Positions 1 through 46,988 of a stretch of DNA of 46,988 nucleotides are shown piece after piece. The notes under the pieces were generated by a model. The model was not told the DNA's origin, did not search any database, and worked only from the letters and a program-made list of their open reading frames with translations. A program made the translations under genes and the position numbers. This DNA comes from Deltaproteobacteria bacterium (GTDB lineage: Bacteria > Myxococcota_A > Polyangia > HGW-17 > SLPX01). The stretch covers positions 1 through 46,988 of the forward strand of contig JAGGXR010000037.1 of the NCBI GenBank assembly GCA_021162935.1, in the 5' to 3' direction. Within the stretch, counting starts at the first letter, position 1; each line of letters begins with the position of its first letter.

Positions 1-885
1 AACATCTCCGGAGACGGCTGCCGTGGCGACTGCATGTCAGACGAATCCTGCGGCAACGGAACCGTCGATCTCGCTGCTGGCGAACAGTGCGACGACGGAA
101 ATGCCACGGCAGGTGATGGATGCAGCGACACCTGCCAACTGGAGCTCTGCGGCAACGGCGTGGTGGACCCAGGCGAAGTCTGTGACGATGGAAACACCGA
201 TTCCAATGACGGGTGCAGCTCTGACTGCCAGGTTCGCGACCTTTGCGGCGATGGCATCCTCCAGGCCGACGAAGAATGCGATGACGCGACGGCCAACAGC
301 GACGTGACCCCAGATGCTTGCCGGACGAACTGTATGGCGGCGCATTGCGGCGATTCCATCGTGGACAGCGGTGAAGCCTGTGACGACGGAAACACGGATC
401 CAGCCAATGCGACCGACGACTTCTGCTCGGCCAACTGCACGGTAAACTCTTGGCCCTGTGGAGAATGGCCAGGCTACATGCCTACACGATTCGATAGCTG
501 CCGGTTCACCATGCACGACGTGACGGTCAACGGGAGCACGACTGGCTACGCGGTGGTCCAGGCCGGGGCGACGTTCCCCACCACGGCGACCATCAACTAC
601 CAACACTGTGGCTACTGCCCAAACTGCATCGTCCAGGGTTACACCGGACTCATGGCCGGACCTGCACCTGCCAGCGACGATGGCACTCTGTCAGGCTGCA
701 ACCACGGCTGGCAAGAATGCGACAGCGGTCTCGACTTCGGCGACAACTCGCTGAACCACACCTTCACGGCTCCAAGCCAGCCGGGGACCTACTACTTCCG
801 GTTCGGCAGCACGCTCGAATACTCGTGCGCGTCATGGGGCTGTCCGGACGAGACGCACAATCTCTTCGCATTGTGCGTCCAGTAA
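1..885 (+). CDS. DUF4215 Cys-rich repeat surface protein, 5' truncated by window
   Basis: The reading frame is open from the first base, so this is the C-terminal 294 residues of a longer protein. It has four full copies and one partial copy of the Cys-rich DUF4215 (Myxococcus cysteine-rich) repeat, with the pattern CGNGxVDxGExCDDGN...DGCSxxC, up to about residue 145. A non-repeat C-terminal domain of about 150 residues follows, starting near [13 protein letters not shown] and rich in Cys and aromatic residues. These repeats are known from secreted or surface proteins of myxobacteria and relatives, where they are probably disulfide-bonded stalks; the function is not established. The C-terminal domain is almost identical to that of the next gene, so the two are recent tandem paralogues. 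The repeat in the middle ([15 protein letters not shown]) is degenerate. No start, signal peptide or anchor can be seen because the 5' part lies outside the window. Confidence 0.85.
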
Positions 886-1186
886 CGGAGCATTCTTGAA
901 CGATCCGCTCGTTTGTCCATTCCATCTTCTCTCCATGAATCCCGACCGATAGTCATCTAAGGAGGCTGCGCAGTCTGCGGTCGATCATGATTCCGTCCAT
1001 AATCAGCCTGGGGGGACAACGAAAGCATGGACTCTTTGCAACTAATGCGGCGATCAGATATGATGATGGTTGTCGGCGTTCGAGGAATAAGTGCTGTGTC
1101 ACCAAGGAACGATCACACATCCCGGTGCAGGACATTACGTCCCAACCTCGATATAGGGGCTGACGTGTTGCATGAGGAGTGGAGCC

Positions 1187-3097
1187 GTGACTCGTTCTGA
1201 TCGTCTCATATTGCAAAGTCTTTTGGCCCTGGCCTTGCTGGTAGGGCTGTCCCAATGTCGGTTCGACCCGGTGGCCACCGTGCAGACCACATCGTCGGTC
1301 TGCGGAAATGGTCATCAGGAAATAGGCGAGGCCTGCGATCTTTCGGACCTCGGTGGCAAGTCGTGCCAGGACCTGGGATACGAGAGAGGAACTCTGTCTT
1401 GCGACCAAAACTGTCACTACGACACCACCCAATGCGTCGCGTCCGTTCTGTGCGGCAACGGCATCGTGGACCCAGGCGAAACCTGTGACGACGGAAATAG
1501 GGCTCCAGCAGACGGATGCAGTTCGAGTTGCCAACTCGAAGCGTGCGGCAACGGCATCCTCGACCCAGGTGAGGCCTGTGACGATGGAAACACCACGTCC
1601 GGCGATGGTTGTGGCGCCACGTGCCAACTCGAAGGCTGCGGCAACGGCATCGTGGACCCAGGCGAAACGTGCGACGACGGAAACAACGCCAACACGGACG
1701 ACTGTCCCGATGACGTGCAGCACGGCGGAACCTGTCAATCCGCTACCTGCGGGGACGGCTTCGTCTGGATAGGGCATGAAGGTTGTGACGATGGAAACAC
1801 CACGCCTGGCGATGGTTGTGGCGCCACGTGCCAACTCGAAGGCTGCGGCAACGGCGTCGTGGACCCAGGCGAAACCTGTGACGACGGAAACAACGCCAAC
1901 ACGGACGACTGTCCCGATGGCACAGGCGGAACCTGTCAATCCGCTACCTGCGGGGACGGCTTCGTCTGGACGGGAAACGAAATGTGCGATGACGGCAATA
2001 CCACCTCGGGCGACGGCTGCAGCTCTGACTGCATCTCCGACGAGTCCTGTGGCAACGGTATCGTCGATTCGGCCGCGGGCGAAGTTTGCGACGACGGGAA
2101 CAACACGTCGGACGACGGCTGCAGCGCCAACTGCCTCTCCGACGAGTCCTGTGGCAACGGTATCGTCGACTCGGCCGCCGGCGAAGTGTGCGATGACGGG
2201 AACAACACATCGGGCGACGGCTGCAGCTCTGACTGCATCTCCGACGAGACCTGCGGAAACGGCATCGTCGATTCGGCCGCCGGCGAAGTGTGCGATGACG
2301 GCAATACCACCTCGGGCGACGGCTGCAGCTCTGACTGTAAGTCCAACGAGTCCTGCGGCAACGGCATCGTCGATTCGGTCGCCGGCGAAGTCTGTGACGA
2401 TGGAAACAACGTCTCGGGAGACGGCTGCAGCGCCGACTGCCTCTCCGACGAGTCCTGTGGCAACGGTATCGTCGATTCGGCCGCGGGCGAAGTGTGCGAC
2501 GACGGGAACAACACGTCGGGCGACGGCTGCAGCTCTGACTGCCTGGTCCTCGACCTGTGCGGCGATGGCATCCTGCAGGTCGGTGAAGCCTGTGACGATG
2601 GAAACACGGATCCAGCCAATACGACCGACGACTTCTGTTCGGCCGACTGCACGGTAAACTCTTGGCCCTGTGGAGAATGGCCAGGCTATATGCCTACACG
2701 ATACGATAGCTGCCGGTTCACCATGCACGACGTGACGGTCAACGGCAGCACCACCGGCTACGCGGTGGTCCAGGCCGGGGCGACGTTCCCCACCACAGCG
2801 ACCATCAACTACCAACACTGTGGCTACTGCCCAGGCTGCATCGTCCAGGGTTACACCGGACTCATGGCCGGACCTGCACCTGCCAGCGACGATGGCACTC
2901 TGTCAGGCTGCAACCACGGCTGGCAAGAATGCGACAGCTCTCTCAACTTCGGCGACAACTCCCTGAACCACACCTTCACGGCTCCGAGCCAGCCGGGGAC
3001 CTACTACTTCCGGTTCGGCAGCACGCTCGACTACTCGTGCGTGTCATGGGGCTGCCCGGACGAGACGCACAATCTCTTCGCATTGTGCGTCCAGTAG
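1187..3097 (+). CDS. DUF4215 Cys-rich repeat surface protein
   Basis: A protein of 636 residues with an N-terminal signal sequence ([18 protein letters not shown]), then 13 DUF4215-type repeats (CGNG/CGDG ... CDDGN ... DGCxxxC) to about residue 475, then the same 150-residue C-terminal domain as its upstream paralogue. I chose GTG at 1187 because GAGGAG lies 7 bases upstream. An in-frame ATG at 1172 would add five residues and has no good ribosome site. The Cys after the hydrophobic segment is preceded by Gln, so it is a poor lipobox and could be an ordinary cleavage region. Repeats 8-12 are nearly identical at the DNA level, a sign of recent internal duplication. It is presumably exported and disulfide-rich; partner and ligand are unknown. 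The 286 bp between the paralogues hold no gene I can support. Confidence 0.85.
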
Positions 3098-3136
3098 ACA
3101 GGGGCCGATGACTGGCACCCCAGCACAACGCGGCGG

Positions 3137-4171
3137 CTACTTGGCAAGCCGCATCACCACCTGCACGTAGAACGTCACGTTGTCCTTGAGTCTGGTCCAT
3201 GGCAACATGGAGAAAAAGAACTCCCTGGCTTCCTCGCGGCTCAACCTCGGAACGACCACCCAGGGCCGAGATGTGTACAGATACATGATTTTGGGGACGA
3301 TCGTGACGGACTGAAACCAGCCACGTACCGACTCGTCCACATGGACGTGGAGCCGAAAGGCAAGTTCGGAATGGATCCGGTGGGAATAGATTCGCCCCCA
3401 ACGAGGCATCCAGTAGGCGAAAATCACAGGAGTGCCCCACTTGAGCCTCCACAACGCCTCGGCCCCAACCACCATTTCCGCCCACCATGTTTTCGAGTGG
3501 ATGCCCACCTGCCGATCCCTGAGCTTTTCGCGCATGAGTCCCAATGGCGCCAGGCTCAACAGAATCCGGTGGTCCTCTTCGGACAGCGGGTACAGGTCGA
3601 ACTCCAGCGCAGCCCACCCTCCCTGAAAGAGATGGCTGTGGCGGTATGAAGACGTGCCCAGCTTGTACAGATGGGCGGCCACGGCGAGCCGTTGCTGCCA
3701 AAACCCATCCGGTCTCGGATACAACGCCCGACGATACGAGGCCATGTACTGACCAATGGTGCCGTAGCTGCGGTCCTTTTCTCCCTCGAACGAGACATAA
3801 AACTCCTTGGCCATTCGAACCACGTCCAACAAAAACTCGTACTGGAAACGCTCCAGGTCCCACGGGAGACGATAACGACGCCGCTTGCCCGTAACGACTC
3901 GCTTCCTTTCGAACCAGAGCATCAGGGCAAGATGTGACCTCGAAGGTGCTGCGGGACCGTTGGCCCAATGCAGGCTGATCCCATCAAGATTGTCCAACTC
4001 GACGTTCACGAGGCGATGGGCATCCACAGAAACGTCGAATGGTAGCCGTCCTGATTCCCCCTTCTCGTTCGCCACGTCGGTCGGATTGTGGGCATGAGCA
4101 GAACCGTCCGACTGCGTCCGAGCCGCGACCCCGATCGCAGTCACGAGTCCAAACAGGATCGCTCCACTCAT
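3137..4171 (-). CDS. Exported protein of unknown function, coupled to mutY
   Basis: I do not recognise the family. The 344-residue product starts with a short hydrophobic segment (MSGAILFGLVTAIGVAA) that looks like a signal peptide. The rest is a soluble domain rich in Trp, Tyr and Arg, with stretches such as HSHLFQGGWAALEFDLY and GTPVIFAYWMPRWGR. The start ATG at 4171 shares its A with the TGA of mutY (TGATG), so it is very probably translated by coupling to mutY. The frame continues further upstream inside mutY, but that part reads as an out-of-frame shadow. The frame has aromatic clusters and few low-complexity runs, which supports real coding. It ends 39 bp from the convergent DUF4215 gene. 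Nothing in the sequence links it to DNA repair apart from the coupling. Confidence 0.7.
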   Translation of the reverse strand: MSGAILFGLVTAIGVAARTQSDGSAHAHNPTDVANEKGESGRLPFDVSVDAHRLVNVELDNLDGISLHWANGPAAPSRSHLALMLWFERKRVVTGKRRRYRLPWDLERFQYEFLLDVVRMAKEFYVSFEGEKDRSYGTIGQYMASYRRALYPRPDGFWQQRLAVAAHLYKLGTSSYRHSHLFQGGWAALEFDLYPLSEEDHRILLSLAPLGLMREKLRDRQVGIHSKTWWAEMVVGAEALWRLKWGTPVIFAYWMPRWGRIYSHRIHSELAFRLHVHVDESVRGWFQSVTIVPKIMYLYTSRPWVVVPRLSREEAREFFFSMLPWTRLKDNVTFYVQVVMRLAK

Positions 4172-5406
4172 CACCGTGGATCCTCTGATAACGGATGATG
4201 GGACGCAGCAACGAACGACTGCCTCGTCGAGTCGACGTGCCCGTCGAGCCACTCCGCCAACGTACGCAAGCAACGACGATGACCAGCATTCATGGGAAGC
4301 TCGGACAACTGGTCGAAATCCACCCAAGCTGCAGATTCATCCGACGCAGCCACTGGCGTCTGTTCGTCTCCTGGTTCCGTCGCCCGAAATACCGATCTCC
4401 CGGACCGCTCGAGGTCAGGATCGCCATGAACAGGTGTTCCCTTATCCAGGTTGAACAGGTAGCAGTGGAGCGTGGCGCGAAACCTCGTAAAACTGTGCCG
4501 CACGGTCGCAAGCTTTTCAGCCCTGGGCAGCATCCTGTTCTCCACGGCCTGCCGAGCTGCACCCTCGGGTGTTTGTCCCGGCTCGATCACTGCGGTGGGA
4601 AACTCCCAGAATCCGGCCCACAAGCCACGATTGGGCCGACGCCGAACAAAAAATCGCCCTGCCCGCACGATCACGGCTGCGGCCAATTCCACCTCGATTC
4701 GCTCCTTCCTGGCGGGTAGGATGGGGCGTTCGGATATGGTGTCCCGCTGTCGAGCCAGACACCAACGAGCCACAGGACACCGATCACAATGGGGACTCGA
4801 CGGCAGGCACACGAGCGAGCCCAATTCCATGAGGCCCTGGTTGAACGCCCGTGCCTGACCCTCGGGAATCAAGGAGGCGAGCCGCGACTCCACACGACGA
4901 AACACCGCCGGCCTCTTGATAGGATCGGCCAGGTCGTAGAGCCGAGCGTAGACTCGCTCCGTGTTTGCTTCCAACGTAGGATAGGGCTCGTTGAACGCAA
5001 AGCTCATCACGGCCCCCGCTGTGTACCGCCCCACACCCGGCAGACTCAGCAATGCGTCATACTCGTGAGGCACCTTGCCGCCATATTCGTCCACGACCTT
5101 TTGGGCAGCAGCATGAAAATTCCTCGCCCGAGAATAGTACCCAAGGCCCTGCCATATCGAAAGGATACGATCGATGTCCGCCCTGGCGACCGACGCAACG
5201 TCGGGAAAGAGTTCGAGCCATCGCACGAAATAGTCGGCCACGCGATCCACTTGGGTCTGCTGCAGCATCACTTCCGAGAGCCAAACCTGATAGGGATCAT
5301 GATTTCGTCTCCAGGGCAGATCTCTGGCATGAGCGTCGAACCAATCGATCAAGGGGTCGCGCCAACCGTCTCTTCTACGAATCCGTGACTTCTTGTCCAT
5401 GGCCAT
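4171..5406 (-). CDS. mutY: A/G-specific adenine DNA glycosylase MutY
   Basis: MutY removes adenine mispaired with 8-oxoguanine. The 411-residue protein has the HhH-GPD fold: catalytic Glu region SEVMLQQTQVDRV, helix-hairpin-helix LPGVGRYTAGAV, and the 4Fe-4S loop with the C-x6-C-x2-C-x5-C pattern (CLPSSPHCDRCPVARWC). A C-terminal NUDIX-like 8-oxoG recognition domain follows (AAVIVRAGRFFVRRRP, GLWAGFWEFPTAVIEPG). The position of the second catalytic acid, usually Asp in LDGNVxRV, reads LEANTERV, so Glu replaces Asp. I take ATG at 5406 (MAMDKKSRIRRRDGW) or ATG at 5400 as start, because the open frame further upstream has no similarity to MutY. No strong ribosome site is visible. It is divergent from xdhC across 212 bp and overlaps the downstream exported-protein gene by one base. 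Confidence 0.93.
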   Translation of the reverse strand: MAMDKKSRIRRRDGWRDPLIDWFDAHARDLPWRRNHDPYQVWLSEVMLQQTQVDRVADYFVRWLELFPDVASVARADIDRILSIWQGLGYYSRARNFHAAAQKVVDEYGGKVPHEYDALLSLPGVGRYTAGAVMSFAFNEPYPTLEANTERVYARLYDLADPIKRPAVFRRVESRLASLIPEGQARAFNQGLMELGSLVCLPSSPHCDRCPVARWCLARQRDTISERPILPARKERIEVELAAAVIVRAGRFFVRRRPNRGLWAGFWEFPTAVIEPGQTPEGAARQAVENRMLPRAEKLATVRHSFTRFRATLHCYLFNLDKGTPVHGDPDLERSGRSVFRATEPGDEQTPVAASDESAAWVDFDQLSELPMNAGHRRCLRTLAEWLDGHVDSTRQSFVAASHHPLSEDPR

Positions 5407-5618
5407 TTTGGTAACGTGTTTGGACCTGCTTCGCAAGAAGCCGCATGGCAAGTGGCGCATGGCGCAGCAAGACAAATGGAACGAGGCATGACAACAATAT
5501 CGCCATTTGTTGACCTGGCAGCAGGTGCCGTCTTGCACATTGAAGAGTTCGGCCCTACAATTCCGAAACCGCCCGACATGACCGGGCTGATTCCAGCGAC
5601 CGAGATGAGAAGGTAACC

Positions 5619-6464
5619 ATGCTCGCATTCACGGAACGATTGGTGGAACTGCTCCGCAGCGGCCAAAGCTTCATGCTGGCCACCGTGGTCAAACAGGAAG
5701 GCTCGTCCCCTCGCGACGTGGGCGCGCGCATGGCCGTCCTGACTGATGGCTCCATCGTGGGCACCATCGGCGGCGGCGCCGTCGAACACCGGGTGATGCA
5801 GCTTGCATCCGACGTGCTTGCGTCAGGCAAGCCCCAAACATTGGAGTTCAACCTGGGCAAGGACCTGTCCATGGCCTGCGGCGGCGGAGTCTGGGTCCTG
5901 CTGGAACCGATTCGTCCGCCCGACCGAGCCGTCCTGCTCGGCGCCGGCCACATCAGCCAGCACCTCTGTGACATGCTCGCCCGAATCGGCCTCGAGGTCT
6001 GGGTTCTCGATTCGCGCAAGGGCTTTGCCGTGGAAGAACGATTCCCCGCGGCACGTCGACTCGTGGAACGACTCAGCCCAAAATTCGTGGTCGAGGACGC
6101 GGCCCTGACCGAATCGGACCGACGCCTTTACGTGGTTTGCGTCACAAACAGCCACGCATTGGACCGCAAACTCGTCGAGCAGGTCCTGCCCATGGAGCAC
6201 GTGGACTACGTGGGCATGGTGGGCAGCAGGAACAAGGCAAAAACCACAAGGAAGTACCTGGCGGACCAGGGCATGGCCAAAAGCCTCATCGACAGGCTGA
6301 AGAGTCCTCTCGGCCTGCCCCTCGGAGGGGGGACCCCTGGCGAAATCGCCCTGAGCATCGCGGCGGACATCCAGACCCACCGCAGGGGGGCCGCCGATCT
6401 CTTCTCCGGGCAGGACCCAACAGCAAACCATGACAAAGTGAATCACGCGGAGGAACGGCGGTGA
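5619..6464 (+). CDS. XdhC/CoxI-family molybdoenzyme maturation factor
   Basis: A 281-residue XdhC-family protein. Family members bind molybdenum cofactor, help its sulfuration and insert it into molybdenum hydroxylases. The N-terminal XdhC/CoxI domain shows KQEGSSPRDVGARM and GTIGGGAVEHRV. The C-terminal Rossmann-like domain shows VLLGAGHISQHL, YVGMVGSRNKAK and LGLPLGGGTPGEIALSIAADI. ATG at 5619 is preceded by AGAAGG at good distance. It is the first gene of a tight three-gene operon: its TGA overlaps the GTG of the mocA-like gene. No molybdenum hydroxylase subunit is in this window, so the client must be encoded elsewhere. Confidence 0.9.
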   Translation: MLAFTERLVELLRSGQSFMLATVVKQEGSSPRDVGARMAVLTDGSIVGTIGGGAVEHRVMQLASDVLASGKPQTLEFNLGKDLSMACGGGVWVLLEPIRPPDRAVLLGAGHISQHLCDMLARIGLEVWVLDSRKGFAVEERFPAARRLVERLSPKFVVEDAALTESDRRLYVVCVTNSHALDRKLVEQVLPMEHVDYVGMVGSRNKAKTTRKYLADQGMAKSLIDRLKSPLGLPLGGGTPGEIALSIAADIQTHRRGAADLFSGQDPTANHDKVNHAEERR

Positions 6465-7315
6465 GCAGGCACGGCAAAGGGCGCCAATCATTGATCATCG
6501 GAACGGGCGTATCCGCAGGCATAGGTGCATCGGAGGGCACGTTCCCGAAACGGGAGGCCGGCAGCAGCCTGATCGCCGACCAGGCAGACCTGCCGTCTTC
6601 TTGTTGCGCCGTAATTCTGGCAGCCGGTTCTTCCAAACGCATGGGCATCCCCAAAGCGCTCGCGACCTGGCCATCTCGAGCTCTGGCGGCGGACCGGCTC
6701 GGGTGGCGACGAGACCCAAAAGCGACTCCCGAGCACACATCCCAGGCGCCATCGTTCTTGGAGGGCATTCTTCGCACCTGCCACGAGGCTCGAATCCCGG
6801 CGGTCGTGGTGACCAGACCCGACCAGACGGACCTGCACCGCGCAATCGACCTTCTCGAAAATTTGGGACTTCCCCTGCATCGCGCGACCAATCCAATGGC
6901 ACGATCCGAAATGGTGGACTCGTTCTGGTTTGGAGCGCAAGAGGCCCTGCGACTGTTTCCAGCGTCTGTCAGCCTGCTCGTCTGGCCCGTGGACTGTCCG
7001 GCCGTGAGCGTCGCCGATCTGGCGCACCTCGCTAATCGGGCCGAAGCCATGCCCGACTCCTACCTGGTTCTGTCCTGGCGAAACGAACCGGGCCACCCAG
7101 CTTCCATTCCACGGTCTGTGGTCGAAGCCATGCCCTCGGTCGGAGTCGGAACATCGGACCGAACCGGGCCGACAACGGATTTACGTCGTCTGACTCGATC
7201 CATCTGCGGACCTGCCGTGCTCGTGGAAGCCACCGATCGTGGAATCCTGATGAATCTCAACCGGCCACAAGACCTGAACGGTCTGGCTGTCCAAGCAGTA
7301 AATATGAAACCATGA
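6461..7315 (+). CDS. MocA/MobA-like nucleotidyltransferase
   Basis: An NTP-transferase of 284 residues, likely a molybdenum cofactor cytidylyltransferase (MocA type) acting with the XdhC protein encoded just upstream. The nucleotide-binding signature is VILAAGSSKRMGIPKAL (about residues 49-65). A metal-binding Asp is likely in WPVDCPAVS, and GHPASIP is typical of MocA. The protein has an N-terminal extension of about 45 residues and an insert of roughly 30 residues after the P-loop-like signature that is unusual for the family. The GTG start at 6461 overlaps the xdhC stop (GTGA) and has GGAGG upstream. The gene overlaps the next one by 4 bases (ATGA). The exact nucleotide (CTP or GTP) cannot be read from the sequence. 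Confidence 0.85.
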   Translation: MSRHGKGRQSLIIGTGVSAGIGASEGTFPKREAGSSLIADQADLPSSCCAVILAAGSSKRMGIPKALATWPSRALAADRLGWRRDPKATPEHTSQAPSFLEGILRTCHEARIPAVVVTRPDQTDLHRAIDLLENLGLPLHRATNPMARSEMVDSFWFGAQEALRLFPASVSLLVWPVDCPAVSVADLAHLANRAEAMPDSYLVLSWRNEPGHPASIPRSVVEAMPSVGVGTSDRTGPTTDLRRLTRSICGPAVLVEATDRGILMNLNRPQDLNGLAVQAVNMKP

Positions 7316-7881
7316 AACCGATCCCAATAAGGCCACTGTCTCCATATCGCACCGTCTCATCCATCGTGATCCTCACGGCGCTGACCATGGCCCTCGTCGC
7401 CACGGTCGGTGGCTGCCGCAAGAAGCCGCGTCGCCCGGGCACGATCGTCTCGGGCCCTGCCAATGAATTCGTGACCGTAACCTTTCACCCCCCGGGCCAG
7501 GCAGCGGTCTCTGTGCGCACCGAGTTGGCCGCCACAGAAGCCACCAGGACCCATGGACTGATGTACCGCGGCGAACTGGATCCGAACGCTGGAATGCTGT
7601 TCGCGTTCCCCAAGCAGGAGATGCTCGTGTTTTGGATGAAGAACACGATCATCCCCCTGGACATGATCTTCATCGACGCCCACAAGGTCGTGGTGGGCGT
7701 GGTCCACGACGCCCACCCACTTTCAACGAAAACTCTGTCACCAGGCAAGACGAGCCAGTACGTCGTGGAGGTCAACGCAGGATTTTCCAGAAAACATCAC
7801 ATCGAGGCGGGAACCAAGGTGGATTTCACCCTCCCGGCGCAGACGGTCGAAGACCTCAAGAACAAAGCCTCTGAAAAATAG
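7312..7881 (+). CDS. DUF192 lipoprotein
   Basis: A small exported DUF192 protein of 189 residues. An N-terminal hydrophobic stretch ends in a lipobox-like VGGC (Cys about residue 35). The DUF192 core follows: GLMYRGELDPNAGMLFAFP, FWMKNTIIPLDMIFID and YVVEVNAGFSRKHHIEAG. The biochemical role of DUF192 is unknown. The start codon overlaps the preceding mocA-like gene by 4 bases, so it is the last gene of the xdhC operon. The 54 bp to the convergent gene at 7936 show no strong hairpin. Confidence 0.88.
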   Translation: MKPIPIRPLSPYRTVSSIVILTALTMALVATVGGCRKKPRRPGTIVSGPANEFVTVTFHPPGQAAVSVRTELAATEATRTHGLMYRGELDPNAGMLFAFPKQEMLVFWMKNTIIPLDMIFIDAHKVVVGVVHDAHPLSTKTLSPGKTSQYVVEVNAGFSRKHHIEAGTKVDFTLPAQTVEDLKNKASEK

Positions 7882-7935
7882 CCGATCGAATCAACCGGCC
7901 GACGGGACGCCTTTGTGGGGCAAGTCCCGAATCGA

Positions 7936-8328
7936 TCAGCGTCGAATCTGAATGGAACTGGTGACCTTGCCACCGCCGCCCTTGGGCATGGTCCAGTGAC
8001 GCAGGGTCATGCCCACACACTTGATGATGAACGGATTGGCCAACGTCGAGGTGGCTGCCACGCCATAGATCCGGCCCGCGCCCGTGAAGTTAAAATTCAG
8101 CCAGAGCCAACCGTCGTATTTGCGATGCTTCTTGACGGCGCTGGCCACACAGACCTTGATCTCCTTCAAACCACGCACGAGTTTCGCCTTCACCGCCTTG
8201 GCCGATGGCCTGGCGCCCTTCTTTTCCACGTGGAACTTGGCCACAGACAGCCGAACGGGTCGGGCCTGTGCCACAGCAGGCAACGCAAAGAACGCTGTCA
8301 CGGACACGAACAGAATCAGGTTTTTCAT
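7936..8328 (-). CDS. Small secreted protein with AgmX/PglI (TonB-C-like) C-terminal domain
   Basis: A 130-residue secreted protein with a clear signal peptide (MKNLILFVSVTAFFALPAVAQA). The C-terminal part resembles the AgmX/PglI C-terminal (TonB-C-like) domain common in myxobacterial motility and envelope proteins: WLNFNFTGAGRIYGVAATSTL, a single Cys in FIIKCVGMTLRHW, and a terminal GGGGKVTSSIQI strand. I chose ATG at 8328 because AAGGAGG sits directly upstream and the signal peptide starts there. The longer open frame upstream has no signal. It is a monocistronic gene between convergent and divergent neighbours. Its precise role is not known; it probably binds an envelope partner. Confidence 0.75.
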   Translation of the reverse strand: MKNLILFVSVTAFFALPAVAQARPVRLSVAKFHVEKKGARPSAKAVKAKLVRGLKEIKVCVASAVKKHRKYDGWLWLNFNFTGAGRIYGVAATSTLANPFIIKCVGMTLRHWTMPKGGGGKVTSSIQIRR

Positions 8329-8586
8329 CAATCCTCCTTCCGCCGGCGAACGGAAACGACATCTTCTCACGGATGCCATGGCCGACGCATGTCTCTTGGT
8401 TTCTCTCTTTCCTTCAAGGAATGCACATGGGAAATAGACGCAGCGCACACCCCAAAAATTTTTAACCGATCCCTATGGACCGGTCAATACATATGCTAAA
8501 AGGATAGCATGCGATTTTTGTCGACGCCCACGATATTCACGGCAGCAAGGCTGCCCCCCCCTGGATCCGCGACACGAGGCGGACGT

Positions 8587-10854
8587 ATGCCGACCACACA
8601 CTTGCCGCAACCCCTTGGCCTTGTGGCATGCCTGCTGGTCGCCGCCGCGATGTGGGCCGGCTGCTCGAAGCCCAAACCATCTCCCAAAAAGGACCGCGCG
8701 AGCACATCCGTTGGAAGGCGGCAGTGGTCGGGGTTGACTCGTCGGGACGCAAAACTGGTCGGCATGATTCCAAACCATGCAGCATGGGCCATCGTGGGTG
8801 ACAGGACAGTGGTCCAGCACGAACTGGACCGATTTCTGCGTTGGATCCCATATTGCCCAACCGGCTTCGAAACGATGCGGCGGAATCGCGCCCTCGTCCA
8901 CCGCATCCAGGCCAAGGCAATCACTTGGAAAAACGATGAGCATCCAGGATCCGGAATCGAAGAGGTGGTCTATGCAGAAGACGGGACTGCAGATCCCAGC
9001 GATCCCACCAACTGGACCTTTGTCTTCGAAGTAGCCGGCAAAAACAAGAAAATGCCCGCTGGCATGCCCGAACGAAGGGCGCGTACCCCCAGAACGCACA
9101 AGAGCCCTGCTTCGAAGTCATCGACAAGGAGAAACGAGACATCACGGTCCCCAGTTTCCCGCTTGTGTCGCCCCGCTGGCGATACAAAGCTGATCTGCAA
9201 GGCACGATGGCTTCAGCACACCCAACGGAACGAGGTTCGTCGGGATCTGCGATTCGTCCCGCCGGCAAATCCTTTCCCCGAATCCGCTCTCGGAATCTCC
9301 ATCCGACTCAGGACGATGCCGGGACACGAACGCGTTGGATCGGACCGGCGGCTTTGGATCTGGTGGGACGGAGACCGCCGATTCTCCGGAATGCTGATCC
9401 AAAGAGAAAGCCCCGAGCATGAACCTCGATTCGGTGTCATGACGCCACCGGAGCCAGCCAATTTCGCACTCTGGTCAAAGATCTTCGACGAATTCGTGTT
9501 GTTTCAGAACGGATCGGAAGGCATGGCCCGTCGCATGGCCAGCCTCCTGCCAGAATTGTGGAAACGACTGCAAACGGCGGGCAACGAACCGGACAAACTC
9601 CTGCCCCGCGTCCTAACGGGACGCACGGTCCTGGGAATCACGTCGGGCGGCATGGCCCTCCTCGTCGAAACGCGCTCACCGCCCACGGCAGCCTCCTTGA
9701 TGTCTAAGCTGGACCTGACCATGGGCGGACAGAAGGGGATCGAATACCGACCGTCGAATGCCGCTCAACCGGCATCTGCAACCATCTCCACCCAAGGATT
9801 GTGGAAACGGGTCTGGCCACGCCTGGCAACGAAAAAACACACGCCCCCTGTCCGAAAACCATCAGGACACGACCTCCGCCTGTCCATCCGGGCCATCGGC
9901 AACTTCGTCGCGATCACCACGTCCGACTCAATTCTGACCACCATGAAATCGTCCCTCGTTCGTCCAACGACACAGACAGACCGAAGGCAACGCAGCCCAA
10001 CACCCTGGCCCATGGTCATCGGCCTGCACCTCGATGACCCATTGCTGGCTCCCATGGCGCCCATGCCCCCTCAGGCTGTGATGCATCTCCTGCCACGAGC
10101 CTTCCGGCCGCTCGTCCAGGCCCTACGATGCCTGGCGGGGCGGACCGACCGTCTCCTCATCGGCATACGCCCAGGCCACGGTGGCATTGCCTTTGCTGGC
10201 AGGCTCTCGTGGCTCGACCTTCCGTGGGACGATCCAGTCGGAAAGCAGAGGCCCTATCTACGGGCCCTGAGACGAGCACGATCACACAATCTCAAGGCAG
10301 CTATGACTATGCTGAAAACCGCGGCCTCGCGCCCCGACTCAAAGACGACACGCAAAGCTTCAAGGACCCTCGTTCCATGGTTCGCCCAGGGCCCCGTAGC
10401 CGCCCTCGTCGCGGATCTCGAATCGATCGTCATGGCACAGTGGAAGGCCCACGCGGCCGCGCAGATCGCAAGGCTGGGGGGGCTGGTGGCAACAAAACTG
10501 ACGGAACGACGTCCAGGGCCGATTGCCCCAACGCCCTCAGCCGATCTGACCCCGGGCACGACCTGCTGCCGAAACGAACGGGGCGTCTGTCCGCATCCTG
10601 CAACGGATTGGACCTCCCCGGCCTGGAAGAGCCTCGACTTTTCCACTGGACCCGATCGGTTTCGCTACAGCGTCAAGTGGCGTCGAGACGGTGCAACCTG
10701 GGTCCTCGTGGTCTCCGTTTCAGCAGATCCCTTCTGCAACGGCCGTCGCCTCACAGGTATCCGCACCTGGAGATTCAGCCGAAACGGATTCCACGACCTG
10801 GCACCCCTAAAATGGCACCAATCACACAGCAACCAGCCACAAACCGGGCCATGA
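8587..10854 (+). CDS. Large lipoprotein of unknown function
   Basis: I do not recognise this 755-residue protein. With ATG at 8587 (GAGG 7 bases upstream) it begins with a textbook lipoprotein signal, LVACLLVAAAMWAGC, with Cys near residue 26. An ATG at 8509 (AAGGA 4 bases upstream) would place 26 extra residues before the signal and is less likely. The mature part is Arg/Pro-rich and has recurring motifs such as MIPNHAAWAIVGDRTVVQH, and near the end a Cys cluster (TTCCRNERGVCPHP). It shows loosely the pattern of periplasmic myxobacterial lipoproteins, without a nameable domain. A long alternative plus-strand frame over its 3' part is compositionally a shadow. Confidence 0.7.
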   Translation: MPTTHLPQPLGLVACLLVAAAMWAGCSKPKPSPKKDRASTSVGRRQWSGLTRRDAKLVGMIPNHAAWAIVGDRTVVQHELDRFLRWIPYCPTGFETMRRNRALVHRIQAKAITWKNDEHPGSGIEEVVYAEDGTADPSDPTNWTFVFEVAGKNKKMPAGMPERRARTPRTHKSPASKSSTRRNETSRSPVSRLCRPAGDTKLICKARWLQHTQRNEVRRDLRFVPPANPFPESALGISIRLRTMPGHERVGSDRRLWIWWDGDRRFSGMLIQRESPEHEPRFGVMTPPEPANFALWSKIFDEFVLFQNGSEGMARRMASLLPELWKRLQTAGNEPDKLLPRVLTGRTVLGITSGGMALLVETRSPPTAASLMSKLDLTMGGQKGIEYRPSNAAQPASATISTQGLWKRVWPRLATKKHTPPVRKPSGHDLRLSIRAIGNFVAITTSDSILTTMKSSLVRPTTQTDRRQRSPTPWPMVIGLHLDDPLLAPMAPMPPQAVMHLLPRAFRPLVQALRCLAGRTDRLLIGIRPGHGGIAFAGRLSWLDLPWDDPVGKQRPYLRALRRARSHNLKAAMTMLKTAASRPDSKTTRKASRTLVPWFAQGPVAALVADLESIVMAQWKAHAAAQIARLGGLVATKLTERRPGPIAPTPSADLTPGTTCCRNERGVCPHPATDWTSPAWKSLDFSTGPDRFRYSVKWRRDGATWVLVVSVSADPFCNGRRLTGIRTWRFSRNGFHDLAPLKWHQSHSNQPQTGP

Positions 10855-11178
10855 ACAAATGGTCCGCTCCACTGGCGACAGTCTGGGCGCATGCCCTGCG
10901 CCATATTCCACAGAAGCGATGGACACCCAACTTGCCGCACATGGATACTCAACTTGCCGGCACCAGACATCACAGCCCAATTCTTATAAATAGAAACTGG
11001 ACCAAAACATGAAAAACCGGCATCATCTCAAGGAACTGGAAGAGTCGGGCTTCTCATACTGGGCCAGCTCGTCTCTGGCATGTTCCTTGCTTTACAACAA
11101 GGTACACGTTCCGCCTCGATGGAAGTGGAACGTGTCTTTCGAAAAAACGACCAAACGCTCATTATACGGAGGCGCGTC
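10855..11178. other. Intergenic stretch with a possible leader ORF
   Basis: 324 bp separate two lipoprotein genes. The only structure I see is a 57-codon frame from ATG 11009 to TGA 11182, whose stop overlaps the start of the next gene (ATGA). It has no clear ribosome site and no similarity that I recognise, so it may be chance or a translationally coupled leader. Confidence 0.3.
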
Positions 11179-11182
11179 ATGA
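11009..11182 (+). CDS. Possible 57-residue small ORF coupled to the next gene (uncertain)
   Basis: The frame begins MKNRHHLKELEESGFSYW and ends in an ATGA overlap with the lipoprotein gene at 11179. It includes a modest hydrophobic stretch (SSLACSLLY). No Shine-Dalgarno sequence is seen before ATG 11009, and AT content is higher than in the neighbouring genes. It is listed only because stop-start overlap is suggestive; the evidence is weak. Confidence 0.2.
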   Translation: MKNRHHLKELEESGFSYWASSSLACSLLYNKVHVPPRWKWNVSFEKTTKRSLYGGAS

Positions 11183-13311
11183 AAACAAAACGATGGATGT
11201 CCTATCTACTCCCCCTGATGCTCGTGGCAGGAGTTTTTTCGGGGTGCAACAGCAACAACGCCGATGACGAAAACTTCATCGTCCCCCCTGGTAAGGCCGA
11301 CGATTTCTTCTCCATGTCGGCTCAGGAGTATGTCATCGAAGGGACCTCGACGGTCACCCTCGAATCCAGCTACAGTGATTCGGACGAAGACACGAAGATG
11401 GCGCGCGTCAAGGAACTCATCGGCTACAAACACATCGTCATCGAATGGTTCCTCAACCAGTACATCATCGATAAGGGACACGATGCAGGAAACAAGGACT
11501 ACGGCGGCTTCAAGTCCATCGTCAAGGCAGGCGCCTATGAAGACCTGGACATCCACAACACGGAGGGGCTGACCTACGCGTTCACGTTCCAGACATTGGT
11601 GGGCGGCACCGAGGATCTGCTCAATCTTATCCCGGCGCAGGACGACGGCAATAACAAGAAGAGATTCACCCTGAAAATGGGGCGCATCTCCAACTCCACG
11701 ATGGCCAGGCTCGAGACGAACTACGCGTGGTACCGAAGCTCACCCTGGAGTGACTTCGATCCCTCGAAAGTCAGTCCAGACAAACTGGAGACCATCGACC
11801 TGCTCATCTGGCCGGAAAAGCGATCCACCGACGCATGGATCGATTATAATCGTCTCTTCGAGGACGGCATCATCACCATGTCGGTCTACTTCGGTTGGGA
11901 CTACCATTCCAACTACCACCTCAAACACTCCAAGGAATTCTACAACTGGCTCGTCGAGACCATGAAGTTCAAGTCCCCCGTGGATTCCTACGACAACTAC
12001 ACACGCACGTCCGGCCCGCTGACTAGGACGTTTACGGCTAATGGCCGCAGCATCGAAGCGCAAATCTGGCTCCATTGGGGCAAGCCCGACACGGAAACGG
12101 ATCCTGATACGAGCGCCGGCGGTCGAATCCTGGAAAACGATATGCGCGACGACCTCAAGACCAAGGAAGTGGTCATCTTCTCGGGCCACTCGGGATTCAT
12201 GTATGGATTCGCACTCGCCAACTGGCGCAAGACGGATGAAGGCGACCTGGACGACTCGGAAATACCCGACCTCGATATGCCGGCTGATACATATCAAATC
12301 GTGGTGGCAGAGGGCTGTGACACGTACGCGCTGGGAGAAGCCTTCTGGAAGAATCCCAACAAAGAAGGGCATCGCAACCTGGACATCATCACCACAACCG
12401 ACTTCTCGAACGCTTCCACCCCCGACACGGTCGAGGACATTGTGCAGGCCTTCGTCCCGAGATGGGGCGACCTGAAGCCTCAGACCTACTCAAAACTCCT
12501 CAACTCTTTGGATCACAACTCCTGGTGGTTCACCACGATGTACGGCATCCACGGCATCGATGACAACCCAAAAGTGCACCCCTTCGCAGACCTGTCGGTC
12601 CTCTGCAAGCCCTGCACGAGCGACTCAGGCTGCGGTCACTCCCTGGGAAACCAATGTACCAAGTTGAGCGACACGGAAAAGGTCTGCACGGCCTTCTGCA
12701 CGGACGATTCAGGCTGCCCGGACGGATACAAGTGCCTCAACTCCGCCAAAAACGACCGCTACATCCACTCCAAACAGTGCGTCCCGACGACCCTGTCCTG
12801 CACGAACGCCGGGCCGGCAGGTCCCGCTGTGATCATCAACGAAGTACTGGCCGACCCAGCGCCTGACCAAGCCGGCGACTCCAATGGCGACGGCCATCGG
12901 TCCTATCGGGAGGACGAATTCGTCGAACTCCTCAACGTCTCAAACAAGGACGTGGACCTCTCGGGCTACACCATCTCCGACGCCCGCATGGTTCAATACA
13001 CGATTCCTGCGGGAATCAAGATCCCGGCAGGCAAGTCGCTTCTGGTGTTCGGCGGCGGAAACGTTGCGGACTTCAATGTCACTGGCATGGTGTTGGTGGC
13101 AAACTCGGGTCTGGCATTGACCAACTCGGGAGACTCGGTCATCCTGGCCGACTCCTTCGGCAACGAAGTGGACCGGATGTCTTATGGCTCGGAAGGCGGC
13201 AAGAACCGATCGCTGACCAGAGCCACGGACGGGGACAGCGAGGCGTCCTTCGTCGCTCACGGTGACCCGGGCTTCTCGCCAGGCACCAAGCAGGACGGCA
13301 GCGATTTCTGA
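11179..13311 (+). CDS. Lipoprotein with lamin-tail domain (LTD) and possible caspase-like core
   Basis: A 710-residue lipoprotein. The signal peptide YLLPLMLVAGVFSGC ends in a good lipobox, and GGAGG precedes ATG 11179. The large N-terminal part is an unnamed domain. Its centre has VVIFSGHSGFMYGFAL followed about 60 residues later by YQIVVAEGCDTYALGEAF, a His then Cys arrangement that resembles caspase-fold peptidases; this is a weak suggestion only. A Cys-rich linker (CTSDSGCGHSLGNQC ... CTAFCTDDSGCPDGYKC) follows. The C-terminal LTD reads VIINEVLADPAP, EDEFVELLNVS and VDLSGYTISDA, with DSNGDG that may bind calcium. LTDs are common in extracellular bacterial proteins, often as adhesion or targeting modules. 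The protein is likely outer-membrane or surface anchored. Confidence 0.82.
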   Translation: MKTKRWMSYLLPLMLVAGVFSGCNSNNADDENFIVPPGKADDFFSMSAQEYVIEGTSTVTLESSYSDSDEDTKMARVKELIGYKHIVIEWFLNQYIIDKGHDAGNKDYGGFKSIVKAGAYEDLDIHNTEGLTYAFTFQTLVGGTEDLLNLIPAQDDGNNKKRFTLKMGRISNSTMARLETNYAWYRSSPWSDFDPSKVSPDKLETIDLLIWPEKRSTDAWIDYNRLFEDGIITMSVYFGWDYHSNYHLKHSKEFYNWLVETMKFKSPVDSYDNYTRTSGPLTRTFTANGRSIEAQIWLHWGKPDTETDPDTSAGGRILENDMRDDLKTKEVVIFSGHSGFMYGFALANWRKTDEGDLDDSEIPDLDMPADTYQIVVAEGCDTYALGEAFWKNPNKEGHRNLDIITTTDFSNASTPDTVEDIVQAFVPRWGDLKPQTYSKLLNSLDHNSWWFTTMYGIHGIDDNPKVHPFADLSVLCKPCTSDSGCGHSLGNQCTKLSDTEKVCTAFCTDDSGCPDGYKCLNSAKNDRYIHSKQCVPTTLSCTNAGPAGPAVIINEVLADPAPDQAGDSNGDGHRSYREDEFVELLNVSNKDVDLSGYTISDARMVQYTIPAGIKIPAGKSLLVFGGGNVADFNVTGMVLVANSGLALTNSGDSVILADSFGNEVDRMSYGSEGGKNRSLTRATDGDSEASFVAHGDPGFSPGTKQDGSDF

Positions 13312-13437
13312 TACAGTCTCCCCCTCGTCTTTCCCTTCACGCTCATCTCGATCCTCCTGAGTCATCGCAGCAAACCGCCGCCCTTTCCCGACAATGATCG
13401 CCGCGCAATGGCAGAAAAACCCCAGGACCAGTACGTC

Positions 13438-14169
13438 CTATCTGGATGAAACTTCGTCAGATTGGTAACGCTCGTCGAAATCCAGGACCACCGGATGGAG
13501 TTCGTTCCGATCGATCACCTCGTCCACCAGGACCATCCAGGCGTCACAGTGGTCCAGGACCACCGCATCACTCGATACCACCACAGCGTCGTCCATCTGG
13601 GCCAACACAGCGTCGGGAGAGGCCACCACCTCCACTCGCCAATCCTGCCCTGACCCGACCTGTCGGATGAGCACCGCCAGGTTTCCACTCCCGGATACGG
13701 GAGCGTCCAGCACCCAGACAACCTCGGCCGGGCGATGCTCGGCAAGCAGGTCGTAAACCAGACGAAGCGCCTGCATGGTTCTGCCGCTCGTCTTGTACTT
13801 GCCACCAACCAACTCAGCGTCTCGGATGCAGCCATCGGCACCACGGATGAGGGGCCCTCCTTGGAGGGCTGTTTCGATCGTGATGAGTTGATTCAGCCCA
13901 TCAATGGCCAGCACATGCCCAGCCACGCCGTCCAAGTCGACCCTGTGTCTGCGACGTTCAGTGATGCCGTCGAAACGGCTCAGCACCCTGGCCACGATGT
14001 TGCGTTGTTGGCTGGGAAGTTGATGATGGTTACCCACGAAACGCAGCGCAGAGTCGAATGGGTAGCCACGCTCCAAAAGAAACCTGAAGTCCACGATCAC
14101 GCGACGGAGCCGTTCTTCCTCAGTATCTGACAGGCTACTTTCGCCTCTGCGGTCCGGTCCCTTACCCAT
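13438..14169 (-). CDS. DUF434 family protein
   Basis: A 243-residue protein of the DUF434 type (COG2454-like). It shows DFRFLLERGYPFDSALRFVGNHHQL, the acidic LAIDGLNQLITIETAL, and VVWVLDAPVSGSGNLA, which recalls nuclease-like Toprim/PIN acidic motifs; a biochemical role is not established. The start ATG at 14169 lies 5 bp after the korB stop, so it is probably co-transcribed with korAB and may be translated by reinitiation. It ends 126 bp from the convergent lipoprotein gene. Confidence 0.8.
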   Translation of the reverse strand: MGKGPDRRGESSLSDTEEERLRRVIVDFRFLLERGYPFDSALRFVGNHHQLPSQQRNIVARVLSRFDGITERRRHRVDLDGVAGHVLAIDGLNQLITIETALQGGPLIRGADGCIRDAELVGGKYKTSGRTMQALRLVYDLLAEHRPAEVVWVLDAPVSGSGNLAVLIRQVGSGQDWRVEVVASPDAVLAQMDDAVVVSSDAVVLDHCDAWMVLVDEVIDRNELHPVVLDFDERYQSDEVSSR

Positions 14170-14174
14170 CGGGC

Positions 14175-15035
14175 CTACTCGGGAAGAAAATTATCGAGCA
14201 GGTCCTCAACCTGGAGGGGAATACCGTCCGTGGGAGGAGACGCACGCATCTGCAGGTCCCTGACACGTTCGGTGTACGTGGGGCGAATTTCCTTGTAGAT
14301 GATGCCCAACGGATAGGCGCCTGCCTCCTCGGTCACATGGAAGGCATGATCCCGATTCGTAGGATCGTGTTCGTCACCGAGGTATCGCACCATACTCTTC
14401 ATATGGTCGATCTGAGCCTTGCCTCCATATGTAATGCAGGGACTCTTGACGAGGACGAATGCAAACCCAGGATGCTTGATCCCCTCCGCAATCAAATTCG
14501 TCAGGTGCGGGATGTCGCTTGAGTACCCCTGGGCAATGAACGACGCCTGACCGGCGAACGCAAGCGCCAAGGGACGCACTGGGGCCTCGATGCTCCCGTA
14601 GGGAGACGAAATCGTCCGCATGTCCAGATCCGTGGTCGGCGAGGTCTGGCCCTTGGTCAGTCCATAGATGTTGTTGTCCATGACGATGTAGGTGATGTCC
14701 ACGTTCCTGCGCGCGGCATGGGGAAAGTGGTTTCCACCAATAGCAAAACCGTCACCATCGCCGCCCACGGCAAGCACCGTCACGTCGGGCCTCGCGATCT
14801 TCACGCCCGAAGCGATGGGAATAACTCGGCCGTGGACCGTGTTGAAGGAATACGTGTTCATGTAGCCGGGTAACCGGCTCGAACAGCCAATTCCCGAAAT
14901 CGTGGCCACGTCCCAGGGTGGAACCTGCAACTCGGCAAGAGCCTTTCTGATAGCATTCAAAACGCCATAGTTGCCACAGCCGGGACACCAAATCGGTTTG
15001 AGATGACTTTTGTAATCTGGAACTTTGAATACCAT
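14175..15035 (-). CDS. korB: 2-oxoacid:ferredoxin oxidoreductase, beta subunit
   Basis: The thiamine-diphosphate subunit (286 residues) of a 2-oxoacid:ferredoxin oxidoreductase of the KorAB type. This enzyme decarboxylates a 2-oxoacid such as 2-oxoglutarate to acyl-CoA and reduces ferredoxin. Motifs: WCPGCGNYGVLNAI near the N-terminus, SGIGCSSRLPGYM, and the TPP motif GDGDGFAIGGNHF ... VMDNNIYGLTKGQ. The start is ATG 15035, whose A overlaps the korA stop (TGATG) with GGAG 8 bases upstream; a GTG one codon earlier is possible. Substrate specificity (2-oxoglutarate or another 2-oxoacid) is not decided by what I can see. No separate ferredoxin-like delta subunit is encoded. Confidence 0.92.
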   Translation of the reverse strand: MVFKVPDYKSHLKPIWCPGCGNYGVLNAIRKALAELQVPPWDVATISGIGCSSRLPGYMNTYSFNTVHGRVIPIASGVKIARPDVTVLAVGGDGDGFAIGGNHFPHAARRNVDITYIVMDNNIYGLTKGQTSPTTDLDMRTISSPYGSIEAPVRPLALAFAGQASFIAQGYSSDIPHLTNLIAEGIKHPGFAFVLVKSPCITYGGKAQIDHMKSMVRYLGDEHDPTNRDHAFHVTEEAGAYPLGIIYKEIRPTYTERVRDLQMRASPPTDGIPLQVEDLLDNFLPE

Positions 15036-16780
15036 CACATGATCTCCATGAGTCTGTCGTAGATCTCGGCAATCGCAAGAGGCATACCACCTGGTCGAGA
15101 GACCGAATAGGTCTCCTTGGGCAGGTCCAGAAGGCTCCGCAGGTAATGCAAAAACTGACCGGAAAAGGACACCTCACATACGACAAGTTTCTTGAGAGGG
15201 GCCAAGAACGCAGCTATCTTCTCCTGCGGCAGCGGGTAAATAATCTGAGGGATCACGGCCTGAACCTTGTACCCCTCCGCATTCGCCCTGAGCACGCTTT
15301 CCTTGATGGCTCCCTTGCTCGACCCCCAACCAATGAGGCCGATCTCGGCATCCTCTGGTCCATAATGCCGTATGAACTGGAGTTCCTTGCTGATGTCCTC
15401 AAACTTCCTGGACCTCTTTCCCGCCATCTTCCAGTGGACTTCCATCACACTCGATGGATCGCCGTTTTCATCGTGCACGATGCCTGCCGTGGCATACTGT
15501 CCACCTTCGATCCCAGGCCAGGTCATGGGAGAGACGCCAGAAGGCGTGTCCTTGAAGCGCTTGTAGTCGTCCAATTCGTCTCGATGCGGCTTGCGACGTT
15601 TGTTCACAGCAGTGAAACCGGAAACGGACAGCAACCCGTCTCGGTTCACCGACTCGATCCGCTGGCCCACGAACTGATCCGACAGGATTATGACGGGAAT
15701 CTGGTACTTCTCAGCAATGTAGAAGGACTCCACCGTCACGTCGAAGCAGTCCTCCACGTCGGAGGGAGCAACCACTACCCGAGGCGCGTCTCCATGGGTG
15801 CCATAGATCGCCTGCTGGAGATCAGCCTGTTCGGTTTTGGTAGGAATGCCCGTCGAAGGCCCGGCGCGCTGCACGTTCACGATGACCGAAGGAATTTCGG
15901 CCAGGCACGCAAGGCCGATGCCCTCTGTCTTGAGGGACATTCCTGGACCCGATGTGGCCGTCATCGCCTTCTTGCCTGCAAACGAGGCTCCGATGACCAT
16001 CCCCATGGCGCTGATCTCGTCTTCGGCCTGAACCACGACACCGCCAAAACGAGGCATCTCACGAGCCAAGTACTGCAAGATCTCAGTCGCCGGAGTGATG
16101 GGATAACCGGCGTAAAATCGACATCCCGCATAGATCGCTCCGTACGCAACGGCTTCGTTGCCCGTCATCAAAATTTTGGGCTCACTGGGCTCGTACTCAA
16201 GAGTGGCAATCGGCACGTCAGCCAAGTTCTCCTTGGCATAGCTTCGCCCTGCCTCGATGGCAGCCAAATTCTTGGCCACCACGTCCGGACCTTTGCGCCC
16301 CAACTTCTTTTCGACGGAACGACGAACGCCCTCGATGGGGAGATGACATGCTTCGGCGAGCACCCCGATCATCACCATGTTCTTTGATCGTACGGCCCCA
16401 ATCTGCTCCTGCGAAATCGCACTGATGGGCACCTTGACGATCCGGCGGCCCTCCACGGCTTCTGGTGGCTCCCCTTCTTCGGCCTCGTCCACCAACACGA
16501 CCGCGTCGTCGGTGAGACGAATCTCGGTCTGGAATCGAACCACGTCGTTCCAGTTGAAAGCGGCCAGCACGTCCAGCTTGTCGCCCTGACTGAGAACCTG
16601 CTCATCGCTGACCCGAATCCGGCAAGAACTCTCTCCTCCTCGAATCTGGGGTCCAAAACTCTTGACCATGAAGCAGTACAGCCCATCTCGCGCAGCCGAT
16701 TGCACAAGCAGGTTGCCGGCGGTCAACACGCCGTCGCCGCCGCTGCCCACGATCCCAAACGTCAACTCGCTTGGTGCCAC
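15035..16780 (-). CDS. korA: 2-oxoacid:ferredoxin oxidoreductase, fused gamma-alpha subunit
   Basis: A 581-residue subunit. The N-terminal gamma domain (about 1-190) has FGIVGSGGDGVLTAGNLL and KSFGPQIRGGESSCRIR. The alpha pyrimidine-binding domain follows: GNEAVAYGAIYAGCRFYAGY with the PITPATEIL motif, AEDEISAMGMVIGASFAGKK and TATSGPGMSLKTEGI. I take GTG 16780 as the start because AAGGAGG precedes it at 5 bases; the TTG at 16804 overlaps that ribosome site. The gene overlaps korB, so both subunits come from one message. Two 22-bp direct repeats lie 37-81 bp upstream of the start. Confidence 0.92.
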   Translation of the reverse strand: MAPSELTFGIVGSGGDGVLTAGNLLVQSAARDGLYCFMVKSFGPQIRGGESSCRIRVSDEQVLSQGDKLDVLAAFNWNDVVRFQTEIRLTDDAVVLVDEAEEGEPPEAVEGRRIVKVPISAISQEQIGAVRSKNMVMIGVLAEACHLPIEGVRRSVEKKLGRKGPDVVAKNLAAIEAGRSYAKENLADVPIATLEYEPSEPKILMTGNEAVAYGAIYAGCRFYAGYPITPATEILQYLAREMPRFGGVVVQAEDEISAMGMVIGASFAGKKAMTATSGPGMSLKTEGIGLACLAEIPSVIVNVQRAGPSTGIPTKTEQADLQQAIYGTHGDAPRVVVAPSDVEDCFDVTVESFYIAEKYQIPVIILSDQFVGQRIESVNRDGLLSVSGFTAVNKRRKPHRDELDDYKRFKDTPSGVSPMTWPGIEGGQYATAGIVHDENGDPSSVMEVHWKMAGKRSRKFEDISKELQFIRHYGPEDAEIGLIGWGSSKGAIKESVLRANAEGYKVQAVIPQIIYPLPQEKIAAFLAPLKKLVVCEVSFSGQFLHYLRSLLDLPKETYSVSRPGGMPLAIAEIYDRLMEIM

Positions 16781-17193
16781 AATACCCTCCTTTTCAGGCT
16801 CCAAAATTCACCCAACCCACAGGTGACACGAACGCATCCCCACAGGTGACACGAACGCATCGGCCACCGGATGGTGGTTTCACGTATCCCATACTGGTCG
16901 CTTGTATCTGAAGACTGGGACTCTGTCGGCGAGGTTTCCACGGTCCGTTCTCCGCCTCTTTCGCCAAACGCTCCAGAGGACTTGTGAACTTTTTGCTGCC
17001 GTCACCTGCGAACCGACAGTGTGTGTAACACAGCAAGGACCGAGGTCAACCGAAAACTCAGACAAATCTGCGCAAACAGACACATAAGTTTCCGAGCAGC
17101 GTCACGCTGAGGCGAACGCGCAACGGACCGACACACAACATACAAAATACGAGACGATTGCGTCCAACCGTAAACGTGGTAGACCCTGTGGCC
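16781..17193. other. Divergent intergenic region between korA and the NapH-like gene
   Basis: 413 bp without a gene I can support. It must hold the promoters of both divergent units. The only clear structure is a 22-bp direct repeat near the korA side, listed separately. Short frames here have no recognisable similarity. Confidence 0.5.
16817..16861. repeat. Two perfect 22-bp direct repeats upstream of korA
   Basis: The 22-mer starting CCACAGGTGACACGAACGCA occurs at 16817-16838 and again at 16840-16861, a period of 23 bp. It lies 37 bp upstream of the korA start, so it could be a regulator-binding repeat or a slippage duplication. Confidence 0.85.
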
Positions 17194-18198
17194 ATGAACT
17201 CCGCATCGGCCAGCCAGCAGTCGGCGCGACACACGAAATGGATCGCGGCACCCGCAGCCGCCGTCTTTACCCTCTTCCTTTTGATCCCGGTCCAAATGAA
17301 GGTGCACCCAGCAATGCTCCTGGCTGAGCGATGGATGCCGGGCCTGGGATGGCTCCAAATCGCACTGCTGTCCGCCTATGCCGGCTGGCTCGCCTCGCGT
17401 CTCCTCGACCCCGGACAGGTGGCCCGGACGAGACGCATCGTCTGGACCATCTTTTCGACATGGTTCTTCACCCAACTGATCCTGGGCGTACTCGGAGTGC
17501 CCCACATGCTCATGACAGGCACGCTGCACCTCCCGATCCCAGCCGTGGTCATCGCGGGCCCGGTGTACCATGGCCATTTCTTCATGCCCATCTTGTTCCT
17601 GATCACGGTCGTCCTGGTTGGTCCCACCTGGTGCAGTTATCTGTGCTACCTGGGTGCCTGGGACGCCAACTTCGCCGCCACCAAGCCAAGACCGACGAAA
17701 GAAATTGCCGACCACAGCCCATGGCGTCTTGCCAACCTCGTTCTCATCGTGCTCGTCGCCTGGGTGCTTCGCGTCGCAGGAGTGGGTTGGATCTGGGCCA
17801 CGATCCTCGGACTCGTGTTCGGCTTGGCGGGCATCGTCGTCATGATCGTCCTGTCCAGACGGACTGGAATCATGACCCACTGCGTCTGGTTTTGTCCCCT
17901 CGGCCTCGCAGCCTCGGTGCTGGGCAAACTCTCCCCGCACCGAATCCGGATTGCAGACTCCTGCACCGAATGCATGGTCTGCAGCACGTCGTGTCGCTAT
18001 GACGCCCTGCGCCCCGAACACATCCGCGCACGAAAGCCAGGCCTGAGCTGCACCCTCTGTGGAGACTGTTTGGCCGCCTGCCCCCACAATTCCATCGAAT
18101 ACCGATTCGCAGGGATACGCGCGAGTTGGTCACGCCCCCTGTTCATCGTCATGATTGCCGGAATACAGGCCGTATTCCTGGGCCTCGCCAGGATTTGA
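17194..18198 (+). CDS. NapH/MauN-type membrane polyferredoxin
   Basis: A 334-residue integral membrane iron-sulfur protein. About six hydrophobic segments are visible (for example AAVFTLFLLIPV, FFMPILFLITVVLVG, FGLAGIVVMIVL). The NapH/YccM-family motifs WCSYLCYLGAWD and HCVWFCPLG lie at membrane edges. Two C-terminal 4Fe-4S motifs follow, CTECMVCSTSCRYDAL and CTLCGDCLAACPHNS. Family members pass electrons across or along the membrane, often from quinol or ferredoxin. I start at ATG 17194; GTG and TTG codons upstream add only unlikely residues. The partner cannot be named. The last codons and stop lie in a sequence that resembles the T-arm of a tRNA (see findings). Confidence 0.85.
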   Translation: MNSASASQQSARHTKWIAAPAAAVFTLFLLIPVQMKVHPAMLLAERWMPGLGWLQIALLSAYAGWLASRLLDPGQVARTRRIVWTIFSTWFFTQLILGVLGVPHMLMTGTLHLPIPAVVIAGPVYHGHFFMPILFLITVVLVGPTWCSYLCYLGAWDANFAATKPRPTKEIADHSPWRLANLVLIVLVAWVLRVAGVGWIWATILGLVFGLAGIVVMIVLSRRTGIMTHCVWFCPLGLAASVLGKLSPHRIRIADSCTECMVCSTSCRYDALRPEHIRARKPGLSCTLCGDCLAACPHNSIEYRFAGIRASWSRPLFIVMIAGIQAVFLGLARI

Positions 18199-18216
18199 AC
18201 CCACGACCCCGAACAA

Positions 18217-18789
18217 CTACCAGTTCTCGCCGAGCAGTTCAAAGTACGCCCTGGGATGCGCACAGGCCGGACAGACCTCGGGAGCCTCTGCGCCCTCGAA
18301 AATGTAGCCACAGTTGGTGCAACGCCAGGTCACCTTTTCGGCCCGCTTGAAGACCCGATTCTTTTCAATGTTCTCGGCCAGAGCCAAGAAACGTCTTTCG
18401 TGCTGACGTTCCGCCACGGCAATGGCTTCGAACACTTTGGCGATCCCCTCGAACCCTTCAGTCCTGGCCGTCTTTGCAAAGGAAGGATACATCTCGGTCT
18501 GCTCGTAATGCTCGCCGGCGGCCGAAGCCTTGAGATTTTCCAGAGTCGTACCGATCACGCCTGCGGGAAATCCGGCGGTCACTTCGACCTCTCCGCCCTT
18601 GAGAAATCGAAACAGCCGCTTGGCGTGCTCCTTTTCCTGCTTCGCTGTCTCTTCGAAAATCTGAGATATCTGGGCGTAGCCATCCTTTTTCGCCTGCTTG
18701 GCGAAATAGTCATATCGGTTTCTTGCCTGCGACTCGCCGGCGAAGGCGGTCAGCAGGTTCCTTTCGGTCTTGGTTCCCTTCAATTCCAT
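18217..18789 (-). CDS. rbr: Rubrerythrin
   Basis: A 190-residue rubrerythrin, a cytoplasmic di-iron peroxidase of anaerobes. The four-helix ferritin-like domain carries the Glu/His ligands in AGESQARNRYDYFA, ETAKQEKEHAKRLF, AAGEHYEQTEMYPSFA and AERQHERRFLAL. The C-terminal rubredoxin-like domain has the CTNCG and CPACAHPRAYF knuckles. ATG 18789 has GGAGG upstream. The gene follows perR by 41 bp on the same strand, the usual arrangement where a Fur-family peroxide sensor controls its own detoxifying enzyme. Confidence 0.95.
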   Translation of the reverse strand: MELKGTKTERNLLTAFAGESQARNRYDYFAKQAKKDGYAQISQIFEETAKQEKEHAKRLFRFLKGGEVEVTAGFPAGVIGTTLENLKASAAGEHYEQTEMYPSFAKTARTEGFEGIAKVFEAIAVAERQHERRFLALAENIEKNRVFKRAEKVTWRCTNCGYIFEGAEAPEVCPACAHPRAYFELLGENW

Positions 18790-18830
18790 CTTACAGCCTC
18801 CTTCGATCCGCATGGGACCAAAGCCGATCG

Positions 18831-19235
18831 CTAGTGTTCCGTCCTTGGGGCACAGTCCGGACAAACACCTTCGAATTCCAGAACGTAGCCAGTCACGTGA
18901 TACCCAGTACGACGCGCCACCTTGCGCTCAAGGTTCAGGTCAACGTCGAGCATCACATCCGAAACCCGGCCGCACTTGGTGCACCGAATGTGATAATGGG
19001 GCGTTACCGTCCCATCGAAGCGCATCACACCGTCGACCGCCGGAAGCTTGAGGATCTTGCCCTCCTGGTAGAGAAGGTCCAGATTCCGATATACCGTAGC
19101 AAGGCTGATCCGAGGCAATTTCTGTCTCACGATGAAGTAGAGTTCATCGGCCGTTGGATGCGTCTTGACCCGACGAAGCTCTTCGAGGATCACCTGGCGC
19201 TGTCTCGTCATTCTATGTTTGCGTTCCACTTGCAC
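18831..19235 (-). CDS. perR: Fur-family regulator, likely PerR
   Basis: A 134-residue Fur-family repressor. It has the DNA-binding winged helix with HPTADELYFIVRQK and ISLATVYRNLDLLYQEG, the metal-site motif PHYHIRCTKCG, and a second Cys pair EGVCPDC that would bind structural zinc. Linkage to rubrerythrin points to a PerR-like peroxide sensor; Fur proper cannot be excluded. I use GTG 19235 with AAGGAG 6 bases upstream. A palindromic operator candidate (19330-19347) lies over the predicted promoter, which implies autoregulation of perR-rbr. Confidence 0.92.
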   Translation of the reverse strand: MQVERKHRMTRQRQVILEELRRVKTHPTADELYFIVRQKLPRISLATVYRNLDLLYQEGKILKLPAVDGVMRFDGTVTPHYHIRCTKCGRVSDVMLDVDLNLERKVARRTGYHVTGYVLEFEGVCPDCAPRTEH

Positions 19236-19590
19236 GAGATACTCCTTGGGGCGAAAATCGCCGCGCTGCGTTTCCTGTCGGACAATGATGCGTCGCAGAG
19301 CCTCAGAGATTTACGAATATTGTCCGAAAACTATTATCAGTATTAGTCATTTCCATACTGTGTCAAGCAACAATCGGATGCAGACTCCTGGAAACAACTC
19401 TCTCATGCTCCAACAACGACAGACTGAAATGGTCAAAGGAACCGCAAATGCAATTCCACATATCTACCATCATGATCGCCAATTTCGACCTACAAACAGC
19501 AGTAATACGATTCTTGGAAGCTCACGATGCACAGAACATCAACGCTTCCAGTCGGCCCGTGCCATCAGCCAGGCCAACAAAACGATTCAA
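19236..19590. other. Intergenic region upstream of perR
   Basis: 355 bp between perR and the metallophosphoesterase gene. It holds the perR promoter/operator candidate at 19330-19366. From about 19370 to 19590 I see no gene, repeat or strong hairpin. Confidence 0.5.
19330..19366 (-). promoter_or_regulatory. Candidate perR-rbr promoter with overlapping Per/Fur-box
   Basis: On the minus strand an exact TTGACA (19361-19366) is followed downstream by an imperfect dyad, written ACTATTATCAGTATTAGT on the plus strand (19330-19347). The dyad matches itself at 12 of 18 positions and is AT-rich in a GC-rich context, as Per and Fur boxes are. It overlaps the expected -10 region, about 95 bp upstream of the perR start. 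The -10 hexamer itself is poor. Confidence 0.5.
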
Positions 19591-20379
19591 TTACGATGGA
19601 GACGTCCGATTCTCGACCACGGCAAGGCCCTGCGGACTGATTCGCCAGGCTGCATATCCCTTCAATTTCAGGAATGCTCCCACCACCTCTTCGCGAACCC
19701 GCTGAGCAGCGCCGAGTTCGACCGTCATGATACGACAGGTCATCCCTTCGTCCGCCAGACTCACATCTGCGAATCGTCGATGGCTCAAGGCTCCTGGATT
19801 GCAAACAAGGGTTGGTCCCAGGTGGTCCGCCCCCACGGATTCGTGAATGTGGCCGCAGAGACACAAGTCCGGCCGAACCTCCTCGATGAACCGCCGCAAA
19901 GCAGTCGAGCCCACGTGTTCGCCCGAAAAAAGCCGATCTGCGACGGTGTCTTTGGGTGGCACATGGCTGACCACGACCAGGGCATCCAGTTCCGAACGAT
20001 CGAGTTCAGCCAGTCCACCACGCAAGGCCGCGTCAATCTCGTCTTCGGTCAGTTCGTTCGGCGTGAAGAGCGGCGTCCGATTCGAACCGCCGCACCCGAC
20101 CAATCCCACCCTGCCACGTCGGACGCCCCGACCATGAAGGTTACGCCCTTTGTCCGTCAGCCAGGTCGACACCTCGTCGAGATCCGTGTTACCCGGCACG
20201 GCCAGCCATTCGACCCCAGCATGATCAAACGATTCTACCACCCGCTTGGCGTCGGACGCTCCACCGTAGAGGGTCAGGTCCCCACCCAGCACCAAGAGGT
20301 CCGCACCGGACAGCCTTGTCGAAAAGGCTGTAGCCGATGCCTGAGCTTGATGCAAATCCGTAGCGAACAAGAGACGCAT
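19591..20379 (-). CDS. Calcineurin-like metallophosphoesterase
   Basis: A 262-residue metallophosphoesterase. The five metal-ligand motifs are in order: ATDLH (D-x-H), LVLGGDLT (GD), AVPGNTD (GN), VVVSHVPP (H) and CLCGHIHES (GHxH). They form the two-metal site used by calcineurin-like phosphatases and nucleases. I begin at ATG 20379 (MRLLFATDLH), which places the first motif at residues 6-10 as in the family; upstream ATGs at 20406 and 20424 are possible. The substrate is unknown. It may be co-transcribed with the antiporter gene 161 bp upstream. Confidence 0.88.
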   Translation of the reverse strand: MRLLFATDLHQAQASATAFSTRLSGADLLVLGGDLTLYGGASDAKRVVESFDHAGVEWLAVPGNTDLDEVSTWLTDKGRNLHGRGVRRGRVGLVGCGGSNRTPLFTPNELTEDEIDAALRGGLAELDRSELDALVVVSHVPPKDTVADRLFSGEHVGSTALRRFIEEVRPDLCLCGHIHESVGADHLGPTLVCNPGALSHRRFADVSLADEGMTCRIMTVELGAAQRVREEVVGAFLKLKGYAAWRISPQGLAVVENRTSPS

Positions 20380-20540
20380 TACGACAAAACTCCGACTGGG
20401 GACCATCTCTTCGAACGAGAGCATCTCATGCCTAACCGAAGTCTTGCAATGAGTCAAGCACGGGAGCGCGGGAAACGCTGCGGATCTGCTCGACACCACA
20501 TTCTGCAGCTTGCAAGACGTCCGACTTTGCCGTCAAAGGC

Positions 20541-21812
20541 TCACGATCTTCTGCTCTGGATGGGAACGTCCTGGCCTGCCCCATCCCTGATTCGATCCCC
20601 CTGCTCCTCCGACCTGACCGCATCCCGAAGGAAGGGCACCAAGCCGGGACTGAGCAAGACACCGATCAATGCATAGGTGAGCATCATCTGACCCACAGTC
20701 CCCCCCATGGCGTCGTGGACCGTGACCGCCATGGCCACCACGACTCCGCCATGCCCCACGAGTGCGAGCGGAAAGGCCGACCTGGCCCCTCGCCGCCCGT
20801 CACACCAAACGTAGAGCACGAGGCCCGTTGCCGTCTTGGCCACTCCCCTGCCCCAAAAAGCCGCCAGCACGGCAACCCACGGGCCTACCCCGGACAAGGG
20901 GAGCCACAGACTACCAGCCACGACCAGCAGAAACAGAAAGAACGGCTTTTCGGCCCGCTGGAGGGACACGAACAGCCGGCGCCGTTGCGGTGACCTCCCA
21001 GCGACCACCATGCCGGCCAGCATGGTCACGAGCAATGGCGACAGCCCCATGACACGGGCTGCCCCACTGCCAAGAGCCACGAACCCGAGCATCACCACGA
21101 GCAGATCCTTGTCCCTGATCCGGTAGAGGGTCAAAAAATGGAACAAGCCTCCCAGGAGCAGACCGACAGCCGGGCCCATGAGGATCCAGAACCAGGCACC
21201 AAAGGCACCCCATCTCCCCCGACCAAGCGGCAGGCACGCCAACACGGTTCCCAGAATCAGGACGGAAAAAGCCGGAGCTAGAGACGTATGAACGAACAGC
21301 CTCCTCAGGAACGGATCCGAGCGCGCCCTTGGTGCCGAAAGGGCGACGATCATGGGGGATGACACGCCGGCCAGGGCTCCAAAAATCACAGCAGCCGGCC
21401 AGAAGACACGACCCAGCCAAACCAGCATCGCGAGAGCCACTGCACCAGTGACCAACGTCGACGCCACGAGGACCTCCCCCCCTGTCCACAAAATGGTCTT
21501 GGTCTCAATCCGACGCAGATTGTCCCAGTTCATCTGGAGGCCGATGAGCCAGCCAACCCAACCAGCAAGCATCTCTTCCAAAGGAGACAGGTCCTCGATG
21601 ATCGATCGGGAGAAGGTGCCGCTGACCAGGGGGCCCAGCAGGATCCCCAGCAAGATCGCAGCGACCCCAGACGACAGCCATATTCCCCATTCGGCGCGAA
21701 AACGTCCCGATACGCCCCTGTCAGCGTTGGCCCCTGCCTGAGTCGGAACAAGCCACCTGGCCACGATGTAGGCGACAAGCCCCGAAACGAGCAAACCCAC
21801 CAGTTCTTTCAC
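20541..21812 (-). CDS. Cation/proton antiporter (CPA-type membrane transporter)
   Basis: A polytopic membrane protein of 423 residues with about 12 hydrophobic segments and the general pattern of Na+/H+ antiporter-like (CPA2) transporters. It has GWLIGLQMNWDNLRRI, the discontinuous-helix-like ALAGVSSPMIVALSAP, and AFWGRGVAKTATGLVL. The C-terminal tail is short and charged and no TrkA-type domain is present. I choose GTG 21812 (VKELVGLLVSGLVAYIV) because the first transmembrane helix starts there; the upstream part of the frame is soluble and unlikely. The ribosome site is weak. The transported ion cannot be read from the sequence. Confidence 0.8.
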   Translation of the reverse strand: MKELVGLLVSGLVAYIVARWLVPTQAGANADRGVSGRFRAEWGIWLSSGVAAILLGILLGPLVSGTFSRSIIEDLSPLEEMLAGWVGWLIGLQMNWDNLRRIETKTILWTGGEVLVASTLVTGAVALAMLVWLGRVFWPAAVIFGALAGVSSPMIVALSAPRARSDPFLRRLFVHTSLAPAFSVLILGTVLACLPLGRGRWGAFGAWFWILMGPAVGLLLGGLFHFLTLYRIRDKDLLVVMLGFVALGSGAARVMGLSPLLVTMLAGMVVAGRSPQRRRLFVSLQRAEKPFFLFLLVVAGSLWLPLSGVGPWVAVLAAFWGRGVAKTATGLVLYVWCDGRRGARSAFPLALVGHGGVVVAMAVTVHDAMGGTVGQMMLTYALIGVLLSPGLVPFLRDAVRSEEQGDRIRDGAGQDVPIQSRRS

Positions 21813-22079
21813 CGGTCCACCCCGTTCGTCACCGGTCCATCCCAGCTTTTGGCCACAGTCGAATCCATACTCCCGACACGCCGTCGTCCAGGGCACGTCC
21901 TGGGCCTATGAGGCTGATCAGAATAGATTGACCATCTGGAACACCGAGTCATCCCGTCTGGCTTTGTTGCTCCTCGGTTGCGTTGCGTAAGGCCCAAAGG
22001 ACGCGCCCGCGTCGCTTCGTGCCAGACAGGCGCCTCGGCACCTCAAATTGGTACCCCTATTTTGAACAGCCTCCCAATA

Positions 22080-22445
22080 TCAGCCAACACCCCGAAAACT
22101 CGCGATGTCTATGCTCCAGGCAACAGCCGATTGCACTCGACCCCAGGGACCGCACACATCCTCGATCAAGGCATAGATTTCGATCACGTCCTCACTGGGC
22201 ACTGAACAGAACACCAGGTATCGTTCCCCCGAAGAAGCAGCGAACAACGACCCCAGCCCGGCGAAAATAGGGACATCCGTGCTCAGGATCTGCCCCATGC
22301 TCTCGACGGGCATCACCGAGGCATCGGCAATCCCCATCTCGACCATCCCTGCCAGAAGCATGTCCAGATGCCGGTGCTCCTTCACGATACAGAACAACAG
22401 CCGACGTCCATCCGCACCTGATGAGGAGCGGTCCCCCTCAGACAT
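22080..22445 (-). CDS. PII-like small protein
   Basis: A 121-residue protein with the alternation expected of a ferredoxin-like PII/CutA-type fold: LLFCIVKEHRHLDMLLAGM, then a central YLVFCSVPSEDVIEIYALI segment. It lacks the classical T-loop tyrosine motif, so it is PII-like rather than GlnB. The ATG overlaps the end of the PTS EIIA gene by 8 bases, with AGGAGG 9 bases upstream, so translation of the two is coupled. It may be a small regulator working with the EIIA domain; this is inference. Confidence 0.6.
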   Translation of the reverse strand: MSEGDRSSSGADGRRLLFCIVKEHRHLDMLLAGMVEMGIADASVMPVESMGQILSTDVPIFAGLGSLFAASSGERYLVFCSVPSEDVIEIYALIEDVCGPWGRVQSAVAWSIDIASFRGVG

Positions 22446-22929
22446 GGCGGCCGTCCTCCTGTCTGACGATCGCCAGCACGTCTTCGGATGTCGCTGCGGC
22501 AAGCAACTCATCGATGAAGCCCGGGCGCATGCACAGCCGGGCCAAACGGGCCAGCATCTTCACGTGTCTCGTGGAAACCATACCTTTTCCATCAGTGGTC
22601 GTACTCGCCGGACTCGCAAGCAGAAACAACAGGCGCACCGGCTCGTGGTCGATCGCATCGTAGTCCATCGGCCTGGCAAGGCGAGCCATGAGACAGAAGG
22701 GGGCCTGCAATCCCTCCATCGAGGCGTGGGGGATCGCCACGCCATTGCCGATTCCCGTGCTCGCTTCCCGCTCGCGGGCAAGGAGCGCAGCATACAGTCC
22801 ATCCGCATCGACCCATGGCAGGATCGCGGCCGCCCGATCGGCCAGATGCATCAACAGATCCGGCTTGTCTTCGGCTTCCACGTCCAGGGCAACCACACAG
22901 TTTTGCAATGCATCCGAAAGCTTTGGCAT
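22438..22929 (-). CDS. PTS EIIA domain protein (PtsN/fructose type)
   Basis: A single-domain EIIA of the mannitol/fructose/PtsN type, 163 residues. The phospho-accepting His lies in GNGVAIPHASMEG. Other family marks are LLAREREASTGIGNG and the closing DELLAAATSEDVL. With no EIIB or EIIC nearby it is likely regulatory (PtsN-like) rather than part of a sugar transporter. ATG 22929 is the start. It is the first gene of the pair with the PII-like protein and divergent from the HAD gene. Confidence 0.88.
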   Translation of the reverse strand: MPKLSDALQNCVVALDVEAEDKPDLLMHLADRAAAILPWVDADGLYAALLAREREASTGIGNGVAIPHASMEGLQAPFCLMARLARPMDYDAIDHEPVRLLFLLASPASTTTDGKGMVSTRHVKMLARLARLCMRPGFIDELLAAATSEDVLAIVRQEDGRHV

Positions 22930-23184
22930 GTGCTCGACTCCAACCGATCAGGGGTAACACGACCATGAAAAAATGGACGCCCGACCCTCTGCTCACCTCT
23001 CCATTCTCTTCATTTTCTCTGCATCTAAACACATAGCCCATCATGCCACAGTCCGCAACGCTGCTTTGTGACAAACCGATCACGGATCTTGGGGGGCTCT
23101 ACACTCTTCGATACGAAACTGATTCGAATCAATTGGCGCTCGTGCATCGCAATGCTATGCATATTGGACCATGGGAGTTGCAAC

Positions 23185-23856
23185 ATGAACACAGCAGCCT
23201 TCTTCGACCTGGACGGAACGCTCCTCGACGGAAATAGCGGATGGCTCTGGATGACGAGCGAATGGCGACAGCGCCGCATCACCGCCAAACAAATGTTCGA
23301 CGGCACGGTCTACGTCATAGCCTACAAGCTCGGCATGCTCGACATGGAACAGGCCATGGCCAAGGCATTGGAAACGATCCGCGGCAACCGCGAAGAATCG
23401 CTCAGGACCCGCACCCACGCATGGTTCCACGAACAGGTCGCACACAGATTTTCCCCGCCCGGCCTGGATGCAGTCGAATGGCACAGGGCCCAAGGCCACA
23501 AACTCGTGCTCCTCACCTCTGCGTCCCTGTATGAATCTGAGGCGGTGGCCTCTCTCCTCAAACTCGATCACTACCTCTGCACCCGGTACGAATTGAAGGA
23601 CGGACGATTCACCGGCCACTACGTCCTGCCCCAATGCTTCGGCGCAGGTAAAGTTGTCTGGGCGCGCGCCTATGCCCAAAAAAACGACATCGACCTCGCG
23701 CAGTCCTACTTCTACTCGGACAGCATCACGGACCTACCCATGCTCGAAACCGTGGGACACCCGATGGTGGTCAATCCGGATCTGCGTCTTCGGCTCCTCG
23801 GCCATCGGAGGCACTGGCCCATCCATTCCTGGAGCATGGCCCCGAACCGCTCGTGA
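23185..23856 (+). CDS. HAD superfamily IB phosphatase
   Basis: A 223-residue HAD-IB hydrolase (phosphoserine-phosphatase-like subfamily). Motif I is AAFFDLDGTLLDGNSG (nucleophile Asp8, acid Asp10), motif II is VLLTSASLY (Ser/Thr), and motif III/IV is the Lys in GAGKVVWARAY plus YSDSITDLPML. The start ATG 23185 has GGGAG upstream, and the frame further up is not similar to the family. Substrate is unknown; related proteins act on phosphoserine, phospholipid head groups or other small phosphates. It probably acts in the cytosol. Confidence 0.9.
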   Translation: MNTAAFFDLDGTLLDGNSGWLWMTSEWRQRRITAKQMFDGTVYVIAYKLGMLDMEQAMAKALETIRGNREESLRTRTHAWFHEQVAHRFSPPGLDAVEWHRAQGHKLVLLTSASLYESEAVASLLKLDHYLCTRYELKDGRFTGHYVLPQCFGAGKVVWARAYAQKNDIDLAQSYFYSDSITDLPMLETVGHPMVVNPDLRLRLLGHRRHWPIHSWSMAPNRS

Positions 23857-24045
23857 CATCAGGCCAAACGGCCGACGAATCGGCACACCGTCTGCTTCCT
23901 CAGACTTCCAAAAACCAACTCCTGTTGACAGAACGTTCCTTGGCGGCAATACAAAAGGACGACACGAACAAACAGACATTGAGACGACCAGGTCGATGGA
24001 CCGACGGGGCCATCGGGCCGCAACGGAAACGAGACGAGCACCACC

Positions 24046-24816
24046 ATGGAGCGATCACGATTGCTGGACCTGCTCCAGCAAGTACAACAAGGAACCCTTT
24101 CGCCCGACCAAGCGGCCGAACACCTCTCAGACCTTCCCTATGAGGATCTCGGCTACGCCACGGTGGACCATCACCGCCAGCTTCGCCACGGCTTCCCCGA
24201 GGTCGTGTTCGGCCAGGGCAAGACGGTGGACCAAATCGTGGGCATCGTCTCGGCCCTTCGCAAGCACGGAGGCAACATCCTGGTCACAAGACTCGACGAG
24301 GACAAGGCCAAGGCCGTCCAACGTCAAGTTCCCGACCTGACCTGGCATTCGATGGCCCGATGTCTGACCTTCGAACAAAAGGAATGGCAGGATCTTGGCC
24401 GAGGCCCCATCGCCGTGGTCTGCGCGGGAACGAGCGACCTGCCGGTCGCCAAAGAAGCCGAACGGACCGCCCACCTCATGGGCAATCGGGTCGAACTCGT
24501 CGCGGACGTGGGCGTGGCCGGCATCCATCGGCTCCTGGACAAGAAGCGACTGCTCGAATCCTCGACGGTCTTGGTCGTCGTGGCGGGCATGGAAGGCGCG
24601 CTTCCCAGTGTCGTGGGTGGACTCGTATCCAGGCCCATCATCGCCGTTCCCACCAGCGTGGGCTACGGAGCGAACCTAGCGGGCGTCACGACCCTACTCG
24701 CCATGCTCAACTCCTGTGCCGCCGGGGTCAGCGTGGTCAATATCGACAATGGATTCGGCGGCGGCTATGCCGCATCCCTGATCAACCGGAAACTGCCAGA
24801 GGATGGCCAGCCGTGA
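24046..24816 (+). CDS. larB: LarB, nicotinate-adenine dinucleotide carboxylase/hydrolase
   Basis: LarB (256 residues) carries out the first step of nickel-pincer nucleotide cofactor synthesis: carboxylation of the pyridinium ring of nicotinic acid adenine dinucleotide and phosphoanhydride hydrolysis. The N-terminal helical region (LLQQVQQGTLSPDQAAEHL) leads into the PurE-like core with VVCAGTSDLPVAKEAERTA, VADVGVAGIHRLL and VVAGMEGALPSVVGGLV, followed by PTSVGYGANLAGVTTLLAML. It is followed by larC after 73 bp on the same strand. LarE and the LarA-type racemase are not in the window. Confidence 0.93.
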   Translation: MERSRLLDLLQQVQQGTLSPDQAAEHLSDLPYEDLGYATVDHHRQLRHGFPEVVFGQGKTVDQIVGIVSALRKHGGNILVTRLDEDKAKAVQRQVPDLTWHSMARCLTFEQKEWQDLGRGPIAVVCAGTSDLPVAKEAERTAHLMGNRVELVADVGVAGIHRLLDKKRLLESSTVLVVVAGMEGALPSVVGGLVSRPIIAVPTSVGYGANLAGVTTLLAMLNSCAAGVSVVNIDNGFGGGYAASLINRKLPEDGQP

Positions 24817-24889
24817 AGAACACAGACGCCATCATCGATGAATCCCACGGCCTGAAGCGCAACGATTCCCCAACGCATGGATATGTGAA

Positions 24890-26305
24890 ATGAACGAGCA
24901 ACCACAAAGACCAAACGATACAGGCAGGCCCAGGCACCTCCACTTCGACTGTTCGTCGGGAGTGGCGGGAGACATGCTCATGGCGAGCCTGCTGGATCTC
25001 GGTGCTGATCAGGAACAGATCCATCGCACCCTGCTGGCCGTCGGCGTTCCAGAGCCCTGTCTGACCGTCTCCACCGTTCGTCGTGGCGGCATGCGCGGAC
25101 TGCACGTCCAAATTCCTGACGCGGATCCCGACGACGTGCCGAACCAAGTGACTTACGTGGACCTCCGGGCTCGCCTCCAGACGGCCGACCTGCCGGAACA
25201 CGTCCGCCAACGAGCACTCAGCGTCCTGTCCCGACTGGCAAAGGCCGAGGCCCATGTCCACGGCATCGGCGAGGCGCTCGTCCATTTCCACGAACTGGGC
25301 GCCATCGACACCATCGCCGACATCGTGGGCGTCTGCACGGCCATCGACCTACTCAACGCCGACCAGTTTTCTGCATCACCGGTGGCAGTCGGCGCGGGGA
25401 CCATTCGCATCGCCCATGGGCAGGTTCCGGTTCCTGCGCCCGCAACCCTGGAACTCCTCAAGGGCGTTCCCATCTACCCGGGAGTGCCACAGCAACATAA
25501 CCGCCCGTCCGGTCCTCAGACGCCGTCCAACCACATGGAACCGAACCGAGAACGCGACGGCATTCGTAACGACCCCTCGGGGCTGGAACTGGCAACCCCG
25601 ACCGGAGCAGCCCTGCTCACCGAATTCTGCAACCAATTTGGAACCATGCCCGCCATGGAGGTCGCCTCGATTGGATACGGCGCAGGCACCAGAGAACTCC
25701 CATCACGCCCCAATCTCCTGCGCGCCGTCCTGGGGCACCTCGACGATCAACCAACCAGACCACGGCGATTGGCGTCTGGAGTAAGCAACGCGTCTCCAAT
25801 GGACGCCGGCTCTGCGTCCAACACCAAGGCTGAACCGACGCCCCTCGCACCCGATTTCCTGAACCACCTCGTCGAGGTCCACGCCAACCTGGACGACCTC
25901 GCCCCGGAACTCGTCGCCAACCTCACCACACGACTCTTCGAAGTCGGCTGTCTCGACGTGTGGACCCTGTCGGCCCAGATGAAGAAAGGCCGGCCGGGCC
26001 AGGTGGTCTGCGCCCTGCTCCGCCCTGGCGACCTGGATGCAGTCACGTCCCTGTTTTGGTCCGAATCCACGACCCTCGGTCTGCGGTGGCACCAGGTCGA
26101 ACGCGCTCGACTGGAGCGACGAACCGGCACGGTCGAGACCCCCTGGGGCACCGTGGCGATCATGGTAGCCATCAATCAAGACCGCTTCGTGCGCGCCACC
26201 CCCGAATTCGACTCCTGCAGGCAGGCAGCACGACAGGCCCACGTGGCCGTCCAGGCCGTGTATCGAGCAGCCCTGGCCGCATGCGAAGCCGTCAAGGACT
26301 GCTGA
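24890..26305 (+). CDS. larC: LarC, nickel insertion protein of pincer cofactor synthesis
   Basis: A 471-residue LarC, which inserts nickel into pyridinium bis-thiocarboxylate mononucleotide. N-terminal marks are HFDCSSGVAGDMLMASLLDL and VHFHELGAIDTIADIVG. The C-terminal catalytic half has LVEVHANLDDLAPELVANL. It is one uninterrupted frame, unlike the Lactobacillus gene that needs a programmed frameshift. A Pro-rich, variable insert sits near residues 200-215. It is downstream of larB and probably in the same operon. The client Ni-pincer enzyme must be elsewhere on the genome. It ends 17 bp from the convergent kinase gene. Confidence 0.92.
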   Translation: MNEQPQRPNDTGRPRHLHFDCSSGVAGDMLMASLLDLGADQEQIHRTLLAVGVPEPCLTVSTVRRGGMRGLHVQIPDADPDDVPNQVTYVDLRARLQTADLPEHVRQRALSVLSRLAKAEAHVHGIGEALVHFHELGAIDTIADIVGVCTAIDLLNADQFSASPVAVGAGTIRIAHGQVPVPAPATLELLKGVPIYPGVPQQHNRPSGPQTPSNHMEPNRERDGIRNDPSGLELATPTGAALLTEFCNQFGTMPAMEVASIGYGAGTRELPSRPNLLRAVLGHLDDQPTRPRRLASGVSNASPMDAGSASNTKAEPTPLAPDFLNHLVEVHANLDDLAPELVANLTTRLFEVGCLDVWTLSAQMKKGRPGQVVCALLRPGDLDAVTSLFWSESTTLGLRWHQVERARLERRTGTVETPWGTVAIMVAINQDRFVRATPEFDSCRQAARQAHVAVQAVYRAALAACEAVKDC

Positions 26306-26322
26306 CCAACTGACCAATCTGG

Positions 26323-28164
26323 TCACACCACGGTTTTTGCCGAAACCTGGAGTTCCACGAGGCAGGACTGGAGGTCGTCGGCCAATTCGACGGCGTTCTG
26401 GTACCGATCGGCCGGATCCTTTTCCAGACAGCGCATCACGATCCGACTGACGTCCGGTCGAATGGGTCGCCCCAAAATGTCCTCGATGGGAGGCGGCTGA
26501 TCATTAATCTGCGCCATCAGCAGTTCGGTGAAATTCTCCCGCTCGAAGGGGGGATGTCCCGTCAACATGAAATAGAAAACGGCGCCAAAACTATAGATGT
26601 CCGACCGGGAATCGGTTTGCGTGCTGCGAGCCGCCTCGGGTGACATGTACGCTGGCGTGCCCACCACGGCACCGGTTCGGGTCAGCGCGTGGTCCGACTC
26701 GTCCAACGTGGACTTGGCGATTCCGAAGTCGAGCACCTTGACGATATCGGATTCGCCTCCAGCACTCGTGACAAAGATGTTCTCCGGCTTGACGTCCCGG
26801 TGCACGATGCCCCGTTGGTGTGCCTCGGCCAGGGCGCGGATTGTCTGATGGGCAATATGGGCGGCCCGTTGCTGAGGCAGTGGCCCCAATCGTTCCACGA
26901 GTCTTTTCACGTCCTCGCCGTCGAGCAGTTCCATGACGTAGTACCAGATGCCGTCCTCGGTGATTCCGTAGTCGAAGACCCGAATCGTGTTTGGGTGGCT
27001 CAATTCCGCGGTGGCAGCCACTTCCCGCTCGAACCGCTCCACAGCCGCCACGTCGGAACTGGATTCTGGACGAAGCAACTTGATGGCAACGTCTCGCCGC
27101 AAGGCCGCGTGCCAGGCCGACCAAACCTCTCCCATCCCTCCTTTGCCGATCCGCTTCTTAAGCCGATACCGGCCGATGTTTCTCGCCTCGAACACCTGAC
27201 GCCGCAAGGCCCAAAAGGCGTGCCCGCCCAGAACCACGAGCAGGGCCACCGAGATCACAAAGGCTATCTGAACAAGAAAAGCGGCGACAGTGCGAATATC
27301 GCCCAACTGAGCGGCCAGACGAGGGACGAACAGCGCCGAACCCAGCAACACGCCAATCCAGGCTGCCACGATCAACGCATTTGCGACGAGCCCTTTCTTC
27401 CAAGGCTCGACCACGAACGCGCCACGACACACGATGACCACGATGATGCCGCCAAAGTAGATGCTGTCGAACCCACCAAGTCGTGTGGACATCAAGGAAA
27501 TGGCGGCAGACGCTGATCCAAAGGCAATCAGGTCGAATCCACGAAGCGTCCCAACACTGACATCGGGCGGCCGGTACAGACGCCAAAGCATCAAGCCGTA
27601 AATCGGCAGGAGTGCAAACCGGATACCGAGAAGGAACGCCAACGTCCCCTGCTGCATGAACCCCACCACAACGAGATCCACGACGGCGAACCCGGGCCAC
27701 AGCACCACGCCCCAAGTAAAGACGCGACGCCACCTCATCAGGTTCGCCCGGTGTTCCTGGCGATCGATGGCGCTCAGACGCTCGATGGCGGGGGAACTCT
27801 CATGTACCAAGCTAGAAGAGTCACTGTCCGGAGTGATCTCCCGGGACAGCCGCCCGCCCGGCAGTGCCTCGTCGCAGTGAGCAGAAGACGCACCCGTCGA
27901 GGACGTAGACACATCGGTCGAGGACGACTCGATATCTTCGACTTTCGATTTTCGGTCTCCACCATCGGCCGGCAGCGTATCGGCATTGACTTCGTCCATG
28001 GGACGGGGCAATGCACCCTGGTCCCGACGAAGCGACAGGGTCTCGCCTCCGTTGGCCGCCATGCCTGACTCATCCTTGCCCGCAGGAAGAGCATCGGACA
28101 CATCGACCTGGTCGCCGATTGTCGAGCGCTTCGAATGCTTGCTTCGATCGTGTTCCTTGGTCAT
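26323..28164 (-). CDS. Membrane Ser/Thr protein kinase
   Basis: A 613-residue Hanks-type kinase. Residues 1-140 are hydrophilic and acidic, probably disordered. Residues about 145-325 have six hydrophobic helices, an unusual sensor in front of the kinase. The kinase domain (about 335-600) has IGKGGMGEVWSAWH (P-loop), VAIKLLRPE (Lys), HRDVKPENIFV (catalytic loop), DFGIAK (DFG) and GTPAYMSPEAA (activation and APE region). It is the last gene of a leftward run (EGF lipoprotein, aldolase, Ntn hydrolase, kinase) with gaps of 14-34 bp, so it may report on BMC or envelope status. That last point is inference. Confidence 0.93.
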   Translation of the reverse strand: MTKEHDRSKHSKRSTIGDQVDVSDALPAGKDESGMAANGGETLSLRRDQGALPRPMDEVNADTLPADGGDRKSKVEDIESSSTDVSTSSTGASSAHCDEALPGGRLSREITPDSDSSSLVHESSPAIERLSAIDRQEHRANLMRWRRVFTWGVVLWPGFAVVDLVVVGFMQQGTLAFLLGIRFALLPIYGLMLWRLYRPPDVSVGTLRGFDLIAFGSASAAISLMSTRLGGFDSIYFGGIIVVIVCRGAFVVEPWKKGLVANALIVAAWIGVLLGSALFVPRLAAQLGDIRTVAAFLVQIAFVISVALLVVLGGHAFWALRRQVFEARNIGRYRLKKRIGKGGMGEVWSAWHAALRRDVAIKLLRPESSSDVAAVERFEREVAATAELSHPNTIRVFDYGITEDGIWYYVMELLDGEDVKRLVERLGPLPQQRAAHIAHQTIRALAEAHQRGIVHRDVKPENIFVTSAGGESDIVKVLDFGIAKSTLDESDHALTRTGAVVGTPAYMSPEAARSTQTDSRSDIYSFGAVFYFMLTGHPPFERENFTELLMAQINDQPPPIEDILGRPIRPDVSRIVMRCLEKDPADRYQNAVELADDLQSCLVELQVSAKTVV

Positions 28165-28198
28165 GCCGACCTATACAAATGGGAAATCAACCTCTGCC

Positions 28199-29020
28199 TC
28201 ACGCAGGTGCGGACCAGCCGGTCCGTTCATAGGGCAAGGCGAGACCCTTGCGACGCAGCCAATGGACTCCATCATAGCGCACCACCACCAGGTCGATGGG
28301 CGCAGCAGAACGCGCCGGTCCAGGCTTGAATCGCTCAGCGGCAATCTGGACGGACACCAGGAACTCGACCAGTTGGGCCGCATCCTGAACCGGCATGGAA
28401 AAGTCCACCCGGACCGGGCCCCAGGCCGCCTCCTGCTCCAAATCGGAAATGACGGTCTTGGCCTGCTCCTGGCTCACCCCATTCTTGGTCATGATCTTTC
28501 GAAGCGAGGGGTGATGACCCCACCACAAGGTCCGAATGTCGTCATTGACGCCATCCCAGGTCAGGGCCAAATTTTCCTCTCCCTGACGCCGACGCACCAC
28601 GCCCTGGGGAAATCGTATCTGCCACTGCTCACCCTTGTAGGCGTCGGACGAATAGCCCGACACGAGCAGGTCCAGGCGACCGACCTTGCAGTCACATCCC
28701 TGCTCCTGCTTGACCGCCTCCTCGATGAACGCCTTGAGCGAACGGGCGACATCCTCGACGGTCCAGTTCGTGGCCGATTCGCCGACCTCGCCCGCGTACC
28801 CGTGCGTATGTGCAAACTCGTCAACGAGACTTTCCGTGGTCCTGCCTGCGGTCAGGCCAGCGCCCCACATCGTGCATACCACAGGCAGACGACCCACCTG
28901 GTTGATCTTCTGGTACGAATCGTACCTGTTCGTGCCCATTCGGCCCTTGCGGGTCGTCATGGCGCTGTCCGCGCCGATCACGATCCCGTCGGCCACTTTG
29001 AACGTCACCACCGTGGTCAT
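28199..29020 (-). CDS. Proteasome beta-like Ntn hydrolase
   Basis: A 273-residue protein that begins MTTVVTFKVADGIVIGADSA, which is the proteasome beta-subunit pattern. After removal of Met, Thr2 would be the nucleophile, Asp of GADSA matches Asp17, and Lys in YQKINQV matches Lys33. A Gly-rich turn MWGAGLTAG and a longer C-terminal half follow. The ATG at 29020 has GAGGA 7 bases upstream. The gene lies only 14 bp after the class II aldolase gene, so the two are co-transcribed. This is not the Anbu type, which starts differently. The substrate is unknown. A threonine peptidase linked to a BMC aldolase could serve in turnover, but that is unproved. Confidence 0.78.
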   Translation of the reverse strand: MTTVVTFKVADGIVIGADSAMTTRKGRMGTNRYDSYQKINQVGRLPVVCTMWGAGLTAGRTTESLVDEFAHTHGYAGEVGESATNWTVEDVARSLKAFIEEAVKQEQGCDCKVGRLDLLVSGYSSDAYKGEQWQIRFPQGVVRRRQGEENLALTWDGVNDDIRTLWWGHHPSLRKIMTKNGVSQEQAKTVISDLEQEAAWGPVRVDFSMPVQDAAQLVEFLVSVQIAAERFKPGPARSAAPIDLVVVRYDGVHWLRRKGLALPYERTGWSAPA

Positions 29021-29034
29021 GGCAGATCCTCGTT

Positions 29035-29898
29035 TCAGTTCCGTGGAGCCAACATGGCCAGAACGCGACGGACCACCTCCTCGACGATGCCCGACAGGTC
29101 ATCGCTCGATAGGTCGTCGCCCGATAGGTCGTCGCCCGATAGGTCATCGCCCGATAGGTCGTCGCCCGACAGGTCCTTGCCCGACAGGCTCTCGGACGAC
29201 AGCCTCCCACCCGACGGTTCCCCGTCCGTGCGGCAGGCGAGCACTTTCCCCGTCAGGCCGTAGGTCTGTCTGGCCCGATCCAGCTTGTCGAGCTGTGCCG
29301 CGCCAAGCGGCGCCCTGCTCCCCAACAGGCTCGTGTTCAGTGCAATCTGAGCGCTGTGCTCCAGGGTCTCCATTTTGAAGTAGGCTTCTTCGATGCTCGC
29401 CCCGATGGTCAACGCTCCATGGTTCGCAAGAAGCACCACGTCGGTGCGACGAATGAGTTCGGCAATGCTCGCCGCGACCTCCGGTGTACCGGGTGTGGCA
29501 TAGGGCGCCACGGGAACGCCCCCCAAAAAGAGCGCTGCTTCGGCCAGCAGACATTCATCCATGGGAATGCCGGCGGCAGCAAAGGAGGTCGCCGCCTTGG
29601 GATGAGCGTGGACCACGGCCCCTGCGTCGCTTCGGTTGCGGTACACTTCCAAGTGCATTCCCAGTTCACTCGTGGGCCGAGACCGACCGGAGGACAGGAC
29701 GTGGCCGTCCAGGTCCGTCACCACGAGATCCGCCTCGGACAAAAAACCCTTGCTCGACCCGGTGGGCGTGCTCAATATTCGGTCACCGGCCAGTCGAATG
29801 GAAATATTCCCGTCGTTCGCCGCCACGAGTCCACGCAGCCACATACGTCGGCCCACCTCCACGATGGCCTTTCTCGGTTCCAGACGATTGAGCATCAT
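29035..29898 (-). CDS. Class II aldolase with C-terminal encapsulation peptide
   Basis: A class II aldolase of the fuculose-/rhamnulose-1-phosphate type, 287 residues. The N-terminal 215 residues hold NDGNISIRL, PTGSSKGFL, catalytic Glu78 in SELGMHLEVYR, Zn-ligand His97/His99 in VVHAHPKAA, and His160 in LLANHGALTIG. It could cleave 6-deoxy-ketose-1-P to lactaldehyde plus DHAP, or run in reverse. The C-terminus adds eight tandem five-residue units (SGDDL-like, about 231-270), then a helix IVEEVVRRVLAMLAPRN that looks like a BMC encapsulation peptide. Similar aldolases belong to BMC loci of the PVM and SPU types. The start is ATG 29898 or ATG 29895; ribosome site weak. It is the first BMC enzyme after the EGF lipoprotein gene. 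Confidence 0.88.
   Translation of the reverse strand: MMLNRLEPRKAIVEVGRRMWLRGLVAANDGNISIRLAGDRILSTPTGSSKGFLSEADLVVTDLDGHVLSSGRSRPTSELGMHLEVYRNRSDAGAVVHAHPKAATSFAAAGIPMDECLLAEAALFLGGVPVAPYATPGTPEVAASIAELIRRTDVVLLANHGALTIGASIEEAYFKMETLEHSAQIALNTSLLGSRAPLGAAQLDKLDRARQTYGLTGKVLACRTDGEPSGGRLSSESLSGKDLSGDDLSGDDLSGDDLSGDDLSSDDLSGIVEEVVRRVLAMLAPRN
29105..29186 (-). repeat. 15-bp tandem repeats encoding the aldolase linker
   Basis: Repeats of a 15-bp unit (plus-strand form TCGCCCGATAGGTCG and close variants) at about 29105-29186 encode the repeated SGDDL units of the aldolase linker. Neighbouring copies are near-identical, which points to recent slippage expansion inside the gene. Confidence 0.8.
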
Positions 29899-29931
29899 AG
29901 ACTGGTTCTACAACAACTATGGTCCTAAAAT

Positions 29932-31137
29932 CTAGTTGTCTTCTCCAGTGATGCTGCGCAGGTCGCCGTAGCCCGTGATCACATCCACAATCCTCTGGCC
30001 GAAGAAGGGAGCCACTCGACTCGCAAACTCGGACCCTGGATGGGAGTCACCGCCACCGGCAGAATTTCCATCGAGCAGATAGAGCCCGCCCTCGGTCTCG
30101 AGTGCACGAAAATCCCACACGTAGATGTTGTCGTCCGGTTCGTCCCAGGTGTTGATCACCCACTCGAAAAAGTCTTTGGCTCTGTTGGCCTCGTCCTGAT
30201 TCGTCGCGCTTTCCACCAATGCGGCCCCTGTCCACACGATGAACCTCGTGTTCGAAAACGTGCGGAGCTTCTCCCGCAGCGCCATATACTGCAGCTTATA
30301 GTTCTCCTCCGACTTCCGCTCCGAGGAAATGTCGGGGTTCCCCGTGTCGGCCTGCACCGAACTGACAGGAAAACAGTGCTTGAACACGACCACTTTATAG
30401 CTCGAAGCGAGTTCGTCGATGGTCTCCAGTCCTTCGCTTGTCGCCTGACCTCCGTCTTGGACCCACAGATGCCAGTAGTCATAGGGATAATTCGCCCACG
30501 GATACGGATTGTCGGGATAGGCCTCCTCGGTGACATCATACGAAGTGGAGTGATCCTGGTTGTACTGGGTAAACCAGTCGGCCACGCCACCACCCCAGAT
30601 GACCCCACCGGTGGAATGATGCAGGAAAATCACTTTCGTATCCGGCCCGAAATCCGGCTTGGGCTGAGGGTCGCCTGTCTTCTCGCAGCGATCGCCCGTG
30701 TAGCCTTCGAGGCATTGGCACTGGAAGCCGTTGACCCCATCGATGCAGGTGCCGCCGTTTTCACAGGGATTCGGCGTGCAGTCGTCGATGTTCGTCTCAC
30801 AGGTATCTCCTGAAAAACCCGCAGCGCAGGTACAGGTGAACTGGTCACCATCTACGGCGCAGGTACCGCCATTTTTGCAAGGATTCGGATTGCACGGCCC
30901 GGCCTGGTTGTTGTTGGCGTTGGTGTTGTCGTTGGTGTTGTCGTTTGAGTTGTTGTTGATATTTTGGTTGTTCCCACCGCCGCCCGAATCATCGCCACAT
31001 GCAGTTCCAAACGCCGCCATCGCAAAGAGCACGGCGGCCAGGGCCGCCAAACGGGCTACTGCCAGGCACCCCTGCCGTACAAGATTTGGATTCGTCATTT
31101 GTTGGGTCGACCAGCGCTGTTCAAAATGTTTCACCAT
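29932..31137 (-). CDS. EGF-domain lipoprotein with SGNH-like domain
   Basis: A 401-residue lipoprotein. ATG 31137 has GGAGG 8 bases upstream. The signal (AVARLAALAAVLFAMAAFGTAC) ends in an acceptable lipobox. A low-complexity Asn/Asp stretch follows, then two EGF-like modules: CNPNPCKNGGTC...CTCAAGFSGDTC and CTPNPCENGGTC...CQCLEGYTGDRC. The C-terminal domain opens with VIFLHHSTGGVIWGGG and has WHLWVQDGGQ and a final GGGDSHPGSEFA, a pattern reminiscent of SGNH/GDSL hydrolases; catalysis is not proved. It is a surface protein placed between two blocks of BMC enzyme genes, which is unexpected. Confidence 0.82.
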   Translation of the reverse strand: MVKHFEQRWSTQQMTNPNLVRQGCLAVARLAALAAVLFAMAAFGTACGDDSGGGGNNQNINNNSNDNTNDNTNANNNQAGPCNPNPCKNGGTCAVDGDQFTCTCAAGFSGDTCETNIDDCTPNPCENGGTCIDGVNGFQCQCLEGYTGDRCEKTGDPQPKPDFGPDTKVIFLHHSTGGVIWGGGVADWFTQYNQDHSTSYDVTEEAYPDNPYPWANYPYDYWHLWVQDGGQATSEGLETIDELASSYKVVVFKHCFPVSSVQADTGNPDISSERKSEENYKLQYMALREKLRTFSNTRFIVWTGAALVESATNQDEANRAKDFFEWVINTWDEPDDNIYVWDFRALETEGGLYLLDGNSAGGGDSHPGSEFASRVAPFFGQRIVDVITGYGDLRSITGEDN

Positions 31138-31751
31138 GGCAATTCCCTCCGAAAGCAGATTTCTGTAATCAATGAAAGCGTACCATGACTCTGGATCAAT
31201 TCCCACCTCGTTGACGATTTCTACCTCGTTGAGCTTCGGCTCCTCGGACTGGCGTCGCCTAGTGGGGACGGGATCGGTCATTCATCTCCGCCGAGACTTG
31301 GGGCTGGGACTTGGCCTCCCTCGGACGGCTTGTGAGAACGCGTCCAGGAGGGCGCGTTCGGCTGCGCCTCGACAAAGCTGCCTTCATCGGGCCAAACGAA
31401 GTGAGGTGGATGGCCGAGAGAGGGACATGCGTCGTTTGACGTATCCGTAAGCGTTTAGGCGCGGCCCGAAGCGGCGCTTTGACGCCTCGGTCGTGCCAAG
31501 GCTCCCCGCCTGTTTCGTCTCGGCTTCGATGAATGAAATCGTGGTGCTGCTGCCATCGCCTCGCGATGGCAGTCTAGGGGGGCGTAGGCGATGGCAGTCT
31601 ACCTGTGGGGCGGAGGCGATGGAAGTCTAGGGGATGGAGCGTAGGCGATGGCAGTCTAAGGGATGGAGCGTAGACGATGGAACGTCTAAGGGATGGGGCG
31701 GAGGCGATGGCAGTCTCGAAAGGAAGCGGGTGAGGAAAAAAGAAAAGAGGA
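31138..31751. other. Gap between the EGF lipoprotein and the DeoC fusion
   Basis: 614 bp without a gene I can support. The left part (31138-31545) likely holds the promoter for the lipoprotein-aldolase-Ntn-kinase unit, but no clear -35/-10 pair is visible to me. The right part holds a hairpin at 31550-31572 and the 29-bp repeats at 31563-31715. Confidence 0.6.
31550..31715. repeat. Six-copy ~29-bp tandem repeat starting with a perfect hairpin
   Basis: A unit beginning GCGATGGCAGTCTA recurs at 31563, 31588, 31616, 31645, 31674 and 31704 (periods 25, 28, 29, 29 and 30 bp). The first copy is preceded by its exact inverse, giving a stem of 10 bp (CTGCCATCGC / GCGATGGCAG) with a 3-base loop. No U-tract follows, so it is not a classical terminator, but it sits just behind the DeoC gene and may end or stabilise the BMC transcript. 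Confidence 0.85.
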
Positions 31752-33668
31752 TCAGTAGGAGCCAGGACCAGCGTCCTCGCCCTTGGTGATGGCAACCGAA
31801 GCCGAAGCGCCGATACGGGTGGCGCCTGCGGCGACCATGGCACGCGCCGTTTCGATGTCTCGAATGCCACCTGAGGCCTTGACGCCCATATCCGGGCCCA
31901 CGGTCTGACGCATCAGGGCGATGTCATCCACAGTGGCGCCCCCGGGGCCAAACCCAGTGGAGGTTTTGACGAAATTGGCGCCGCCCAGCTTGGCGAGCAG
32001 ACAACCCTTGACCTTCTCCTCCTTGGACAGAAGCGCTGTCTCCAAAATGACCTTGACCAGGGCCTGACCACGAGCCGCGTTGACCACAGCCTCGATGTCG
32101 CGCCGCACCAGTTCGTCATCTCCCGACTTGAGGGCGCCCACGTTGATCACCATGTCGATCTCTTCGGCGCCGTTCGCAATGGCGTCCCTGGTTTCGATCG
32201 CCTTGGTGGTGGGCGTGGTGGCACCCAGCGGGAACCCGATGACCGTGCAGACCTTGACGATGCTGCCCTTGAGTTCACGCGCAGCCAAGGGGACCCAACT
32301 CGGGTTGATGCAGACCGACGCAAAACCGTACTGCCGCGCCTCCTGGCAGAGCTTGCGGATGTCCGCGTCAGTGGTTTCCGGCTTGAGCATCGTATGATCG
32401 ATGTACCGAGCGATGGACTTGTCCATGACCTTGGTCCCCAGGCTGGATGCAATCCGATCGGCCCCGCCGTTGAACAGGGCGGCCACGGCGGGTTCGTTCT
32501 TCTCGGCGCATTGTCCACATCCAGTACACTTGTCCGGGTCGCCCTCGCATGGCCCAGTCGCAAAGGGAACTGGCTGGTAGCCGAGTTTCTGCGCGGCGGC
32601 AGCCAGAGCCGGCGACTCAGAGTCAGTTGTGCTGGCGCCATTGGACGCGGCCGATGCAGTCGCAGAAACTCTTGAAAGCGACGACTGGGCATTGGAGACC
32701 GCCGGAACAGAACGTGATGGAGTCGCGCTATTTCCCACGTTCGATCCCACACCGGTCACCTGAGCCGCGACCTGTTCGATGGCAACCATGCGAACGCCGA
32801 GCTCCTGGAGGTCGGACACCATGGCATCCACCCGCCGCCGAAATCCTGCTGGCGCCTCTGGATAGTCGGCCCGAAGCCCATACATGGAATCAGTGGCAGC
32901 CACTACCAGTTTACCCCGCATCAAAGCATAGATGGGCATGAGCGATGCTGCGCTGTCCCCATCGAGATGGGCGATTTTCGAAGCGGTGCTGAGCGTCAGA
33001 TTCGGCAGCACGACCGCATCGGCCGCCTCGACTAGGTCGCGCAGCCCGAAGGTGACCTCGGCAGGCAGCACATTCGCCGAAGGACAAACCCTCCGAATGG
33101 CGGGCTGGTCCAAAACCTTGCGCGCCGAAGGCGACAGGAACAGGTCCATGGCAGCATCGGTCTGAGCAAGAGACCCGAGCATGGCGAATACCTGGTCCAG
33201 CTTGCCATCACCCGCGGTCAGAACCACCAAAACCCTGGGGCCCGCACCAGAACCACCCCGAGCGACGTCCGAGCCACCTGCCACATGGGCCGCTGCCCCC
33301 GGTCTGCCAGCCGACCCAATGGTCACGGCTTCGATGGAGCCATCCGTTCGACCAACCGTGTAGGGCACCCGGTACCCAGCCCCACCGCCGAGGCGTGGAC
33401 GCGTGCCAAGTCCGGTGCCGAGACCAGTGCCAAGTCCGGTACCGAGACCAGTGCCCAGGCCCGTCCCAAGGGCCGTGCCTGCGGCAGCCGACGATTCATT
33501 CGTTCCCGTTCCAGCCGGCCGGCCAGACAGGGTCACGCCGGTCTCTTCAACGCGCAACCGCTGGCCACGACCTGCTCCACCTTCAGGGCCCAAACGATCG
33601 ATCGCCCCGCCACCAAGGCGATCCATGACCTGATCAACGATCTGCTGCACAAGCTTGTCCGTATCCAT
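31752..33668 (-). CDS. deoC: Encapsulated flavoprotein-like / deoxyribose-phosphate aldolase fusion
   Basis: A 638-residue fusion. Residues 1-20 are an encapsulation-peptide-like helix ([16 protein letters not shown]). Residues 66-89 are a GTGL tandem-repeat linker. Residues 144-305 form an HFCD/flavoprotein-like domain ([15 protein letters not shown] ... [16 protein letters not shown]). A low-complexity spacer follows, then four Cys (374, 381, 384, 387; pattern C-x6-C-x2-C-x2-C) that could hold an iron-sulfur cluster. The class I DERA domain runs from 418 to 638: [10 protein letters not shown], Asp505 in EIDMVIN, Schiff-base Lys568 in FVKTSTGF, Lys597 in VKASGGIR and a C-terminal Tyr638. DERA cleaves deoxyribose-5-P to acetaldehyde plus glyceraldehyde-3-P. 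GGAGG lies 6 bases before ATG 33668. It is the last gene of the main BMC unit. Confidence 0.92.
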
Positions 33669-33710
33669 TCAAGACCTCCAGGAGCGAGCCGTTATCAGGC
33701 CGGCCCTTTG

Positions 33711-33995
33711 TCAACCGTCGAGTCGTACCGCTTTGCCACGGACCTCGTCCACGAACCCCACGATACTCAAATCCACCGGAACCAGTGGGCCAAGCGGAAT
33801 GGCCGCTTCTTTCTTTCCCGTCAGAAACACGAAGTCGCCCACGCCGGCGCACCCCACCACGTCCGCAGCGACCGCAGGCCTACCCAACTCGTGGCCCTGC
33901 TCGTCGAGAAGCTGTACGACCATCAGCTTGATGCCGGTCAGGCTCTCGACCTTGACCGTCGCGACTATCTGTCCAACCACTTTGCCAAGCTGCAT
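33711..33995 (-). CDS. BMC-P pentameric vertex protein
   Basis: A 94-residue EutN/CcmL-family vertex protein: MQLGKVVGQIVATVKVESL, KLMVVQLL, ADVVGCAGVGDFVFL and a closing VGFVDEV. Pentamers cap the vertices of the BMC shell. Its ATG overlaps the stop of the rpiB-like gene by one base (TGATG), with GGAGA upstream. It is one of three BMC-P genes here. Confidence 0.95.
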   Translation of the reverse strand: MQLGKVVGQIVATVKVESLTGIKLMVVQLLDEQGHELGRPAVAADVVGCAGVGDFVFLTGKKEAAIPLGPLVPVDLSIVGFVDEVRGKAVRLDG

Positions 33996-34495
33996 CAGCT
34001 TCTCCGCTGGTTCGAACCCACCACCACACCGTCTCCGGTCACCTCGTGGATCTTGGCCACCCGGCGCGCATGCCGCCCACCGGCGAAGTCGGTCTGCAGA
34101 AACTCGTCCACAATCCGTTCGGCCAGCCCCGTGCCCAGCATGCGCCCACCCAAGGTGAGCATGTTCGCATCATTGTGCTCACGCGCCGAATGGGCGGAAA
34201 ATTCATTCCAACAAGGCGCCGACCGGATCCCCGGCACCCGATTCGCCACCATCGAGGAGGCCACGCCCACCGCATCGATCATGATGCCGCGCACGAGGCG
34301 GCCGGCCGCCAAGGCCTCGGCCACGGCACGTGCGACGAGAAAGGCCACGTCGGGATAGTCCACGGCATCCGTGCTGTGGGTGCCGAAATCCTTGACCTCG
34401 TAGTCCTTATTCGAAAGGTACCCAACCAGATGCTCCTTGAGGGGAAACCCGCCGTGATCCGACCCGATGTACACGAGAAATCGCCGATCACTCAC
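33995..34495 (-). CDS. rpiB: RpiB-like sugar-phosphate isomerase with altered active site
   Basis: A 166-residue protein of the RpiB/LacAB family, whose members isomerise aldose and ketose phosphates. It keeps GSDHGGFPLKE, DYPD, the His of SAREHNDANML and GGRHARRV. The segment that carries the catalytic Cys in E. coli RpiB (ICGTGVG) reads IDAVGVA here, so Asp74 stands where Cys66 would be and the GTG turn is lost. Some RpiB use another acid elsewhere, so activity cannot be excluded. GTG 34495 overlaps the TPI stop, with AAGGAGG 6 bases before. The placement between TPI and BMC-P suggests a role with the shell cargo; the substrate is unknown. Confidence 0.88.
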   Translation of the reverse strand: MSDRRFLVYIGSDHGGFPLKEHLVGYLSNKDYEVKDFGTHSTDAVDYPDVAFLVARAVAEALAAGRLVRGIMIDAVGVASSMVANRVPGIRSAPCWNEFSAHSAREHNDANMLTLGGRMLGTGLAERIVDEFLQTDFAGGRHARRVAKIHEVTGDGVVVGSNQRRS

Positions 34496-35397
34496 GACCC
34501 ACCTCCTTGCGCCGACAGGTTCTGTGCCCGGGCCGCGCCCGCCTCCACGATGGCAGCGAAACGCTTGGGGCTCAAACTGGCGCCACCCACGAGCAGGCCG
34601 CCGACCTGGTCGATGGCCAGGATATCCGCGGCGCTCTCTTCGGTCACGCTCCCACCGTACAGCACGCGCAACCTCGACGCCCAGGCGGCCCCGAACTCTT
34701 CGCCCGCTACCGTTCGAATGAAGGCGCAGGCCTCGTCGATCTGAGCCGGCTCAGCCACGCGCCCCGTGCCGATGGCCCACACGGGCTCATAGGCAATGGC
34801 CATGCGACCGGGTGTCACGCCCCGCAGGGCCAACCCAGCCAGGGCCGTCTGGACCTGGACCCGGAGCACCCGAAACGTAGAGCCGTTCGTTCGGTCGTCG
34901 AGGCCTTCGCCCACGCACAGGACGGCAGACAGGCCACTTGCCACGGCGCGATGAAGCTTTGCCTTGACCTGGTCGTGGGTCTCACCGGCGGCACGTCGCT
35001 CCGAATGGCCCACCAGGGTCCAGGTGGCGCCGGCTGCCAAAACCAGATCTGCGGAGACCTCGCCCGTATGAGCACCCGACGGCTCCCAATGCAGATCCTG
35101 GCTGCCCACCTCCGTCGAGGCGCCAGCGCCCGCCAGGGCAGACCGCACCGACGAAATGAGCGTGGCAGGCGGAAACACCAGCGTGTCCACCCCGGTCTGC
35201 GGGGCCAAGGCAAGATGCGACGCAAACTCGACCAAGGCCTCGCCCGCACCGCCACCAGGCGCGTTCATCTTCCAGTTGCCGGCCACGAGCAACGCAGGCT
35301 GCCACTCGTCACGGCTGCGGTCCGGCGTCTGGCCGAGCCGATCCGCCACGCGGCGCAGCACCACGTTCACAAGCTGATCCAGTTCCAGCTCCGCCAT
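34492..35397 (-). CDS. tpiA: Triosephosphate isomerase with N-terminal encapsulation peptide
   Basis: TPI interconverts glyceraldehyde-3-P and DHAP. The catalytic core is complete: NWKM (Asn41, Lys43), His131 in LVGHSERR, Glu204 in YEPVWAIGTG and YGGSV. Typical TPI is about 250 residues; this one has 301, with an added N-terminus that starts MAELELDQLVNVVLRRVADR, an amphipathic helix like the encapsulation peptides of the neighbouring ALDH and DeoC. ATG 35397 is preceded by GGATGGAG; the frame further upstream is discarded. It overlaps rpiB by 4 bases. It is most simply read as a BMC cargo enzyme that equilibrates the triose phosphates of the two aldolases. Confidence 0.93.
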   Translation of the reverse strand: MAELELDQLVNVVLRRVADRLGQTPDRSRDEWQPALLVAGNWKMNAPGGGAGEALVEFASHLALAPQTGVDTLVFPPATLISSVRSALAGAGASTEVGSQDLHWEPSGAHTGEVSADLVLAAGATWTLVGHSERRAAGETHDQVKAKLHRAVASGLSAVLCVGEGLDDRTNGSTFRVLRVQVQTALAGLALRGVTPGRMAIAYEPVWAIGTGRVAEPAQIDEACAFIRTVAGEEFGAAWASRLRVLYGGSVTEESAADILAIDQVGGLLVGGASLSPKRFAAIVEAGAARAQNLSAQGGGS

Positions 35398-35620
35398 GAC
35401 TCCATCCTCGATCGACCAACGCCACCAGGTGCGCAACCGGCACCGGGGCCGCTATCAGATCACACGTTACTCCGGTCGCTCCGGTTGGTCCGGTCGCTCC
35501 GGCTCCGCTCCGAATCACTTCGCGTCCATGTGGACCTTGGGATCCCGTTGGATCCGTCGCCAAACCTATAGGCCAGTCACCAGACCAATAGGCCCCAACG
35601 GCCGTGCTCGGACGACGTCC

Positions 35621-35929
35621 TTACTCGACGTCGTCCCGATCCGGCAGCCGAACCTGACGCCCCGACATCTGCACGTAGTCCACCACGCCCACGGCCAGCG
35701 CATCCACCGACCCCTTGGGCAACCCCATCAGAGACCGAATGCTGTTGCCCTCCCGAAGAACGAGCACATGGTCCGACTCGCCCGCCTGGCACATGTCCAC
35801 GACGAGCAGGCTGGACCCTACATCCCGACCCCATTGGTCCACGGGCTGCACCACCAAGAGCTTGCGATCCTGGTAGGAGCCTTCCTTGATCGTGGAGACC
35901 ACGTTTGCGACCACACGAGCCAGCAGCAA
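35621..35929 (-). CDS. BMC-P pentameric vertex protein
   Basis: A 102-residue EutN/CcmL-family vertex protein (LLARVVANVVSTIKEGSYQ, KLLVVQPVD, DMCQAGESDHVLVL, VGVVDYVQM). I set the start at TTG 35929: AAGGAG is 7 bases upstream and the product then starts M-LLARVV like its paralogues. A GTG two codons earlier would have a spacing of only one base. The C-terminus is a charged tail (RLPDRDDVE). A 223-bp stretch without a gene separates it from tpiA. Confidence 0.93.
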   Translation of the reverse strand: MLLARVVANVVSTIKEGSYQDRKLLVVQPVDQWGRDVGSSLLVVDMCQAGESDHVLVLREGNSIRSLMGLPKGSVDALAVGVVDYVQMSGRQVRLPDRDDVE

Positions 35930-36055
35930 CTCCACACTCCTTGCCGGCCAACCGGCAGCGCCCGAAGATACGGCGATGTGCGAGCAGCGACCGCCCCCGG
36001 CCGATGCCCACCCACCACGCGAACCATCCGAACCATCAGGTTCGGACGTGACGAG

Positions 36056-36352
36056 CTACTTGCCCTTGCCGCGTCCTTGTCCCGGCTGGGGAAGGATCGA
36101 CTCGACCTCTTCGTGCGGCGCCGGGATCACGTGCACGGACACCAGATCGCCCACCCGACGGGCCGACTCCGCACCGGCCTCGACAGCCGCCTTGACCGCG
36201 CCCACGTCGCCGCGCACCATGACAGTGACATAGCCGCCGCCCACGTGCTCCTTGCCGATGAGGGTCACCTTGGCCGCCTTGACCATGGCATCCGCTGCCT
36301 CGATGCTTCCCACCAATCCTCTGGTCTCGACCATACCCAGGGCTTCTTTCAT
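36056..36352 (-). CDS. BMC-H hexameric shell protein
   Basis: A canonical single-domain BMC (pfam00936) protein of 98 residues: [54 protein letters not shown] and [11 protein letters not shown]. The pore loop reads HVGGGY, where PduA has KIGSGL. Hexamers tile the shell facets. AGGAGG lies 8 bases before ATG 36352. It is the only BMC-H gene in the window. Confidence 0.96.
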
Positions 36353-36496
36353 TGCTTCTTCCTCCTGACAGGGTCCGCGTCCTGCGGACGGTTATCGTGT
36401 CTTCGTTTCTCTTGCCTGCATGGCCCGCCCGCGGCGGACCTCAATGATTCGCATTCCAATCGGCACCATGTCGTTTCTGACAAACTCTGTCGTCCG

Positions 36497-37078
36497 TTAC
36501 AAAATTTTATCCAAAATCTGAGGATGCGGCGACGGTATCACCGTGGTGCCAAGAATCAACGCCTCATCCGCCAGAGCCTTGACACCCGCCTCCACCGCGG
36601 CCCGAACCGCCGCCACGTGCCCGGTCAGCATAACGAACGCCTTGCCCGCAAGGCCACGGCCGAGCCGTACCTCGATGAGTCGAACATCGGCGGTCTTGAC
36701 CGCCTCGTCAGCGGCGCGCACCGCCGATGCCATGGTGAAGGTCTCGATCACACCCAGGGCCTCGATCGTTTCCACGTCCACCATGCCCCCCAACGCGGGA
36801 ATCACGTCTGGGTGCACCGACGGGATGACCGTAAAATCGGTCATGGTCTCGCCGGCAACGGCGACACCAACCTCCACCGCGGTACGGACCGCGGCCACGA
36901 GTCCAGTGGCCATGACCAAAAACTTTCCCGGACAGGTGGGCATGGCAGTTTCGATCCGCACATCAGACGTCTTGGCCATCACGTCGGCCACCTCGACGCC
37001 CCGGGCCACGCTTCGGGTCTCCACGTACCCGACCGCGAGCACTCCGTCCGATTCATGCCACTGCGCCTGGGCGCTCAT
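36497..37078 (-). CDS. PduT-type tandem-domain BMC-T shell protein
   Basis: A tandem BMC protein of 193 residues with two BMC folds: one from about 11-95 (VGYVETRSVARGVEVADVM ... HPDVIP), one from about 105-190 (ALGVIETFTMASAVRAADEA ... HPQILDKIL). The first has Cys49 in MPTCPGKFLVM, matching the CPGKF motif of PduT whose three Cys in a trimer bind a 4Fe-4S cluster in the pore. The start is ATG 37078 with AGGAGG upstream; the open frame further upstream is not coding. It lies 22 bp after pduS, the likely electron-transfer partner. Confidence 0.94.
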   Translation of the reverse strand: MSAQAQWHESDGVLAVGYVETRSVARGVEVADVMAKTSDVRIETAMPTCPGKFLVMATGLVAAVRTAVEVGVAVAGETMTDFTVIPSVHPDVIPALGGMVDVETIEALGVIETFTMASAVRAADEAVKTADVRLIEVRLGRGLAGKAFVMLTGHVAAVRAAVEAGVKALADEALILGTTVIPSPHPQILDKIL

Positions 37079-37100
37079 GCCGCTCCTCCTGCCCGACGGA

Positions 37101-38489
37101 TCATGCCGCCCCTCCTGCCCTGTGGATCTCGATGAATCCACTCTCGATACGCTCGATACGACCAGTGATGCTCGCGTGCAGGGCCGCGCTGATCCGCCCC
37201 GTGGGTTCGGCCAGCACCTGGCCGACGCGTACCTGCTGGCCTTCTTCCACCACGACTTTGGGCGCCGCGCCCGATCCCTGGCGGATCGCAATCCGGACCA
37301 CACCGGGGTCCAGCCGACCCACGAGTTCCAGGTGGGCCACCAGATCGGACAGCCCCAGCCTGGCGGTCAGCCTGGGCACGGGCACCTGCTTGATGCGCCA
37401 GTAGGACGACGGCGTCGATTCCGTTTTGGGCTGAAACACGAAACCGGATTCGCGAAGACGCCGCTTCACCTCGATGTTCATGCCCCGAGGGTCCAAGCCC
37501 ATGGGACAGCCGTATTCGGTGCAGAGCCCACACTCACAACAGAGCATGGCCCCCGCATAGGCTTCCACGTCTCCGGTCAGACCCGATGCCATGCCCCGCA
37601 TGAGCCGATCGGGAAAGATACGATGGCCCAATAGATTCCTCGGGCAGACCTCGGTGCACTCGCCGCATGCACAGCAGGCAGCCCGGGCGAGATGGAGCGC
37701 TGACAGAGGATCCACGCGCCGCGCCCGCACCACGTGATGGTCGTCGGGTAGCACGAGCAGACCCGAGGTCGTCTTCGAGACCGAATCGCCTGGACCGGCC
37801 AGCCGCCCCATCATGGGGCCACCCGTGACCAAGGCGGGCCGTTCCAGGTCCGTTCCTCCTGCGGCTGTCACCACATCCGACAACCTCGTACCCACGGGCA
37901 CCTGGTAAATGCCTGGGCTCCGAACGAAACCGGTCACCGTGACGAATCGATCCGTGGAGGGGCGCGCCGACCGGACCGCCGCGCTCACCGCCGCAAGACT
38001 CGCCACGTTGCTCACCACGACGTCCTGAGACAGGGGGAGCGCCGTCTCGGAAATGGTGCGACCGAGCACCTGCTGCACGAGGGTAAACTCGTCTCCTGCG
38101 GGGTACACATTCGGAAGGCGCGCCACGGAGAGACGCGTCCCGGACGGGTCCGCCCGATGGATCGCGGCCTCGGCGCTGGCGACCACGTCCGGGTAGGCTG
38201 CCTTGACGCCCAAATAGCCACGTCCGGCGCCAGTGGCTTCCATGGCGAGAACGAGGCCGTCTACCACCTCGTCCGCATGGCGGAGGACGAGCGCCTTGTC
38301 GGACCACAACAGGGGCTCACATTCGGCACCGTTCGCAATCACTGAATCCACCTGGGCGTCGAGTTTGACGTGGGTGGGAAACCCGCCCCCGCCCATGCCC
38401 ACGATGCCGGCAGCAGACACCGCAGCGCGAATCGACTCGGCCGAAGTCGCCTTGGAAATCGTGGTCTGTGTTGCGGACGCTGTGGTCAC
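37101..38489 (-). CDS. pduS: PduS/RnfC-like electron-transfer protein
   Basis: A PduS-type flavin/Fe-S protein of about 462 residues (S. enterica PduS has about 450). The RnfC-like N-terminal dinucleotide/FMN region has GIVGMGGGGFPTHVKL, GAECEPLL and YPAGDEFTL. A SLBB-like middle part has VTVTGFVRSPGIYQVPVGTRL. Two ferredoxin-like motifs follow, CCACGECTEVCPRNL and CCECGLCTEYGCPMG. PduS oxidises NADH and passes electrons to acceptors, including the Fe-S pore of PduT. GTG 38489 has GGAG 9 bases upstream; GTG 38495 and TTG 38504 are also in frame. Confidence 0.92.
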   Translation of the reverse strand: MTTASATQTTISKATSAESIRAAVSAAGIVGMGGGGFPTHVKLDAQVDSVIANGAECEPLLWSDKALVLRHADEVVDGLVLAMEATGAGRGYLGVKAAYPDVVASAEAAIHRADPSGTRLSVARLPNVYPAGDEFTLVQQVLGRTISETALPLSQDVVVSNVASLAAVSAAVRSARPSTDRFVTVTGFVRSPGIYQVPVGTRLSDVVTAAGGTDLERPALVTGGPMMGRLAGPGDSVSKTTSGLLVLPDDHHVVRARRVDPLSALHLARAACCACGECTEVCPRNLLGHRIFPDRLMRGMASGLTGDVEAYAGAMLCCECGLCTEYGCPMGLDPRGMNIEVKRRLRESGFVFQPKTESTPSSYWRIKQVPVPRLTARLGLSDLVAHLELVGRLDPGVVRIAIRQGSGAAPKVVVEEGQQVRVGQVLAEPTGRISAALHASITGRIERIESGFIEIHRAGGAA

Positions 38490-38594
38490 TCTCACTTGCT
38501 CCAAAAAAATCCGTGTCTCTCGTCATGGGCGCATGATCGGCGTCCGACTGTCAGCGGACTGCCGGCCAACCGTCACACGACGGTCGCGCTGCCG

Positions 38595-40274
38595 TCACAC
38601 GATGCGGAAAGCACCTGCCAACACGCAACGTCGCTGCCTCGTGAAGGTACGGGCCGAGGTGAGCCCTTCACCCGTCGGTCCAGCAATGCTCAGGGTCGTG
38701 AATCCTTCTCCGCCAAAACCCAGCCCACCGTAGGACGGCGCATTCTTGACGAAGATGGTCGTCTCGATCTCTCGAGCCATCCGACTCATGCGGCTCACGT
38801 TCTCCGAATGCATGCAGGCCGTGTGGCGGAATCCGTGCTCCACTGCTTTGGCCCAAGCCAGTCCCTCGTCGAGGTCCCGAACCCGGACCATGGGCAGAAA
38901 CGGCATGAGCTGTTCGGCCTGCACCAGGGGATGCGAAATGTCGGGCACCTCGGCGAGCACGAGCCGCGCGTTGGGATGCGCCGACACGCCGATCTCGGAC
39001 AGGAGCACCGAGGCGTCCCGGCCCACCATGTCCTTCTTCGGCATGGGATAGCCGGACCCAGAACTGTCGATGCATCGTTCGGTGAGCCGGTCCAGGTCGC
39101 GACCTCGCACCTCGACAGCCCCGTAACGCAGCATCTCTTCCTTGAGACGATCCGCCACGTTGTCGAAGACCAGCAGAACCTTCTCGGCGATGCAGAGCAG
39201 GCCGTTGTCGAAGCTGGCGCCATCGACCACCGCTCGGGCCGCCTTGGTGATATTCGCCGTGTCGTCCACGAGCACGGGCGCGTTGCCCGGACCGGCCCCA
39301 ACGACGCGCTTGCCCGAACTCATGGCCGCATTGACCACTTCTTCTCCGCCCGTCACCATGAGCAACCGAATCGTGGGATGAACCATGAGCGCCTGGGCCG
39401 ATTCGCGGGACGGTCGCTCCACCGAACAAAGCAGGTTCTGCGGCCCACCGGCCTCGACAATGGCCTCATTCATGAGTCGAATCGTCTCGTTCGTTACCCG
39501 CTTGGCGGCTGGGTGTGGATTGAACACCGCAGCGTTGCCCGCGGCCACGAAACTGATGCCGTTGTTCACCACGGTCGAAGCCGGATTCGTAGAAGGCGTG
39601 ATGGCGCCTACGACGCCGAAGGGCGCCGGTTCGACCAGAGTCAGACCATCGTCGCCCGTGTAGGCCTTCGGCTGGAGGTCTTCGGTCCCTGGGGTCGCCC
39701 GTGCGGCGAGTAAATTCTTCTGCACCTTGGAGGACACCCGCCCCATGCCCGTTTCCTCGACGGTCAGGGCGGCCAAAGGTTCGGCATACTCCTCGGCCTT
39801 CCTCCTCATGGCGTCGATAAACTTCTGCCTCGCGGCTAGGCTCATGCCGCCCAGCTCTCGATAGGCCGCTTCGGCCGCGGACACGGCGGACTCCATATCG
39901 GCAAACAGGCCTGTAGCCGAAGAAGAAGTGGGTCGCGTCACAGCACCCGAACTCGAAGTCGCCGCTGTTGCGGTCGCGCCAACGACCGCCCGGCCGTTGC
40001 CCGACGCGGTCAGGCCGTTGCCCGACGCGGTCAGGCCGTTGCCCGACGCGGTCAGGCCGTTGCCCGACGGAGCCAGGCCGTTGCCCGACGGAGCCAGGCC
40101 ATTGCCCGACGAAGCCAGACCATTGCCCACCGGAGCCAGGCCATTGCCCACCGGGATGGACGCCGATCCGTTGCTTCCGTTCGTCACGGCAACGCCCCCG
40201 ACGCGCTGTTGGACCTGCTGCACCACCTGGTCCACGAGTCTTTGAATCTGATCGTCTGTCACCTGAACCTTCAT
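38595..40274 (-). CDS. Encapsulated acylating aldehyde dehydrogenase (PduP/EutE type)
   Basis: A CoA-acylating aldehyde dehydrogenase of 559 residues that turns acetaldehyde or lactaldehyde into acyl-CoA with NAD+ and CoA. Residues 1-27 are an encapsulation peptide (VTDDQIQRLVDQVVQQ). Residues 42-95 are a linker of about eight 7-residue units (SGNGLxx). The catalytic domain follows: GVVGAITPSTNPASTVVNN, LLMVTGGEEVVNAAM, GAGPGNAPVLV, and catalytic Cys361 in DNGLLCIAEK. It ends TRQRRCVLAGAFRIV as PduP does. The start ATG 40274 is supported by the encapsulation peptide; a GAGG motif lies 10 bases upstream. Confidence 0.96.
   Translation of the reverse strand: MKVQVTDDQIQRLVDQVVQQVQQRVGGVAVTNGSNGSASIPVGNGLAPVGNGLASSGNGLAPSGNGLAPSGNGLTASGNGLTASGNGLTASGNGRAVVGATATAATSSSGAVTRPTSSSATGLFADMESAVSAAEAAYRELGGMSLAARQKFIDAMRRKAEEYAEPLAALTVEETGMGRVSSKVQKNLLAARATPGTEDLQPKAYTGDDGLTLVEPAPFGVVGAITPSTNPASTVVNNGISFVAAGNAAVFNPHPAAKRVTNETIRLMNEAIVEAGGPQNLLCSVERPSRESAQALMVHPTIRLLMVTGGEEVVNAAMSSGKRVVGAGPGNAPVLVDDTANITKAARAVVDGASFDNGLLCIAEKVLLVFDNVADRLKEEMLRYGAVEVRGRDLDRLTERCIDSSGSGYPMPKKDMVGRDASVLLSEIGVSAHPNARLVLAEVPDISHPLVQAEQLMPFLPMVRVRDLDEGLAWAKAVEHGFRHTACMHSENVSRMSRMAREIETTIFVKNAPSYGGLGFGGEGFTTLSIAGPTGEGLTSARTFTRQRRCVLAGAFRIV
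40001..40152 (-). repeat. 21-bp tandem repeats encoding the ALDH linker
   Basis: Near-identical 21-bp units (plus-strand form CGTTGCCCGACGCGGTCAGGC and variants) at about 40001-40152 encode the repeated SGNGLxx linker of the aldehyde dehydrogenase. Adjacent units are identical or differ at few bases, which suggests recent expansion by slippage. Confidence 0.85.
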
Positions 40275-40399
40275 GGTCTCACGTCCTCACGTTGTCACGT
40301 TCACACGGCCTCAGCCTCTTCCTGCCTCGCTGTCTCGCCGCCAACCACGCTCGCCTCCTCGCGTTTGCGTTGTCACGGCATGGAACATCGCCACGGGCA

Positions 40400-40693
40400 T
40401 CACGACTTGGCAAAGGTGCGTCCCCCATCCATTTCCACGTAGTCCACGATGGCCATGACCGTGGCGTCCACGGGCAGATCTTTGGTTCTCTGGGTCAACC
40501 GTGCCGAAGACCCGGCCACGTAAAGGACCACCTCGCCCTCGCCGGCGCCAACCGCATCCACCGCAACCATCGGGTTGCCCGTCGATTCGAGGGTCCGCAT
40601 ATCCACCGGTTCGACGATGAGCAGCGTCAGGCCCACGAGTTTTTCGCTCTTCTGTGTGCTCACCACTGTCCCAACGACCCGAGCAAGCTGCAT
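40400..40693 (-). CDS. BMC-P pentameric vertex protein
   Basis: A 97-residue EutN/CcmL-type vertex protein: MQLARVVGTVVSTQKSEKL, LTLLIVEPVDM, AVGAGEGEVVLYVAGSSA and MAIVDYVEMDGG. The start is ATG 40693, with GGAGG upstream. The gene follows the flavoprotein-like gene by 24 bp. It is the first BMC-P gene to be transcribed in the locus. Confidence 0.95.
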   Translation of the reverse strand: MQLARVVGTVVSTQKSEKLVGLTLLIVEPVDMRTLESTGNPMVAVDAVGAGEGEVVLYVAGSSARLTQRTKDLPVDATVMAIVDYVEMDGGRTFAKS

Positions 40694-40717
40694 CGTCGCC
40701 TCCTTGCGCGACCACGC

Positions 40718-41671
40718 CTAACGGCCTGGTCGCAGCTCCACACCCAACTCCCTGGCGCGATCTCGTGCCAGGGGGGTCACCACTGTCTGGGGCGCAAGGG
40801 TCACCCTGAGGACCCCTGCCGCAAACACCTCATCGATGTCTTTTTCCGTCACCAAGCCGCCACGGGCTCGACTCGCCGAATCGGTCGTCGCCGCCAGCGT
40901 TGCCAGGGGCCGGACCACGTCATCGACGGCCACCGCCTCCAGGCCCAACAGCGCCAGATCCCGCCACAACGACTGGGCCCTGCGCTCCAACCCGCTCGCC
41001 CCGACCGTCTTGGCGCGGGCCGGCCGCCCATCGGCCGTCCGTCCGCCGTCCGTTCGCCCGTCACCGAGGCGCCCGTCGGGACCAACGGATCCCAATGCTA
41101 TCCGCTGCAAGCCTGGGAGGTCCTCATGGCCCAGCACAAGCACAGGCCTGGCGGCTGCAAGGCCTTCGAGCAACATTGCGGCAAAGGGATCCGAATCGTC
41201 CGCACCGGCCGCTTTCTTGGCCTGCTCCCAACCCAAGGTCCCCACGTAAAGCAGGTCCGCGTGCCCCACCGACTCCATGGCGGATTGCACTGAATCAGGC
41301 TGACTGCCTGGGTCCACGATCTGCACCGAGGCCTCCACGTTCGCCCCACGAAGCAGCCCTTCGACAGTGCCGGCCACCTCGGGACAAGACAGAATCGTTT
41401 GCTGCGCTCCAAACCGCGCCACCAAGGCCATGGCCCGCACCACAGAATCGAGCCTGCGCGCTGCCGTCCCCAAGAACCAGACCACTCTGGTCGGTTCGAG
41501 CGGGGCGTCCGATCCGTTCGGACCGCCCGAACCTCGGGCGGAACCAACCAAACCGGCGTTTCCCGTCGAAACAGAGGACGCCCCTGTCTGCCCCGCGAAG
41601 ACGCGGTTCAGAACCGTCTCCACGAGCACCGGAACCAATGCATCCAAGGTCTTGTCCTGCGAATCAGACAC
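40718..41671 (-). CDS. BMC-associated flavoprotein-like protein with encapsulation peptide
   Basis: A 317-residue protein. Residues 9-27 (TLDALVPVLVETVLNRVFAG) form an encapsulation-peptide-like helix. A Rossmann-like region (about 49-185) with VVWFLGTAARRLDSVV, LLYVGTLGW and ARPVLVLGHEDLP resembles the flavoprotein-like domain fused to DeoC in this locus. A low-complexity GRT/DGR stretch follows (about 196-220). The C-terminal part ends with VVTPLARDRARELGVEL, a helical motif that recurs in BMC-associated proteins. GTG 41671 has GAGG 5 bases upstream. Substrate and cofactor are not known; FMN binding is an inference from fold similarity. Confidence 0.78.
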   Translation of the reverse strand: MSDSQDKTLDALVPVLVETVLNRVFAGQTGASSVSTGNAGLVGSARGSGGPNGSDAPLEPTRVVWFLGTAARRLDSVVRAMALVARFGAQQTILSCPEVAGTVEGLLRGANVEASVQIVDPGSQPDSVQSAMESVGHADLLYVGTLGWEQAKKAAGADDSDPFAAMLLEGLAAARPVLVLGHEDLPGLQRIALGSVGPDGRLGDGRTDGGRTADGRPARAKTVGASGLERRAQSLWRDLALLGLEAVAVDDVVRPLATLAATTDSASRARGGLVTEKDIDEVFAAGVLRVTLAPQTVVTPLARDRARELGVELRPGR

Positions 41672-41765
41672 GTTTGCCTCGAAATGACCTCATCAAAAGC
41701 ACTCAATCGCGCCGGATCGCCGAAGCCTCATCGAAAAGCGTCGCGATCACCGAACAGCCAGAGCC

Positions 41766-42452
41766 TCATCGAAACTGGACGCCCGACTGGGTGAAATCAC
41801 AGTAGGGCCGCTGCCCAGTGACTGTCACATCCTCCCGAATGGGGCAGGCTTCGTTCGCGCAGAGCCCGCAGATCGCCTCGACCACGTCCACCAAGTCGCC
41901 GTCACGCACTCCAGCAGCGTTGCCCTCGTCCAGATCCACGTGCATCTCCGTCCGAAAATCTGGACTCACCCGCACGATCACGTCTTCGAACATCACCTTG
42001 CGACCACTCACCGCTCGGGCAAGCACGCGCTGGCCATGCTGCAGACCGGTCACATCCGCATCCTTACTATGCAGATGAATGTGGCGCGCCGCGCAGATAA
42101 AGCCTTCGTCGATCTGGACGGCGCCCTTGGGTCCGATCAAGAAACCGCCTGGCGTGCCCACGGTGTTTCCAGACAGCCGAACCGGCAGGTTCACCCCGAT
42201 GACGAACCCGTCGGTGATGGAAAGCTCGGCCTGAGTCGCGTCGCGAGCCGGGCCCAGCACACGCACCCCGCGCAGCGATCCCTTTGGCCCCACCACCTCG
42301 ACCGTCTCCGTGCAGGCGAACTGGCCAGGCTGGGAAAGGTCGCGCCAGGGAGTCAGTCGATGTCCCGCCCCAAACAGCGCCTCGACGTGCTCCTGGCTCA
42401 GGTGCACATGTCTGGCAGAAAGAGCCACGGGGATCCGAAAGGGCTGCTCCAT
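41766..42452 (-). CDS. pduL: PduL-type phosphotransacylase
   Basis: PduL converts acyl-CoA plus phosphate to acyl-phosphate plus CoA, recycling CoA inside the compartment. Zinc-ligand motifs are visible: ALSARHVHLS, FICAARHIHLHSKDAD, and EMHVDLDEGNAAG. Other marks are TETVEVVGPKGSL, ITDGFVIG and GPKGAVQIDEGF. I choose ATG 42452 (MEQPFRIPVALSARHV), with GAGG 8 bases upstream, giving 228 residues. In-frame ATG 42485 is possible. The upstream part of the frame (from 42584) lacks a clear encapsulation-peptide helix, unlike the other cargo enzymes. It is the first gene of the main BMC unit. Confidence 0.95.
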   Translation of the reverse strand: MEQPFRIPVALSARHVHLSQEHVEALFGAGHRLTPWRDLSQPGQFACTETVEVVGPKGSLRGVRVLGPARDATQAELSITDGFVIGVNLPVRLSGNTVGTPGGFLIGPKGAVQIDEGFICAARHIHLHSKDADVTGLQHGQRVLARAVSGRKVMFEDVIVRVSPDFRTEMHVDLDEGNAAGVRDGDLVDVVEAICGLCANEACPIREDVTVTGQRPYCDFTQSGVQFR

Positions 42453-43015
42453 TCCTTCTACCTCGACCGAGTCATCATCTCGCATCCGACGCGCCGCCGA
42501 CGCTCTGTAGCGCGCCCAAGGTGCCGGCTGCGACCAAGCATACATGCCGCACACCTGGCCACATGGGCCCTCTACTTTGAACACAACGACTCTTTTCGGT
42601 CAAGGTCTCAGGCGTCACGGAGTGCGGCTCTTTTTCCCCGAGGCGTCCGACGTCATGCGACCAAACGTAGGGCTTGAATGTGAGTACTTGCCCGCTGGCA
42701 AATTCAGCTCTCCGTCCAGCGGACAAAGCCCCGCCACTTGCTGCCCACTTCCGTACCGACTTCGTCCCACAACTCCTTCCCCAAATATCGTCCCTATGTT
42801 TCGTGTTTCCCGGTTGCGCCGATATTTGCGGGCCACACCGTCCGCCCCGATCACTTTTGCAGGCTTCTCCATATACGCTTGCAGGTCCACGTATGCCTGC
42901 ACCAATTTCCGCAACAATGTACGCCTCCCTCTCTGGCAGATTAATTGCTCGGTCACTCTTGTCTACCGCATTGGAGGCTTCTTCTCTCCCCCCTTCCTTC
43001 TCCAACTCTGCGTCT
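42453..43015. other. Region upstream of pduL, with an IS remnant
   Basis: 563 bp between the glycoside hydrolase stop and pduL. It should contain the promoter of the BMC operon, but I see no convincing -35/-10 pair. A damaged ISKra4-type transposase fragment fills 42615-42956. Confidence 0.6.
42615..42956 (-). pseudogene. Remnant of an ISKra4-family transposase
   Basis: The 113-residue frame shows the central part of an ISKra4-type transposase: RRTLLRKLVQAYVDLQAY, IGADGVARKYRRNR, NIGTIFGEGVVGRSRYGSG, and CPLDGELNLPAGKYSHS. The family normally continues with several hundred residues that include the catalytic acids. Here the match is lost right after YSH and the frame ends, so both ends are missing or decayed. 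No terminal inverted repeats or target duplication are visible to me. The remnant marks an old insertion beside the BMC operon promoter. Confidence 0.7.
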
Positions 43016-45277
43016 TTATTCATCTCTCCGTCGCGCTAAAAGATCCGCACTCACGCCCCGCCTCCTGCGGAGCCAAGGCAGTGCGAAGACGAACAACAAC
43101 AACCACGCCCCGGAATTCGGCCCGCCGTCCGTCGTACAGGAACACCCTCCCTGAACCCCGTCGTCTCCTTGTGTCCCACCTCCGTCTCCATCGACCTGCG
43201 AGTCCCCCTCCACCGTTCCTCCGTCCCCATCTACTTCTCCATCCGATGACGTGCCGGCATCCGGATCGACAGTTTGGGTCCCGACATGGAAGGAAACCAC
43301 ATCGGACAAAGAACTCGTCCCGCGGTCGTCCACGGCCCTTGCTTGAATCCTGTGGGTTCCGACGGCCAGACCGGCCAGGTTCCACTCGTAGGGGTCGAGA
43401 CGCTCCACCTGGTCGTCTTCGCTCCCATCCACCACGACAGAGACGTCTGCTATCTGACCATCCGAATCGCTGGCCAGGACATGGACGTAGACTTCCTGCC
43501 CTTCTGCAATCCAGTCACCCTCGACTGGAACCTGGATCGTCACCGACGGCGGCTCGTTGCCGCTTTCGTTCGTCACCAGGACCACGACATCGGTCCCCTC
43601 CCATGGAGAAGTCAGCGTGCGCCACTCCCCTCCTTCGATGGACGTCCCCATCTGCGTCGCACCGTCGGTGGAACGGAACCACTCCACGGAAAAAGTCTCC
43701 TGGCCAGCCGAGGTCAAATTCACCTGGATTTCCGGAGTCTTGCTCCCATCGAGCGAGGCATTCTTTCGACTCTCCTCTTCCGTCGTTCCGTAAGCCGTCG
43801 AGATGCCGGTCAACTCACCGGACCGGGCATTGGGAACATAGATGACAAACTGAAACGTCCCATTGCGTGCACATTGCGGCCGACTGGGCCCATCGTTGTA
43901 TTCAGGGCCGGGAGCATTGGTCTGCTGCGCATACTCGTCAGCTTCCCGAAACCATGCCAGATCGATGTGATGGTCCCGGAAAAAATCACGAATATGGATG
44001 ATATCATCGAGACCGGTCATTCCAGAAGATGAATAGGGGATGATATCGTCCCACAGCCCGGCATAGGTCGCCGATGCACCGGACAACAAGTACGACCACA
44101 CGAACCTGCGATAAAAATACCGGGGATGGGCTGGAGGATGGTACGTCTCATAGTAGTCTTCGGTGTTGTAGACATGCTTTTCGTATTGGCGATATCCATA
44201 CCAATCGACCAGGTCGCAGGCGATATCGTACGCCGTATATCCGATGATGTAGGTGCTCCAATCGTCGCCAGCGAACGGATACTCATAGTCGCGCCGATGT
44301 CCAAACGCAATGAGATGTCCGAAGGGATCGTGATCGCGGAAGTACGACCCCACGTCCGTGGCCGCAAACCAGTTGTCGGGGTCCTGCTGCTGGGACTGCA
44401 CCATCGTGTCGTTCATCACCTCCCAAAACATATTTGGAAAGGCCGCAAATCGCGCAATGATGTATCGTTTCATCTTCTCTCTTTGCGCTTCGCTGTGCCC
44501 ATTGCTCCAGGTGTCGTCCCCCATCTTCCCATCAGGGAACAGGATGAGTTGGACGTAGACCTCCGGGTGATTTTCCAGCATCCACTTGAGCCGATCCTCG
44601 CTATGCTGAAAGCTCGCAATATTTACTCGCTCCTTGGACCCGTCCAGGCCCCCCGCCCAGTAGAGATCCCAATTCGCTTCACCCAGGAGCATGCACCGCA
44701 GCCCGGTGATCCCAAGCGCCGCATCTTCATCCACATACTGCTGGTAAGCATCCGAGACGCTCGCATCCTTGAACAGCCGATAGGCCGTGTCGGAAATGTG
44801 CAAAAACGTCGTTCCCCTGTCCGTCATCCAGACGTGAGGATTACTCCTATGCGATTTGAGCATCCCAGGAAGGGAAGAAGTCTCTGCCTGGAAATTCCCG
44901 CTCTGCCCGTCCAACGACGCGTCATCCTGGCTCTCAGACACCCAGTTCCATACCCCGACCTTGCGCACGTAAACACGGGCTCGCCACGTCCCATCGCCGT
45001 CGTAGAAACAGTCCACGGTCACAGGCTGGCCCGACGGTGGAACGAAAGTGACCTGGCAGTCCTTGTCGAAGGGATTTCCCGTGTCGTCGCCACCAGACAA
45101 GGCCACCTCGTGCACACCGAACAGACTGGCCGCCTCGTCTTGGGTCGTAAAGCCGCCCGCCAGGGCCGAACCAGGGCCGACAAAAGAAACCAGGGCCATC
45201 AGGACCACCCCAAGCAGCCGCGCCGAATTGGAACGACCCGACTCTTCCCCCAAAAGTCGTCCTTCTAGATAATCCAC
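43016..45277 (-). CDS. Glycoside hydrolase (DUF5060/DUF4038) with MYXO-CTERM anchor
   Basis: A 753-residue exported glycoside hydrolase. GTG 45277 has AGGAG 5 bases upstream. A signal peptide follows (LLGVVLMALVSFVGPGSALA). The N-terminal beta-sandwich resembles DUF5060 (NPFDKDCQVTFVPPSGQPVT, WRARVYVRKVGVWNWVS). The next part resembles the DUF4038/apiosidase-like TIM barrel (TTFLHISDTAYRLF, FWEVMNDTMVQ, DLVDWYGYRQYEKH). A bacterial Ig-like domain (PPSVTIQVPVEGDWIAEGQ) and an Asp/Gly-rich stretch come next. The C-terminus has a Cys pair (CSCTT), a hydrophobic helix (GAWLLLFVFALPW) and an Arg cluster, the MYXO-CTERM sorting pattern, so the enzyme is probably surface anchored. The specific glycan is not known. 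Confidence 0.85.
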   Translation of the reverse strand: MDYLEGRLLGEESGRSNSARLLGVVLMALVSFVGPGSALAGGFTTQDEAASLFGVHEVALSGGDDTGNPFDKDCQVTFVPPSGQPVTVDCFYDGDGTWRARVYVRKVGVWNWVSESQDDASLDGQSGNFQAETSSLPGMLKSHRSNPHVWMTDRGTTFLHISDTAYRLFKDASVSDAYQQYVDEDAALGITGLRCMLLGEANWDLYWAGGLDGSKERVNIASFQHSEDRLKWMLENHPEVYVQLILFPDGKMGDDTWSNGHSEAQREKMKRYIIARFAAFPNMFWEVMNDTMVQSQQQDPDNWFAATDVGSYFRDHDPFGHLIAFGHRRDYEYPFAGDDWSTYIIGYTAYDIACDLVDWYGYRQYEKHVYNTEDYYETYHPPAHPRYFYRRFVWSYLLSGASATYAGLWDDIIPYSSSGMTGLDDIIHIRDFFRDHHIDLAWFREADEYAQQTNAPGPEYNDGPSRPQCARNGTFQFVIYVPNARSGELTGISTAYGTTEEESRKNASLDGSKTPEIQVNLTSAGQETFSVEWFRSTDGATQMGTSIEGGEWRTLTSPWEGTDVVVLVTNESGNEPPSVTIQVPVEGDWIAEGQEVYVHVLASDSDGQIADVSVVVDGSEDDQVERLDPYEWNLAGLAVGTHRIQARAVDDRGTSSLSDVVSFHVGTQTVDPDAGTSSDGEVDGDGGTVEGDSQVDGDGGGTQGDDGVQGGCSCTTDGGPNSGAWLLLFVFALPWLRRRRGVSADLLARRRDE

Positions 45278-45698
45278 TTGTTCTCCTCTCGACTCGAAGT
45301 CCACCCGGACCACCGTCCGGTCCGATTGCCATCCATCTCCCATGGTGAGCCAACTTCTCATTTCGCCCCCCTCAACCATGGGGAATTCTAATTGTCGTCG
45401 GTGCGAAAGAATAATTGTCGTTGACTACAGCCACGACAGGAATGGCCCTTCGGCCCACAATGCCCGGACGAGTTCCTGCCGAGAGCTCTCCAATGTGTAC
45501 CCGGCCACAGCGCTCGCACCTTCCCGAGTGCAGCAAAAACTCACGGACCAGGGTGTGAATCTCCAGCAACCCAACCTTCTGGACCCGCACGGGGTCCTCG
45601 TGGTCGCATGAAACCGGTCATGCCACGAGCCGAACCCACCGGCCATCCTCGTCCGTCTGGCGTTCCGCCAGCCCCACATCTGTCTCGACCCAAGCTGG
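45278..45698. other. Intergenic region upstream of the glycoside hydrolase
   Basis: 421 bp between the glycoside hydrolase start and the beta-helix gene stop. It contains two copies of TAATTGTCGT at 45389-45398 and 45412-45421 (period 23 bp), about 110 bp upstream of the start, possibly a regulator site. I see no gene here. Confidence 0.5.
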
Positions 45699-46988
45699 TC
45701 AGCGTCTGGGCCTCAGGACGTTTTCCAGCACGATCGTTCTGGGGTGGTTCGTGAAGCGATCCGTGACGAATACGAAGTCTTCGGTAAACGGGCTTTCTTC
45801 TGTGGTGTAGTAGTTGTTTTCGTCTTCGGGACGAAGACCGTCTACGGGTTCCCAATTTCCCTCGTAAGCAAACTCGTTGTCTTCCGCGTTCACCACGTCA
45901 TTGTGCCCGATGTAGTTGCCGTACTGGTTGAAGCTGAACCGAGCCCAGGGTCCGTGGGCATCTTTCACGAGGTTGTATTCGACGTCCGCGTCCTCCGCCA
46001 TGGAAATGCTGAGCGAAAACGAGTTCGCCCTCGGCTTTCTGCCACAGTTGACGATGATGTTATACTTGATTATGGCATTCCACGTCCCTCGCTCCATTTC
46101 ATAACGGTCCGCCACCGACAATGCGGATGTCGTGTCGAAAATGACGTTGTGGAGGAAACGAATGTCTCGGACCCCCATGTATGCCCCAAATCCGCCGCCT
46201 TTCGAACTGAGGTTCTCCATGGTCGGGTCCGTCGGCAATCCCCCCCAAACCTTGTTGTTCGAAAATATGAGCGGCTGGGAAGGATCATCCGATCCGGACT
46301 TGATGCCACCGAAGACGGCTTCGAGCGCCATGCAGTCCCCAGTGGAATCTGGGTTGCCGTTGCAGTCGGTACGGATGTCATCGTTGAACTCCGCGGTGTT
46401 GTTGTCCACAATCGTCCCGTTGAACCTGGCTATCTGGCCAATCCCACAATCGTCGGGGTCCTGGTAGTTTGCGGTCCAAAATCGATTAATCCTGAAAGCT
46501 TGGGTGTTCACAAATTCGTTGTTGACAACCTTGGTGCCGAACACATCGAAGTGCTTGAGCCCCTCTTCGACACAGTCCCCATTTTCGTTTCTGTTCTTGT
46601 AATACCATTGAGCGACGTTGATCATGGCCAGGTCGGCTGCCGCACCGACCAGTGACATGGTGTGGAACCGACTGTTCTGGATGGTGTTGTAATGGGACAA
46701 ATTCTTGATCCAGAAAGCCTGGAACACGTGTCGGAAATACATCCGGTTGAAGATGTTGTGGGAAGACGCCGTGAGAATGATATGCTGGAGTCGTTCCCGA
46801 TCGAAGGACCCCATCCGGTCCAAAACCCAGTAATCTGCGTGGTCGAAGTCGAACGCAACCCGGACCCTCTGGTCATCGGTCAGTTTTCCAGGGTGGATGT
46901 CATTTCCGTTGTCGAGCAGGATGTACCGGCGTTTTTGTTCCGTTCCACTGGCGGTAATCGAAATGCGCCCAGACCCCGTATAGTCCCC
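45699..46988 (-). CDS. Beta-helix-like secreted protein, 5' truncated by window
   Basis: The frame is open to the right edge of the window, so the N-terminus is missing; 429 residues are visible. The sequence is Asn-rich with repeated short strand-turn motifs (HNIFNRMYF, KVVNNEFVN, FNGTIVDNNTAEFN, LIFSNNKVWGG, FLHNVIFDTTSAL, YNIIVNCGR), the pattern of right-handed parallel beta-helix proteins such as polysaccharide lyases. Catalytic residues cannot be assigned. It is upstream of the glycoside hydrolase on the same strand, so both may serve polysaccharide breakdown. The gap of 421 bp argues for separate promoters. Confidence 0.72.
   Translation of the reverse strand, partial: GDYTGSGRISITASGTEQKRRYILLDNGNDIHPGKLTDDQRVRVAFDFDHADYWVLDRMGSFDRERLQHIILTASSHNIFNRMYFRHVFQAFWIKNLSHYNTIQNSRFHTMSLVGAAADLAMINVAQWYYKNRNENGDCVEEGLKHFDVFGTKVVNNEFVNTQAFRINRFWTANYQDPDDCGIGQIARFNGTIVDNNTAEFNDDIRTDCNGNPDSTGDCMALEAVFGGIKSGSDDPSQPLIFSNNKVWGGLPTDPTMENLSSKGGGFGAYMGVRDIRFLHNVIFDTTSALSVADRYEMERGTWNAIIKYNIIVNCGRKPRANSFSLSISMAEDADVEYNLVKDAHGPWARFSFNQYGNYIGHNDVVNAEDNEFAYEGNWEPVDGLRPEDENNYYTTEESPFTEDFVFVTDRFTNHPRTIVLENVLRPRR

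What the first reader, a model, noticed from the sequence alone, without database searches (positions are those of the whole stretch)
28199..42452. Sugar-phosphate-utilizing type microcompartment locus with extra cargo
The sequence shows one BMC-H, one BMC-T, three BMC-P, PduL, an acylating ALDH, PduS, DeoC, an RpiB homologue and a class II aldolase in one leftward region. The DeoC plus RpiB pairing is the hallmark of the SPU BMC class, whose physiology is little studied. This one adds an encapsulated TPI, a flavoprotein-like protein and a co-transcribed Ntn hydrolase. It may therefore be a distinct subtype for combined use of deoxyribose-5-P and a deoxyhexulose-1-P.
Basis: partly seen in the sequence, partly recalled or inferred. 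Interest (0 to 1): 0.85.

Follow-up and report, generated by a model that had tools for sequence, protein, structure and literature searches.

The report
Sugar-phosphate microcompartment with redox-decorated aldolase
This is a gene cluster for a protein-shelled bacterial organelle of a known but little-tested type, thought to break down DNA-derived sugar; its key enzyme is fused to a flavin-type domain and an iron-sulphur-like motif, and its partner 'isomerase' lacks the usual catalytic cysteine, which makes the organelle's real chemistry testable.

Summary
The locus is real: an SPU-type (sugar phosphate utilisation) microcompartment with PduL, acylating ALDH, PduS, one BMC-H, a PduT-like BMC-T, three BMC-P, TPI, RpiB homologue and DeoC. 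Eight of 13 genomes of the order carry such loci.

Corrections. The 'flavoprotein' is the front half of DeoC: one 638-residue chain (targeting helix, flavoprotein fold, four-cysteine motif, aldolase); a diverged paralogue is separate. TPI is not extra; it was noted in SPU in 2014. The Ntn hydrolase is not conserved beside BMC genes. The class II aldolase probably belongs (C-terminal targeting-like helix; directly after DeoC in a Guaymas MAG), but 8 of 10 fusion-bearing genomes lack it in the BMC locus. Its substrate is unproven.

New: all 10 aligned SPU RpiB homologues have Asp, and all 10 non-compartment RpiBs of the order Cys, at the catalytic position. An RpiB-DeoC fusion in another SPU architecture also has Asp.

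Verdict: new variant of a known kind. Boldest reading: the compartment RpiB opens the deoxyribose-5-phosphate ring instead of isomerising pentoses.

The parts
41766..42584 (-). PduL phosphotransacylase; longest ORF, likely start ATG at 42452
   Evidence: PF06130 6e-71; NF011652 244 bits, cut-off 209
40718..41671 (-). Flv2: 317-aa protein with N-terminal helix, diverged paralogue of the DeoC-fused flavoprotein domain
   Evidence: no Pfam/NCBIfam match; hhalign A1 vs A2 probability 90%; structure model poor, pLDDT 49.6
40400..40693 (-). BMC-P shell pentamer 1
   Evidence: PF03319 2e-30
38595..40274 (-). Acylating aldehyde dehydrogenase, N-terminal targeting helix plus tandem-repeat linker, LCIAEK active-site motif
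   Evidence: PRK15398 636 bits, cut-off 403; helix ranks 1 of 544 by hydrophobic moment; repeats 39988-40149
37101..38504 (-). PduS/RnfC-like oxidoreductase with two CxxCxxC motifs
   Evidence: PF01512, Fer4_17, SLBB, RnfC_N; motifs at residues 277 and 322
36497..37303 (-). BMC-T, PduT-like with CPGK motif; longest ORF, plausible ATG at 37078
   Evidence: two BMC domains; nearest solved 3nwg and PduT-like 3pac/3n79, the Cys of CPGK aligned with that of 3pac
36056..36352 (-). BMC-H shell hexamer; the relatives read in full have two BMC-H genes, the window one
   Evidence: PF00936 4e-29
35621..35935 (-). BMC-P shell pentamer 2
   Evidence: PF03319 1e-17
34492..35436 (-). Triosephosphate isomerase with N-terminal targeting helix; second TPI of the genome
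   Evidence: PF00121 3e-73; helix ranks 1 of 299; other copy G000:C134
33995..34495 (-). RpiB paralogue, catalytic Cys-Gly-Thr-Gly replaced by Asp-Ala-Val-Gly
   Evidence: PF02502 2e-51; alignments
33711..33995 (-). BMC-P shell pentamer 3
   Evidence: PF03319 2e-22
31752..33668 (-). Fusion: targeting helix, HFCD-type flavoprotein domain, Cys4 (Fer4-like) motif, DeoC aldolase (638 aa)
   Evidence: TIGR00126 293 bits, cut-off 117; fold Z up to 18.6 to EpiD/Hal3/PPC decarboxylase types; Cys motif at residue 374; PF00037 9.5e-4 and PF02441 5.5e-3, both below cut-off
29932..31281 (-). EGF-domain lipoprotein-like gene, probably an insertion, not part of the compartment
   Evidence: PF00008; nothing between DeoC and aldolase in L069
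29035..29898 (-). Class II aldolase with C-terminal repeat linker and targeting-like helix
   Evidence: PF00596 3e-53; C-terminal helix ranks 1 of 272; repeats 29089-29188; homologue directly after DeoC in L069
28199..29020 (-). Ntn-hydrolase-like protein, co-directional; not shown to belong
   Evidence: no family match; homologues in 6 other genomes of 377, no BMC genes in held flanks

Best explanation
An SPU-type metabolosome operon of a Myxococcota MAG, in a variant whose signature aldolase carries what look like redox modules. Inferred working: deoxyribose-5-phosphate is cleaved inside the shell by DeoC to acetaldehyde and glyceraldehyde-3-P. The tagged TPI converts glyceraldehyde-3-P to DHAP, which pulls the reversible aldol reaction. 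The EutE-type ALDH and PduL turn acetaldehyde into acetyl-phosphate and recycle CoA. No alcohol dehydrogenase turned up among the scanned locus genes, so NADH is probably re-oxidised by PduS, with electrons leaving through the PduT-like BMC-T. The flavoprotein domain and Cys4 motif on DeoC would bind flavin and an Fe-S cluster in the same electron path (least certain step). A tail-tagged class II aldolase feeds a second sugar-1-phosphate into the same core. Shown by sequence: gene content, order, fusion, conservation, active-site motifs, targeting-like helices on four cargo enzymes. Inferred: all fluxes, cofactors and substrates.
For: Families. Apart from the number and place of the BMC-H genes, the order PduL-Flv2-P-ALDH-PduS-T-P-TPI-RpiB-P-FlvDeoC is repeated in four order loci held in full (L026, L027, L029, L030), with partial loci L025 and L028 consistent, and in L069. 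Fusion with invariant CxxCGxC in 8 of 8 aligned sequences, plus L069 and G213. Flavoprotein fold: Foldseek E 4e-8; the first 37 VIA rows, HFCD types by title or recall, have Z 14.3-18.6, the next row 11.4. Motifs of the DeoC lysines and aspartate, ALDH cysteine and class II aldolase metal ligands present (residue roles recalled). BMC-T nearest to 3nwg and PduT types. PduS binds FMN and two [4Fe-4S] and interacts with PduT (PMC2982820, passages read). DeoB and acetate kinase in the own genome.
Against: No experiment. Pfam Flavoprotein matches 1 of 8 and Fer4 3 of 8 members, each below cut-off in the window protein; flavin or cluster binding is not shown. In 14 of the 28 other DeoC ORFs read the fourth Cys of the motif is Ser, and one more has lost a middle Cys, which fits a zinc site or a three-Cys site as well as a cluster. 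The class II aldolase is in the BMC locus of 1 of 8 SPU genomes of the order and not found in G213. The L069 aldolase tail and the Flv2 N-terminus did not stand out by hydrophobic moment, and non-tag stretches of RpiB and PduS ranked as high as some tags.
Confidence: 0.62

Rival explanations
1. The locus is a main-locus form of the HO (Haliangium-type) compartment, with SPU enzymes gathered beside it, rather than a true SPU.
For: The catalogue says HO ALDH is closest to SPU5 and SPU7, that all these loci have the BMC-P triplet, and that some HO genomes carry an EP-tagged DeoC elsewhere (PMC8217296, passages). Here DeoCs with an N-terminal helix and Cys motif occur in many Myxococcota, and class II aldolases beside BMC-P genes in 5 of 29 loci read, with only about 1.5 kb of flank held.
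Against: RpiB is in the same operon, the SPU hallmark. Asp-type RpiB above 260 bits was found in 3 of 377 phylum genomes, all with SPU loci; two lower Asp-type hits are an RpiB-DeoC fusion locus and a contig-end fragment of the same genus. The BMC-T is PduT-like, not the H. ochraceum type (3nwg 154 bits, 5dih 69 bits).
Confidence: 0.2
2. One reading: deoxyribose-5-P plus a deoxyhexulose-1-P (fuculose or rhamnulose), with lactaldehyde processed by the same ALDH.
For: Class II aldolase with C-terminal targeting-like helix in the operon and a homologue in L069. PVM and GRM5 use PF00596 aldolases on such sugars (PMC8217296, passages).
Against: FucA scores are far below cut-off. No fucose or rhamnose isomerase or kinase among the scanned locus genes. 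The catalogue places SPU ALDHs with EUT types that process acetaldehyde.
Confidence: 0.15
3. Dual-substrate with a shared aldehyde: the class II aldolase cleaves 5-deoxyribulose-1-P (from 5'-deoxyadenosine) to DHAP plus acetaldehyde, so both aldolases feed one acetaldehyde core and TPI merges the trioses.
For: Nearest solved relatives are 6voq and DrdA 6btd/6btg. DrdA makes DHAP plus acetaldehyde (PMC6079011, passages). MtnA in the own genome and 10 others of the 13.
Against: Bit scores of 6btd (90) and FucA 4c24 (82) are close. MtnA is also present in order members without this aldolase and lies on another contig.
Confidence: 0.25
4. The RpiB homologue is an ordinary ribose-5-phosphate isomerase with Asp as base, so the compartment also handles ribose-5-P.
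For: The own genome has no other PF02502 match. Mycobacterium RpiB uses Glu-75 as base (PMC3755991, passages). 'SPU-like' loci pair RpiB with a class II aldolase and no DeoC (PMC4207490, passage), so RpiB need not serve DeoC.
Against: Of the 8 SPU genomes of the order, 7 also have a separate Cys-type RpiB. The Thr proposed to shuttle protons is lost too.
Confidence: 0.37

Closest known systems
SPU metabolosomes (Axen 2014 PMC4207490; Sutter 2021 PMC8217296)
   Same: DeoC and RpiB with ALDH and shell genes; PduL in most of the 2014 loci, PduS and TPI in Atribacteria
   Different: DeoC fused to flavoprotein and Cys4 modules; tail-tagged class II aldolase; RpiB lacking the catalytic Cys (none of these mentioned in the passages read)
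SPU-like loci (Latescibacteria, PMC4207490 passage)
   Same: ALDH, PduL, PduS, RpiB-like protein and a class II aldolase
   Different: class II aldolase instead of DeoC; here both are present
HO compartment (Haliangium ochraceum)
   Same: BMC-P triplet; EP-tagged DeoC elsewhere in some HO genomes; satellites with two BMC-P and an aldolase
   Different: RpiB and DeoC in the main operon here; PduT-like BMC-T
ACI compartment (Acidobacteria)
   Same: PF00596 class II aldolase with C-terminal EP, BMC-P triplet (PMC8217296, passage)
   Different: no DeoC/RpiB named for ACI in the passage; its ALDH is in a satellite locus
Pdu metabolosome PduS-PduT pair
   Same: PduS-like oxidoreductase and CPGK-bearing BMC-T
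   Different: no cobalamin enzyme among the scanned locus genes
HFCD flavoproteins (EpiD, Hal3, PPC decarboxylase, UbiX)
   Same: predicted fold of the domain ahead of DeoC
   Different: fused to an aldolase and a targeting helix; 9-20% identity in the matching VIA rows

Membership tests
SPU BMC | PF01791 DeoC-type aldolase in the locus | tested here: met
   PF01791 7e-15 and TIGR00126 293 bits, above cut-offs
SPU BMC | PF02502 RpiB-type protein in the locus | tested here: met
   174 bits, cut-off 24.7; catalytic Cys not conserved
SPU BMC | shell genes of hexamer, trimer and pentamer type plus AldDH | tested here: met
SPU BMC | assignment to one of subtypes SPU1-7 by HMM colours and gene order | not testable with these tools
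   tables are in supplements, no look-ups allowed
SPU BMC | encapsulation of cargo and use of deoxyribose-5-P | not testable with these tools
   needs experiment
HO BMC | double-layer BMC-T (T-dp) | tested here: inconclusive
   nearest chains are PduT types; H. ochraceum 5dih/5dii score lower; no T-dp profile was run
HO BMC | main locus without DeoC (implied by the catalogue passage, not stated as a definition) | tested here: not met
   DeoC is in the operon
HFCD flavoprotein (PF02441) | Pfam gathering score | tested here: not met
   16.7 bits against 22.7
HFCD flavoprotein (PF02441) | fold | tested here: met
   Z up to 18.6 over 154 residues; block pLDDT of residues 1-160 is 72-94
HFCD flavoprotein (PF02441) | bound FMN | not testable with these tools
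   needs protein
RpiB isomerase | catalytic Cys of the CGTG motif | tested here: not met
   Asp in 10 of 10 aligned SPU copies; whether Asp is an equivalent base is open
L-fuculose-1-P aldolase | NCBIfam FucA equivalog cut-off | tested here: not met
   79.5 bits against 400 (TIGR01086), 123.7 against 250 (NF040649)

The most novel reading that the evidence does not exclude
The RpiB homologue of SPU compartments is not a pentose isomerase but a deoxyribose-5-phosphate ring-opening enzyme that hands the open-chain aldehyde to DeoC. It keeps the ring-opening His and the Asp-His and Arg residues, and it has lost the Cys and Thr used for 1,2-isomerisation, a reaction that a 2-deoxy sugar cannot undergo. 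This would explain why RpiB and DeoC are paired in all seven SPU subtypes of the catalogue and sometimes fused. In this order DeoC is in addition wired to a flavin/Fe-S electron path that discharges NADH through the shell. (Odds lowered from 0.20 to 0.17 on checking: 'SPU-like' loci have RpiB with a class II aldolase and no DeoC.)
Probability: 0.17. Interest if true: 0.78.

Novelty: new variant of a known kind. Interest (0 to 1): 0.55.

Why it matters
SPU is one of the commonest compartment types by catalogue count (more than 280 loci in 26 phyla, PMC8217296, passage), and I met no report of an experiment on it in the passages read. The RpiB observation questions the standing explanation of half of its signature pair and can be settled with one purified protein. 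The fused flavoprotein-Cys4-DeoC gives a concrete handle on how an SPU shell without an alcohol dehydrogenase gene in its locus might dispose of electrons.

Tried and rejected
Ntn hydrolase as compartment component: relatives in 6 other genomes of 377 had no BMC gene in the held flanks of 3.8-12 kb stretches. EGF gene as component: missing at that place in L069. TPI as an extra that links the class II aldolase: TPI is present in order loci that lack that aldolase. Flv2 structure: model too poor to search. PDB look-up of the Ntn protein: nothing significant. The fusion on plasmid records: 258 records match, 0 cover 80% of the query; RpiB on plasmid records was searched to find other phyla and did not help. 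Promoter and terminator scan: counts no higher than in shuffles (1 against a mean of 2.2, 10 against a mean of 10.0). tRNA and Rfam: none. SPU RpiBs of other phyla could not be reached. The Cys motif as a universal SPU feature was dropped: the RpiB-DeoC fusion of L179 lacks it. A rate for the Cys motif among tagged DeoCs was dropped too: the 28 ORFs were found with a profile that contains the motif.


Full report
What is there. The window lies in a 5.1-Mb genome of 168 contigs. Its named relatives are MAGs titled Myxococcota or Deltaproteobacteria. On the minus strand from about 42.5 kb to 28.2 kb runs a set of co-directional genes: PduL, a 317-residue protein without family match, BMC-P, acylating ALDH, PduS, BMC-T, BMC-H, BMC-P, TPI, RpiB, BMC-P, a 638-residue protein ending in DeoC, an EGF-domain protein, a class II aldolase and an Ntn-hydrolase-like protein.

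Conservation. In the order, 8 of 13 genomes carry the flavoprotein-DeoC fusion. Four loci held in full repeat the order PduL-Flv2-P-ALDH-PduS-T-P-TPI-RpiB-P-DeoC with two BMC-H genes at varying places; the window has one BMC-H, and a further single BMC-H gene lies on another contig. Two partial loci agree. A Guaymas Basin MAG (L069, QMME01000036.1; its kinship to the order was not given) has the same operon and the class II aldolase directly after DeoC; the two aldolases are 49% identical in the alignment. A scan of 84,980 species genomes with one exact peptide pattern from the flavoprotein domain found 8 loci, a lower bound. Within the order the aldolase was found in 3 of 13 genomes. In G009 and G010 it lies outside BMC genes on the stretches held and ends in a CxECGxC tail. 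G213, a fusion-bearing genome of the same class, shows none. So 2 of 10 fusion loci (window, L069) have the aldolase.

Targeting helices. By hydrophobic moment over 16 residues, the N-terminal helices of ALDH (rank 1 of 544), TPI (1 of 299) and the DeoC fusion (6 of 623) and the C-terminal helix of the class II aldolase (1 of 272) stand out. The N-terminus of Flv2 (49 of 302) and the C-terminus of the L069 aldolase (78 of 269) do not, although their sequences look similar by eye. RpiB and PduS also have high-ranking C-terminal stretches (1 of 151 and 2 of 452), the RpiB one in its conserved core, so this measure alone proves nothing. The two non-BMC aldolases L086 and L087 have no such C-terminal peak (ranks 33 and 14) (all). 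The linkers of ALDH, DeoC and the class II aldolase are encoded by short tandem repeats.

The fusion. The domain ahead of DeoC was modelled from 8 sequences: the first 160 residues have block pLDDT of 72-94, most of the rest is low. Foldseek finds UbiX, EpiD, Hal3 and PPC decarboxylase (E from 4e-8). The first 37 VIA-align rows, flavoproteins of this type (titles; dipicolinate synthase B by recall), have Z 14.3-18.6; the next row, another protein, has 11.4. In the window protein Pfam Flavoprotein reaches only 16.7 bits (cut-off 22.7), and Fer4 on the Cys motif 19.3 bits (cut-off 21.1); 1 and 3 of 8 members match at E<=1. CxxCGxC is invariant in 8 of 8. A profile of domain plus motif matched 34 of 377 phylum genomes; G000, G005 and G213 match nearly the whole profile, the rest only its later part with the Cys motif. 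I read 28 of the 30 loci returned (L037-L064; the other two are the known G005 and G000): all are DeoC ORFs with a Cys-rich stretch before the aldolase, 13 with four Cys, one (L050) with a middle Cys replaced by Ser, and 14 with CTGCGWS, Ser at the fourth place. Since the profile contains the motif, this shows recurrence, not a rate. 27 of the 28 lack the flavoprotein domain and show a helix like the targeting tags by eye. So the Cys motif recurs on tagged DeoCs of the phylum, and the flavoprotein domain is the local addition. Flv2 looks like a paralogue of it. Flavoproteins as recurrent but unexplained BMC-locus genes were noted in 2014 (PMC4207490, passages).

RpiB. Against solved RpiBs the ICGTG motif aligns with IDAVG. 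A Pfam search, not biased towards SPU, gave 18 PF02502 matches in 11 of 13 order genomes. The 8 in BMC loci all have Asp, the 10 outside all have Cys. With L069 and L085 added, 10 of 10 SPU copies have Asp followed two residues later by Val or Ile instead of Thr; 5 of these also have Thr for the conserved Asn after the His. A phylum search with the SPU profile gave matches in 288 of 377 genomes: 3 above 260 bits, all SPU, the next at 180 bits. Of the 30 loci fetched, 5 have Asp (the 3 SPU; L174; L162) and 25 have Cys; the other matches were not read. L174/L179 is a separate compartment locus with an RpiB-DeoC fusion, BMC-H, three BMC-P, ALDH and BMC-T, and Ala instead of Thr. L162/L180 is the same genus but cut by the contig end, so its context is unknown; it could be an Asp-type RpiB outside a BMC. 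In LacAB the equivalent Cys is essential for isomerisation, the Thr is proposed to move protons, and a His opens the ring (PMC3755991, passages). The His and the DHG and GGRH motifs are kept. Since 2-deoxyribose-5-P has no C2 hydroxyl, it cannot undergo this isomerisation (general chemistry). Ring opening for DeoC is therefore my boldest reading. Against it: the window's genome has no other PF02502 protein (RpiA could not be looked for), and 'SPU-like' loci have RpiB with a class II aldolase and no DeoC (PMC4207490, passage). An unusual but ordinary isomerase remains likelier.

Electron path. PduS has both cysteine motifs. The BMC-T is closest to 3nwg and PduT types and has CPGK, as have all six relatives printed. 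PduS was shown to bind FMN and two [4Fe-4S] and to interact with PduT, with electron export proposed (PMC2982820, passages). No alcohol dehydrogenase was found among the scanned locus genes.

Second aldolase. Every NCBIfam score shown is far below cut-off (best 25 of 32). The best solved matches are 6voq and 6btd (90 bits), then 6vop (87) and FucA types (82 and less). DrdA (6btd) makes DHAP and acetaldehyde (PMC6079011, passages). In the phylum 142 of 377 genomes have a class II aldolase at E<=1e-30; 5 of 29 loci read have BMC-P genes beside it, with short flanks held. The catalogue describes HO satellites with two BMC-P and 'an aldolase', and a C-terminal EP on the class II aldolase of ACI (PMC8217296, passages).

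Literature. From the listings I opened the two papers that define SPU (PMC4207490, PMC8217296; passages only). The passages read do not mention a DeoC-flavoprotein fusion, the Cys motif or the RpiB substitution. Supplements were not available, so the catalogue may hold this gene order. HGW-Deltaproteobacteria-22 (PHAZ01000030.1), which has the same kind of locus, may well have been in it; I could not check.

Noticed in passing
window 29089-29188, 33403-33470, 39988-40149: The linkers between enzyme and targeting helix of three cargo proteins are encoded by short tandem repeats (15, 12/24 and 21 bp), which suggests that linkers lengthen by repeat expansion.
   Followed up: partly
L179 8517-10166: RpiB-DeoC fusion protein in a small SPU locus of another family of the same class, also with Asp at the RpiB catalytic position; Axen 2014 reported such a fusion in Marinimicrobia.
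   Followed up: partly
L023 8534-9091 (G000:C86): A single satellite BMC-H gene elsewhere in the genome, perhaps the second BMC-H that the relatives keep in the operon; the only strong acetate kinase match lies on the same contig about 13.5 kb away.
   Followed up: no
L086 6862-8190, L087 4485-5297: Class II aldolases outside BMC loci that end in a CxECGxC tail resembling the motif ahead of DeoC.
   Followed up: no
L115, L116, L118, L122: Class II aldolases whose C-termini carry CxxCxxC; in L115, L116 and L118 it is followed by a targeting-like helix by eye, the same pairing of Cys motif and helix as on DeoC but at the other end of an unrelated enzyme.
   Followed up: no
window 40718-40790: C-terminus of Flv2 has a weak E3-binding-domain-like match (PF02817, E 0.12, 3 of 6 members), perhaps a docking motif.
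   Followed up: no
window 24046-26305: AIR-carboxylase-like and nickel-insertion genes in tandem, like LarB/LarC (names recalled).
   Followed up: no
window 31563-31716: 29/59-bp tandem repeat in the gap between DeoC and the EGF gene, next to the presumed insertion.
   Followed up: no

What the first reader, a model, noticed from the sequence alone, without database searches (positions are those of the whole stretch)
34492..35397. Triosephosphate isomerase with its own encapsulation peptide
TPI is normally a free cytosolic enzyme of about 250 residues. Here a 30-residue N-terminal extension starts with an amphipathic helix (ELDQLVNVVLRRVADRLG) that matches the style of the ALDH and DeoC encapsulation peptides. 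All catalytic residues are kept. It would let a closed compartment interconvert the triose phosphates made by DeoC (G3P) and the class II aldolase (DHAP).
Basis: partly seen in the sequence, partly recalled or inferred. Interest (0 to 1): 0.75.

Follow-up and report, generated by a model that had tools for sequence, protein, structure and literature searches.

The report
Microcompartment-tagged second triosephosphate isomerase
This uncultured Myxococcota bacterium carries, besides its normal glycolytic triosephosphate isomerase, a second, ancient copy whose added N-terminal helix very probably loads it into a protein-shelled microcompartment that breaks down DNA-derived sugar phosphates.

Summary
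On the minus strand, 34492-35397 encodes a 301-residue triosephosphate isomerase (TPI) with intact catalytic residues behind a roughly 34-residue extension: a predicted 18-residue helix (residues 3-20) and a disordered linker. It sits in a sugar-phosphate-utilization (SPU) microcompartment operon with DeoC, RpiB, CoA-acylating ALDH, PduL, PduS-like protein and shell genes. Thirteen Myxococcota genomes carry the same arrangement. All twelve with a readable N-terminus have the helix. On the TPI domain alone the thirteen form one supported clade, apart from the canonical TPIs, and share a G[SA]TFRVL signature found in no other TPI I examined. In the 318 genomes of the class, this TPI and the locus's unusual DeoC occur in the same 12. 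Most likely luminal TPI turns DeoC's G3P into DHAP, pulling an unfavourable cleavage forward and removing a reactive aldehyde. TIM in an SPU locus was reported in 2014; the tagged, dedicated clade appears undescribed. Encapsulation itself is inferred.

The parts
34492..35397 (-). triosephosphate isomerase, 301 aa, with N-terminal encapsulation-type extension
   Evidence: Pfam PF00121 E=2.3e-73 over residues 37-286; relatives in 13 BMC loci
35335..35397 (-). encapsulation-peptide-like helix of the TPI, MAELELDQLVNVVLRRVADRL (residues 1-21)
   Evidence: AlphaFold2 helix 3-20; profile score p=0.0006; conserved in relatives
35293..35334 (-). linker GQTPDRSRDEWQPA (residues 22-35)
   Evidence: low pLDDT, under 50 at residues 26-30; variable in length and sequence
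33995..34495 (-). RpiB-type sugar-phosphate isomerase, overlapping the TPI stop (GTGA); no encapsulation peptide seen
   Evidence: PF02502 E=1.7e-51; GTGA overlap
31752..33668 (-). DeoC aldolase with N-terminal encapsulation peptide, flavoprotein-like region and CxxCxxC motif
   Evidence: TIGR00126 E=8e-88, residues 419-628; weak PF02441 and Fer4
33711..33995 (-). BMC-P shell pentamer protein
   Evidence: PF03319
35621..35935 (-). BMC-P shell pentamer protein upstream of TPI
   Evidence: PF03319
36056..36352 (-). BMC-H shell protein
   Evidence: PF00936 E=3.8e-29
36497..37303 (-). BMC-T shell protein (two BMC domains; true start lies inside this ORF)
   Evidence: PF00936, 2 stretches
37101..38504 (-). 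PduS/RnfC-like flavin and Fe-S electron carrier
   Evidence: PF01512, PF10531, PF13534, PF13375
38595..40274 (-). CoA-acylating aldehyde dehydrogenase with N-terminal encapsulation peptide
   Evidence: PF00171; NF011927 E=3.5e-191
40400..40693 (-). BMC-P shell pentamer protein
   Evidence: PF03319
40718..41671 (-). 317-aa protein of unknown family with an encapsulation-peptide-like N-terminus
   Evidence: no Pfam or NCBIfam match; homologues in most of these loci
41766..42584 (-). PduL phosphotransacylase
   Evidence: PF06130 E=6.3e-71
29035..29898 (-). class II aldolase-family protein with C-terminal encapsulation-peptide-like helix
   Evidence: PF00596 E=3.4e-53; tagged homologue only in L194

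Best explanation
This is a dedicated microcompartment paralogue of triosephosphate isomerase. Its N-terminal helix is an encapsulation peptide that binds the shell or the other tagged enzymes and brings the enzyme into the lumen of an SPU-type metabolosome. There DeoC splits 2-deoxyribose 5-phosphate into acetaldehyde and glyceraldehyde 3-phosphate (G3P). ALDH and PduL drain the acetaldehyde to acetyl phosphate, while TPI drains G3P to DHAP. Because DeoC cleavage is unfavourable and TPI strongly favours DHAP, luminal TPI pulls the cleavage forward and removes a reactive aldehyde before it reaches ALDH or must leave; DHAP leaves through shell pores for glycolysis. Shown by sequence: fold, catalytic residues, operon, conserved helix, one clade, separate housekeeping tpiA. 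Inferred: encapsulation, luminal catalysis, direction of flux.
For: SPU operon content. Same gene order BMC-T/BMC-H/BMC-P/TPI/RpiB/BMC-P with DeoC in relatives. Helix present in all 12 readable relatives and not seen in the canonical TPIs examined. Profile match to sibling enzymes' peptides. Predicted 18-residue helix plus disordered linker, the textbook form of an encapsulation peptide (PMC12339742). One clade, support 99/94, on the TPI domain without the extension. Within the class, tagged TPI and the BMC-type DeoC occur in the same 12 of 318 genomes. Second tpiA in gap-pgk-tpiA-secG. Purifying selection on the helix in close pairs.
Against: No localisation data. Amphipathicity by itself is weak for single sequences. 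RpiB in the same operon has no tag, so not every operon enzyme needs one. HO-like loci L048/L049 have TPI beside an RpiB-DeoC fusion without any tag, so TPI linkage to DeoC does not require encapsulation. The thermodynamic argument rests on general knowledge, not on a computation here.
Confidence: 0.7

Rival explanations
1. The tagged TPI is encapsulated, but its purpose is to link two aldolases: G3P from DeoC and DHAP from the tagged class II aldolase.
For: In the window and in L194 a class II aldolase with a C-terminal encapsulation-like helix lies at the same locus.
Against: Nine of the 13 genomes with tagged TPI have no match to this aldolase and two have untagged versions. The aldolase scores far below every NCBIfam cut-off, so a DHAP-forming reaction is not established.
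Confidence: 0.1
2. The helix is a protein-protein docking or condensation element: it gathers TPI with DeoC and ALDH, possibly on the outer shell face or in a pre-organelle condensate, without luminal catalysis.
For: Encapsulation peptides drive condensation of cargo in vitro (PMC12339742). The TPI helix resembles those of DeoC, ALDH and the 317-aa protein.
Against: The same class of helix directs cargo inside well-studied metabolosomes; no feature here points to the outer face.
Confidence: 0.12
3. The compartment runs in reverse: TPI supplies G3P from DHAP so that DeoC condenses it with acetaldehyde into deoxyribose 5-phosphate, an aldehyde-fixing use.
For: The aldol condensation is the favoured direction of DeoC (general knowledge), and TPI can supply G3P.
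Against: ALDH, PduL and the PduS-like protein form the catabolic core that consumes acetaldehyde (PMC4207490); published readings of SPU loci are catabolic (PMC8217296).
Confidence: 0.05
4. The extension is a neutral N-terminal tail or a mis-called start; the TPI is a spare cytosolic copy.
For: Internal GTG and TTG codons could serve as later starts.
Against: Helix conserved across divergent relatives and under purifying selection, profile match to sibling tags, strict linkage to the BMC locus, separate housekeeping tpiA.
Confidence: 0.03

Closest known systems
SPU (sugar phosphate utilization) metabolosomes (Axen 2014, PMC4207490; Sutter 2021, PMC8217296)
   Same: DeoC-type aldolase, RpiB, acylating ALDH, PduL, PduS-like protein and shell genes; one Atribacteria SPU locus was reported with a TIM, which helped give the type its name.
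   Different: Neither main text mentions an encapsulation peptide on TIM or a dedicated TIM clade. Here the TIM is tagged and conserved in 13 genomes, and DeoC carries extra flavoprotein-like and cysteine-rich parts.
SPU-like loci of Latescibacteria (PMC4207490)
   Same: A class II aldolase in an SPU-like setting, as in this window.
   Different: There the class II aldolase replaces DeoC; here both are present. No tagged TPI was found in 64 genomes of the phylum of G347.
Encapsulation peptides of PduP and others (PMC12339742)
   Same: Terminal amphipathic helix of about 18 residues joined by a disordered linker.
   Different: Attached to a glycolytic isomerase that acts on the sugar-phosphate product rather than on the aldehyde arm.
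Engineered TPI loading of Haliangium ochraceum shells (PMC11924220, PMC13185154)
   Same: TPI inside a BMC shell.
   Different: There E. coli TPI is a non-native model cargo attached by SpyCatcher; here related bacteria appear to do this naturally with a peptide tag.
Canonical glycolytic TPI (PF00121)
   Same: Fold and catalytic residues.
   Different: Separate clade, N-terminal tag, G[SA]TFRVL signature.

Membership tests
Triosephosphate isomerase | PF00121 domain over the full length with catalytic Lys, His, Glu, loop 6 and YGGS | tested here: met
Triosephosphate isomerase | Isomerase activity | not testable with these tools
   needs enzyme assay
BMC encapsulation peptide | Terminal helix of about 18 residues | tested here: met
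   AlphaFold2 helix 3-20, pLDDT about 67-76
BMC encapsulation peptide | Amphipathic hydrophobic face | tested here: inconclusive
   hydrophobic moment 0.49, p=0.14 alone; pattern matches sibling peptides, p=0.0006
BMC encapsulation peptide | Poorly conserved disordered linker to the cargo domain | tested here: met
   low pLDDT at residues 26-30 and variable linker
BMC encapsulation peptide | Directs cargo into a shell | not testable with these tools
   needs fusion and co-purification
SPU metabolosome | DeoC-type aldolase (PF01791) and RpiB (PF02502) in the locus | tested here: met
SPU metabolosome | BMC shell genes with acylating ALDH and PduL | tested here: met
SPU metabolosome | Assignment to a published SPU subtype (1-7) or to HO | not tested
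   subtype models not available here
PVM-type fucose/rhamnose compartment | Class II aldolase as signature enzyme | tested here: inconclusive
   a tagged class II aldolase is present but DeoC and RpiB are the constant enzymes and the aldolase's substrate is unassigned

The most novel reading that the evidence does not exclude
Myxococcota have a dedicated, ancient, shell-targeted lineage of triosephosphate isomerase that works inside DeoC-type microcompartments as a thermodynamic pull on aldol cleavage: a natural example of a glycolytic enzyme duplicated and permanently moved into a bacterial organelle, and a native cargo tag for SPU/HO-like shells.
Probability: 0.6. Interest if true: 0.65.

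Novelty: new variant of a known kind. Interest (0 to 1): 0.52.

Why it matters
It turns a one-line 2014 remark (a TIM in one SPU locus) into a testable cargo assignment: a glycolytic enzyme with a conserved targeting tag, its own clade and a strict genomic link to the organelle. It suggests that SPU compartments process the sugar-phosphate half of the products as well as the aldehyde half. Engineers already load TPI artificially into Haliangium shells, for which native encapsulation peptides are stated to be unknown (PMC11924220); the peptides here are natural candidates from the same phylum.

Tried and rejected
Plus-strand reading of the coordinates: not a TPI. Hydrophobic moment as sole proof of an encapsulation peptide: not significant per sequence, replaced by a profile test. 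Tagged-TPI clade members outside Myxococcota: none in 64 genomes of the phylum of G347, 199 of G344, 297 of G351 or 390 of G348; two searches used strict thresholds, so an independent tag on another TPI would be missed. Second places matching the class II aldolase's tail (L223, L224) are low-complexity repeats, not tagged proteins. Atribacteria, source of the published SPU TIM, could not be reached. Search for a report of a tagged TPI: none found in the open-access library.

Full report
WHAT IS THERE. The stated interval holds a minus-strand gene, ATG at 35397 and stop at 34492, 301 residues. Residues 37-286 are a TIM domain (PF00121, E=2.3e-73) and the nearest solved structures are ordinary TPIs. 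N41, K43, H131, E133, C161, E204, the AIGTG loop and YGGS are retained, and nearly all of these are invariant in the alignments. Ahead of the domain lie about 34 residues, MAELELDQLVNVVLRRVADRLGQTPDRSRDEWQPA. AlphaFold2 gives helix 3-20, a low-confidence linker and a confident barrel (mean pLDDT 88).

SURROUNDINGS. The operon reads PduL, a 317-aa tagged protein, BMC-P, ALDH, PduS/RnfC-like, BMC-T, BMC-H, BMC-P, TPI, RpiB, BMC-P, DeoC, with a class II aldolase further on. TPI and RpiB overlap by GTGA. DeoC plus RpiB in a BMC locus is the published definition of SPU metabolosomes (PMC8217296). Axen et al. named the type partly from a TIM in one Atribacteria locus (PMC4207490).

THE REFUTING SCENARIO FAILS. 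The genome has a second TPI at G000:C134:30855-31598, in gap-pgk-tpiA-secG. The BMC copy is therefore not the only tpiA.

RELATIVES. Searches of relatives and of the whole class and of a genome collection gave 13 genomes with this TPI: the window, L037-L047 and L054. All lie in the same shell-gene neighbourhood. Twelve N-termini are readable and all start with the helix; L042 (G033) is cut by its contig edge. The canonical TPIs examined begin near the TIM domain or show only unrelated upstream reading frame. G[SA]TFRVL occurs in all 13 and in none of the other TPIs examined. In a 237-genome draw from the phylum, the two tagged TPIs score 395 and 442 bits and everything else at most 308.

TREE. 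Built on the TIM domain only, the 13 form one group with support 99/94; the canonical paralogues of the same genomes group elsewhere. The tagged TPI is thus not a recent copy of the housekeeping gene.

CO-OCCURRENCE. The non-aldolase part of the locus's DeoC and the tagged TPI are found in exactly the same 12 of 318 genomes of the class. These are related genomes (eight of the window's order, four of one genus), so the count is not 12 independent events; L054 adds another lineage.

IS THE EXTENSION AN ENCAPSULATION PEPTIDE? The published form is a terminal amphipathic helix of about 18 residues on a poorly conserved disordered linker (PMC12339742). A profile made only from DeoC, ALDH, 317-aa-protein and class II aldolase peptides scores the window's TPI N-terminus at p=0.0006 and the other relatives at p=0.0002 to 0.026 against shuffles. 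Hydrophobic moment alone is not significant for the window. In close pairs the helix is under purifying selection. Entry into the lumen remains an inference.

WHAT IT DOES. The tagged aldolase is present only in the window and L194; nine of 13 genomes have no match to it, and the two other matches lack a tag. Its closest NCBIfam models are all far below cut-off. So the conserved pairing is TPI with DeoC. From general knowledge, DeoC cleavage is unfavourable and TPI favours DHAP; ALDH/PduL on one side and TPI on the other would pull the reaction and keep G3P from accumulating next to an aldehyde dehydrogenase. This is the preferred mechanism, not demonstrated here.

CONTRASTS. In HO-like loci L048 and L049 a TPI without a tag stands divergently beside an RpiB-DeoC fusion and shell genes. 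In an Elusimicrobia contig (L119) TPI, RpiB and DeoC are adjacent with no shell gene in the fetched stretch and no tag. This suggests a tpi-rpiB-deoC association that exists with and without encapsulation.

LIMITS. Most of the genomes are assemblies from metagenomes; searches outside Myxococcota were samples and some used strict thresholds. The open-access library lacks many subscription papers, and supplementary locus tables could not be read, so a tagged TIM may already be listed somewhere.

Noticed in passing
window 31752-33668 and homologues in L037-L049, L194: DeoC carries a conserved cysteine motif (such as CTACGLC) just before the aldolase domain, after a weakly flavoprotein-like region; in HO-like L048/L049 the same motif follows an RpiB domain. 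A possible Fe-S or redox part on a class I aldolase.
   Followed up: partly
window 29035-29898; L194:4273-5097: Class II aldolase-family proteins with C-terminal encapsulation-like helices; similar tails occur in BMC-linked homologues in L197 and L198.
   Followed up: partly
window 40718-41671: 317-aa protein with an encapsulation-like N-terminus and no family match, with homologues in most of the tagged-TPI loci.
   Followed up: no
L053:9534-10094 (G000:C86): A stand-alone BMC-H gene far from the main locus, next to genes without Pfam matches.
   Followed up: partly
L048 and L049: HO-like BMC loci with an untagged TPI divergent from an RpiB-DeoC fusion.
   Followed up: partly
L119:6668-8595: TPI-RpiB-DeoC gene run in an Elusimicrobia genome without tag or shell genes in the fetched stretch.
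   Followed up: no
window 24046-26305: LarB-like (AIR carboxylase family) and LarC-like (nickel insertion) genes side by side, suggesting a nickel-pincer cofactor pathway.
   Followed up: no
window 29932-31281: EGF-repeat, probably exported protein gene lying between DeoC and the class II aldolase.
   Followed up: no
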